A stretch of 64,000 bases of DNA, from contig NC_087078.1 of NCBI RefSeq assembly GCF_026151205.1, forward strand, positions 9,564,675-9,628,674. Direction: 5' to 3'. The translations under genes were made by a program, and so were the position numbers. This DNA comes from Bolinopsis microptera (taxonomy: Eukaryota > Ctenophora > Tentaculata > Lobata > Bolinopsidae). Shown one piece after another: positions 1 through 64,000 of the stretch; position 1 is the first letter of the stretch, and each line of letters begins with the position of its first letter. The notes under the pieces are model-generated. The model was not told where the DNA came from. It ran no database searches and saw only the letters and a list, made by a program, of their open reading frames with translations.

Positions 1-301
1 TTTTGCTGAACGATTTTGTTATAAATAAAGTTTTAATTTTATCACTGTGTGTGTCGAAAATAAATGCGCGTTAGCGCGCATCGCGTGTGATTCAAACCCA
101 CGCTTGTTATTTAGCAACCCCATTCGTAACAACAAACCATTCATCGTACCTATGGAGAAACTCTTCCCAGTTCCCTATTCCATCTTAATTTTGTTATTGA
201 TAACCAAAATTTGTTTAAAAAACGCCTGATATTCTTTTCATTCTCAATAATAGAACGGCTAATAAAGCACTCAAATACCAGTTACCACACTTTCCCAACA
301 G

Positions 302-3300
302 GTGCCGAGAACGTGTTAACAAATACATAGAGTGCACTGATCCGGAAGAGCGGCTGGATATAGACGCAGATGTCAGGAAGATTCACTTTTGTTATCAGTA
401 CTTCAAACATCTGCTGAAGCAGGCTGCAAACTCGCGACCTGCTTCTAATCGCACTGTTACTTCGGCAACTTCGCAAATACTACCCGAACAGGTTTGAAAC
501 GAAATCACCATTTAATTAGATGTCAGCTGGGGTTTGTTTATATTTTCTGGTTCACGCGTTAAGACGTCATTTCAGCAGCAGTTTTCATCAGTCAGCAATT
601 CGATTGACTCCCTCAATTTACTACTGTTTTACTTAATCGTAACACATTTCTTTGATTGGGGCGACATCTGTCCGACAGCGACATCTGTCCGACTCAGAAA
701 ATAGGTTATTCGGACAATAGTTTATATCAGATCCTACCGTATGATTTTCTTGAAACTTTCCATAAAGTATGGTGGTTATTATAGGACGGATAATCTGTGT
801 AAGTTTGAGCGAGTTTCTATGTGCCAAATTTGAGATATCACCGTAAACACAAAAATATATCTCCAATTCGGTGGTTTGCAGTGGTTCCAAGGCATATATC
901 TGGAGATCCAACGATACGATTTTCTTGAAAATTTCTAGATAGTAAGATAGCTTCAACAGTGAACTGAACCACGTGACTTAAATAAATAAATGTAATCTCC
1001 AGATGTCGCTGTCGGACAGATGTCGTGTTACCGAAAGTCAACAGTGAGCTGCTTTAAATAAAGAAATGTGCATCACTAAATTAAAATGTCACTATTTTTA
1101 AAATAATTTAGTGTGCGAGCAAAATACTAACCTAAAAAGGCGAAATAAGTTTCACGTTAACATTATATCATCTAGTGTTCCGTCCCTCGCATGTTTATAA
1201 ATCCTCACCACTGCACTTGTCAGGTGGACAAAGAACTGAACAAGCTAAAAGAGCTCCTCGCTCAGAGGGACACAGAGATAAATATCCTGGTTAACCTGTT
1301 GAAGAAAGAAAAAGCTAAGATAAAAGGAGGAGGAGGAGGCGGAGGTGTTGAGAAGCCTATCTCTCCTCCGCCGGTAAAACCTCATCATCAGACACAGAGG
1401 AATGTTAAAACACTGTCAAAAGTTAGTTCAAACTTAAAATTATGGTTGTTTCTTACAATCTGGTATTTGATAAACAGTATTCACTAATTAGAACATATTG
1501 TAACGGTTGTAAATTAATATTTCAAATGGTCTAGCTTTTTGCTTGTTTAAGGGACGCCAGGAAGCGTTTGACATATTCAGAAGGGACTACAAGAACAACT
1601 CAGCTATCGAGCAGAACAAGTCCGAGCTAAAGACTAAGATGAAGGAAGCAAAACAAATCGGCGGGCTTGTTAACAAATCCCGGGAAAAAATCAGTGAGTA
1701 TTTTGACGTAAGAGTGGGCTGGACGTTGTTCTTTAAAAAACTGTTTGATGTAGATTGTAGACCACATCATGTGGTATATGTTCGTGCTACTGCAGTAACT
1801 ACATGTATTGCCATGGTGATGTTTTAATAACTATACCTCCTCCAGACTCGTTAAAGAGTTCGATAGAACAGCGCCGTATTGCCATGGCAGTACAGGGATT
1901 GGTACACTCTGATGTTGCTGAATTCGATCCCAAAGAAGAGGAATTGAAGAAACTGATAGAGTCTGAGAAAGAGAGGTTGGTGAAGATAAAGCATATACCG
2001 TATTTTTAAATGTTTAGAAATAAAATTATATATACATACAATTGTATATCTATATATTTTAGTTTTCTTCATGTCACATAAGCAAATTTAACATTGGTGA
2101 GCATCTGCTAGGTTAACTTAGGTAAATTGCGGTATCGAAATCTCAAAAGAGCAGTTGATTTCTCTTAAATTTTGTGATAAAACACCAATCAATATTAAAG
2201 AAACTTCTCGCCCTCACAGCTACAAACAAAGGTTTGCCCGACTGAGAGAACTAAAGACAGGTATCGAGCACCTGCAGCATCTACTAGAGCAGCAGCGTGT
2301 CCGCTTACAGCGCGACTTTGAGCTGTGGTACGTGGAACAAGCAGCAGGCACTCAGCAGGGTAGAACTGCTTGGAAAACTCCGTCTCCTAAACATCTGGCT
2401 TCTCTTACTGGTATGTGACTGGTATGTGTCTGGTATGTGTCTGGTATGTGTCTGGTATGTGACTGGTATGTGTCTGGTATGTGTCTGATATGTGTCTGGT
2501 ATGTGGGAAAACTGTGTTAATCTTGTAAATCGTAGACGAACTTTAAGACATCGTTGAGCTAATGTTGACTAAATTTGCTTTTTCAGATGAAGTAAGATCA
2601 TCGGGAAACCCAACCCCTAACACTGACCTCCCGTCTCCGCCAATGTCAAAAGAGAGCAGTTATCTTAGTAATCACAACTCAGTTCTAAGCAACAACAGCA
2701 ACACTAAAAATCCTGTACCTAGCATTAGAAGTAATGATCAGAAATGTGAGTTTAACTTCAATTTCAAATACACATTACACATGTGTCTCAATTACACAGT
2801 GTATCAATTACATGTACTTTACATATGTGACTTGTATTCAAAACAGAGGTCGAAATTAGTCAAAAATCTTTCTCAAATGCCAATCATTGAAATAAGCAAT
2901 GAAATCACCGACTCCAGCAATATCAATGAAACAAATCTCAAAGATCATCTCATGGAAATTTTGTCTCCTTACTCAACTGTAATTCCTCAAAATCACCAGA
3001 GCCTCCATATTCACTGCCACCGCTCACTTGATATTCAACCAAACACCCCACACTCCACAGTATATTCAATTTCAAGAAAGGCGCTCCTATGCTGTCAACT
3101 GTGTGTGCACTTATTTCCTTCGCTGCTCCGAAGAGCGAAATAGCTTCACCGAAGATATGCGTCAGCGTAATTCAAATGCACGAAACTTAAACAATTTTAC
3201 TATCAATTTGGTGAGAACCTCGCGAATTAGTCATAATTAAGATTTAAGAATAACCCTGGCCTTGACTTCAAGCAAAGATGATTGTTTTCATTAATCTCTG

Positions 3301-3664
3301 TACAATTATGACGGTCCATGATAATGGATCTATAATTTAATTTTAATCCTGTGTAAATCCTGTGTAATCCTGTGTACACATGTGTCTCAAATACACATGT
3401 GTCTCAAATACACTTATGATAAATACCTCCATTTTACTAGTCTATATTTCTAATCTAAAAACTCGATTCTCCTTTTTAAAGATTTTAAATTTCATTGGAT
3501 CCCAACCAAAACATAAGTACAACAAAAGGTATATATTTTCAGCGTGGTCAGTATCTCAATCGACCGTTAAAAACGGAGCCTTGACGGGGGATGCCGGAGT
3601 AGATAACGATATAATGTCTTTTATGCGAGCCAGAGAGGCTATCCTTAGACGGAGCCAGAAATAA
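302..3664 (+). CDS. KIF6: Kinesin family member 6 (KIF6), C-terminal exons
   Basis: KIF6 is a kinesin-9 family microtubule motor linked to cilia and flagella; the N-terminal motor lies upstream of the window. Deduced exons: 302-491, 1224-1421 (an earlier in-phase donor gives 1373), 1552-1693, 1846-1975, 2220-2410, 2587-2745, 3543-3664. All junction phases agree (0,0,1,2,1,1). The recognition comes from family segments I know from KIF6: QRDTEINILVNLLKKEK in exon 2, QEAFDIFRRDY in exon 3, ELKTGIEHLQHLLEQQ in exon 5 and the tail DNDIMSFMRAREAIL in the last exon. The tail is charged and heptad-rich, as expected of the coiled-coil stalk. Exon 2 has a Gly run encoded by a GGA/GGC repeat. Exon 5 ends at a tandem array of donor sites. 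The frame stays open at 2746-3143 but is best read as intron, because exons 6 and 7 join directly in phase. Stop TAA is at 3662. Confidence 0.87.
654..1026. mobile_element. MITE-like element with TIRs carrying CGACATCTGTCCGACAG
   Basis: A 373-bp segment in the first KIF6 intron of the window. The left end carries two direct copies of CGACATCTGTCCGA about 17 bp apart. The right end (about 1000-1026) carries the inverted counterpart TCGGACAGATGTCG. No coding capacity is visible; the short antisense open frames are fortuitous. Related ends recur at 26090-26205 and, more diverged, at 38176-38255, so this is a dispersed non-autonomous DNA element family. The superfamily was not determined. Confidence 0.6.
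2410..2505 (+). repeat. 11-bp tandem array of splice donors in a KIF6 intron
   Basis: About nine copies of an 11-bp unit, GGTATGTGTCT with variants such as ...GACT. The first copy overlaps the functional 5' splice site of KIF6 exon 5 (exon ends at 2410, G|GTATGTG). Every full copy but one (a GATATG variant) repeats a G|GTATGT donor-like site. Reading on from the exon meets a TGA within the first unit, so use of downstream donors would not be productive. Confidence 0.9.
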
Positions 3665-3676
3665 CCCTTCCTTGTT

Positions 3677-3757
3677 ATACACATTCTACACATTCTACAC
3701 ATTCTACACATTCTACACATTCTACACATTCTACACATTCTACACAATCTACACAGA
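3677..3757. repeat. 9-bp tandem repeat in the KIF6 3' UTR
   Basis: About nine copies of ACACATTCT begin roughly 13 bp after the KIF6 stop codon, presumably within the 3' UTR. The nearest AATAAA on this strand is at 3931-3936. The antisense open frame made of Met-Cys-Arg repeats is a by-product of the 9-bp period. Confidence 0.85.
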
Positions 3758-3930
3758 ATGTGTGTTTGCTTTTACATTGACTGTGTAATGAGGTTTATAT
3801 TTGTACTTTTTAGGCACAAAAATAAGCATAAGCACTCTGCAGATGTTACACAAGAAGAACGTTTTTGATTGATAGATTTAATTGGACTCTCTGTAAATTA
3901 TGAAATATTCAACTATTTTTAGATAAGGTT

Positions 3931-3936
3931 AATAAA
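3931..3936 (+). promoter_or_regulatory. Candidate polyadenylation signal of KIF6
   Basis: First AATAAA on the + strand after the KIF6 stop, about 270 bp downstream. A plausible 3' end, but based on position and motif only. Confidence 0.4.
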
Positions 3937-3996
3937 TGGAGTGGGTAACATGAGCTGGTTATTCTTGTTTTTGTAAAATTTGTCAGTGACAATAAC

Positions 3997-4425
3997 AAGG
4001 TTCGACCGGGATCCCGGCTTAATCCCGGTCCCGGTCAAAAATCGGCCGGGACCGGGAATCCCGGTCCCGGCTAAAATGCCGAATTTTGACAGGTTTTTTT
4101 TGCTAATCTTGTTGAATTATCAAAAAAAGTTTGCACAAATGAACGATTTTTTCAGAGCTATTAACAATAATCTCAGAATGTGTGTAACTGTCTGTGCGCG
4201 TGTAATTTCCGAGCGACTTAATCAAGAATACTTTTGCATTTCCACTGCGATAGTGAAGTCCCGGCCGTAGGCACGGGTTACACTATAGTATAGTACAACT
4301 ACATTATAGGATTAAAGAATATTGAAAGTAAAATTGTTGTTATCTACGATCCTGGTCGTATTTCCGGCACTTTTTCCAGTCCCGGTCACGGGCCCGGCCA
4401 AAAAAGCGTTCCCGGTCGATCCTTG
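3997..4425. mobile_element. hAT-like MITE with CAAGG(A/T)TCGACCGGGA ends
   Basis: The left end reads CAAGGTTCGACCGGGA. The right end is its inverted counterpart, reading CAAGGATCGACCGGGA on the other strand. Subterminal regions are rich in CCCGG runs, while the centre is AT-rich with no transposase. The flanks contain TGACAATA on the left and TGACAAAA on the right, which could be a decayed 8-bp target duplication as expected for hAT elements. Element class is inferred from end structure only. Confidence 0.55.
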
Positions 4426-5139
4426 GACTGACAAAATAACATGTCAAGGGATGGTAAAATGTCGAATCGTTTTCAACCGATTAATAAATCCTATTCAGGT
4501 TTGATTTTAACTGTGACTATTTTTTCTAGTGAATATTAAGAACCGTCTTTAGTCTACCCCTATTAATATTTTTATATTCATGAGTATACTAACTACTAGT
4601 ACTGGAAAAACGAGAGTAGAGTGGATTTTACGTAGAACTTGATTTTGAAAGAAGATACAAAATGAGTGCAACGACTTTATTTGAACACTTTTTTAATGCT
4701 CTTTTTCCGTGTTTAACCTGAGCTTGAGTTATATAACTTATACTTAATTAACTCTGAGAACTACAATGCCTGAGGTTGAGAACTCCAGACGCCCCCCCCC
4801 CCCCCCCGCTCCAGAAGGGTGCAAGCAATAAACTGAATTAATTGGAGCTTTGTTTCACGGTGGAAAGCGTAGTATCCTGATGTTTATGATTTTATGATGA
4901 TGATGATGAAAATCTAAAGATATGGCTACAATGAGCATTTTAATAACAATATTAATTCAATCCTATAATGTGTCATGAAATAATATTAAAACCGTTGTAT
5001 GTATCTACTTAACAAACTTCTTATCGGTCATGTAATCCAGAAAATGTGTTGCTGTTAATAGATAAGCAGCGTTATCACTCAGAAATCAACCCAGTTATAA
5101 TAACAAATTTGAACAAGGGGGGACCAACATTTTAATTGT
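4426..5139. other. Intergenic, with a poly-C tract
   Basis: Between the MITE and the convergent gene at 5140. It holds a 16-base poly-C run (4792-4807) and a short ATG microsatellite near 4895. No coding exon was recognised. Its right part would be the 3' UTR of the minus-strand gene. Confidence 0.5.
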
Positions 5140-8100
5140 CTATCCATCATAATCTGATGAGTCAGTTGTGACTGGTGACACGTATCCTAGTGGTGGTCGT
5201 CGATTACACGCTATATGATGCGGTAAAAGTGGTCTGGGTTTCTTTTCCTTTTTCTTAGTTACTCCTGCACTGCTACTTTTGATTGCTGAACTTGTCGAGA
5301 CAGTGTCCTTATCTTCTACTGATTTTGCTTGACTGCAAACTGCACCTTTCCTGATAAAATGATGTTCGTTTGGCGTTTCTCGAGCTTTCTCTCTCAATTC
5401 TGCTACCAGTTTTCGATGTTCTGTTATGATTTTATATAAGCTTATTAAGAGAACCAGTGTGACATTCGTATAACTTATAACATTGCAATTTGCATTTGTC
5501 GAGTTATTCAGATACTGTACTCGTGTATAAACCATAAACTGATATAATGATAGTTCTATCACCAATTACAGTGAATAATAAATTAAGTTTATGTACATTT
5601 TTTGGTTGATCATATTTTTTTCAAATTTTACTGAATGTGCTGCGTTTTACTTACAAATGAAATGAAATACAGTATTTTATCCCGCTTTTATTAACAATAC
5701 AAATAAAATTAAAGATTGTCAAAGCGGCTGTAAATATAGCCAGGCTAACGTGGACCGTGGCAAGTAAAGTGACAAGTAAAATGCCACCTACTGTTCCAAA
5801 TATACTGTTAACAGTATTTGGAACAGTGGGTGGCATTTTTGCCCTCTCGCGACTTTACCACAATATAACTTCACAGTGCACAATCAATCGACCAGATATA
5901 TTCATACTCGATCTATCCTCAATTCTATCGATTTCCATTCCGATAGTGCAAAATTCATGTAGATTTCAAACTCAGGAAATTAATTAAAATTCCCCAACCC
6001 GAAAAAATACCTCATAAACTTAACGGGTGATAAGTTCGGCTGCTTAAAATTTGCTTAAAATCTCACCGATTATCCGTGTCCTGGCCATACAGCGATGTGA
6101 AAAGTTTGAAGAAAGTGGGACTTTTGAGTCTCGAGATATGCGCCTTTGTGACCACCAAAATTGCCCCTTTGGATAGGGTTTTCGGGTTTCAAGGGATATC
6201 TCGAGTTCGGCTGCTTAAAATTGGCCCAAATTTCACCGATTATCCGTCTCCTGGCCATACAACTGCGTGAAAAGATTGAAGAAAGTGTGATCTTTAAGTC
6301 TCGAGATATAGGCCTGCGATACTGGCCTGGGGGCATCTCCGTGTGGCAGGTTACATTAATCGCTTAGAGAGTTGAAACAGTGCAATTTAATAGATTATCG
6401 CTTATAAATCTATAAATATACTTTCCAGCTTCCTGCGTCATAAACAATACCATTTCCTTACCGAACGTTAAAGTTAATAAATAATATATCAATAATAATA
6501 TTAACTTTTCTTATACCCTGCTATAGAGCAGTATTGTGTCCAACTACAACTACAAGTACAACTACAACTATATAGTAATTATCATGATAGTTGTAGTAGT
6601 TGGACGAATTACCGCTCTCTTCCAACAACTATCATAAAGTAAAATCGGCGTTAAACAACATATCGTCGACGAACGATTCAGCAGAACGAGCTATCGCCCT
6701 GATGACCAATTATAATACAAGGATCACTAGAACTGAATCGTCTTTAAAAAACTTGTTCAAGTGGTTGAGGACCATAGGTATAAATTTTCTTTCACCTCTA
6801 AGAAAGGTTTAAGGAACTTCCATTGAAATTACAGTATTCAGTTCAATTTTGAATAATATACATAGTTTGACTGTCTTGTGCAGATTGTTTTAAAATTTCC
6901 TCTTTGTTATTCTCATTTATTTTGATATTTCCCATCAAACAGCTGTAATGCTGTGAGTGTATATCAATTGTCTCAAAATCACTAATGTAACTACTTGGGA
7001 GCAATAATAAGTGTTTATACCCCATTAATATGCACTTGCTACCCCAGTCACACGAGTCCCCATGAGCAATGGTTGAGACCGCGCCTCAAAATGGAGGCAC
7101 GGAGACATGTTGATCACTTGATGCCAAGATCGAAGAGATATGAGACCTTGACTAAAGATAACCATTATATCACATTTATATTACACTCCATTGCTTTCAG
7201 TTTCAGGGCTCTATCTACAGAGTACAGGGCTTTATCAGATTGGGGTCTCCCGCCCCCCCCTCCCGTCCTCCCGCTAAATCTACTAATCTATATTGCGACA
7301 TGATTATTTGTCGAGATATCTATGTTAAGTATTTGGTTGAATTATATGATGTGTAATCGAATTCGCGCACCGTGGACGCGTTCAGATAAAAATGGTTTTG
7401 AGATCTGATTGAGCTTTTCTGAGCGTTTTATTTGCAGTGATAGTTATAGGAGCTTAATGACATTGCACATAACCTTTCAGTTTCAGTGATATTATACATC
7501 TAAAGCGAAATCTAAGTAAAAACTATAATACTATAATAAATTACCTGCACCAAATGCCATAATTTCTGTCATGTGAATACACGCTTCCTTTTTGTAGCCC
7601 CCTTGGTCATGTCTCACCGTCAGCTTCACTTCATTTCCACACTTCAGATGACAAGGAATTCTATACGTTTGGCCCTTTATAGTCAAAACAAAACTGATTT
7701 TGAGAACTCCGCAGAGATTCTCAATTCCTGTATCGGCGTTGACTACAAATACTTTCGTATCCTGCATACGAGTAGCGCCCCTGTCGAGATGGGATTGGAT
7801 GATCACCACTTCAAAGAAGCAGAAGACTTCATCAAACTTCATTTTGAACCACAAGTCAGTGTTGAATACATACTGAGTGTGTGACAATGTTTCCAGATCA
7901 CCGTCAGTAGCATATTCCGCCTTATATGCCTTACCTTCCCAAGTCAGAGTGCTGCTTTGGGAAACTGATGCGGGTTCAACTTTTTCTGAAAATACTTCAA
8001 TTATTAATACGAATTATTTAAGAGCTGCGGAACTTAATTTCAGATTGAAGCTCTGCAATATAGTATCATTGCCACCACTTAAAACGTTTTATGTTTACGT

Positions 8101-8199
8101 ACCTGTGCATGTAACACCATTTTCCACCACCAAGAACATTAGAAGATAAGGAAGGATATTCCAGCATGCCGTGATAGGTCGGATAACACAAATCATCAT
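5140..8199 (-). CDS. Single-pass membrane protein with an F5/8-type (fucolectin-like) galactose-binding domain
   Basis: Three exons: 8199-8103, 7985-7545, 5519-5140. Phases are 1 and 1, giving 305 residues. The first ATG follows an in-frame TAG. Residues 1-32 form a signal peptide with hydrophobic core ILPYLLMFLVV. Exon 2 is a phase 1-1 domain exon of about 147 residues, with the layout of F5/8 type C and eel-fucolectin domains: SQSSTLTW near its start, ATDGDLET, DLWFKMKFDEV, then VKLTVRHD and a final CIHMTEIMAFG strand. The last exon has an NST glycosylation site, a membrane helix around VTLVLLISLYKII, and a basic tail ending in an acidic Ser/Tyr patch (DSSDYDG). This suggests a type I lectin-like surface receptor. 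The fold assignment is by eye. The acceptor of the last exon (ACACGAG|TA) lacks a good pyrimidine tract, so an intermediate exon could be missing. Confidence 0.6.
5755..5868. repeat. Near-perfect hairpin in the lectin-like gene intron
   Basis: The arms AAAATGCCACC...ACTGTTCCAAATA and their reverse complement meet at a central CTGTTAACAG palindrome. The core spans 5779-5840, and a weaker extension (TAAAGT / ACTTTA) reaches 5755 and 5868. It may be a small foldback element or an RNA hairpin; nothing in the sequence decides between these. Confidence 0.7.
6030..6330. repeat. Two diverged direct copies of a ~170-bp repeat
   Basis: A segment beginning AGTTCGGCTGCTTAAAAT and containing TCACCGATTATCCGT, CTGGCCATACA and TCTCGAGATAT occurs at about 6031-6145 and again at about 6203-6310. 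It lies in the large intron of the lectin-like gene. The short open frames across it on both strands are not convincing as coding sequence. Confidence 0.7.
6600..6812 (+). pseudogene. Broken transposon-type ORF fragment (NDSAERAIAL motif)
   Basis: A coding-like stretch reads ...NDSAERAIALMTNYN and then, after a one-base frame slip near 6750, continues as VQVVEDHR. From memory, a block with NDxAER followed by a VVxxHR tail recurs in uncharacterised, transposon-associated proteins of many invertebrates; this was not checked. Here it is an isolated, frameshifted piece of about 80 codons, antisense inside the intron of the lectin-like gene, with no start or partner domains. It is most likely a dead repeat fragment. 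The AAC/TAC-rich tract at 6540-6600 borders it. Confidence 0.4.
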
Positions 8200-9440
8200 C
8201 TAAGTTATTCGAATATTCGTGTCAGAAGAATGAAAGACTGAAAAATACAGCATTTTTATTCCGCTCATATCAGCAATTCAAATGATAGTAAAGTTTGCTC
8301 GCTGGCAAATGAATATACTCGGACTATATACTCGGGGAAAAAAAAAAAAAAAAAAAAAAAAACCTTTTTGGCCGGACGTTGAAGTAAATCAATGTCTTCC
8401 ATTATGTACTTATACTTGTATAAATTTTGAAAAGCATAGTACCAGCACAGTGGCAGTTTTAATGTAACGATAAAATAGAGATAAGAGAGTTTAGATTATC
8501 AACTATGAGTATTTTTTTTTCATCAGAATTAATGCTACTCATTGTCAATTGTCGGGATTTTATCATGTAGCTTGCATCGCGTGACCTAGGAATATGATAT
8601 GTAAACGCATTTTATAGCCAACTCAATTTGGGCGGACAGAGACAAAACTATTAAATAATGTAACTAAAGGAAGCTCGGACAAACCCTAAAAAGGAACCTC
8701 CAGCCCTGCGATGTGACCTAAAAGTGGTTACGTATTATGTGAACGACCCCCTTGAGAGTAAGCATTGCTTTGTGAGCTACGTGAGGGTCGCCTAACGACT
8801 ATTACTAAAATGGAGGCTTCGAAAAGATAGGCAAATCAGGACAATAGTTATAGAAGGCCGTAAGCATTAAAGCAGAGATCATTATCATAATTGAGCAAGG
8901 ATTGCTTGGTCTCATTAATACATACCAATGAGCATTGAGCATAAGCACGTAAAAAGTCTTTGTTGAGACGCTTGCTTTATAAAAACTCAAAGGATTATCT
9001 GACCGAGTGACAGCGTCAACATCACGTCATTGGCGCACGGTGCGTCCCCTTATCCAAGACAAAGATAGATTCTGCTCAATATATACATCCTCCGCAAACA
9101 TTCTCAATACCTAAGAGTAAGTCTCCAAGCTTTGTTTCATCTCCGCTTTATTAGTCGCTGTTGGAATAACAAAAAGTAATGACATCTTGTATTGTGAGTG
9201 TCATGTGATTCGGCCGTATTGACCACTCGTTTTTAGGTTCAGCCACACATTCCTAATTTGTCCTCCACCGTAGTGTCCGCCCTGTCCGGTCCCGGGCTAA
9301 ACTGTTTCTGAAAATTTGTGAAACATTTGAAACGACTGAGCAATTTTTCTGAAACAGATTCCCAGTTTCCTCCTTTTTAAACCAGCTAGTGAAAACATAC
9401 GAAAAAAGGAACTAATGTCAACAGTTCGAAATCGCCCAAA
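8200..9440. other. Intergenic region upstream of the lectin-like gene
   Basis: It should contain the promoter of the minus-strand gene starting at 8199, but no clear TATA box was found. It holds a 24-base poly-A run (8339-8362), a short poly-T run near 8512, and otherwise unremarkable AT-rich DNA. No gene was recognised. Confidence 0.45.
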
Positions 9441-9450
9441 AAGATAAAAT

Positions 9451-9957
9451 TAAAGTATATTATTATTAAAGTATATCAAAGTATATAAAAGTATATTAAA
9501 GTATATCAAAGTATATTAAAGTATATTAAATTATATTAAAGTATATTAAAGTATATTAAAGTATATTAAAGTATATTAAAGTATATTAAAGTATATTAAA
9601 GTATATTAAAGTATATTAAAGTATATTAAAGTATATTAAAGTATATTAAAGTATATTAAAGTATATTAAAGTATATTAAAGTATATTAAAGTATATTAAA
9701 GTATATTTAAGTATATTTAAGTATATTAAAGTATATTAAAGTATATTAAAGTATATTAAAGTATATTAAAGTATATTAAAGTATATTAAAGTATATTAAA
9801 GTATATTAAAGTATATTAAAGTATATTAAAGTATATTAAAGTATATTAAAGTATTTTAAAGTATATTAAAGTATATTAGAGTATATCAAAGTATATCAAA
9901 GTATATTAAAGTATATTAAAGTATATTAAAGAATATTTAAGTATATTAAAGTATATC
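9451..9957. repeat. 10-bp minisatellite GTATATTAAA, ~50 copies
   Basis: An almost homogeneous 10-bp tandem array of about 500 bp. Most variants are single substitutions, such as GTATATCAAA, concentrated at both ends. It is pure A/T apart from one G per unit. It ends abruptly at a CCCCGGG stretch. No open frame and no link to an exon. Confidence 0.95.
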
Positions 9958-10002
9958 CCCGGGCCAAAATCGGAAAAAAAAAAAATTTTAATATACATAC
10001 TT

Positions 10003-10085
10003 AAATTTGACCAAACCCAATCATGGGTAGAGTGGACCACTGCCAGTGTCTCTCTTTCCCAAACAAAAGGAAATGATATTAATTT
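10003..10085. mobile_element. Solo terminal fragment of the 20.8-kb foldback family
   Basis: TTTGACCAAACCCAAT, then GGGTAGAGTGGACC, then TCTCTCTTTCCCAAACAAAA match the ends of the foldback element at 20799-21262 closely. Only one end is present; similarity stops after about 80 bp. It shows that the element family is dispersed. Confidence 0.7.
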
Positions 10086-11290
10086 TAATTAATCAAAATT
10101 TTTCAAAGTTTTTCTGGAAACTACTTTGGTTTATGTTTCATGCTACCCTGATCATTATGAACCGAAAATATTTTTTTTGGTTTTCTGAAGTCCGTACATA
10201 CCTTCGGAAGGCTGTGGATGTGATTAGTTTTATATACTTATAGCTTTATAGAAAACGTGATATTTGGCCCGCAGATTTGAACGAAAATAGGCGAAATAGG
10301 TCTTCAGATTTAAAGGAAAATGCGCAATTTGTCGCGGAGAAATAAAAGGCCAGGATCTGAAAAAATTGCGATTTGTTGCGGCAAACGTGAAAACTCTTGA
10401 TTCCGCACATGACGCAATTTCCTTTTGTCCTTGCCCCGAAAGTTTTTAAAATGCAGGCTTTGGCGCAAATCATGTCAGTCAAACAAATTTTGATTTGAAT
10501 AAAAGTGAAATAATAATTCAAAGTTTTACGAAAATTTTGTTTCACAACAGTGATGAAATTTCCAGTCTTTTGGAATGGTTCTTTCCTTTATTCCTAGCAG
10601 ATTTCTCAGTAATAAACAATAATTCATAATTCCTTGAAGTTTTAAAGATAATCATATTCTGAATTAATAACACCGAAATGGAAACTGGTTAGAATAATGA
10701 GAAAAACAAGGCTTACGACATTAAAAAGACTGTCTTACACCAACTTACATAAATGCTCATTTTGAAAACTTTGGAAGTATAGGTATAAATGCGTAAACTT
10801 ATCCCGAAGGGAATATATAGAAACAGCTAGAACAACATTTAGGAAACACCAAGCTGAAAACCTGGCACTTTAGTTTTAATGGGAGCAAAATAAGCAGAAA
10901 ATGCTAAATAATCAATTCAAACTGAACAACGTACCCTCTTCAAGGATATCAAAAATAACATGCCATGAAATCACTGTGCCAGGTGCCTTGCTCAACTTGA
11001 TCGTAGAGTGTGTTCTAGAAACAAAACCAAAGACCCAGCTCTCTCACGATCAATGTCCGTGGTCGTCTCGACGCTCTAACTAGGGGTATTGTCCAAGACT
11101 TTTCTAATAGCACAATAGCCTTTGTTTTAATCATTGATTTATGGGGTTTAGAAAAGATGATTTAGAAAAGCCTCTGCTTGCAAATCTAATGAATATTAAA
11201 ACACAGCTTTTGTCATTCGTCTGGACTCTGGGGACGTGCTTCTTTAATCTCACGTAAACGGGTCTTTAACAGTCGCCGACATTTTTCGCG
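10086..11290. other. Intergenic, nothing recognised
   Basis: AT-rich DNA with scattered GCAAATTTG/GCGATTTG-like words around 10280-10450. The open frames at 10246-10545 (-) and 10901-11083 (+) show neither protein-family motifs nor splice context that I can support. Confidence 0.4.
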
Positions 11291-11298
11291 CGCGACAG

Positions 11299-11610
11299 CA
11301 GCAGTTAGCAGCAGTTAGCAGCAGTTAGCAGCAGTGAGCAGCAGTTAGCAGCAGTTAGCAGCAGTTAGCAGCAGTTAGCAGCAGTTAGCAGCAGTGAGCA
11401 GCAGTGAGCAGCAGTTAGCAGCAGTTAGCAGCAGTTAGCAGCAGTTAGCAGCAGTTAGCAGCAGTTAGCAGCAGTGAGCAGTAGTTAGCAGCAGTTAGCA
11501 GTGCAGTTAGCAGCAGTTAGCAGCAGTTAGCAGCAGTTAGCAGCAGTGAGCAGCAGTGAGCAGCAGTTAGCAGCAGTGAGCAGTGCAGTTAGCAGCCGTT
11601 ACTGTTAGCA
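11299..11610. repeat. 10-bp minisatellite GCAGCAGTTA, ~31 copies
   Basis: Tandem array of GCAGCAGTTA with a common GCAGCAGTGA variant and a few 5-bp slips near 11500 and 11580. No adjacent exon was identified. Confidence 0.95.
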
Positions 11611-13488
11611 GCAGTTTCTTTGCACTATAGTCCTCCTGTGCGTGATGCCCGTGAAGATGCCCACTTCTAAACCTAACCTCTCAATAGGTTCAATTTAGCT
11701 GGTAGGTTCATACATAGATAAATTTTAAGATTATGAGGGGGAGGGAGAAGTATTGCTTTTGCAAAATCTGGGAGACAATTTGCTAATTGGATTTTATGAC
11801 AGTGTTCGGAAAAAGTAAAACGAAAAATTCTGTGATATCAAATTCTCAAATTATGACGCTTCATCAACAAATTCTTGACAGATTCTTAATTTACTTTGAA
11901 CGTTTTTGATTGCATGTAAACATTAATTAGCAGTTTATATTACATTATATTTATAAGTAGCCTCATAATCGGTCTTATCGACCATTGAAGAGAAATCACC
12001 AATCAATATGTACAAACATTTTAACAATAACAATTACATGAAATTGTACGATAAAGCAGGTAAACTTAAAAGTTAAAACCGATACGGCAACAGTATTTTG
12101 CTTTTTGCCAGCGTAACATCAACGTTTTATTGCAATTTTCACCAAATCACAACAGTGAAAGCAGTATTAATGACATTCTCACTTTTCAGAACTAAGTGCC
12201 TAATATAATTAAGATATAACATCTGAACAGTTTTATTCCTGTTCCATATGATCGAGGATAGTCAGGGCTACAAAACCTGACCAAGTTTAGCTCAATCCAG
12301 TACTGCGCGTTCGAGATATGAGGTTAAATATACCAAAAATAGGGGTTTTCTGGTGTGACATCATTGTAAATTTTTTGGAGTATAACCTCAATATCTCACA
12401 AACTATCCATTTGTGGTCTTTCTGAGTTACACTATCTGTTTCCTCTGGCAATTTCGGTTCAGAGTCAATTAAGTTTGAAACAAAATCTCAGTAAATGTGA
12501 AAGTTCTGAGGATGTCAAGTTTGTAACAAGCGCGCGCGCGCGCGCGCGCGCGCACACACATATGACCTCATATCTTCCACATTTAATGATTTTTCATGGA
12601 AATTCTTTCACCATCTTGTAGCACTCATGTGCTGAGTAGGATAGCATTCTAATCATGTCTTTAAAAGCTTTAGATAGATACTGAGGAAGAAAATTCATGC
12701 TTGTAACAAGCGCGCGCGCGCGCGCGCGCGCGCATGGCCCATACTATATGATCAATGGACGGGAGGATTAAAGTACTTTCATACACACCAGCATGCTCAT
12801 TGATGGCTTAAAATGAAGCTAAGACATACTCCTATCAGATCCACCATAAGTTAGATACCATAATAATCATTAAATGTGTCTAAAATGAGGAAGCTTTGAC
12901 AAGTGCGAGTGGTTTTGGCAAATTTTGGTATAAAATGGGCCCTGAGATCATATTTTTCTCATTAAAATCACATATATCACGTATATTTATGTGTGTTGGG
13001 TGTATCCTCATTGGTATCAACCATTTCAATCATCAAGAGCAGCTTTCCTGATTCTTTATCTCATGAAAATGGGCAAAAAAGCTCATAAATAGTCCAAAAC
13101 CGGTCATTTTCGCCGCTTTAATAACCTCATTCCTGGCACCCAGAACACTTTGGGTACTCAAAACATAATTTTTCGGATACTTCAGACCCCTAACTAGCAC
13201 ATGGAGCCAGAAAGAACAGCATGTAGAGACTTTTAAATTTCCATGGTTGGGAACCCAATGTCACACTATTCGTTCATTAATCCTGCTTTCACTGACAAGT
13301 TCACTATAATCAAAAGTACTGTCTGTTCTGTCAGGATGATAGTTCAGATTTTCAACAAATCAGCACTGATCTCAGCATGATTGACCCAAGTCATAATTTC
13401 CTAAAGATACTCCAATCGTATATCATTAAAGGCGATTAATAATTACGGGATGGTCAGCCCAGGATCACAATGATCTGGATGAGTGCTC
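11611..13488. other. Intergenic/3' flank with two (CG)n tracts
   Basis: No gene found. Two alternating CG tracts of about 24 bp lie at 12531-12554 and 12710-12734. Both are preceded by the same word, TGTAACAAG, so they look like copies of one ~180-bp repeat unit. Words such as GAGATATGAGGTTA recur in both orientations between 12310 and 12590. The last part is the likely 3' UTR of the homeobox gene. Confidence 0.55.
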
Positions 13489-19791
<6,303 letters not shown>

Positions 19792-19905
19792 ATCCGGGAT
19801 TTATACAGGGCAACTGGTTGTTATGGCAACTGGTGGGTTTAATGTTCAACGAAACAAGGATATTGAGCTCGAGAAATAAATTGCTTAAGCGCGGTCGTTA
19901 GGGAG

Positions 19906-20079
19906 TATTTATATAATGCAGAGTTAAGGGTGAGTAGACATCGTGTTGGTGCTCATTTCAGTAACTCTTGACAGCAAGTTAAACTCCCCAGCCAGGTGAC
20001 TGGGATAGATCACGTGGGCGCATTTACCGGACCAATCAGAGCGCAGTAGCGGTCACGTGGTACACCCCAGGTACCCAAT
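19906..20079 (-). promoter_or_regulatory. Homeobox gene core promoter: TATA box and duplicated E-box/CCAAT module
   Basis: The minus strand carries TATATAAATA at 19915-19906, which would place transcription start near 19880 and give a 5' UTR of about 90 bp. Upstream, CACGTG (20011-20016) and CCAAT (20032-20036) are repeated as CACGTG (20054-20059) and CCAAT (20075-20079). The internal spacing is 21 bp in both copies and the modules are 43 bp apart. The local sequence is richer in GC than its surroundings. Confidence 0.65.
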
Positions 20080-20798
20080 CAGCGCGCAGCTGTGGTGGTT
20101 TAAGTGTTTACCTGTTTAGATGGTCGGGGGAAGGTTCCCTTTCGTTTAAACGCTTCTGCGAGCAGCTTTAGCGGTGGTACAATTCTAAATACCTTCAATG
20201 GCATACTGTTAGCATGAAATCATGTTCCTGCAGTCTCATTGGTGGAGCTGCTACACGAGACAGCTTCGACGCTGATTGATCTTTAACTCGTAAATTGCTA
20301 CTCAGGTGCCGTTGATAAACGGAGCGAGTATTTGTTTTACAACATTATCCTTTTTCGGTAAAATTACTGGACAAAATCACAGTCATTTAGTCGTATGGTT
20401 ATTTATAATCATATGAATTTCAACGGTATGGTTTTGATAAAGCTTTAAATATTCCGGTTTAAAGACCAGCGCTAATTACGTTCCAGTATCACCCGGCGAG
20501 CCATTTCCTCAAGCTTATAATATGTAATGTCAACTATTAAACTCAAGTTTTGTCGAATTTGAGCACCAACAATTACGAGCAAGTTAAAGGGATAAAAGTA
20601 ACGTCAGATTGTAATAAACCTGAAAATTTTCTTTCAGTTTCACGAGAAAGAATTGCATTATAATCATTGCATTACTTTAAACATGTCAAAAAGCTATATA
20701 AATTCAAATTATTCGCGCATCTAATCTTGAAATTATGTTTCAGAAACAACTAAAGAATTAAATCGTTATGAATGCATATAGTTATTAGGCATTTTTTT
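20080..20798. other. Upstream flank of the homeobox gene
   Basis: Non-coding as far as I can see. It may hold further regulatory sequence for the homeobox gene. No repeats or exons were recognised. Confidence 0.4.
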
Positions 20799-21262
20799 GG
20801 GTAGAGTGGACCGCTGCCAGTGTCTCTCTTTCCCAAACAAAAGGAAATGATATTAATTTGAATGACCGTCCGCAAATGAAAAATGATAACGAAAGTGAAA
20901 TCGGTCGCTCGCTTTTCCCATTCATTCACGGCTTACGAATTGTAAAAAGTTTCGATTAATTGCATCAATCACATGCTGTAAAAATCTTTTTGCGTTGCTT
21001 TAGGGTCGATACCTAGTATTTCGGGATAAGGGTGGTAGTTAGTGTCCAATTAGCTGATGTTTATTGAATTGTTATTGCCGAGTACAGCTGCCTTTGGGTA
21101 GTTCTTCTTAATTTATTACAATTGTAAATGAATGGGAAAAGCGAGCGACCGATTTCATTCTTGGTATCATTTTGCATTTGCGGAGGGTCATTCGAATTAA
21201 CATCGCATCATTTCCTTTTGTTTGGGAAAGAGAGACACATGCAGCGGTCCACTTTACCCAAT
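20799..21262. mobile_element. Foldback element with ~145-bp terminal inverted repeats
   Basis: The left arm (about 20799-20945) starts GGGTAGAGTGGACCGC and contains CTCTTTCCCAAACAAAAGG and CGGTCGCTCGCTTTTCCC. The right arm (about 21118-21262) is its reverse complement with few mismatches, ending GCGGTCCACTTTACCC. The interior is about 170 bp of non-coding DNA. A solo end lies at 10003-10085. The open frame 21172-21387 is only arm sequence plus flank. Confidence 0.8.
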
Positions 21263-21901
21263 TATGGGTTTTGGTCAAATATCATCTCTTTTTGATTAAT
21301 GTCAAGGTGCTTTACAAAGTCGAAATACAAACTGATAACTTCATTAATAAGGAGGTTATTTCAACGATTTCGAAATTTTATCTTTGAAAATATTTCTTTG
21401 TGTTTAGGTTAGCATATTTGTCGATCACTGACTGAATATGCCACTTTATACTTATTCAAGTTGTCATTAAATTCATGTATAATGCCATTTAACTTTCGTG
21501 CCCTAGACACCCTTAGATGTCTAACTCAATTTTAACCTGGTTTTACTTTTTAAGGCACCTGAATATGGTGATTTTGGGTTTTTACCGAATTTCGTATAAC
21601 AGTACTGGCGCGTATTTTGCGCAAATTTCTTAAAAACCTAACTATTTCGTATTCCTGTCATTTTTGACATTGTATTACAATGTTTTGTACTTAAAATATA
21701 CCTGCTGAACGACTTCCGATGAGTCTTAATACCTGGGAAAACAGTGAAGGAGGTATAATATAGTATTTGGAAAAGCAAAAAGTATAGTTAGTTTTTATCA
21801 CATCAAAAAATATCCATCCAACAAATCAGATCAAAATTTCTCACCCAAATCTTTGCAATTTTGCGTGCAAAAAAGAATCTCCCATTTGTATTTCCAGTAG
21901 G

Positions 21902-21993
21902 AGGTGTCGTCTCTTCGTTTGTCGAAAACCTATCGGAAGCCATTCAGGACAGGGTTCTCCGAGCTTTGTTTGCGTCCAGGGATAAACTGAAGG
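21902..21993 (+). CDS. Orphan internal exon of an unidentified gene
   Basis: An acceptor with a good context (TTTGTATTTCCAG|TA) opens an exon of about 30 codons: GGVVSSFVENLSEAIQDRVL, then RALFASRDKLK. It ends at AAG|GTTGGT. It enters in phase 1 and leaves in phase 0. The composition is protein-like (amphipathic helix), but I do not recognise the family. A possible next exon begins after TTTTGTTTTCAG at 22205 (RLGNAVMLEP...). The LINE insertion follows immediately, so the host gene may be interrupted or continue beyond it. Confidence 0.4.
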
Positions 21994-22017
21994 TTGGTTG
22001 CCATTGTGGATTGCGAT

Positions 22018-22078
22018 AACAAGGAATACAAGGAATACAAGGAATACAAGGAATACAAGGAATACAAGGAATACAAAT
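22018..22078. repeat. 9-bp repeat GGAATACAA, ~6 copies
   Basis: A short tandem array. It lies about 235 bp past the LINE stop codon in LINE orientation, so it could be the simple-repeat tail of the LINE 3' end. It is also 25 bp from the donor of the orphan exon. Confidence 0.75.
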
Positions 22079-22312
22079 TTAAAATCTTGAGCTACAATAG
22101 TAACTGTTAAGATAATAACAATATCATAAGATTTGAATTTATTATATTAATATAACTTAACTAAAGTGAAAAATAAAGATTTGACATAGAATATTTTGTT
22201 TTCAGTCGCCTTGGTAATGCTGTAATGCTTGAGCCAGGTCACTTTGCAGTTTGCACTCGTCGTTGCGCGAAAAGAAACAAAAGCGGGTACAGTGATTTTC
22301 AGTGTTCACTGT

Positions 22313-25300
22313 TCATGTACTGGCCAGAGAGTCAACAAATTTTTTGCGGTTGTTAAAACACGTAGTGGCAAACCTAGCAACGACTCTCGTGAGGTGGACT
22401 TGACTTTCGTTCGTGATAAGTTCAATGATTTCACTGTTGTTGCTGATGAATTTGAGGACGTTTGCTCCAGGGATGACAGCGTGAACAGAATAAGATGTCG
22501 CAGACGGTTTGATTGGATTTGATATGAGTGACTGGATCTTGTCTAGGACTTTTCGCCTCGATGCAGCGTTAAGATCACAATGGTTAAGGAAGTGATCTTC
22601 ATTCTCAATAATACCAGAACCTAAGACTATATTGCACCAGGAGCATATTCGCTCGTCACGAGGAGTTTGATTATATCGGCCAAGTTCAATTTCGAGTCGA
22701 TGTGCACTGATCCGCAGTCTTGTGATATTAGCACGGTCTGCATATTTAATGACACTATCTAGGTAATACTCTTTGTTAAATTTGGATTTTAGGTCACGAT
22801 AGAATTCTAATTTCCGAGAAGTGTTGATACAGGACCCCCAATATTCTCTAAAGTTACATTTCAAGGTTTTAGTAATGACGTGTGGTGTGAATATTTTACT
22901 CCCGATGGGTTGTGTTGATTGAGGAGGAATTCGTTTCTTGAAACCGTTGTGAATAAGAAAGTCCTCTTTTGGTGGTTTTGCGATACTCGGGTTTTTTTCG
23001 AAAAGTAACTTGGAGTGATTGTTTTTGAGTGTGCGGTAGGCTGTGACATGATCGGTAGAGAAACATGGGTCTAGCGCGAGGACAGGCTCCAAACCCCTGT
23101 ACCAGTCCAATTTCATGTTCATCTGTTCTTTGAAAGCTAAGGAGACAAGGGAGTTATCTTTGAGATTTTTCAAACGTTGGCTATATTTGAGAGTGAGGTT
23201 AATACATTCATAGATTAATGGGTAGCGGCCTGACTCACCCCAGACGCCTGCGTTGCTGGCTTTACGATTTACCCCCAGTGACCATTTAAGAAAGTGAAGG
23301 TGAACTTTTTCGCTGTTCAGAAGGCTAACTTTCTTGAGGATACTAGTTTGAAATTTTGTTTTTGTGTCGGCATCCATATTGAGATCGACTTGTTTTGTTA
23401 TGTGTTTTATGATAGCCATGTTAGGTGTGTAAATAGGCGCTCCGTAAAGAACGATAGGTTTAATAAGACCATCAAAGAGTGTTGTTAGAGAGCGGAATGA
23501 TAATTTGGATTTGTTTACTGAGCTTTTCATGGCATAAAGTGCACGCATGGCTTTCTTTTTGAGCTCAGTTCGGGCATTTGTGAATGTGCCGGATTTGTGT
23601 ATTTCCATTCCTAGATAGCAGTATGACTCGACTTCTTCTAACAAGTGATCACCAATTTTGAGGGGAACCGGCTGATAAGTATCAAAACGGGCATTAAATT
23701 TCATGAGTTTAGTTTTATCTGCATTAATTTCGACGCCCCATTCCAAGCAGAAATTGTTCAAAGCATCGAGTTGCTTTTGGAGGGTTTTGGGGTCCAGTGC
23801 CAAGAGTATCAGATCATCTGCCCATAGTAAGTGACTGATAAGTTGGTTCATTAGTTTCGGACAGTTATCATATTCTAGTCGAGGGGAAAGATCTCTGATG
23901 TATATCTTAAATAGATCAGGGGAAAGTGGATGACCCTGTTCAGTTCCTTTATTGATATCAAATTTTTCGCTGACAAATCCAGATAGTTTTATCTGGCCAG
24001 TGGAATTTTTATACATATGTTAAAGAACATTAAATGTTTTGCCAGTGATACCTAGTTTAGCTAATTTTAAGAAAAGAGCTTCACGGCAAACAGAGTCGAA
24101 GGCCTTCCGGAAGTCCACAAAAACAGCATAGACGGGAACCTTGAGCTTTTTGTATTTAGACGTAATTGTGTTGAGTGTGAGTATGTGGTCATATGTTTGA
24201 GCTCCTTTAGCGAAGCCAAGTTGATTTATGGGGTCCGGGTTGTATTCATTTTTGAACTTGATTATCCTGTTTAACATGATGGTCGAAAATAATTTTCCGA
24301 TTGTACTACTCACAGCAACTGCTCTGTAATTGTCTGGATTATCTTTGTCGCCTTTTTTGTGTAGGGGTGTAATAATGCTGTTGTTCCATGGGTAAGTTCC
24401 AGTGTCCAAACAGCGGTTAAAGACTTTGCAAAGGAGTTGTGTGTTTGTTGTGGACAAGGTCTTCAGTATTTCATTACATATCATATCCTCCGAGGAACTT
24501 TTGCCGTTTTTGAGTGAAGAGATCGCAGTAGATATTTCGTCCACAGAGATCTGGCCATTGAGTATTGATTGTGCAGGGGATGGTTGGAAATTATTGTTAA
24601 TAGCCTCTGCATTTTGAAGCATTTTTTCCTTATTCTCTACAGTTATGGTGCTATGTGCATTGGCATAAAGTTTACCAAAGAATTTTTGAAAGTTGTCCAT
24701 GTCATGGCAATCAAATTTGTCAACTCTTCCTTTAAATTTTTTCAGTTTTTTGAATTGTTTCCAGTTTAGAATTTTACCAGATTCAATATCTGTATTCAGT
24801 TTGTCAAGATATTTGTTTTTTGTACGGTCAATTAAACTTTTGTACGTATTTTTTACCTGGTAAAAATTTTTTCGAAGATAATCGCTATTGGGGAAATCAG
24901 AAACAATTTGAGCTGCACGAGTACAAGATATTTTAGCTTCTCTGGTGGCTTGTGTGAACCAGGGTTGTTTATTTATTGATCCCTTTTTGGTTATTTTGGG
25001 ATGTTTGGTCTTTTGGAGACATTTGTCTGCTATTTTGTTCAAGTGTACTGTGATATCTTCGTTTAATTTGTATGTACCTATGAGATCTTCGGGATAATCT
25101 GTTTCTAAGAGGCTTTTGGAACATTCTTCCACAAGTGGGTCCATCATTGTATCCCGTAAGCTTGAAAGGCTATCAGGAGTTATTTTGTAACGAAGTGGGG
25201 CTCGAGCGTAAGTTTCATGGAGTGCCTTTGTGTTTACAAGAGTGTTGGAAGGAGAGAAGTTGAGTGCCAGGAGTAGTGGTTTATGATCAGAAAAGCAAGT

Positions 25301-25975
25301 GAACGGCTGGATTGTCATATGACTTAGATACTTACTGCAGTTTGGGGATATAATAAAGTAGTCAACAACGCTGGCACCGCTGGTCTGAATACAAGTGAAG
25401 TCACCATATGAGTCTCCTAAAGTTCTCCCATTGAGAATATGGAGTTCATTATTGACAAGCATTTCTAGAAAGGGTCTTTTGTAATTGTTCGACTTTTTGT
25501 CCTTTGAGTTCCTGGTTGGAAGTTCTTGTGGAGTGTAGTCTTCTGGCAGGGGAATGAAGCTCTCGTAGCCACATTTGTCCTCTTTGATAAAGTCGATGTC
25601 ATGGCCGATACGCGAGTTGAAGTCACCACAAGTAATGACATCACCTTTACTTAAAAGAACATTGAGAAATTGGTCCAGTTCACGGATGGTGTCAAAGCCC
25701 GAAATATTTGAGTTTTTAGAGGAAGTGTTAGCTGGCTTAATGTATGAGTTAACAATGAATATATCATTATCTACGCCAAAGTAATTTTTGTCAAGTTTAC
25801 AGGCAACAACATCTTCAATTGTGGATTTTTCAAGTTTAACGCCTTTGGATATTTCGTTTTGGACCATTATGCATACGCCACCATGTTTTTTTTTGATCTC
25901 CATACTGGCACTGCTGTCCTATATGTACTCAATACTCATGTCCTGTGATGTGATCGACAGTGTGTTAGGGTACGG
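22313..25975 (-). mobile_element. APE-type LINE retrotransposon (endonuclease + reverse transcriptase), one in-frame stop
   Basis: An open frame runs from 25903 to 22313, broken only by TAA at 24022-24020. The same frame resumes at once, giving about 1,196 codons in total. The first part has the end of an AP-like endonuclease (GDFNSR near residue 95, SDHKPL near residue 205). Reverse transcriptase blocks follow: HKKGDKDNPDNYRAVAVSS, NQLGFAKGAQTYDH and FVDFRKAFDSV. After the stop come GTEQGHPLSPDLF, the catalytic block LLWADDLILLA (WADD in place of the usual F/YADD) and KTKLMKF. A zinc-knuckle-like segment (CSWC ... HFLNHC) lies near the C terminus. The endonuclease N terminus is missing or degraded upstream of 25903, where reading back meets TAGs near 25922 and 25973. 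A 5'-truncated, recently inserted copy is likely. The clade was not determined. Confidence 0.88.
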
Positions 25976-26089
25976 CTAGCACGATCCTGTCCTCAACTAG
26001 TCAATCACGTATCGATGGATCAGATCTTAAGGGATCACATCAGCATTAGAACGTCACGAGATACCCGTGAGCTTGTGAAATACGAATGT

Positions 26090-26205
26090 GAACCGAAATT
26101 ACAATATGATCCGAAATTCGGACAGACGTCGCCAACTCCTGTCCGACAGCGACATCTGTCCGAAATTCCTAATGCAGCTGTCGGACAGATGTCGCCCAAT
26201 CTAGC
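26090..26205. mobile_element. Copy of the CGACATCTGTCCGACAG MITE family
   Basis: GTCCGACAGCGACATCTGTC is followed 14 bp later by the inverted CTGTCGGACAGATGTCGCCC. These are the two ends of the 654-1026 element brought together with almost no interior. Confidence 0.6.
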
Positions 26206-26689
26206 CTGTCACGTGACCAAAACGGTTTTTTCACATATAATAACTCTCCAGTGAAGCATTTTTACCCTACGTCATGGGGGGTGATCCGGAATCAGCGTCC
26301 AAAAATACACCGAAATAGATGGGCCTTTCACAAAAATTTTCTTAAAATTTGGGCGAGCGATTTAGTAGGAGCGGAAATATTTATGTAATGATATCATTTT
26401 ATTTTAGTTTTGACAAGTAGTATTGTATAGTTCTCTGTATGTTTTGTAATTAAAGTTACAACAAGTTCAAAGTCAAGATTGCCAAAATGATTGAAATATA
26501 ATTAATACAATTATCGTGTCCTACGCCCTCGTGTCTTCCTTTGATCAGATTTAGCAGTTGCCAACAATTTCATATTCTTATCCAAGCTTAAATTCAATTT
26601 GTTTCTATCTTGCAGATTTTTACAATTTGATAGACATCATAACTATATGTACTAAAATAATAACACCATCAAGATCAATACACGAAGTG
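26206..26689. other. Intergenic, nothing recognised
   Basis: AT-rich spacer between two small elements. No exon, array or promoter was supported. Confidence 0.4.
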
Positions 26690-26856
26690 TTAAGCCGTAG
26701 AACATACATATTACATTACACTGGATCGGCTTACACAGTGTAATTTCCTCCAGCCTGCGCCGCGCGCCTATATAAACGTATGCGGCGAAGACTGGAGGAA
26801 ATTACACGGTGTAAGCTCGCTCCAGTGTAATGTAATATGTATGAACTACGGCTTAA
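26690..26856. mobile_element. Palindromic MITE flanked by TTAA
   Basis: TTAA at 26690-26693 and TTAA at 26853-26856 bracket a 159-bp element. Its arms of about 65 bp (GCCGTAGAACATACATATTA on the left, the inverted copy on the right) pair around a GC-rich centre containing CGCCGCGCGCC and TATATAAAC. A TTAA target duplication with palindromic ends is typical of piggyBac-type non-autonomous elements (class inferred). Confidence 0.7.
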
Positions 26857-27005
26857 CTGTGACATAGCAAAATAATTCGCTATACAACTTTAGTTTCTAC
26901 TGCGCACAGTTTCTTGTTATAGAATATGGATACACTTGAAAAGGACATTTAGTTCTTAATTCTTATATTAGTTGACATGTGTATTATTATCGTTTGTCTT
27001 TTAAT

Positions 27006-27011
27006 TTTATT
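27006..27011 (-). promoter_or_regulatory. Candidate polyadenylation signal of the GPCR gene
   Basis: AATAAA on the minus strand about 105 bp after the GPCR stop codon. Confidence 0.45.
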
Positions 27012-27113
27012 AGGCGATGTCATGTTAAAATGAAAATCACAGTGACCGACAAACAAAGGGTCATCCAAATTTAATTTTATCTTCTGTTTCAGTGTGTCAA
27101 GTTCAACCACTAT

Positions 27114-30100
27114 CTAAAACTCTCGAACCGGACGAGGTTTGCTCTGAACGATGTCCCAGAGTTTGATGCAAGGAAAACACAGCGTGTTTATAAAGAATCT
27201 CTTTATTTCTCTGTCCATGAGCCCGAAGACGAGAGGGTTAACAGCGCTGTTTAAGAAAACCATCCAATGCATCAACCAGGACACTTTCAGAGGGACTTTC
27301 ACGTTCTCAGGGTTATGCTGGGAGGGTATAATGGTGTTAGATTTCACGTTCTCAGGGTTGTGCTGGGAGGGTATAATGGTGTTAGATTTCACGTTGTCAG
27401 GGTTGTGCTGGGAGGGTATAATGGTGTTAGATTTCACGTTGTCAGGGTTGTGCTGGGAGGGTATAATGGTGTTAGTTCACGTTGTCAGGGTTGTGCTGGG
27501 AGGGTATAATGGTGTTAGTTCACGTTCTCAGGGTTGTGCTGGGAGGGTATAATGGTGTTAGATTTGTTTTATTTTGTTACAATGTTGGATATGTAATACG
27601 TATAAAAAGTTGATGATGTTAAGATGATAATAACAATAAGTAATATTAAAACTGTTAAATAACAAGTTCACCCAATAGATGAGGGAAGTAATAAAAGTAG
27701 GTCCGGTGCAAACAAAGAAAACTCCTACGATGGCCAGGGTCCGCAGGGCGGGTCTCAGTGTCACGGACATGACACTCCGCTTCTTTCTTGTGGCGAGACG
27801 ACCTGAGCTTCTTCTACGGTACATCTTCGACATACTTGACATTCTGCATAGCCTGCGGTTAAGCTACTTGTTATTTATAGAATAAGATTATTAAAATAAT
27901 TATTAGTTTTAATTAATATTATTAATTAAAATAACTAATTTAACCATCTGCTTAATTAATATTATTAATTAAAATAACTAATTTAACCATCTGCTTAATT
28001 TAAAATTTTCGCTGATGAGCTCTATTTCTATAGAACTTTACCAGGTAGTTCAATAAAGTGAGACAAGACGCAGTTGTGGAATGTGGTCCTTACCCGTCTA
28101 GCCGGATTTATTTGTGATTTATGGTGCTCACTCTAATTAATTTAGTCGTTTTACTTAATTTCCTAAAACTACCATTCTCGTCTTACTTCAATTTTCAGTT
28201 TATTACCACTATTCTCGTTAAACTTATTAAATAAATTCACTAAATACTTTATAACCTAATCAAAATTGTGGCCCGACTTTATAACTACTGCCACCCACCT
28301 GGGATCGTTTCTGCAGGAGTCGTCTGGGACGATCTTGTCAGGTAGGGTGGTAGCCACACTGCTGTTAACTACCTGCACCTTCACAGCTGTCTGCTCCTCT
28401 ATCTCTATTGCTGTGCTCCGAGGGCCGGAGGAGCTGTCCCCTGCCTTTTCTTTCCGTCCGTTGTGCGTCATCCTGGGGGCTTGTGTGTGCAAACTTGTGG
28501 TTTAGAATCAGATAGCAAAGAATGATGTATAGTGAGATTTTCTATGTGAAAACATTGGACAACACCTTCGGATGATGTGGTATACAGAACCAGACTTGCT
28601 AGGTTACTAAATTGCTAAGTTACTAACTTAGTTACTAGCTTAGTTACTAGCTTAGTTACTAGCTTAGTTACCTGTGTCGGGAGATGAGGGAAGGCATGAC
28701 AACGTAAAGGATTAGGGAGTAGCACGCGAACACGATGGTTATTGGGATGAGCAGTGCCATCAGCATTACTAACAGGAAGTATGACCTGGAGGACCTGAGC
28801 AGTTTTTATATGTTAGATACAAGTTGGAGGCTGAGGATATCACTTCTTAATTGTAAAAAATTTGTGTACTCGATAAATTTGATTTTTAGCGACTTATTCC
28901 CAGCCACGTGTATTTTCTCTTGATCTCATATAATTTAATTAACGTACAAATCCCATATATTTTCTTGCCAAAAATCTGGGGGGAAATAACTAACTTGTTC
29001 TCAAGTCCGAGTCCGCAGTTGTAAGAGTGTTCGCTGTACTCGTAGTTACTATGGTAACTAGTAGTGTTACCATGGTAGCATGTATGTAATTGTGATATGT
29101 TACTATGGTTACATTGACAATCTGACTAACTTGTTCTCAAGTCCAAGTCCGCAGTTGTAAGAGTGTTCGCTGTACTCGTAGTTACCGTAGTTGAAGAAAG
29201 GTAGGATGGAAACAACCACTGCAATTAACCACACTAACACTATCCACTGAGGGAACATGGTTAGATGGGATGATTTTTATTAGAAATTAAAAATTAAAAT
29301 ATATATCATGGGTTTGCACGTGTGTTCATTCTTTAGTTTGTTATATCTTTCTTTTATTCGACGGATTATTGGCGATAAAGGAACAAACTTCGATTCTTCG
29401 TATAAAAGAAAACTTCTTTTGCTAAATTGCCTTTATATTTTTGACTAATTTATTTAATATTATTTTAATACCGTACCTGTTTGACTACAGTTCCTGTGAT
29501 ACAGCTTCTATGCCAGAGGGGTTTAGAGACCGCTAGACACCTATCTACCGAGCTAGCAGCCAACGTTAGCGTTCCTAAAGGATTTACTGTAATTTTATAA
29601 ATAAATTTACTGCCAAATGTCTAATGACACTGACAATTTATATACGGTAAATTAAATCGGGGTTTTACTGCACCAAGAAATATCAAATAAAATTTACAAA
29701 TTATAATCTTATGAAAAATGAGCTTATACCAACAATTAGGCTAGGTTACCGATAAGCAGAAGAAACTGAAAGAGTGGTAAAGTATCAATAAGTTTGTAAA
29801 CCTGTGATAATGAGAAGATTATCAGTAGCAGCTATAAGATTACACATTGTGTGACCGAACATCCACTGATCAAATATTGCAGTCGTTATTGTAGCTGGAC
29901 CTGGTAGAAAACAGTATAATTAGTCTAATTAGTCTAATTAGTCAGAATGGAAAAGGTCAGTAGATTGGAGTAAGAGAGGATTTACAAATTGAGGCAATTT
30001 ATTAAAATTTAAAGTGTATAATACTTAATAGGAGTGCAGTAATAATAAATAGTAAAATTATTAGAATGACATTCAATGTATTGATGATTCCCATCTGACA

Positions 30101-30663
30101 TTAAAATTTGAAGAAAGCTCCGATCAAATTATTTCCTGCAGAGGACCCAAAAATCTCAGTTAAAGAAATTACAAAAACTAAAATCCTACCAGTGGTCAGG
30201 CCGACCAGTAGATCACAAATAGCCAAGTTAACGTAGAACAAGTTGTTAACATTACTCGTCTTCTCCAGGGTTGTCAATGCTCGGAGTAGTAGGGTGTTGA
30301 AGAGGACGATGAATACCTTGAGGGGGGAAATGGGTATTTCTGGTAGAAAATGCAGCTTCTATATTATTTGGATGGTTGTCAACTGTCATGATTATGTGTA
30401 TGAGTGAGGATATTTTTATTTGATCCTTACGGCAACTGACTGATGCGTCGCAGTCATGCCATTACCAACAATGCTTAATTATGCAATATGAATAACTTTC
30501 TTACCTCGGTACCAGAATGAGTACAAATCAAGAACAGCCTTGCTTCTAGGTTCTCGTCTAACACCGGTTCCATGCCTTCTGTAACGTTTACTCTGCAGTT
30601 TGTGGGGGACTCTCGTATTAGTCCACCTTCGTAAGGAGTGAAGGAGTCCACTTGTAGCTGCAT
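27114..30663 (-). CDS. Class A (rhodopsin-like) G-protein-coupled receptor
   Basis: Nine exons, phases consistent throughout: 30663-30505, 30316-30190, 29900-29802, 29574-29477, 29246-29131, 28794-28672, 28493-28299, 27852-27672, 27317-27114; 433 residues. The ATG follows an in-frame TAA by 15 bases. The N terminus has an NVT glycosylation site. TM1 spans exons 1-2. TM2 has NLAICD (the NLxxD motif). TM3 starts after WMFGHTMC. The DRY motif is replaced by VDRC. ECL2 has the partner cysteine in YNCGLG. TM5 is YFLLVMLMALLIPITIVFAC. ICL3 is long, polar and split between two exons. TM6 has VCTGPTF in place of CWxP. TM7 has NSAVNPLVFG in place of NPxxY. The tail contains CFPC. It should bind a small ligand or peptide and couple to G proteins. 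The subfamily (amine-like or GPR26/GPR161-like orphan) is unresolved. Confidence 0.85.
27303..27562 (-). repeat. 45-bp tandem array carrying the last-exon splice acceptor of the GPCR
   Basis: Six copies. The minus-strand unit contains CATTATACCCTCCCAG|CA(C/T)AACCCTGA. The copy ending at 27318 is the acceptor nearest the last exon. Further acceptors lie at 27363, 27408, 27453 (45-bp spacing) and 27496, 27539 (43-bp spacing). The 45-bp units are open in the exon's frame and encode HNPENVKSNTIIPSQ. The first 43-bp unit introduces TAA. Confidence 0.92.
27905..27995. repeat. Duplicated AT-rich ~55-bp segment in a GPCR intron
   Basis: Two adjacent copies containing TTAATATTATTAATTAAAAT and ending AACCATCTGCTTAATT, in the intron between the ICL3 exon and the TM6 exon. 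Confidence 0.8.
28618..28671 (-). repeat. 12-bp tandem array of splice donors at the GPCR TM5 exon
   Basis: The minus-strand unit is GTAACTAAGCTA, about five copies. It starts immediately at the functional donor (CACAG|GTAACT; exon ends at 28672). Reading through the junction gives AGG TAA, so use of later donors would be non-productive. Confidence 0.9.
28989..29052 (-). repeat. Partial duplicate of the GPCR TM4/ECL2 exon end with its donor
   Basis: A 62-bp copy of the 3' end of the exon 29246-29131, including codons for YEYSEHSYNCGLG and the donor GTTAGT, lies about 130 bp downstream in the intron. It differs at one silent position. It has no acceptor of its own that I can see. Confidence 0.85.
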
Positions 30664-30710
30664 ATATGTCACATGACAGTGTTACATTAATTACTTGGGT
30701 GCCATAGTAG

Positions 30711-31045
30711 CTGGAGTTTGATGCAAGTTAGTTTTGGGTTGATGGGGTTAGCGCCCTAACTTTATGGTTATGAGCTGGAGTTTGATGCAAGTTAGTTTTG
30801 GGTTGATGGGGTTAGCGCCCTAACTTTATGGTTAGGAGCTGGAGTTTGATGCAAGTTAGTTTTGGGTTGATGGGGTTAGCGCCCTAACTTTATGGTTAGG
30901 AGCTGGAGTTTGATGCAAGTTAGTTTTGGGTTGATGGGGTTAGCGCCCTAACTTTATGGTTAGGAGCTGGAGTTTGATGCAAGTTAGTTTTGGGTTGATG
31001 GGGTTAGCGCCCTAACTTTATGGTTAGGAGCTGGTGTTTGATGCA
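30711..31045. repeat. 64-bp tandem repeat upstream of the GPCR start codon, ~5 copies
   Basis: Unit containing CTGGAGTTTGATGCAAGTTA and GATGGGGTTAGCGCCCTAAC. It begins 48 bp upstream of the GPCR ATG. On the minus strand each unit includes ATCAAACTCCAG, a weak 3' splice-site-like word. The array therefore lies in the 5' UTR, promoter or a 5' UTR intron. Confidence 0.9.
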
Positions 31046-33080
31046 AGTTATACAAATTATACTGATGTGACCATTCGACATGTCAATATAGAAATTACGA
31101 TTCTTTACTGGAATTGCCGCTGACATCGAACACTTTTGACAAAGGCCAAATCCCCAGATGGCACTCGTGAAGAACCAGTCCAACCAATGGGTACTGGAAA
31201 ATAAATAATTCTTACCAATAAAGAATCTTCTAATTCTTCTAACTCACGGTTACATGTTTTTGCAAGAACAAAGATATTGTAAAAAAGTGTATTGCTCAAA
31301 GAAATGTGTGTTTTGCAACATTTATTGTGTCTGCCGAAAGTTTTATTTGTAAACATGAACAATGAACAGCCGGCCTTGAAATCATTGAGAAGGTCCCGTC
31401 ACTAACTCAGACTTCCCCGCTGCAGTTTCCCAATAACATTTACAGGACCACGATATGATGAATGACTGAAGCTGACGAGTGAACTATAATATACTCTGCT
31501 GTAAAATAAAAAGGTGTACATTTTTATTGTTAACGAGGGAAAATGGTTTCGTTTTCCTGGCCAAAATGAATCTCTTACAACAAACAACTACAACTGTAAA
31601 TGCACTTGTAAAATACATTGAAATTAATCTGCCCAGTACAAACAGTAAATAAAATTAAAATTAAAAATTATTAAATTAAATTAAAATCTTTAAAATTCTG
31701 CTCGTAACGTAAAGCTTAACAGCAAATTTGGTTGAACGTTGAATACCTCATTCACCTTTTTAATAAGCAGAAAAAAAAAATCAATCAACTGATTTCAAGA
31801 AATTGTTGTTTATGTCCAAATAAAAAAACTCTTTTATCTTTACAGATTGCGCAAAGACCTAAAAATGCTTTTTACGGTTTTTGTGTCCGATGAAATACAA
31901 ATTGTTGATCAAATCTGTGTAACATTTTTATATAATAAATATATAAGTTTAGGGTTTGGAATTTGGTTAGGGTATAATAATTTTGTCTCAACCTAAAGCT
32001 AACTCTAATAGTCTAATATATATTTCGCACCGACAAATCACCCGCCGTAGAGTCTCATGCTGTTTAGTCTCGGACCTGTTTCGTAACGTAAAGCTTAACA
32101 GCGAATATAGTTGAACGGTGAATAATCAATTCATTTCTTTTTAATAAGCAGAAAAAATCAATCAGCTGATCAACTTGCAGTTGCAAGAGATGATCGTTTA
32201 TGTGCCAAAACTCGTTTATCTTTGCAGATTGCGCAAAGAACACTGCTAGTTACCATGGTAACTCGTTTATCTTTGCAGATTGCGCAAAGACCCAAAATGA
32301 CCCCATTTGGTTGTTCCCATATCCAGAAAGTCGGAAGATGGGCGAATGATCTACGAGGGAATTTTGGTGGTAATTTGGTGTCAAAAGAAAATTTTCTGAA
32401 TACCTGAACTTTTAAAACTTTTTAAGGTCATAAGAAAATTTTTTGGGGGCTAAACATTGAACTGCGAATAAATTTAATTCTCTCTGGATATGGGTGCTTG
32501 TTTCTGTACTATGAAATACGAATATCAAATCTATGCAACATTTATACCGGGCTGCATTAAGGTACTTACTTAAAGAAATCATCGATACATTAAGCTGACA
32601 TACAATTGGTCTTAACGTTAATCAATTATTTTATATGTACGATGATAAAAAAGGAGGATGCAGTGAGCTAATATAGTGAGCATCTACATGATGCTTAGAT
32701 AAAACAGCCTATGCCATCACTCAAATCACTGACGCAGTTTCTGTTTGATGATCGGGAACTTTAGATAAACTTTAGATAAAACAGTCTACGCCATTACTGA
32801 CACAGCTTTCAATTAATAAACAAGAAACTTCGGTGCAATCTTCGCATACTGATATAATATATCGTGATGAGGTTGAGATTCTCATTAACATTTGACACAT
32901 GTTTTGATGTTCAGCAGTGAAACTTAAAGAGCTTGAGAGCATGAGAACCTACCCCACACTTAGCAACCCCACACAGTTACCATAGTTACACTACCAGTTA
33001 CCATAGTTACCATGAGAACCTACCCCACAGGCTTTATAACCTTTATTGCCAGGATCATTATACTTCAAACTAACGATTAA
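31046..33080. repeat. Region with two diverged tandem copies of a ~150-bp segment
   Basis: GTAACGTAAAGCTTAACAGC and the following sequence, including TTTTTAATAAGCAGAAAAA and TCTTT(A/G)CAGATTGCGCAAAG, occur at about 31706-31860 and 32092-32240. The last part is repeated once more at 32262-32292 after TTACCATGGTAAC. No exon was supported. The open frames at 31105-31362 (-), 31402-31587 (-) and 32222-32407 (+) lack family motifs. Confidence 0.65.
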
Positions 33081-33230
33081 ATGGTCAAAAGTCTGACTGC
33101 AAATGTGATACTTTTGATCATATCATACGCAACCTTCGTGTTGGTCATGCTGGGTCAGGAGTGTGTCCTAACCTATGTCAAGTGTCTACTGGACTTGATG
33201 GCTTTCACTTGGAATGCATGGCTGCATTAA
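33081..33230 (+). CDS. Small hydrophobic ORF, 49 residues
   Basis: ATG to TAA, starting MVKSLTANVILLIISYATFV, with one strongly hydrophobic segment and two cysteines further on. It resembles a signal-anchor or secreted micropeptide. There is no homology I recognise, no upstream TATA box, and no codon-usage evidence beyond length. It may well be chance. Confidence 0.15.
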   Translation: MVKSLTANVILLIISYATFVLVMLGQECVLTYVKCLLDLMAFTWNAWLH

Positions 33231-36200
33231 ATAACAAGCTATTAATATAATGATATAAAACAGTACGTAATGTTGCCTTTATTCGGACTCTGCAAATTTT
33301 ATAATTATAGCATGAGTAAATTCAAACAAAGAAAAAAGAGGTTAGAACGGCAATAAATTAATCAATCAAAGCTTTTTCACGTCAAAAATGTGTGCCACCA
33401 TTATGAAAGTAAAAAGATCTCAATAATATTCTCCAGTAATATGGACACCACATTGAAAGAAAAACTGGTCGAAATAAAATCCTCCGCATTGCACCAAATG
33501 GAAAACCAACGAATTATAAATAAAAGCACAAAATCATGACATCTTACCCCTCCGTTATTGAACGGAGTTAACAATTTCTGATAGCAATAAGGTTAATGCG
33601 GTCTCCACGTGCCTGAGTACTAACCCTATAACTATCAATCTCTCTGCGATTGGTTTCCTCCGATCACGTGGCTGCATCAGAGGAAGGTTTTGATTGTTTC
33701 ACGCTTTCTTGTAATTAATCATTCGGAGGTGAGTAGAGAACTTTCTGTACGTTCTTTCAATTCAATCATCTCTCAAAAGCCATTATAAAATTTGAAAGCG
33801 TTCTTTGCTTCAAAAGTTTACCAGCCATCGACATTATTAGTTGGAAGGAGTTATATGTAATATTAATATAATACAGGGTGGGCCCACCCTGTTCAATAAT
33901 GATATAATTGTATGATATCATAATAATATAATACTATAATAATGCAATATAATAATATTATGATACAATAGTAAAAATAATTTTATGAGTCTTACATTGA
34001 ACATAGAATTTGATGGATTGTTAATCAACATTTATACCTATAGTGTATAATGGCAGACGGTGGCCATCCGAGCACATGGTTTTATTGTGAATCTAAAAAC
34101 TGATGGACGGGGTGAAACATATGATTCTGACAAATATGGTTTTCCTCCCCACCGCTACCAAGATCTAAAAGAAGTATATTCACTATTCAGTTGCCTCCCC
34201 ACAATTACCCAGATCTATAAGAATTGTTACCTTCCCAGTTCCCACCAATACCCGGATCTATAAGAAGTATATATTCAGTTGTCATACATCGTTAAGATGA
34301 CAGCTATGGTGGCAAATATTTCCATTCATTACGAGTAGAATATCGTTTTAATTGAGTCTGTGACTTGCTCACTCTAACCAGAGACGATCAGAAATTTGCC
34401 TGAAACAAGCTTTAATTTCTGCTAATGAAAATGGTGCGGTTTAGAAGCGCCAATAGCGTGGCTCATGTCTAGCACCTGGGGTATATTGACATCAAATGTA
34501 AGGTTGTCTAGGGGATTGATTGTGGTTGCTAATGTGTCTACGTGCAGGTAGAATCTAATAACATGAACAATCTATCATGTTTATGATTTAGAGATTAAGG
34601 TTGTGATAGAACATAATAGCCTCCCAAAATCTGTTAAGGCCTAGTTTGAGTTTCGTCTACATTAAAAATACTCAAGTAAACATTTTGGAAAAATAAGTTC
34701 ACTGAGCCATGCAAAAATGTTACACTCCCTATAATCCCCTCCAACCCTACCAATGACTGCTCCCTGCAGCTAACACTTTGTTGGAGAAGCAGTGAAGCGG
34801 AAGTAGGCTGCAAGAGGGGGGGGGGGGGGGCTGCACCCTTAAGAGCATGAAGTACTGTCACAGTCGTACAAACAGTGTTTGTTCATTGTTGTTCTAATAG
34901 CACTGACAAATTTCCTGATAAGTCAGATTATTAACAGAGTGGAGAGGCTTCAGCCAATCAGGTTTGGGTATTCCAATCACGTGATAGCAATTGACCAATA
35001 AGAGACTAGTATAGAGGTTACATGATGTGTTTAAAATACCAATGGGAGGAGCTGGAGGTTCGGTATTACTCCTTTATATTACTTCACAATCAGTAAATAA
35101 ATCAGATCACAGAGCGTCATGTATGCACTTTTGTCACTGCTTCTGATCAGTTAATGATGAGATTGTATTGTCGGTGAAGTTGTTTTGCTTTCTTCTTTGG
35201 TGGCCTGATTTGGTACACGTACTAAAGTTCGACAAGAGAACTTCGACTATCGACCTAGAGTGCGCTACTTGGACTCTAGTTCGGCACAAAACATTTCTTT
35301 CTAGCTGTCAAAAATTCTTAATAATGGAAATTTCATAGATCTACACTCGTATCTAACAAAGAAATTTTAAATATCATGGTGCCTTGGTGTTCATGTTGAT
35401 AAGATATAATTTATTACGTAGTAAGTTACTTGTAAAATACCAACAAATTACTGGCACTCACTTAAGAATAATTACCAATTGCACTTTATAATTTATCCGT
35501 CTTATCTTATCCCCGTCAAAAGTATTACCGGTTTATTAATTTCCGGTTAAATTTAATTCAGTTTTCAACGGGAGGGGTTAACTTGAAATAACCACCGAGA
35601 TTGTTGTTGTACGTAGGCCATTTTTATTCTCCAATAGTTACTGCCATACATAAATGTTTTTTTTCAGGGTAATTTACTTTTTAATAATTCGAAAACGCTA
35701 ATTAAAAGTATTTCATTTCACTACAAATTTTCTGTAAGTACAAAGTGAATATAAACCATTAAACCTGAGCTTTTGATGTCGCTATCAAATCAGCAGGTAC
35801 ATACATACAATCACATTTCTACTATTTCGAGCATTTATAACGAAAAGAAAAAAGTCACAATTATTTAACAAGTAAATCGCAGATGAATTTTTGGATCACC
35901 CTGTTATCCTAATAAATAACAGCGAAATAAACAGCCCTTTTACTTATATGTTTCAAGAACCCCTTCCAATAAATTATAAAACCGTTTAGTATTACGTAGC
36001 GAGGGAGGATCAAAGCTTGATTTTCTGAAAGTATCAGATAAACTTTGAGTACATGAGTGCATTGAACCTACCTCTTGAACCTATTGAGCATTGGCTATCT
36101 AGCATTGGCTAGACTTCCAGCAAGTTGGAAGTGGGATTTTTTATTGTCGACTATTATAATCGCTAAATGAGTGCAGGTCAGGAAGCGTTTTTCTTGAAAA

Positions 36201-37228
36201 TGAACCGTTTATAAAAGATTACAAATCGCTAACGGCATGGTTTTTAAATAGTCGGTTATAATCCTAAATACAGTACATGACGCATCGGTTAGACTTCATT
36301 TAGTTTAGTAAATGAGTTTTGCTCGGCTTCTAAAACCTGGAACAATGATATCATTGCAGCAGAATTGAAGTTTCAAATATTAAAAGAAACGAATTATTAA
36401 TATTAAGTTAGTGATCTTATATATGCTTTTTCTGTTTGAGATTTGAATAACGTTACTGTAATGTTTCAAATTATATTTTAAATGTTTAAAAAATATATAT
36501 ATGTTCAAAATGTTCAAAATTATAATCTCCTGTGGGGACTGACCTTTATTTACTCCTTCTTAAATCTTATAGTTATATGATTATTGATTATATAAAGCGC
36601 TGATTGTAAAACTTGTATTTGTCCTACGGCTGCACTTTCTCTAAGTCTAAGTCATTTAAAGTAGTGCTGTTTAAAGCCTAAAGGAAGTGTATCTAAATGC
36701 AGATCTCTGAGGGACTACGTAATTTAAATTGAACACAAGCATGAGGATTGAAATATTCGTTATACTGTTATACTACACTAACATTATGAGAGCGTCAAAT
36801 TATTCATTATACTTATGACTTAGTATTAAAAGTATTAATAATTGTATTAAAACCTAGGATAAGAGATATAACCCATGCTATTGATAGCCACATGACACAT
36901 CGTGCCGTTACAATTGCAAGCTACCTACAGCTATGAGTTTGATTTCTACTAAGGAATATACAACGGCTACCTATAATTTGTGAATCCAGCTGTAATAAAC
37001 GATAAAATGTACATTTCAACATTTATAACTAATCTTTATTTTAAATAAAATCTGTAGCATAATGGTCCCCCGGCCCAGTACCACATAAAGCAATATAGGT
37101 AAAATACATGTAAATAGATGATCGTTATAGCTCACTACTCAAGCTGACGTTGGGTATTATATGAAATTGACAAGTCAGTAATGATGGTATTAAGCCGCGC
37201 AATTGCCCCGAAACAATCCAGCGTATAA
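33231..37228. other. Intergenic, mostly unremarkable
   Basis: No gene recognised over about 4 kb. Contents: a perfect 18-bp palindrome CAGGGTGGGCCCACCCTG at about 33876-33893, three imperfect ~55-bp repeats with AGATCTA(A/T)AAGAA words at about 34150-34285, and a 15-base poly-G run at 34816-34830. CACGTG-like words lie near 33625-33665 and a CCAATCACGTG at about 34974. Confidence 0.45.
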
Positions 37229-37412
37229 TCTTAAGATTGATGGCGATCATGAAGACATGAAAACAACGTATCTCTAGGCGCGACCCGCTTGTGACTCCAC
37301 TAGTTTCAGCTGCAGCTGTGAAATTAACTTTAATCTAGTCGAGTCACAAGCAGGTCGCCTGATCGAGATACAACGTTTTCATGTCTTCATGATCGCCACC
37401 AATCTTAATATC
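37229..37412. repeat. Inverted repeat, ~70-bp arms (foldback element)
   Basis: The left arm TTAAGATTG...GGCGATCATGAAGACATGAA pairs with the right arm TTCATGTCTTCATGATCGCC...CAATCTTAA. Inner pairs include GCTTGTGACTC and GAGTCACAAGC. The loop is about 45 bp with CAGCTGCAGCTG. No coding capacity. Confidence 0.75.
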
Positions 37413-37802
37413 CATACTTTCTACTTTAATTAATAAGGTGGGGACACATTGTCAGCCAGTGCATGGGGAAGCTGTCAGAATTAAGCTACACATCTTGACA
37501 AGTTCGGGTCTGAACGGATATTGAGCTCAGGACTCTGGTGACGTCATAAAGGTGCTATAACTACTACATACTGGTGCACACTGGACTACGATCCACAATG
37601 TACTTCAATATGTTGCAATAATCTCTGAAGTTATTAACTGACTTCCCCGTAGCAAGAACTAAAATGGGAATTAAGACATTTACCCAACAATGAATATGAC
37701 AATTTAAGCTTCTACTTCTGGCCTATTTAAGTATATAACTGTTTATGACCTGAAAGTAAAACTTATTTATAACTTAGTTTATAAACTATAATATAAGTTT
37801 TA

Positions 37803-38140
37803 ATATCCAGATCTATAGTTTCAGTTTAACACAGCAGGAATCAGTACCGTGTCCAGATCTATAATTTCAGTTTAACACAGCAGGAACCAGTACCGTGTCC
37901 AGATCTATAGTAATTTCAGTTTAACACAGCAGGAATCAGTACCGTGTCCAAATCTATAGTTTCAGTTTAACACAGCAGGAATCAGTACCGTGTCCAAATC
38001 TATAGTTTCAGTTTAACACAGCAGGAATCAGTACCGTGTCCAGATCTATATTTTCAGTTTAACACAGCAGGAATCAGTACCTACCGTGTCCAGATCTATA
38101 GTTTCAGTTTAACACAGCAGGAATCAGTACCGTGTTCACA
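37803..38140. repeat. ~46-bp tandem repeat, 7 copies
   Basis: Unit: TCCAGATCTATAGTTTCAG, then TTTAACACAGCAGGAATCAG, then TACCGTG. Small indels occur, such as an extra AGTA in copy 3 and CTAC in copy 6. A related word, CCAGATCTATAG, reappears at 39882. No exon was identified. Confidence 0.9.
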
Positions 38141-38175
38141 TATAAAAGTTTAGATAGGGTAACAATAAACACGAC

Positions 38176-38255
38176 TTTTGTCCGACAACGACTTTTGTCC
38201 GAACCCTCTAATTTCGGATTCAGACAAGAGTCACTGTCGGACAAAATTCGCCCAA
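38176..38255. mobile_element. Diverged relic of the GTCCGACAG MITE family
   Basis: CGACTTTTGTCCGACAACG, then GACTTTTGTCCGA, and an inverted CACTGTCGGACAAAATTCG about 40 bp on repeat the two-end arrangement seen at 654-1026 and 26090-26205, with substitutions. Confidence 0.45.
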
Positions 38256-38574
38256 TCCTAGATACCTCAATCTTATAACATCTCTCTCCTTCGTTAGGAG
38301 TAAGGGCATGTTCATCCGTTTATGATACATCGCCTATACTACACGTGGGTGAACAAATCCGTGCATCAGCTTGAGCTGGAGACTTCACAGGTCACTTCCG
38401 GGTGCAGGGAGAGCAACAAGTAATCAAATTTGAGCCGAGCAACGCTCAATAAAATTACCTAGCAACCAGTACCATGGTCTAAGGTAAAATGACCATGGAT
38501 AGAGCCGAGTACTTTAGTACGTGCTGAAACTTGCACATGCACTAAGAGAGTAATAAGAGAGTAATAAGAGAGTA

Positions 38575-38685
38575 ATGGAGTGGGAGGAACGTATCCTGGC
38601 AGCGCACAACCCTGAGACCTGCAGACCACGCGCGCAATGGTCAGGCTTCTTGGATACCATGCTGGACTCTGCTGGGATCATGTAG
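38575..38685 (+). CDS. Possible terminal exon, unidentified gene
   Basis: A GC-rich 36-codon stretch reads EERILAAHNPETCRPRAQ, then WSGFLDTMLDSAGIM and TAG. Composition and codon choice look coding compared with the AT-rich surroundings. Three copies of an AGAGAGTAATA-like 11-bp word precede it directly, so the true 5' border is uncertain; the frame opens only 21 bases upstream of the ATG. I do not recognise the family. It could be a last exon or a pseudogene fragment. Confidence 0.3.
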   Translation: MEWEERILAAHNPETCRPRAQWSGFLDTMLDSAGIM

Positions 38686-39159
38686 CGATATCAGCTGCAA
38701 TTATGTGATTGGGAAAACAAAATCAGATTTCAGTGATGTTGTACAAAAATGCATGCACACTGCACAGCGTATAACTGTATTACAAAACAATGAATAAAGG
38801 GTGTTGAGCAATCTGTGGTCAAAAGTGACAAATTTTATTGTTTTTTTTGGGTTGTCTGCAAATAAAAAAGTATAAACTTTCTTTGCGAATATATTAATAC
38901 TATTTTGTGTTACTGTTTATCCTTTAATCGGGAACTGAAAGTAGTATCCGGTATCGTTTACCACTGATATCTCGTCAAGTCACACAATTTAATGTTGCCT
39001 CCGTTTTTTTCTGAAACAGCGGCATATAACTAAATGGTTCAGCGGCCTTGTGCGGGTCACATACCTAATTGATTCCAGGTAGTATTCACACAGCAAACAC
39101 AATACATACCTATTTGATATCGTATCAGGTTTCGTGATCTAGTTTCTGGCCGTATCCTA

Positions 39160-39843
39160 CTATAAATATCTGGATAGATACTGTATTGGGGAGATGTCCC
39201 CTTGTGACAGTGATTCTAGGTTTTGATTAGTCAATACTGGTTGCTTATCGCTCAATGCTGGTAGCTGATCGCTCAGTGCTGGTAGCTTATCGCTCAATGC
39301 TGGTAGCTGATCGCTCAGTGCTGGCTGCTTATTGCTCAATACTGGTAGCTGATCGCTCAATACTGGTAGTTGATCGCTCAATGCTGGTAGCTGATCGCTC
39401 AGTGCTGGCTGCTTATTGCTCAATACTGGTAGCTGATCGCTCAATGCTGGTAGCTGATCGCTCAGTGCTGGCTGCTTATTGGTCAATGCTGGTAGCTGAT
39501 CGCTCAATACTGGCTGCTTATCGCTCAGTGCTGGTAGCTTATCGCTCAATGCTGGTAGCTGATCGCTCAGTGCTGGCTGCTTATTGCTCAATACTGGTAG
39601 CTGATCGCTCAATACTGGTAGCTGATCGCTCAATGCTGGTAGCTGATCGCTCAGTGCTGGCTGCTTATTGCTCAATACTGGTAGCTGATCGCTCAGTGCT
39701 GGCTGCTTATTGCTCAATACTGGTAGCTGATCGCTCAGTGCTGGCTGCTTATTGCTCAATACTGGTAGCTGATCGCTCAGTGCTGGCTGCTTATCGCTCA
39801 ATACTGGTAGCTGATCGGTCGATGCTGGAAGCTGATCGGTCAT
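39160..39843 (-). CDS. Repetitive ORF encoding a 7-residue repeat (21-bp minisatellite)
   Basis: An ATG-initiated 227-residue frame begins MTDQLPAS and consists of about 27 heptapeptides of the type (D/N)(Q/K)(L/Q)PALS. It ends with a unique tail (NLESLSQGDISPIQYLSRYL). The 21-bp DNA array spans about 39231-39845. Because the period is a multiple of three, the opposite strand is also open for 196 codons. No frame-breaking indel occurs in roughly 29 units, which is compatible with selection but also with recent amplification. No promoter, splice context or known family supports expression. It would be an intrinsically disordered protein if made. Confidence 0.3.
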   Translation of the reverse strand: MTDQLPASTDQLPVLSDKQPALSDQLPVLSNKQPALSDQLPVLSNKQPALSDQLPVLSNKQPALSDQLPALSDQLPVLSDQLPVLSNKQPALSDQLPALSDKLPALSDKQPVLSDQLPALTNKQPALSDQLPALSDQLPVLSNKQPALSDQLPALSDQLPVLSDQLPVLSNKQPALSDQLPALSDKLPALSDQLPALSDKQPVLTNQNLESLSQGDISPIQYLSRYL

Positions 39844-40073
39844 AATGGCAGAAACGTGTCAGAAGAGATATGGTTCCAGTATCCAGATCTATAGGTCCTC
39901 ATTGCAGAGATATTGCGTACCAGGATCTTGTACTTGATACTACATATACTACAATACTTGTATACCCTGTTTGGAATCACGCGTCTCATCTTCATGACGA
40001 GATTAGGTTTTTTATAACTGATGCTGGCTCTAATGCTCTAATAGACCATGGTAAGAAATCGTGTTCTTTCTAA

Positions 40074-41221
40074 AAGTAAAAGAAACTTTTCGTATCACTT
40101 ATATGTTTTAAATAATCCCGCTCCACATGTCCTTAGCTCATACGTTTTGTTTGACCGAGAACCGCGGTTACCGGTTAGTTAAAGGTGATATAAGGAAGTA
40201 AGGATATATACTATATAGTCCATATTGTTAAGATCATGTAACGTAAACTAACAGCTACATTTCCTAAGCTTCCCGGTCATCTCACGTTTCATGACATCTT
40301 ATATTGAGGATTTAAACATCCCCGAGTTTTAACATCCGATTCTAATTTAATGCCACTGTACTCCTTAGAACGGAATCACCCTCAATACATCGGTTTCTAA
40401 TTGGTGCTATGCTGCAGTCTTGCTGCTTTAAAATTGGTGTGGCTTTCAGTGACTTGATACCGAATAATGTGTGCAGTAATCTTGTCGATATTATACTCTT
40501 GCCGATGTTGGTCTTCTATCTACTATAAGTCAACTTTTAAAATAATCATCATCACACTTACTGCTATTAATAGTTCATTAAATTATCTGACATTAATTGA
40601 CATTCTAGTCGCCACATTTGCTATAGTTATAGTATAATTTGTAGTGCTTTATGCATAATAAATCTTGAGCGCAGAGCCCGATCGGTTTTATTTTGCATTT
40701 ATTTTTGTTCATCTACAAACTCCTTGCCGGAACTTAAGTAAGACAGGATTTAAAGAAATCGTATCAACATTATTAATTTCTATAACTCCTAAAATTTCTC
40801 TGTCGAAAAACTGCTTTCATCTTTTCATATGATCACTGACCGCCGCTTCTATCACCAAACTTGTTGACAGATTTGATTTGCACAAATTACAGCTGAAATC
40901 TCCAAATCATACAATTTCTCAATGTTAAAATCAACGTATCACTATCATAAGCATAAGGTGTTCATAAAATATAACATTTACAATAAGTGACATAACTGAA
41001 TCAATATCATGTAACAGTATATCCACGAAAACTGAATCCAGGACGAGGAAATTATTAAGATGTTTTAAAGGCTGTTTACCCAGGACCTGGATTGCGGAAA
41101 GGGTTTATCTCTTGGCACTGGCGCCTCTTTTGTTAATTTGTCCCTTAAATTATACAATATACTTTTAATATGTTTTTTGAGATCCTAGTTTTAATAGTCT
41201 GTAATACCCTTCTTATCTCTG
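40074..41221. other. Intergenic, nothing recognised
   Basis: AT-rich DNA without exon, array or element that I can support. Confidence 0.4.
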
Positions 41222-41443
41222 ACCTGGTTGCTAGGTAACTGGTTGCTAGGTAACTGGTTGCTAGGTAACTGGTTGCTAGGTAACTGGTTGCTAGGTAACT
41301 GGTTGCTAGGTAACTGATTGCTAGGTAACTGGTTGCTAGGTAACTGGATGCTAGGTAACTGGTTGCTAGGTAACTGGTTGCTAGGTAACTGGTTGCTAGG
41401 TAACTGGTTGCTAGGTAACTGGTTGCTAGGTAACTGGCTGCCA
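41222..41443. repeat. 15-bp tandem repeat GGTTGCTAGGTAACT, ~15 copies
   Basis: A homogeneous array; each unit contains CTAG|GTAACT, a good 5' splice-site consensus on the + strand. No exon ending at its left border was recognised (the sequence before it is CTCTGACCT). The antisense ATSYL-repeat frame is a by-product of the 15-bp period. Confidence 0.92.
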
Positions 41444-42746
41444 TCCTAGTTTTTATATGAGCTTATCTTGTTACCCGAGCTTTGTTTCGAGAGCACCTCA
41501 GACTATATTGATAATTAATTGAGAGTCAACGTCAGATAAGGGCATCGGTCAGACTTGTGTAAAATATAAATCAAAATTATATTCTTGCGTTTTATTTAAT
41601 ATATTTTGTACGATCAGCTAGTTTGAATTGCACCAAAAATAACCGATTCTATTACTTTGTGTTTTTTGTATAGTTCTCTAGACACTAATTATATCATAGC
41701 CAGCTAGTTCAGGCCCTCTAAATACTACTAGTTCAGTTCCTGGGTTCCCCAAACCGTTTAAGTATCAGGGTGAGCATTTTACAGTAGGTGTTAACTGTGA
41801 AAACGTTACTGGTAATGGTTGTTGTCATGGTAATGGTTGTTGGTTGCTATGGTGGTTACAACTTTACAAGGTGCCAGGTTCTCACTAGGACCTTATTATA
41901 ATTAGTTGTATCACAGCTCTGAGCAGTGAGCAGTGAGCAGTGAGCACTCTCTTTCATCTTCTCTAAGTATCAGGACCCTGTGTAATCGGAAGGTAAATGT
42001 GAGGAGTTCCACTATATTAATATAGCTAGAACGCAAACTCACTATTTTGAAGGATTTATAATGTTGAAAACTTGAAAGGTTGTTTTGTAACTTGAGTCTT
42101 GAACGCAAACTCACTATTTTGAAGGATTTTTAATGTTGAAAGGTTGTTTTGTAACTTGCTGGTATTGGTTGTTGTCATGGTAATGGTTGCTGGTATTTCT
42201 GCGGGTTCAGTGTGGAATCTTTTCGGATTTTGTGGTTCTATGTTTCAGTCTCCTGATCATGATATCACTTTCTAATTGTAGAGAGATAGGATTTTCTTAA
42301 AAAACTTAAAATAGCTTTGTCTAATAGAATAGGGCAAGGGTTGATTAGTTTATCATAACCAACAATCGAGTTTATTTTCGTTTTCTTTTTAAAACGGGGC
42401 ATAAAACTTTAATTGAACTCTGTCTAAAAAAGTAAAGGGCACGAGTTAACAAGTTCAGCGGGATAACAATGGGGGTTGTTTTTGTCTGTAATATGATTAC
42501 CTTTGTTGAAGCTGTCTGTTTGGCTACTTTGTTGGGTTATACTTTAGTAAATACCGTGTAAATAATAATATCATACTCATTTTGTAACGATCTTTATAAT
42601 TTCTAATCTCTAATTTTCTAATTCCTAATTTCTAATTTTATTTCTACTCATTCTGATATATATATTTGTCTTTGGATATAGTTTCATTCATTTCGTACGT
42701 CTGTTCAATCGATTGTCTCCGCTGAGCTGTGTTTAAAATTGTAAAA
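41444..42746. other. Upstream flank of the 42.7-kb gene with local duplications
   Basis: Contains GGTAATGGTTG repeats (about 41810-41850), four GAGCAGT units (41921-41945), and a ~70-bp duplication beginning AACGCAAACTCACTATTTTG at 42031 and 42103. TATATATAT at 42656-42664 lies about 85 bp before the ATG at 42747 and could serve as a TATA element. Confidence 0.5.
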
Positions 42747-44213
42747 ATGAGATCTCCCATCATTATAGGTCGTAACACTAACAAGGCTAAAACCCAACCA
42801 CCTAAACCATCAATCGTATCACGACTAAAGTAAGTAATAGTTAAATAGTTAATTAAAGTAAGTAATAGTTAAATAGTTAATTAAAGTAAGTTAGTTAAAT
42901 AGTTATAAGTTAAATAAAGTAAGTAATAGTTAAATAGTTAATTAAAGTAAGTAATAGTTAAATAGTTAATTATAGTAAGTAAGGAAGTAAGTAAGATTAA
43001 AGTAAGTAATACAGATAATCAGTACAGCATTAAAGTATATACCTAACTGGTTGGAAATTAAAATCAACGTCATAATCTAAACCAGGGGGTCCTTTCCGAA
43101 ATGAAACTTAAGTTCTTACTTAGTTTAAGTAATCGCCAAGTAAAATCATGTTTGTCCTTACCGAAACACTACTTAAGTAAAGTGCAGCGTTTCCGAAACT
43201 TTTACTTAAAGTGTTTACGAAACGCGTCAAAGTTACAAATTTACACGTGCAAGTAACAAATGCGCGCCTAAAATGCGCGCAAAAACTCTGATGACGTAAT
43301 TCGTCATGCAATTGCTTGTTGGTGCGATCACGTGCTTGTTGGTGTGCCATGGATTTTGTTATCATGAATATAACCATTCATGTTGAGTTGAATTTGATAT
43401 CGCAATTTGAATTTGATAATCAATAAATGTTAATTTTATGAGTTCTAATATTCACTATTGAAATTCGAATCTGCACTGTGATTAAATCTGAATCTCCCTA
43501 ATTTGTTTCCTCGTAGTGTTACCATGAGTGTGGCCGGCAAACAAAGAGCACGCTCGTTTACTTCTGAAGAGAAGACTTTACTGTTGCAACTTGCTAATGC
43601 TGAGAAAGCTTATTTGAAAGGTCGCTTCGGGCCAACTATAACAAAGAAAGGGAAACAAGGAAAATGGAAAATACAATGAAATTTGGGATATTAAGTAAAA
43701 ACTTACAATTCTAAGGTTGGTCTGAACCAAACTTAAAAAAATTAGCAAAAAATGAAAAATTGGAAGCAACTTAAGTAAAAAATAGCTCTTAAGTTGAAAC
43801 TAAGCAAAAATCGAAGTAAAAACTTAATTCAAAAATTTTGCTTGAAAATTTGCTAACTTTGTTACTTAAGTTGGTTTTCGGAACGGATTTTAGCAAAAAA
43901 GGGAAAACTAAGCAATATTTACTACTAAGTTTCATTTCGGAAAGGACCCCCTGGTCTTTAGCTGAGCATTAGAATGATTCATCCTGCATATTACCAAGTT
44001 GCCAATAATTATGATGCATAATTTAATTATTCGCGGTAAATTATTCTTCATTATTCATCCTTTCAGATTCTTCAAATTTGTCGTGTCTTTTTAAACTCTG
44101 TTTCTCTCTGCAGACCAAGATTAGAATTTAAAGGACTTGACGGAACTACACTCAACATGCTCCGAACTGCAGCCCTTAATGCTAACAACAACGCTTCCTC
44201 CAGTGACGATGAC
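42747..44213 (+). CDS. First two coding exons of an unidentified gene
   Basis: Exon 1 (42747-42829) starts AAAATGAGA and encodes MRSPIIIGRNTNKAKTQ, then PPKPSIVSRL. It ends at AAA|GTAAGT (phase 2). Exon 2 (44114-44213), after CTCTCTGCAG, encodes RLEFKGLDGTTLNMLRTAAL, then NANNNASSSDDD, and ends at GAC|GTAAGT (phase 0). Both borders match strong consensus sites and the frame is open across the join. The product would begin with a basic, proline-containing segment followed by a Ser/Asp-rich one, suggesting a cytoplasmic or nuclear regulatory protein. I do not recognise the family. Later exons must lie downstream; 54649-54672 is a weak phase-0 candidate. Confidence 0.6.
42828..43005 (+). repeat. 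28-bp tandem array of splice donors after exon 1
   Basis: The unit AAAGTAAGTAATAGTTAAAT plus AGTTAATT starts at the exon-1 donor (AAA|GTAAGT at 42829/42830). It recurs four to five times with indels and degenerates into GTAAGTAAG words. Reading through the donor meets TAA at once. Confidence 0.88.
43083..43956. mobile_element. DNA transposon remnant with ACCAGGGGGTCCTTTCCGAA ends (Harbinger-like)
   Basis: The ends ACCAGGGGGTCCTTTCCGAA and the exact inverse at the right border give terminal inverted repeats of about 30 bp (ATGAAACTTA continues the match less perfectly). The 870-bp interior has a Myb-like gene fragment but no DDE transposase. It sits in intron 1 of the 42.7-kb gene. No clear target duplication was found. 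Confidence 0.75.
43524..43679 (+). CDS. Truncated Myb/SANT-like DNA-binding protein of the transposon
   Basis: A 51-residue frame starting MSVAGKQRARSFTSEEK and containing LLLQLANAEKAYLKGRFGP. The pattern F(T/S)xEEKxxLL...GxFGPxxT is typical of the Myb/SANT-like accessory protein of PIF/Harbinger elements, which helps bring the transposase to the ends. The family length is much greater, so this copy is cut short by a stop after KWKIQ and is probably non-functional. Confidence 0.55.
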   Translation: MSVAGKQRARSFTSEEKTLLLQLANAEKAYLKGRFGPTITKKGKQGKWKIQ

Positions 44214-44271
44214 GTAAGTGCTCTATATTATTGATCCCTGTTTAGTGTTTATAGCTGTATACCTTACATCT

Positions 44272-44298
44272 GGGGGGGGGGGGGGGGGGGGGGGGGGG
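44272..44298. repeat. 27-base poly-G tract
   Basis: The longest of several G/C homopolymer runs in the window (others at 4792-4807, 14169-14186, 34816-34830). It is followed by GAGAGAGA and lies about 60 bp past an exon donor. Confidence 0.95.
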
Positions 44299-45571
44299 AG
44301 AGAGAGATTCCTGTGATTTATGACGATAATTGTTGTTTTTGTATCTCTGTGGATCACACTTTGACTTAGAGACACCAAATTGTAAGAATCATTCGAAAAT
44401 AAAATAGAGAATAAAATCTTTATTGGATCTATTCGATATCAATCATCGATCGTTTAAAGCGACCGGAAAGAATTCAATATTGAAGAAAGATTCGAAATCA
44501 ACTACTATACTTTTAGTTTTAAACTTTAAAATTTACACGATAAATAGATAATGGAGATTTACGATCATATGCTATTTCAATGAAACATCCTAATTTGATG
44601 AGGATGACCTGTCTTCTGTTATAAAGTTATAACAACTAATCTGTTCTCATGAGAATATTATGCAGTAACTAATCGTTAAGTCTAGTCTTTCTTGAGACGA
44701 TGCATTTAGCTATTTCATTGCAACATTTCTCACGTTTATTAACGATGACGGTATGTGCTTTAAGTCAATGCATATCAAGTACTAAGTTTAAATGAGTCAA
44801 ACGTTACCTGGGTATAAATTTACAAAAATGATCTGTCCTGGAAACAAAAAATCATGGCTAATTTTAACCGTGCAGAATTTTAACTGTGCATTGTTCGAAC
44901 CGTGTTATTGAGTGTTGATGATAACCGATAATACGCGGCTTTACATTGTTCACTCTTTAAACATATTGTTACCACTTATAAAAAGACAGTGTATATTAGT
45001 ACTTACCGTGTGTCTTTAACTCTTTAAGTCTACCGCTGCTCCGCCTACAGCTGCATTTCAAGTTCACTTTCCTTGCGTTTGATATTTGCTAGTGTTTCAT
45101 AGTCTGGTCAATGCATCAGAAGGTGCGATCATGCACCAATTAGAGGGTAGGATGACATTCCAAATAAAAGAATGCTCTTCTACCCTCCGCTGCACGGTAT
45201 GCACTTGGAGATTTATAGAAGAAGATGCTGGCCCACAGGGAGGAACCTTTTCTACAGTTCACAACTAAAACATCTATAGTTGTTGATTGTTCCTGATATT
45301 CATTCCTCGGGCATTCTTCGCTCTTACTTTAGACCCTATACCATGGCAGCAGCCTCCTCGTCAGCTTGGATCAGCTTTAATCTGTCCAGCGTCCGGGCAC
45401 AGCTAGGTTCCCGGCCTTCCGACGTGGATTATCCCTGCTCAATATATTGTAAATCCTGGTTTCTTTATTTATAAGATTGATATAAATGTGGGATACATCA
45501 GGCCCAGAATTCGGATACGATGTGATGTAGTCGAACGTCTGAACAAACTGATACTCTACCGTTTCCTGTTA
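44299..45571. other. Intron/intergenic with weak exon-like pieces
   Basis: At 45031 an acceptor-like CTTTAACTCTTTAAG precedes TCTACCGCTGCTCCGCCTAC (+), readable as STAAPPTAAFQ in phase 0, but the donor is weak. At about 45412-45341 on the minus strand a GC-rich frame reads PSCARTLDRLKLIQADEEAA and ends in TAG after MV, without a clear acceptor. Both are recorded as possible exon or pseudogene pieces only. A small hairpin (GAGGGTAG...CTACCCTC) spans about 45143-45190. Confidence 0.25.
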
Positions 45572-46365
45572 CCTTAAGAACGACAAATTTACCATAAATT
45601 TAGTCAAACTTTTGACTTAAATTGTTGTAAACCAAATTTCATGTGACTAAATTTTTCGGCGACTAATTTTGAAGTAGACCAGAATTTTAGTAGAGCATAT
45701 TATATGAATTTAATTTGATTGAGCTTACATTCTTTATCCTTTTATCATATGTTTATGATAAACAGTTAAATATCGCTAACTGTACAATGTACACTAACAC
45801 AGGTCCCTACTGCACGTGTGAAAATAAGAAATTTTATGTTCTGATATGTTACTAATGTATGTATTGTTGGCTCGCCGTTTAGTTGGAACGTTCCCAGATC
45901 GAGAATATTCCTCCTTGCCAAAATACGCGCTTATGGTGTAAGTAACAGGATCACGAGGTTGATAATTTGTCCACGTGACCGTTTGGCGCGCAGTGTGCAC
46001 GTGGGCCCATGGGAAATTTCTGATACATGTGTTCCGTTATCTATACTTAGTTCACTCCCCGTCTTTTGTTACTTTCTACGTTTCTTTCTACGTTTCTATA
46101 TAGATTTGTACCTTGAGTTTTGCAGTGTCGTTACAATTTCCGATTTCATCATGAACTTCGACATACGTTCTGCGAAATTGAAGAAAAAAAAACTAGCTTA
46201 GTAATGGAAAAATCAAATAAATGGAATAGAAAATGGTCTCGAAAAGTCAAAAAATGCGACTAAAATTGTTGCAGACTAAAAATTTGCGAAATTTGTGCCC
46301 AAAATTATGGTAACCAAAATTATAGTCACCAAATTTATTGTGACCAAAATTTGTTGGCCCTAAGG
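45572..46365. mobile_element. Tc1/mariner-type MITE with TA target duplication
   Basis: CCTTAAGAACGACAAATTT at the left and its diverged inverse (CCTTAGGGCCAACAAATTT on the other strand) at the right are each flanked by TA (45570-45571 and 46366-46367). Subterminal TTTAGTC/GACTAAA words recur in both orientations. No transposase. The class is inferred from the TA flank and end structure. Confidence 0.55.
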
Positions 46366-46367
46366 TA

Positions 46368-48480
46368 CTACACGTACTGACTGTAAAGCGACTCAGTGCT
46401 AAAGTTTGAAAACTAATAAATCCCTCCCACGGTCACAATAGAAAATAAAATTACTCAGCTTAATCATTAAACAAATTAACAAACAGACAAATTTGGTTCC
46501 ATACCTCATGTGCAGGTATCATTCACGAAAACACAAATGACAGATTTAGTTATATAATCATAAGTTATATATAATCAATCTTGGCTGAAATATTCTCAGA
46601 GGTAGGACTCTTTAATATCTTTAATTCGAGACGCAAAATTAAAGATATTAGTTTGATGTTGTCGAAATAGGCTTATAAGGGTTCAAAACGGAGTTATACA
46701 ATTACAATTTATTAAGTCAATGTTTTCTTAGATTTTGCCCATATTTTAGTTTTATAACAAATACAAAGAAACTGATCTAACCGGTACTGTCTTGAAGTAA
46801 TATTCTCAGAGCTCTGACACTATTTCAGAAGTACCTGCAGGTAGGCCGATTGGATTTCATGATTTTAAAGCTATAAATGCGTGTCGTTGTGGAGTATTGA
46901 AGACAATATGAAACTATATGTGTGAATTGGCTGTTAGGACTTCATTATAATCGCAGTTTGGTTTTATCTTTGATTATAAGGTTTCCGATTTCTGTACAAT
47001 CTGACACCATAACGCTCTGAAAATCACCCAATATTATGGCACATAAGTAAGTAGGCACACCTTTAATAAATTAGTCCTGCAACCAAATCCACACATCACC
47101 CTGCACCCTGCACCCTTTGAACGCACCTGTGACTTGCAAGGTGACTCTCAAATCCAATTCCCCTTACATTTCAAATCCAATTCCCCCTACATTTTAGATC
47201 CACCCAACATGATATCACCCAACATTCCTAAAAACCTCGCACTATATTCTCGTACTTTTTACATCATCCCTCAATAACAGGTACTAGCTGCGTCATGTTA
47301 TACTATTTATAGTGCTTCTCCAGACGACCTGCCCGTCTGTCTGCTAGATATAAACTAGATTAGACTACCCGCACTCTCCAGGTTTCTGGGTTATTCCACA
47401 ATTTAGTTTTTACCACTCCTAGTTTGTAGGTTCAGTACCTGATATATTTCACCTAATGATCTCTCCGACTCTCCTGATGCAATGAGGAGTGACTCGTATA
47501 TACTTGATGAAGGCGCAGAATAATTGATAAAGGCGCAGTATATTTGATGAAGGAGCAGTATATTTCATTATTATCAGGTTATCATGTATGCTAGATGCAA
47601 TGATGCATGTAGATATAAGATCACCTAACGGACTTATGGGCCATGGCCCATGGCACAGAGGGGAGGGGTCCTAATAAAACATATTTGAAATTAGGAGTAA
47701 TTTCAGCTCGACATATTGGGACTATTCTTCTTTACTCACCTGCTAGTGTCAGATTACTAGTGGGTGGGTAACGTTGCAGAATTGTGGAAACTTTGTTGTT
47801 GTGCACGTGTCCGCTGTATACTTCAGAAGTGTACTAGGTATCTGTCATTTCTTATCAGTATATCGACAGGTTAATGTTGGTCGTATCTTATCACTCATTA
47901 TCAGTTGATACAGATATAGGTTGGCAGGCGCCTTGGCCTTGTCATTGGTAATTTGTTCATTTTTGCAAGTAATTCGTTCTTTTTTTGGAAGGGTACACCT
48001 GTTTCCACAGAGATTTGTTTTTTATCTCGATTATTTTGTTGTATCTGATTAAATTACTTGGATTTACCTCTTGCAGAGTTACTCTTGTGATTCAATAACC
48101 GATATATGATTTGCTCACTTATTTCTATCGAAGAAAGTGGAAGCCAAAGTTCACTTTCTTAAAACAGCGAATTTTAATCATTCAGAATTAGAATGGTCCA
48201 GGTTATTCCTATTTTATCTGAAGTTAGTCTGAGTTCAAAATTTTTAAACATGAATGAGGAATTTCTGCCTAAACGATGTACATATAATGTACTTATTACT
48301 TTATTAGTGAATAACGTTATCTGTGACTCACCCAATTAAAATATACAAGATCTGACTGGAATATGATAAGACCACTACTTAAAACCAATTATTATATCAA
48401 TAAAGTCCAGTTCCCCTCATTATAGCATTATCTGAACCCAGTTTCCTTATCTTGTTTTACAATTTACACCCCTCTAAACG
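46368..48480. other. Non-coding, nothing recognised
   Basis: Scattered short repeats only: CACCCTG runs near 47098, two TTCAAATCCAATTCCCC copies at about 47147-47186, and GATGAAGGCGCAGTATATT words near 47508-47565. No exon supported. Confidence 0.4.
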
Positions 48481-48567
48481 CTAAATTGATAAACGGTCAA
48501 CACGAGCTTCAATTTTGGACTCCGGCTCCTCAATCTCCTCATCTTCAAATTGCTGGACCGTAATTTT
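48481..48567 (-). CDS. Possible terminal exon with an acidic tail, unidentified gene
   Basis: After CTAATTAG the minus strand reads KITVQQFEDEEIEEPESK, then IEARVDRLSI and TAG, 28 codons in phase 0. The acidic, helix-prone composition is typical of a C terminus and unlike the surrounding AT-rich DNA. The 64-residue frame in another register over the same bases is basic and less convincing. No upstream exon was located with confidence, so strand and border remain tentative. Confidence 0.3.
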   Translation of the reverse strand, partial: KITVQQFEDEEIEEPESKIEARVDRLSI

Positions 48568-48570
48568 CTA

Positions 48571-51390
48571 ATTAGATTTATTGCAGATGTCGGCCGGCTG
48601 ACTTTATCCTCGTTCAAATTGCCAAATAATTTGCCACCAATCCCATCAGAAAAACTCAAATAGATCATAGAACCCCACTATCAGTCGTTGTTTACAGCTA
48701 TTCGATTAATTGTGACGAAATTGTTTACGAAGAAGCTGACAAATGAGTTCCACCTGTTGAAATCCCGTTACGTCTGTGACGTTTAGTTAAGTGACATTTG
48801 TCTTGGAGCGTTACGTCAGCGCTCTTTTCAAAGTGGCCCCCACGGTCCCTTATTAAGTTAATCAAGTTATTCGTGTTAGTCCACCTTGATAAGAACTAAT
48901 TTGCAGACCGACTTCAAACCTAATAACTTCATGTTTTGTTATTCCTGAATACCTGGTCATGTGAAAAGGATTAGAACCTTTTACAATGTTTTTATTCGGG
49001 TATTATTTCGTTTTAAATGTTTTCACTCTGGCTTCTGATGTGTGCTTAAAATTTGACAATAGATTGTCGGAGATCGGGTCCTGGCACCACATGTACCGCT
49101 CTTGAACGAAGTTGTTGGAAACGCATTAACAAAAGTGGTGTCCAAGCCCCTGTCGTTTTCCGATAATTCCCTGAATTGTAATTTGAACAAAGATATTTGC
49201 ACTTCCCTAGCTGAAACAATGATTGAGAAATTACTCCAATTTTAGGTCATTATGGGTTCCTCATTTTGTGGATTAGCTGAGAAAGTCTGGCTTTTAGTCC
49301 CGGCGGAGCACCTCACCTTTGGTTTCCTGTGAATCATTATATTTGATGGTTTGAAGATTGTTGTAACTTTCGCCAACTTTTCCACTTGTTTGAAATATTA
49401 TCTACTTTAATATTGTCCTTTATAATTAAACGACCCTTTGGTTTCCTGTGAACAATTTGTTGTTATTTTAAGGTTTGATTATTGAGCTGTAACTTTCTAG
49501 AATTTTCGAATTAGCCACTCGCTCACTCGCCGATCGTCAAAATTCATTCAGGCGATGCTTTTATCCAAAATGGAATTTTTAAAACTTTCAGGCCGTATCC
49601 ATGACGTCGGGCGCTTGTTCTAGAATGCCAAATTTGGAACATGAGCTTGATAGAATCTTCAACATACTCGAGAGCGTGATCGTTACATTTGGAAGCATAA
49701 TTTCCTTTGGTTTCCCGTAAATTATATTTTGTTATTTGAATTTGAACATTTGACGATTGTTAAAACTTCCTAGGATAACGAATTTCACATTGTGTGGTTG
49801 TGAGGATTCGAATCAGCTACTATAGCTGATTATAGTAAGTTATAGTAGCTGTAGTAGTTATAGCTGATTATAGTAAGTTTCCATTGCATTGTCATATGCG
49901 TCAAGCCGTCTGTGACACCTGGTGCTTAATCTAGGATGCCAAATCTCGATCTGCAACGTACTAGCTAAATCTTGAGTCTGCGGCATACTCTAGCGTGATC
50001 ATTAATCGAGGAGCATGATCATGTCCGTATTGCACTCTCTTGGGACCAAATATTCAGGGATAAACATGACAAATGCTGTAGGAAGCCCCCATCCAATTAA
50101 GTGGTACTTGTCGCGGTTATAACTCTACTGTCTACAAGTTTTCATGAGTAATAGTATGATCATATAAAACGTGATGATCAGGATATGCAGCTAATTCCGG
50201 AGAAATCCCGCCGCTGGTAGTTTGTTTGAAGTCCCGACATCAACTATTTGACATTTCAGTGGCTTTACACTTCAGTGATTATCCATACTTCCCAACGTTC
50301 ACGCTTCACTCCCAGTTTTGCCGCTTAGAATTTGTTTACTTGTTAAGGGTAACAACTTCGCAAGATCATGCATGAAGATTGCAGATTAGCATCTCTTTTC
50401 CATTTTCACCTATGACCTTAGCCTGTGAGTAGCAAAATGCAATTGGATGAAAGTCAAGAGCTGTATAATTTCCTGTTGATGTGAAAATTCATGTCAACTT
50501 GTGTGGAACGTTCTCAAGCAAGACTTGAGTGACATATTTTAATGACAGCACAAATGAGAGTTAAATAGCCAGGTTTAAATTGTTGTAATTACATAAGCTG
50601 TCAGCTTGTGAATTTTTAGTTTAATTTGCAAAATAGTTTGTTGCGCTGTGGGAATTTTAATTCATAATAATTTTAACTGCTACTTCATGTTGATGCCTTA
50701 TTTTTTCACATTGCTTTGTTGGTAAAAACTCTGTTTATCATGAGACATCCAAGTTATCGCCAATGGTGCCATTTGATGTTATTAATCGATTAGCACAAAC
50801 CGGTAGCAACGCTATCAATATCATCAAAATACCTTGAAAGCGGATGCAGCGTCAATGGATCCACTGAACCATCAGATTCATTGCCAACAAGCTTTGTTGG
50901 CACCATTCTCTGGTATTATAAATGAATTCACTTAAAATCAGTGGTGCCAAATGGGTTATTCAAATGAATATGATGGATTCACTAGTACAAATCAGATCAC
51001 ATTATGTGCGCTATCCAGGAATCCAGGAATCCAGGATATAATTGCTACTACGTATCACATTCAAATGTTTGATGGGTCTATAAAATGACTTTAAAATGAT
51101 TTTCAATCGGCATCAATGGATATTGCCGATAAACATTTCAATATTTCTCTGGAAGCGCAGACTTATCTGGAAACTTCTGACGTTTAAAATTTTCCTTCAC
51201 TTTTTGATTGTGTCAAAGTCTGACAAGTGTCTCCTATAACATGTGTCGTGTAGTTATACATTCTAACCCATGCTCTTGTTAATACCTCTTTCTCATTGGA
51301 CGGCTCGTCTATCCGCGGTCTTCCATTGGTCAAAAACCTGTCATTTTTAAAAGGTTACAACAGTTTATCCAATGTACATATATTCAATCT
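48571..51390. other. Non-coding, nothing recognised
   Basis: Long AT-rich stretch with repeated TTTCCTTTGGTTTCC(C/T)GT words (about 49315, 49435, 49708) and TATAGCTGATTATAGTAAG duplicated near 49820-49880. No exon supported. Confidence 0.4.
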
Positions 51391-51397
51391 GGTGATG

Positions 51398-51405
51398 TAT
51401 AAATA
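51398..51405 (+). promoter_or_regulatory. TATA box (TATAAATA) of a + strand promoter
   Basis: GTATAAATAGAAG is a close match to the consensus. Inverted CCAAT boxes (ATTGG) lie at about 51296 and 51326. Transcription would start near 51427, giving a leader of about 310 bp to the ATG at 51741 that contains a 33-codon upstream frame starting at 51521. Confidence 0.45.
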
Positions 51406-51740
51406 GAAGCTCTGGTTGTGATACCGTACTTAAGAATCACTCCAACCGTACCTTATAACTAGTACACCCGTATACGCTCACACCACTCTACTTCCCCGCC
51501 CTTACAACTAGTAAACTATATGTCAAGATCTCTCTTCAGTTTACATTTTCCTTACTCAGATGCCTTTTATTTGGGAGGATCACACTGCTCCTACGTAATA
51601 TCAGTTGTTGTAAGAAAATAACGCGTGTTATGCAAGTGTAAGGTGCGCGGCATTCCCGTTTACCTTACAACACCACAACAGTATCCCCGCCCTGCCAATC
51701 TTTACATTCTCCTTCCCCTCATATCAGAGACCGTGAGTTA

Positions 51741-51791
51741 ATGTCAGGTGCTCCGCAACCTCCCTCTCTGTCAGCTGGTCTGTCTACTGAC
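51741..51791 (+). CDS. Candidate first coding exon (alternative start)
   Basis: ATG begins MSGAPQPPSLSAGLSTD, followed by GAC|GTGAGC, a good donor in phase 0. It lies downstream of a TATA box and in locally GC-richer DNA. The exit phase equals that of exon 2 of the 42747-44213 gene (also ending ...Asp|), so it could be an alternative first exon of the same gene or the start of another one. No later exon is certain. Confidence 0.35.
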
Positions 51792-54648
51792 GTGAGCTTT
51801 CATGACTTGAATATTTTCTAATTTTACCTTTTTCGTGTCGTGATTGTTCGGAGTTTTACCAGGCATTTCATTAAAAGAGGATGTTATCTAATAGTGATTT
51901 TATTCCTGACTCCAGTTTTTCTAGGTTTTTCCTGAGCTTGGTTGTGAATTTTTAGAGCTTCATTTTTAACCGTATATATAATATAAATAAGTAAGTAAGT
52001 AAGCTAAATAATTCAACTCGTTGACCATGGGATATGGTGTTGACTGATAATGATATTAGTTCTGTGACATGTGTGCCAAAATTTTTGTGCCTATTTCCGC
52101 ATTTCACGCTTTACTCTTGACTGGCCAAGAATTTAACAGCTTGAATATATCGACACTTATAATATTTTTTAGTTCACCATTGGGCCTCAGCTGTTGAAGC
52201 AGCACGCTAATATTTCAAAAATTTCGTAAATCTGTCAAATATTTGGTAAATATCGTCGAGCTAGAATGGCTTTTGTCAAAACAAGAGGCTGTGAAGCACG
52301 ATCAGCCAAAAATCAGACAGCAAATAATTTTTGAGATTCCATCGTCCGGGCTGTAATGTGTCATGGTACGTGGGCCACGGGGGATTCTTCCGAGCCGTAA
52401 ATCTAGCCGGGAGTGGGTTCAAGAATTTGGCATATACCAGGCTTTATAAGATAATAGTCGGCAAATATTAACTAACTCTCCTGTAAGTATGATGCCGTCG
52501 TGTAGAGATGACTTATTAAAATAAGTCTGTAAGTAGCATTAAATGTTCCCTTCGAAAAGTATCTATCTAGAATTTTATGTGTCCCCCTCGAGATCTTTGT
52601 TTGACGTTAGTGAAGTAGTTTGCTATCTATACTGTGACATGGTCTAGTTTCTTGGTCTATCTTAACGTGTTATCTCGTGATAATTTTATAATTTCAGTAT
52701 ATAGTCGTTATCATCGTTTCTTCGCTTTCTGCTAAGTTGTTAATCGCTCCGTATGCCGTGAGGTGAGAAGAAGGATCTCAATATTCAGGAACAAGTTTAC
52801 GTTGATTCAGGGTGTTGACAATCGAGAAGTTTGCACTGCACGTAACTTAATAACGTCCGTTTCATTACCACTTTTCCTGTTGCCCTTATCTGACGATAAA
52901 TTAGAAAAAGGGTTAGATGTTTTCATGATTTTGATGAGAAACCAACTTCTGTAATTTTCCAATTTCTGTAATCTTCGACAGTTTTAAAGTATGGCAGCTC
53001 AGGAGGTTCGGGAATTTCCAGAATGAACTTTTCAAAATTTGTATTTGCTGTTATATAAAAGACAAGGTAAGATTTGATAAGACCAGAACTTTAGCAGCTT
53101 AATTTGTCTTCGTGTATAAATTGGATTGCTCCCCATTTCCGGAAAGTCCCATCGTGTTTCTATGAACCATTGTGACAAAGACTCTCCCTTCTAAAATATC
53201 TGATTGTTTACTTTTTCTTACTTATCCGATTAACCCTGTAGGTCCATATTTCCTATTCAAAATACAGAATGTTTCATTTGTCCCGTTTGTATTGTGTCAG
53301 TACCGCTTTGGTTTGTTATGTGTAGAAGCCTTGCTTTGTTTCAAACATATTACTATATTTTTAACACTTTAACACAAGTAGCATCCCAAAGAATTGTTGC
53401 ACTGGAACGTCATTTTATTTATAGATGATAACCTTGTTTTAGCAATATTTTGTATGTCTCCGGATTTAATGAATAACTTTTGTTTCTCTGTTATGTTTCC
53501 AAGCCTCAAAATGCCAAAATGGTCACGTGGAATATTTTAAAAGCTTATCGGAGCAATTCAAATTTCGAAATTATCTCAGGGTTTATTGTTAAAAACGGAT
53601 TCCAAAAGCGATTCTTGGTTTTAAAATTATACTCGATTTATCGACCGCACAACTTCCTTTATTTCGATTGTCCTGACATCATACTCATAAAATCAATATA
53701 TTCCCGCGAATTATTTATGTAAAATTTAGAGTTATCAGCCAATTCCGCTTAGGTCATTTAGGCGATAATTAGCAATGTAAAGGGTCCTTTTAAAATCTCA
53801 TTTGAAAATGAAATGGCTGTGCCCTAATTTGTAGAATTATCGGAAATTGATAACGCTCATTCTCTCATCTTCTTATTGAACTGTCCGTCAAAATTTGAGA
53901 TCTCACTGGAAATTGATGTTGCTTCGATGAAAATGTAGATTAAAATGGTGATGGCATTGTTTTGCAAAGTTGCAGATAAAATGGTTTAGCGGATGCAGAT
54001 ACTGGCTAACGACATGATAACTGTCACATGATCTCACCCAATCACCCATGACACCCAACAAGTAGGCTTATCTGACGATATTGTCACCAGTTTAACTTCG
54101 TTGAAAACAAATTTGTAGGGCATCCCAACATTCTATTTGCGGGCCAAATCTAGGTCATAGCGACAGATCATGCTCTGAAACAGCAACTTAATAATCAAGT
54201 AAATTCCTGCTGAGGTCCGGGTCTGTTAGTCCTAGCTACCTGGGACCGTCCGGGACCTGTCAAACTTAGGTATTATTCAGTTATTTATTGCTATTTCCAG
54301 ATATTTAGGTCTTATTCTGTTAATTTCATACCATACCTCCAGGCTCTCAAAGGAATTTTCGAAGGCTCTGGATGGAATTTAGCTGCTCAGCAATGAAGAA
54401 CTGAAAATATGTTTTGACAGTTTTCCATTACATTAATGAAACCCCTTAAAACCCTGTGAATATTTGAATATTTCTAAAGCGTCACGTGATTGCTGAGTTT
54501 AGTGCAGAACAAATATGGAAATATAGTCACGCGAAATCTAGACACGTCAAGAATTTTGCATCCCCATCTCAACGACATTCACATCAAACTTAAAAGAGTT
54601 CCTGCTTTTTCTCAGCCTCTTCCTCTCCTCCCTCTCTAACCCGAGCAG
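51792..54648. other. Probably intronic, nothing recognised
   Basis: AT-rich DNA without repeats of note. Short open frames (52763-52954, 53172-53372, 53480-53722, all +) lack splice context or motifs. Confidence 0.4.
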
Positions 54649-54913
54649 ACTCTTACAGATTTAGAATTAGAGGTACGAGCCGACGCCTGGATCCACTAGA
54701 GTGTATTTCCAGGGCGACTATATCCATGGCAACTGTGACGCAGCGTCTCAGCCTGTCAGGTGTGCTCTGCATCTAAGGAATGCCAGGCATGTAACAGCTG
54801 CCAAAGACCCGGTTTACTCCCTCCGTACTATTCGGAGAGAGAGAGAGCTTTTAACAGTTGACGAACCTCCCATCCTGACTGCTGGTATTGTCACAGCTGT
54901 GGTATTTCTGTAG
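54649..54913 (+). CDS. Exon-like GC-rich stretch, tentative
   Basis: A long pyrimidine tract (CTCAGCCTCTTCCTCTCCTC and onward) leads to GAGCAG|ACT at 54649. A 24-bp microexon reading TLTDLELE would end at GAG|GTACGA (54672). It matches the phase-0 exit of both upstream first exons. From 54701 to 54913 a frame reads ...DPVYSLRTIRRERELLTVD and ends in TAG; a second register has a Cys cluster (CQVCSASKECQACNSCQ). I cannot tell which, if any, is translated. Confidence 0.25.
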
Positions 54914-55132
54914 GTTTTATAACTTCATTTTGCTTGTGTTATATTCCGGGTTGCTGTAACAGAAACATAATGCGGGTTGTGGATTCTTCGTAATAAGGCC
55001 GTAATTTGTAATTTGTTTGTTGTAATTTGAGGTGGGAACATGACGGGAATCTTCCCACGAGGTTCCCGGAGAGTCGGGTAAATGTCGTTCAATTTGTCGC
55101 AAACTAACTTGTGTTGACACATTCTTCTTTAG

Positions 55133-55213
55133 CGTTGACCCTAAGAAAATCCAGCATATTTACTGCTTTATACGGCTCTGGTATTTCCCTCATGCTCTTC
55201 TTAGTGCAGCTTC
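55133..55213 (+). CDS. Possible 81-bp exon with a hydrophobic segment; antisense ORF overlaps
   Basis: Between ATTCTTCTTTAG and TTC|GTGAGT the + strand reads SSIFTALYGSGISLMLFLVQ in a phase 1-1 exon. On the other strand an ATG frame (55292-55104, 62 residues, starting MDGSSVFKRLKRDNHREMNK) overlaps it and is also protein-like. Only one can be real; neither has a recognised family or neighbour in phase. Confidence 0.2.
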
Positions 55214-55886
55214 GTGAGTACGTAGTACGTAATTTATTCATTTCTCTGTGATTGTCTCTTTTCAATCTTTTGAAGACACTAGAACCATCCATTCCTCAAC
55301 AGTGCACCTCTGGTTAAATTTGTAAGGCTGTTTATATATCTCCTATCTGGAGCTGCTACGTAGAGAAGTGTGTTTGCCGCTAACGTTGAGTGTGAAGGGA
55401 TCCTCCCTACTGTAAATTCTTTGATCGCAGTATGAATGTATGATGTCAAAGGTAGCTCTGTGCATTTATCCCACGTTGTAATCGACGAAGGATTTGAAAA
55501 TTTTGCCGTTTTCTTTGCCGTGTGATGGAGTTCCTCCCAGTAGTTCTCCTAGTAGCTGACAAGTTGTATCTCACAGATATAGATACCCAGATATCTTATA
55601 AATATTTATATCCTGATATTTTTGTCCCGAGTTCGTCCAGTCCACGAACTTGTTTCGTTAATTGCGGTTCTTCTAACGGTTTGCTTAGTAGCTGACAGCA
55701 CACATGTATCTCACAGCTGTATCTTGTGGCTTGTCCTGGATTCGTTAGGCTGTCTGGTTCCTGAATTTGGTTCCTGAATGTGGTTAATCCTGAGTACGCA
55801 TACTCAGGATATTTTACCACAATTATCAAAAATCTACAAGGCACCACAATCGTGAGAACGTGGTAACCATAGTAACCACAGTAACG

Positions 55887-55922
55887 TGGCGCCCGACTTT
55901 CCGATTTTTCACAAGCTGCCAT
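55887..55922 (-). CDS. Possible first exon, MAACEKSESRAP
   Basis: An ATG on the minus strand opens a frame of 12 codons up to a GTTACT donor-like word at CCAC|GTTACTG. The frame runs open to 55596 but loses protein character. GTTACTATG/GTTACC words follow in tandem, resembling the donor-repeat pattern seen elsewhere, but the exon itself is unproven. Confidence 0.15.
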
Positions 55923-57539
55923 GATCGTACTTTTATCAGAGTTTAACGTACTGTGCTTATATGTTCATTGATTTCTTTCAGTCTTTTGAACTTCACTGCA
56001 ACAGTTCAATTTTGAGGTTTATGTTTTAATTTTGTCTTAAGTTGATCCTCCGAATTTGTTCAGGTTGATTTGCTATTCAGTTATACTGCCCCAGTGTCTT
56101 TTCGGCTGCTGTTGCTGTCTTGATCTCCAGATATGGGGAGATATAGCTTCAATTCAGATTCATAAAGGATGTTAATTAGACATCGACTAAGGTTTAGTAG
56201 GTTTATATCCATAATTCTATAAACAGAAACTCAATGCCGAAAATAAACCACAGATGCACGACAGATGTTGATCTTTTTTTAAACCACAGTTCATTATCCG
56301 CCCATCCGATTTTATGAACTGTAAGTTCCAGGATTATTAGATCATAGATCAGCCCCAGATCAACTGTTTCCTAGTGTTGAAGCTACGTCTGTACTAATTA
56401 AACCTCATCCTTTGTTTAGTCCAGCAATTATGCTCATAATTAAGAGTTTAGTCGGTATAAACGTCCGAATTCAAATCTTGGCAAAATTTAAGCCTGCATT
56501 CCTTCCTGTAGTAGCGCTACCTGGGTTGTCTGTTTAACCTCCCTTTTCAAGAACACATATGGTTTTCACCATAATATACTTAGTTCCGACATACTATGTC
56601 GGAACTAAGTCCGATCTGCGACAGATAACCCCCTCCATATCTTATATCCCTGTCCCGCATCAGGGTTCGCATTTCCTCTTTAGAATTTTTCCCAACTTCC
56701 TTCAGTAACATGGACAAGTAGCTTTGTCTTGGTCGTCCTTGCTGTGCTCTACCATGCATATCATATTAAGACGCAATGAAACTACCGGACTGCGATGTAT
56801 GGGGACTTGCCACCCCATGGCAACATTAAAATATATCGACTCTGTTACATCGTTTCCTCAAATTATTTGTTATATAGTAGTGTTGAAACTTGAAAGTATT
56901 AATGGTATATATGGTTTTCTTTATTGTACGTAGAGATGTAATTACAGTTGTAGAGTTTTGCTTTAGAGTTCCGACCCAGAATGAAAATATCCAAGGGGAC
57001 ACTGCATATACAAATATTTTTGCAGAAAGGCCCCTCTCTGATCACAGGTATGTTGATAAATGATAATATGATCATGATATGATCATAATTCAGACTTTAT
57101 TGATCATGCATAGAATATTCAAGTCTGGTTTCAATTGAGTGTAGTTACCATGACAACTACACTAGTTTCAGTGTGCCATGGAGATTTATCCAGTTAGTAC
57201 GTGTGATTCTTTGATTCTTTCTAGATGTTTCAAAAATTACAATGAAATCGAGGAAGTTGTAGAATGAAACTGAAAGAGTTTGAAAAAGTCTGAAAGTTTC
57301 ATTTTTGTTTTTTTCCGTTCTTTTATTCTACTGTTCAGTTTTTTTCGATATTATTTTTCAGTTTAATGAATACCATTTTCCCTGATTACTTAGTTTATCA
57401 AAGCCTAACGTTCTAGTTGAACTACCAATGGCTCACAATTCAGACGTTTTAAAAATTAAGAATTTCCGCGACGATTCCGTCGAAACTTGAACACACCCTC
57501 ACTCACCGTTAGGTGTTAAATATTCAGGAGGCACAATAC
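55923..57539. other. Non-coding, nothing recognised
   Basis: Includes a perfect local palindrome TAGTTCCGACATA...TATGTCGGAACTA at about 56580-56608. The open frame 56724-56933 has no support. Confidence 0.4.
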
Positions 57540-57880
57540 ATCCGCTAAGGCTTTAGAATTCTTTGCCTTTCACACCATGCTAAAAGCATTGTTCACATTT
57601 CTGCCAACACGGCAATTTCATTTTTATTTCCGCTCATTCTTATCTAACTTTGATTTAAACTGTTCTATCAAGTTTCTAAAAAGATATCCAAACGTATTAG
57701 TCTTTGTTGCATAAATGATGTTCAATCTCATCTCATTTCGCATCTGCTCCTTTTTCCTATAGTTCATATACTTTCCGCTAAGGCTTTAGAATTCTTTGCC
57801 GTTGACACCATGCTAAAGGTTCCTGGCAGCACGGCAATTTTATTTTTATTTCCACTTTACCTTTATAATTCTTTAGCCGA
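57540..57880. repeat. ~100-bp direct duplication
   Basis: CCGCTAAGGCTTTAGAATTC, then TTTGCC, then ACACCATGCTAAA and GGCAATTT occur at 57540-57630 and 57775-57845, with TTTATTTTTATTTCC following both. The open frame 57810-58112 begins inside the second copy and is AT-rich and hydrophobic, without motif. Confidence 0.7.
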
Positions 57881-60662
57881 CTTTGCACATATGGCCTTCA
57901 TTTCCCTAACTGTTATATCTGTTATACCTCACAACTGTTTATTCTCTAGCTTAAACAAGTTACTTGATCTAAGCACTTTAGTCGATGCAAAAGATTATCA
58001 ATCTCACATTTGTCTGTTTTTTATTTACAATCGTTGTCCTTTCCCGCTAAATTTAAAAACAGAAAAACTAGAAATACCTACCTGCCTAACATTTCCGATC
58101 CCAAGCCTATAAACCAACTTCAGCTATATTATATATATTGTTATATCTAACAAATTCCAGATGCCTTGTCTCCCAAAATATCTCTGACAACGCACTAAAT
58201 TAACCTCCTCGGCTAATGCAGCGTGCAATTCTCATAGCATTACATTTCCACTTCATTTCGACCCTATTATATTCTGATTACAGCGCATTACCGCGGTAGT
58301 ACCTACTAGTTAGTACCTATACAGCTACCTACCTACATTCTGGTGAGCCGCTAATTCGCTCCCCAACTCACGGGAGGTTGAATCCAATTTCCTGGTTGTC
58401 CGGTGGAAGTTGTTAACACATCATCTCTTTTAAGACCGCGTATTTTCTAGATCAGTGCTATTTTATATTGAAGGTCTCGTCTGCAGGTGACTAATTGTGC
58501 GGAATATAGAAAAGTATGAATAAACCCGGCCCCGATCTGGTTACAATATCTCTGTGTGATTAGTATTACTATGTCATTTGTTTCTTTTGAATTTTCTGCG
58601 ATCCTTCACCATTCTCTGCCCCGGATTTACCTCCTCTAAGTAGGCTATTGTAACGGTATAATTACACAGAACTTGAACTAATGGCCTATTGTTTGATTTC
58701 CTACTCTCGCTGAGCATGTGTCTGCACTGACTCTGATCAGATCCACACCACGCTCTGATCAGCGGGTGTTCTTGTCTTATACTTGTCTTGTACTTCCTGC
58801 TGTTGTTGACCAGTTGTTTACAAATCTTCTCCGTATGCTGGTTTACAGTTTACATTTGTAACATTGTACCTGTGTGCTGAGTAGTGCTTTACTGACTGTA
58901 AAACATTGTGATCAGTTTAGACTGTTTCATATTTTATACATTGTGTGCATATATTTATATTTGGTTGTAATTAAAGATTTTAAGGCGTTAGTGCCGAGTA
59001 ATGCCTCTGGGTAGTGCTCCTCAATCAATCGACTTGTTTACTCCACGAATATTGAATAATCCTGTCGAGTTTCAAACCCTCCCTAGTGCTGTATGCGAGG
59101 ATATTTTCCGGTTCTCTGTCAATTCTTGACTAGTTCCTTACCAGTTTTATAGTCTTGTATGTGAACAGCAAACATACTCTTGACCAGCTGTTTGTATGAA
59201 TATAAGAGTACACCAAGTACAAGTAGATCAACACTTTAAACAAGGTTTAGTATAGGGGATGAAACGTCCTAGGAGACGAAATGTCGGCGAATTAAGTGTC
59301 GGTCAATCGTATCTTTATAGGCATAAGGCATCACGTTGGGATATCATCCTTATACGGAGGTAAACCTGCAAGTGTTTACCTTTGACCCACTGTCAATGCC
59401 TGGTTTTAACAGCTAGGTTTTTTCTTTTGAGTTTGTAGTCTAGAGAAGGTTTAGCAGTTGCACACTAATCCTGCTAATTTGCAGTCATCTTCACCCTTTG
59501 GTGCCCTCTTAGTATCTTATACTGTTGAACGGTTCCGGGTTAGACTGTTAAAGTTGTGAACGGTTAAAGTTATAACTTTGTTAAATATTGATCGATATAA
59601 CGCGCTGTATTTGCTACCTCTAACCTTTATATCTGTCTGTTCAATTGTTAAAGTTGAGTTTTTAAAGTCCTGTTTGTTGGGTTATAATAGTGAGGATGCA
59701 TATGATAAGGCTGCTCTTTAGTAGAATTATTTTCCCTTCCTGTCTGCATTAGTCTGGTAACTGACTAACTCACTTTTCCTTTTCGTTTGAGCAAAGTCGT
59801 ATCATTGTCATCAGTCGTATTCTTTTTCTTCTAGTTAGTTGGTTGCCGGTTCCTGGCTTGAATTGAGCTAAGGAACTTGAACTACCCGTCAACTGACTTT
59901 AAACTTCAGCCAGTCTGACAATCAAAATAGGAATACATAGCAATATCATGGTTTACTACAAATTGCGCAATACATATTTATATCTAAGATTATAAAGACT
60001 CAAAGAAGAACATATTATACTTTAATTTACTTTACTAACAGATAACATGCGTTATTAACATCACTGACGCTTCTTGCCGGATCCACAAGTAGAAACTTCT
60101 GCTAGCTCCATTGTTATTAGCATCTTCAGTCTTCACAGCTGTCCATCATTTTAATCGGATCTCTGGATTGTAGGTCAAAAGCCAACCTCCATTCTTGAGA
60201 TTGTCAAGAACTGGTCCAGAACTAATCTAATGCCGGCTTAGAGTTGTTTACGGACAGTTAAGGACCGGTTAATAACCGCTCAAGTACCGCGTTACACCGC
60301 TTGGTAAAGTTCCCCGGTATCTTAAGGACAGTGCTTAGAAAAGTTATCGATTGCAATTAAGGTACATAACGTAGCATTTATTTTTTTCAGCTCGATTGTA
60401 AATTCGTTACTTTGCAGGCATAATTCGTCTGCAAGCTGCTAACTTTAATTGGTAAACTTACAGTAGTTAAACTAAGTAGTATATGTAAGTTAAGATAAGT
60501 ATAACATATTATAAGTTAAACTAACTAATATATAAGAAATTTTACCGTGTACATTATAATCCTGCCCGCCACTGTCAATGTACTCGTAAATACACACCAA
60601 ATATAATAATGTCAGGTAATCTTGCCGGGTATATATACGTGTGAGTAAACAGTGTGTGATGT
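57881..60662. other. Non-coding, nothing recognised
   Basis: AT-rich. No exon with both a credible acceptor and credible coding character was found. Confidence 0.4.
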
Positions 60663-60670
60663 AGGTACAT

Positions 60671-60760
60671 GGTCACGTGATTATTCCTAATATGGTCACG
60701 TGATAATTCCTAATATGGTCACGTGATTATTCCTTATATGGGCATGTGGTCACGTGATGA
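60671..60760. promoter_or_regulatory. Tandem array of GGTCACGTGAT E-boxes
   Basis: CACGTG at 60674, 60697, 60720 (23-bp period) and 60751, each within TGGTCACGTGAT. The extended palindrome GTCACGTGA(T/C) is a preferred site of USF/TFE-type bHLH-zip factors (known for animals). Whether this is an enhancer or only a minisatellite is unknown. Confidence 0.45.
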
Positions 60761-62504
60761 GACTACAGGTGTAAGAGTGTGAGCTGTTGATTTGTTGAAC
60801 ACTTGAACAGTTCTATCTAGAGCTCTATGGTTCTGTGTCTTTCCGATTATATATTTTATATGTTATTTATATGTTATTTGTTCGTCAAGTCCTGATTCTT
60901 TTCCTATTTTTCCTCCTACGATCGCTATACGTAAACAATAAATGCACTGCCCATAGACTACACGTCACTGATAGAACTGTTGATATTAGGAAGCTGTTCA
61001 CCCTTTGTGTTGATGTTTTTGCCGGAAACATTGGAGTCGCATGACGGTCGTCGCTCTCACCCTGCCTCAATGCCTGTAACCTAGGTAACCAATGCCTGTT
61101 ACACTAGGTAGCCTGTCCTAAATGCACGTGTATGTTGTATTTATAGCCATTAAGTCGTCACTGAAGGATGCAGATTGTCCAGCTACAACTTTAAAGTTCA
61201 GTTGTTTCCGCTATCTTACATTAAGATAGACTTTAGAAATTTGAAGGTTGTCCATTAGTCTATTTTTCCGTCTGTCAGTTTGTTGGTTTTGACCGTGTAG
61301 TGGTGTGAAATGCTTCTAACCCACCCAATATTTTATGCCTATCAAACAGTTTCCCCACGACCGTTTAGAACAATCAATTGGCTCACGACTTCGTCTTCTT
61401 TATTTGGTCTGAGTCTGAGTAGTTAAAGTAGTTATACCGAGTTGGCTGCAATGTTGCTCAATTTCTTTGTATCCTCGTGATCAATTGATGTGTGAGTACT
61501 TTGTGTCTTTGTTCGAATATTGGTTTCTCCACGATACTTTCAGAAGTTTTATTGATTGTTTAGCGCCACTTAGGTCTGTTTACTATCAATTCTTTGTTTC
61601 CATTTTCCATTTGTGCATTTGTGAAGTCATGTCTTTGTGTTGTTGAACAACAAAATTGCCAATAGTACTTTGAAAATAGGAAAATACCAACCAGAAATTG
61701 ATTTATAATGTCTGTCGAGGTTGAGAAGTTTCAGGTCTATTCTTATCGTCAAAGAAGCTTGCATTCTTGCCTATTTGTTCATGAGTAATATGACTGTATT
61801 AAGTCATCATTTGTCAGAAAGAGACCAATAAAGTATAATATTCGGCAACTAACATCCTCAGAAATAAGTATATTTGACGGTTACAAATTGGTAGAGACAA
61901 TAGTACATTGTCTGACTCGCCCACTCACAGATGCTGCTCACAGATGCTGTTTATTTTGTGGGTTTTGTTGGGCTGGTCCGGCGTTATACTGCTGTCTGCA
62001 ATGCAGACACGCTGCAGTATTTGCACCGTCATTAGTGCGTTAGTGAGGAGTTGCACCGTTTGCAATCTTGCAATGCAGTCCCTGCAATTTTTACTGATAT
62101 GTGGCGCCTGGATTGACAAAATCACTGGATTGGCAGTCTCATTATTACATTTCCCTACTATAAGAGACAGTAACCACTGGTTACAGTATCAATGCACAAT
62201 GACACCACTGGTTTATAACTTTCTAAACCACTGGTTTTGAAACCATCTTCACAAAAAATGCCGACAAAATTGTTTTGTTCAAAAAAGAAAACATGAAAAT
62301 TAGTCCCTTCTCCAACCATTACATGTTAGCAGACATTACATAAGCAAGGTAATCTCTCACATGTGGATTATTAAAGATATGTATCTTAACAGATCATCGA
62401 AAGGGCAATAGATTGGGTCCTTTAACCGCTCTCAGTAGTTGAGGTCCTTGCAACCTAGTTAAGTATTCAGTTGATGTCTGTACTGTTATATTTAACACAA
62501 TGAG
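60761..62504. other. Non-coding; one unsupported open frame
   Basis: The 110-codon + frame at 61908-62240 has Cys-rich hydrophobic stretches but TGCA-type direct repeats in the DNA explain part of it. No motif, no splice or promoter context. Confidence 0.35.
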
Positions 62505-62776
62505 CTGACCTGTCTGCACGCTCCACCTTCCTATAAAGGCCTCCTTTATAATATCTTCTACTCCATTTTCTACTATCTTCTTCTCAGATGAGCTGACCTG
62601 TCTGCTCCTTTATAATATCTTCTACTCCATTTTCTACTATCTTCTTCTCAGATGAGCTGACCTGTCTGCTCCTTTATAATATCTTCTACTCCATTTTCTA
62701 CTATCTTCTTCTCAGATGAGCTGACCTGTCTGCTCCTTTATAATATCTTCTACTCCATTTTCTACTATCTTCTCAG
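62505..62776 (+). repeat. 64-bp tandem array containing a strong 3' splice-site motif
   Basis: Three full copies plus partial ends of a unit GATGAGCTGACCTGTCTGCT, then CCTTTATAATATCTTCTACT, then CCATTTTCTACTATCTTCTT and CTCA. Each unit has a long pyrimidine tract ending TTCTCAG|ATGAGC (AG at 62586-62587, 62650-62651, 62714-62715, 62775-62776). No exon follows that I can support. Confidence 0.85.
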
Positions 62777-64000
62777 ATGTTCCACTTTTTTCTCCGCTCT
62801 CAGCTTATAACTTAATAAGGATCCTAGAATAATATGCTGTCTGTATTACTTTACCGTCTAGCTACTTTACCGAAGAGGTGCCCCGTCTAGCTCACTCTAG
62901 CTGCATGGTCAAAATAATGTCTACATGCTCCATCTTATCCACCTGTACTAATATTTTGCAGACTGTCTTAATTTCTGTCTCGCTTGTAATCGTTTTGATC
63001 GATCTCCTACCGGCCAGCAACTAAATCAAGATTACTACACTGTTATCTCAAGCTAGGGAGCAGTGGGTAACATTACTGTTGGAACAGTACATGTAAAACC
63101 CAAGATTCCACCAATTTGTCAATTCTATTTAAAAGTACTGACCTCCACAGTATCTAGTCTACTTACTTATTTAAACACGCATATATGATATGATATAAGT
63201 GGAGGTTTCTGGAGGAGAAGTTTATAATTATATAGTCTCAGACGGGTGGGTGCTAGCCTTTACTCCTTTACAAATTACTTTCTGTCTGCTCCATACTTAT
63301 GAAAATTCCAAAATGCGTAATTTGTCCATTTTCTATTCAAACGAGCTTCCCGGTATTGATTATAAAAACACACAGATACGCACTGACCCTTATTAGTACA
63401 GTATCCCTGGTTTTCAGTCTCAGTCTGGTATGTGAGCCTTCCAGAAATGAGCTGCTGTCTGCACCGTACTTAATAACATGACGGGAGCTGCCACGTCTCT
63501 CCACTCTGTAGCTACTATGACAGACACACTCAGATCTAAGAGTAAGGCAGACCTAGTGACCTAGTGACCTAGAGTCCTAGTCTAAGTTTGTCTGAGATTG
63601 AGTGAGGGGGACCTAATTTAGACTGTTAAGGTTTGTGTAGTTGCATTACTGTGTATCTAATTGCCTTGCACAGTAAATCGTCGTTATACATGACTAACCA
63701 GTACACTACAAACTCTAATTTTCACCAATATCTTTATAGTGTCCGACTATTTTGGCTGTTACTGACCGGGCGTCTAGACCTTGAATCATATTTCTCACAT
63801 CGCTGCTACCTCAACTGCTACTACTGCTCTTACTGCTGCTTCTACTACTCTATTTGATTCACTAGATCACGCTTAGATTTGGCGAATTTAAAGCCAAACC
63901 CCGGATCCTTATCTTTATTTATTGCCAAAAATAGTCGTTTCCTTATTTGACTACCTCATGACTTTATGAATTGACTGTGTTCTGGCTACTGCACCTTTAA
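62777..64000. other. Right end of window, nothing recognised
   Basis: Contains GACCTAGT repeats at about 63549-63572 and ACTGCT-type triplet runs at about 63805-63850. No gene supported. Confidence 0.4.

What the first reader, a model, noticed from the sequence alone, without database searches (positions are those of the whole stretch)
2401..43005. Tandem repeats that begin exactly at functional splice donors, in four unrelated genes
Six exon ends carry a tandem repeat or duplication whose unit contains the donor and starts at the exon/intron border. KIF6 2410: 11-bp unit. Homeobox 17125: 29-bp, ~54 copies. Homeobox 14909: ~76-bp, 5 copies. GPCR 28672: 12-bp. GPCR 29131: 62-bp duplication. 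Unknown gene 42829: 28-bp. Unit sequences are unrelated; only the anchoring is shared. Chance placement to the base in about 20 introns looks unlikely. Either replication or repair tends to duplicate AG|GT-containing DNA here, or arrays of decoy donors are tolerated or selected. In the cases checked, read-through reaches a stop within one unit.
Basis: partly seen in the sequence, partly recalled or inferred. Interest (0 to 1): 0.88.

Follow-up and report, generated by a model that had tools for sequence, protein, structure and literature searches.

The report
Repeat arrays straddling exon-intron borders
In this animal genome, short DNA repeats have often multiplied right across the edge of an exon, leaving introns with up to dozens of identical splice sites of which apparently only the one at the exon can be used; the pattern is real and widespread, but most of it may be what random duplication in short introns would give.

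Summary
All six features exist; five sit at donors with good scores and an open frame. "Begins exactly at the donor" is too strong: most units carry from a few to about 55 exonic bases plus the donor. A seventh array in the window, not listed, straddles an acceptor (27297-27565).

In an independent sample from the same genome (248 introns, nine protein families), 7 of 49 large arrays cross a donor and 3 an acceptor. Genome-wide, three spaced copies of AGGTAAGT occur 1407 times against 12 for the pattern read backwards; TTTCAGGT 315 against 27. Of 18 such arrays inspected, 10 straddle a coding-exon border (4 donors, 6 acceptors) and 2 more have a unit copy on one.

Chance is less unlikely than claimed. 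If arrays arose in introns of today's collapsed length, donor crossing is about 2.6-fold in excess (p about 0.01); if in introns of about 200 nt (the array-free median), there is no significant excess. Donor specificity is not shown.

Best reading: ordinary tandem duplication and minisatellite growth in compact introns, tolerated because normally only the exon-proximal copy keeps the message intact (read-through meets a stop in 21 of 21 cases). Which copy is used needs RNA-seq.

The parts
2408..2505 (+). 11-bp array (CTGGTATGTGT x 8.9); last exon base 2410 of a KIF6/KIF9-type kinesin gene; unit = 3 exonic + 8 intronic bases
   Evidence: TRF; sequence; KIF9 domain on the upstream exon; 7 of 8 later donors as strong as the first
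15566..17132 (-). 29-bp array x 54 over the donor (last exon base 17125) of a homeobox gene; unit = 8 exonic + 21 intronic bases, GT...AG
   Evidence: TRF; sequence; Homeodomain of the gene; 51 of 53 later copies keep GT, 38 of 53 as strong as the first
14894..14918 (-). exon-end copy (10 exonic + 15 intronic bases, by eye) of the 76-bp unit; possible donor, last exon base 14909 (weak, score 3.6)
   Evidence: sequence
14535..14808 (-). 76-bp array x 3.6 whose units repeat the 14894-14918 segment
   Evidence: TRF; sequence
28614..28671 (-). 12-bp array x 4.8 starting at the donor (last exon base 28672) of a rhodopsin-type GPCR gene; later copies are weaker donors (mean 3.4 against 9.9)
   Evidence: TRF; 7tm_1
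29125..29185 (-). first copy of a segment of about 61 bp: exon end (55 bases) plus donor GTTAGT (last exon base 29131), same GPCR gene
28989..29049 (-). second copy of that segment, 136 bp downstream inside the intron
27297..27565 (-).
   Evidence: TRF
42826..42982 (+). 28-bp array x 5.4 over the donor (last exon base 42829) of a gene without family match; unit has 4 exonic bases
   Evidence: TRF; no Pfam match

Best explanation
These are minisatellites born by ordinary tandem duplication in short, repeat-rich introns. When the duplicated stretch (about 10-140 bp) spans an exon-intron border, every copy carries exon-end (or exon-start) sequence plus a complete splice site. The array then grows by slippage or unequal exchange and lengthens the intron. 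The message stays unchanged as long as the exon-proximal copy is used: the 5'-most donor or the 3'-most acceptor. Exon definition, which favours sites closest across the exon once introns exceed about 200-250 nt, would give that choice, so growth of the array protects itself. Shown: the arrays, their position over exon borders, intact later donors in exon-crossing arrays, stops on read-through, recurrence across the genome. Inferred: the duplication mechanism, use of the exon-proximal copy, near-neutrality.
For: Border-straddling arrays in independent genes: 7 donor and 3 acceptor among 49 arrays of TRF score >=100 in 248 introns. Genome-wide words: 1407 against 12 and 315 against 27 backwards; 10 of 18 inspected arrays straddle a coding-exon border by TRF coordinates, 2 more have a copy on it. 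Two-copy cases (L086, L037, L080) look like the first step, a tandem duplication of 38-55 bp over the donor. Random placement in introns of at most 203 nt predicts 6.2-6.9 donor crossings against 7-8 seen. In exon-crossing sample arrays later copies stay intact donors (L015 7 of 7, L023 24 of 24, L093 11 of 11; L074 51 of 51 keep GT, 49 of 51 as strong). Read-through stop within 55 nt in 21 of 21. Exon-centric rule: PMC9225289, passages.
Against: With today's collapsed intron lengths donor crossings exceed random placement 2.6-fold (p 0.0075-0.012), and with lengths capped at the array-free mean (478 nt) the excess is borderline (7 against 3.84, p 0.08; 8 against 4.34, p 0.06). No RNA evidence on which copy is used. 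Several affected introns are short (KIF 176 nt, GPCR 199 and 336 nt), where intron definition would favour a downstream donor. In L128 (12-bp unit, in frame, stop only after 22 nt) use of the second copy need not break the frame.
Confidence: 0.6

Rival explanations
1. Mutational bias: replication, repair or a transcription- or splicing-linked process duplicates donor-containing DNA more often than other intron DNA in this genome.
For: Donor-containing arrays 8 against 2.93 expected (p 0.0051), 10 against 3.31 with a tolerance of +3 nt (p 0.0007); array starts are denser at -30 to +20 of the donor (12 in about 12.2 kb) than further inside introns (0 to 0.43 per kb by bin).
Against: No significant excess if arrays were born in introns of at most 203 nt (p 0.22-0.42). 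With score >=50 the excess is weak (7 against 4.07, p 0.10). Array ends near acceptors are almost as dense (10 in about 12.5 kb). Crossings of 7 against 3 are a small difference.
Confidence: 0.17
2. Selection keeps arrays of donors, for example to recruit U1 or to strengthen exon definition in lengthened introns.
For: Later donors in exon-crossing sample arrays stay at full strength.
Against: Intact copies are equally expected from recent, homogenised arrays: the rest of the unit is about as conserved. In the 54-copy homeobox array donor positions are about twice as variable as the rest (0.033 against 0.017). 38 of 49 large arrays in the sample do not start within 5 nt of the donor or upstream of it. 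Arrays starting at or just after the border have weaker later copies (L076, L095, GPCR 28672).
Confidence: 0.07
3. Ratchet or recursive splicing: AG|GT units act as joint acceptor-donor points, so the array is removed in steps.
For: Some units read GT...AG with AG|GT joints (homeobox 29-bp unit; L012 unit).
Against: AG|GT follows simply from the CAG|GT donor and CAG|G acceptor consensus of this genome. By eye, no pyrimidine tract in the homeobox unit; the KIF 11-mer holds no AG.
Confidence: 0.05
4. The exon borders are wrong, or the arrays are assembly artefacts, and the association is spurious.
For: No transcript evidence; one called crossing (L073) fell away on inspection of its donor score.
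Against: Frame, matrix and profile continuity agree (margin above 1.5 for 147 of 148 and 113 of 113 calls scoring above 6); family matches on spliced or adjacent exons for part of the cases; copies within most arrays differ from each other.
Confidence: 0.05

Closest known systems
Internal tandem repeats at exon-intron boundaries of human segmental-duplication genes (PMC2812944, passages read)
   Same: Tandem repeats lying on exon-intron borders and carrying exon sequence
   Different: There: variable repeats between recent paralogs, 27 intron modifications, new introns through cryptic sites, transcript support. Here: conserved genes of one animal genome, arrays of up to about 50 copies, exon apparently unchanged
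Intron gain by tandem genomic duplication of an AGGT-bearing exon segment (Rogers model; review PMC3443670, passages read; potato case PMC4974935, search listing only)
   Same: Tandem duplication that carries AG|GT, giving repeated splice sites
   Different: There the duplicated exon piece becomes the whole new intron. Here an existing intron is lengthened at one end and the donor-crossing sample cases keep 95-1794 nt of other sequence before the acceptor
Intronic minisatellites / VNTRs (for example the 38-bp repeats of TERT intron 6, PMC3948165, abstract start in search listing; CeRep25B of C. elegans, PMC4039745, abstract)
   Same: Unit size, copy number, intronic place
   Different: The TERT array lies more than 1 kb from the junctions; these contain the splice site and coding bases
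Exon-centric proximity rule for competing splice sites (PMC9225289, passages read)
   Same: Predicts use of the exon-proximal copy among equal donors when introns are long
   Different: Human alternative sites and minigenes with competing copies, not natural arrays of dozens

Membership tests
Intronic minisatellite | head-to-tail units of about 10-100 bp, several copies, high identity | tested here: met
   TRF; exception: GPCR 29131 (two copies 136 bp apart)
Intronic minisatellite | copy number varies between individuals | not testable with these tools
   one assembly only
Tandem repeats at exon-intron boundaries (human ITR class) | array overlaps an exon-intron border of a real gene | tested here: met
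Tandem repeats at exon-intron boundaries (human ITR class) | variable between recent paralogs in segmental duplications, changes transcript | not tested
   no paralog pairs compared; no transcripts
Intron gain by tandem genomic duplication | intron consists of the duplicated exon segment, bounded by the two AGGT copies | tested here: not met
   95-1794 nt of sequence outside the array remain before the acceptor in the seven donor-crossing sample arrays. Near exceptions: L128 (start +3) leaves 28 nt; the L144/L157 intron is almost all array
Intron gain by tandem genomic duplication | intron absent from relatives | not testable with these tools
   no related animal genome held
Introner elements | related sequence inserted as introns at many loci | tested here: not met
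   86 units compared all against all: related pairs only within one array or locus, in two introns of the L076 gene, and in the L021/L022 pair; one more unit at two places on C1
Recursive splice (ratchet) points | joint 3' and 5' splice site used stepwise | not testable with these tools
   no RNA; AG|GT joints exist in some units

The most novel reading that the evidence does not exclude
This genome makes new tandem arrays preferentially at functional splice donors, through a duplication process tied to transcription or splicing. It thereby holds perhaps thousands of natural introns in which the spliceosome must, and does, pick the exon-proximal one of up to about 50 identical full-strength splice sites.
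Probability: 0.18. Interest if true: 0.8.

Novelty: new variant of a known kind. Interest (0 to 1): 0.52.

Why it matters
Arrays of identical donors or acceptors at real exons are natural experiments on how a spliceosome chooses between equal sites, and on exon versus intron definition in an animal with mixed short and long introns. They also show how introns can lengthen from the border inwards and how duplicated AG|GT can pile up without evident harm. If the donor excess holds in data with known ancestral intron length, it would point to a mutational process tied to splice sites.

Tried and rejected
L073, first counted as a donor crossing, was removed because its called donor scores 0.6. A depletion of periods divisible by three among exon-crossing donor cases (1 of 16, hand count over) is post hoc and unproven. 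L141 and L152, first counted by eye as straddling, are by TRF 45 and 30 nt away from the border, with a unit copy on it.

Five further homeobox introns (L158-L162) were only looked at with TRF: one array of score >=100 (L158), not at a border by eye; they are not in the counts. When the hit lists were typed into, I left out hits that seemed intronless, duplicate paralog hits, hits on an unplaced contig and isolated weak hits. TIGR00957 gave one pair. Paper searches on ctenophores and tandem repeats in introns and on repeats at exon borders listed no paper that describes this pattern genome-wide in an animal, as far as titles and abstract starts show; the library is only part of the literature.
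Full report
Setting. The window is G000:C7:9564675-9628674 of a 264.65-Mb assembly with 232 contigs. The lengths of C1-C13 printed sum to about 258 Mb (about 97.5%). This resembles the ctenophore Bolinopsis microptera (13 chromosome-scale scaffolds holding 97.23% of bases, about 254 Mb by k-mers; PMC10232365, passages). The species name is my inference; no tool gave it.

Observation. All six features are in the sequence at the stated places. Splicing the receptor gene at its called sites gives a match to 7tm_1 over profile positions 2-259 of 260, with both listed donors inside the match. The homeodomain and KIF9-domain matches identify the other two genes but do not span their listed donors. 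The unknown gene's border rests on frame and sites. The second homeobox donor (14909) is weak, and that exon could instead end at a nearby stop. Most of the arrays include a few exonic bases, so "begins at the border" is better put as "contains the border". The 29131 case is two copies of about 61 bp lying 136 bp apart. A seventh array, 27297-27565, straddles an acceptor of the same receptor gene.

Independent sample. Because the six were picked by eye, I took introns of conserved genes chosen without regard to repeats. Profile searches of G000 with PF00063, PF00225, PF00209, PF00118, TIGR01652, PF08393, PF12774, TIGR00957 and PF01602 gave neighbouring exon matches: 168 pairs, then 110 new pairs plus 10 of the first set not yet covered. 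Splice sites were called by frame, profile continuity and a matrix learned from the data. In the first set 157 of 168 pairs lay in fetched regions, 155 were solved and 148 scored above 6, 147 of these with a margin above 1.5. In the second set 120 of 120 were solved and 113 scored above 6, all with that margin. This gave 255 distinct introns, median 239 nt, one of them containing N; consensus CAG|GTAAGT and TTTCAG|GT. Seven with a weak donor or acceptor score were dropped, among them L073, which had counted as a crossing. That leaves 248.

Result. In the 248 introns there are 49 arrays of TRF score >=100 (period >=8), in 39 introns. Seven cross the donor by at least 3 exonic bases: L074 33 bp x 52, L023 35 bp x 25, L093 65 bp x 12, L015 53 bp x 8 (also read as 207 bp x 2, the value used in the null), L086 55 bp x 2, L037 53 bp x 2, L080 38 bp x 2. 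One more starts at the donor (L076), two at +3 (L095, L128) and one at +5 (another L076 intron). Three cross the acceptor: L024, L080, L012. Some of the 49 are not independent: the 10-bp arrays of L021 and L022 share their unit, as do two introns of the L076 gene.

Null. A duplication unit of p bases placed at random in an intron of length I0 crosses the donor with probability of about p/(I0+p), which is not small in introns of 200 nt. With each array collapsed to one unit, expected donor crossings are 2.55 (seen 7, p 0.0088) and donor-containing arrays 2.93 (seen 8, p 0.0051); acceptor crossings 2.55 (seen 3). At a lower array threshold (score >=50) the donor excess is weak: 7 against 4.07, p 0.10. 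With all arrays of an intron collapsed: 7 against 2.69 (p 0.012) and 8 against 3.09 (p 0.0075). With lengths capped at the array-free mean (478 nt): 7 against 3.84 (p 0.08) and 8 against 4.34 (p 0.06). Capped at the array-free median (203 nt): 7 against 6.17 (p 0.42) and 8 against 6.90 (p 0.38), with acceptors at 3 rather low (P<= 0.11 and 0.06). With a tolerance of +3 nt the donor figures are 10 against 3.49 (p 0.001), 4.84 (p 0.016) and 7.63 (p 0.22). The true null probably lies between. Edge densities within -30 to +20 nt are 12 array starts at donors and 10 array ends at acceptors, so a donor-only effect is not shown.

Genome-wide words. Three copies of AGGTAAGT spaced 14-44 nt: 601 + 806 = 1407 matches, against 12 + 0 for the pattern read backwards. 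TTTCAGGT likewise: 162 + 153 = 315 against 1 + 26. Matches are not arrays: the 100 listed donor-word matches (C1 and the start of C2) fall into about 7 arrays, the 100 acceptor-word matches (C1-C5) into about 14; how many arrays the controls form is not known. In the window plus the fetched sample AGGTAAGT occurs 14 times against 6 for its mirror and TTTCAGGT 28 against 6, so word abundance explains about 2-fold of a 117-fold excess in matches for the donor word but 5-fold of 12-fold for the acceptor word. The mirror says nothing about placement inside introns.

What these arrays are. I fetched 6 of the 7 donor-word and 12 of the 14 acceptor-word arrays with flanks. By TRF coordinates 10 of 18 straddle the border of an open, coding-like exon. 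Donors, with exonic bases inside the array: L135 (other strand, 29), L137/L155 (40), L138 (33), L151 (8). Acceptors: L143 (26), L144 (23), L146 (33), L147 (13), L149 (28), L150 (other strand, 4). Two more, L141 (donor) and L152 (acceptor), have a unit copy on the border but their TRF array lies 45 and 30 nt away. L148 starts just after a possible donor, by eye. Five (L136, L139, L140, L142, L145) show no coding exon and are unresolved. Exon identity is backed for L138 (Reprolysin, 2e-4), L143 (ubiquitin-conjugating enzyme, 1e-14), L144 (Ephrin_rec_like, 3e-6), L150 (Na_Pi_cotrans, 1e-4, below cut-off), L151 (Sec1, 0.003, below cut-off), L149 (GMP synthase, 0.006; 0.002, below cut-off) and L152 (TIGR01652, 8e-8, below cut-off). 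L135, L146 and L147 had no family match; L137 and L141 were not scanned. These five rest on open frame and sites only.

Inside the arrays. In exon-crossing arrays most or all later copies keep the donor at or near full strength (L015 7 of 7, L023 24 of 24, L093 11 of 11, L074 49 of 51; homeobox 17125 38 of 53; KIF 7 of 8; unknown gene 4 of 5). Donor positions are not more variable than the rest of the unit in L015, L023, L074, KIF and the unknown gene and about equal in L093, but about twice as variable in the homeobox array (0.033 against 0.017). Arrays that start at or just after the border have weaker later copies (two L076 introns, L095, L128, GPCR 28672). Reading through from the exon meets a stop within 55 nt in 21 of 21 donor cases tested; using a later copy would therefore add a stop or, where the stop lies beyond one unit (L015, L138, L151, L095), shift the frame. 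L128, with a 12-bp unit, is an exception.

Mechanism. Two-copy cases show the likely first step: tandem duplication of 38-55 bp over the donor. Growth then lengthens the intron. Human data show that among equal donors the downstream one is favoured under intron definition (short introns) and the upstream one under exon definition, with the change near 200-250 nt (PMC9225289, passages). Growing arrays would thus move the exon into the regime where the decoys are ignored; the short introns here (KIF 176 nt, GPCR 199 and 336 nt) are where the model could fail. This is inference; no RNA was available.

Relation to known work. Human internal tandem repeats at exon-intron borders (PMC2812944, passages) and intron gain by tandem duplication (PMC3443670, passages) are the nearest kinds. 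The Hormiphora genome paper says TRF marks 13% of that ctenophore genome as repeats (PMC8527503, passages); the passages I saw do not mention splice borders. The searches made listed no description of border-straddling arrays as a genome-wide class, in a library that holds only part of the literature and of which I saw mostly titles and abstract starts.

Verdict. The lasting interest is the set of natural splice-site arrays, which makes site choice directly testable.

Noticed in passing
window 43081-43955 (+): Element with 30-nt perfect terminal inverted repeats inside the unknown gene's intron, carrying a short frame that matches Myb_DNA-bind_5: a likely DNA transposon (type not established).
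   Followed up: partly
window 22313-25918 (-): Non-LTR-type retrotransposon (type inferred): two long adjoining open frames (632 and 568 aa), each with about half of RVT_1.
   Followed up: partly
window 39160-39858: 42-bp array of about 14 copies (also read as 63 bp) that is open on both strands for more than 200 codons; could be coding repeats or simply a stop-free unit whose period is a multiple of three.
   Followed up: no
G000:C1:36576-37703 and C1:761375-762150: The same 32-bp donor-bearing unit occurs at two places on C1, perhaps a segmental duplication.
   Followed up: no
L144 and L157 (G000:C2:616000-618700): An intron that is almost entirely a 50-bp array of about 40 copies running into its acceptor, before an exon with an Ephrin_rec_like match.
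   Followed up: partly
L137, L153, L155 (G000:C1:4181450-4183600): 44-bp array in which the donor varies between GTAAGT, GTTAGT and GTGAGT from copy to copy.
   Followed up: no
L076 (G000:C12:14833327-14836780): Two introns of one kinesin gene carry arrays of the same 21-bp unit, so a unit can apparently spread between neighbouring introns.
   Followed up: no
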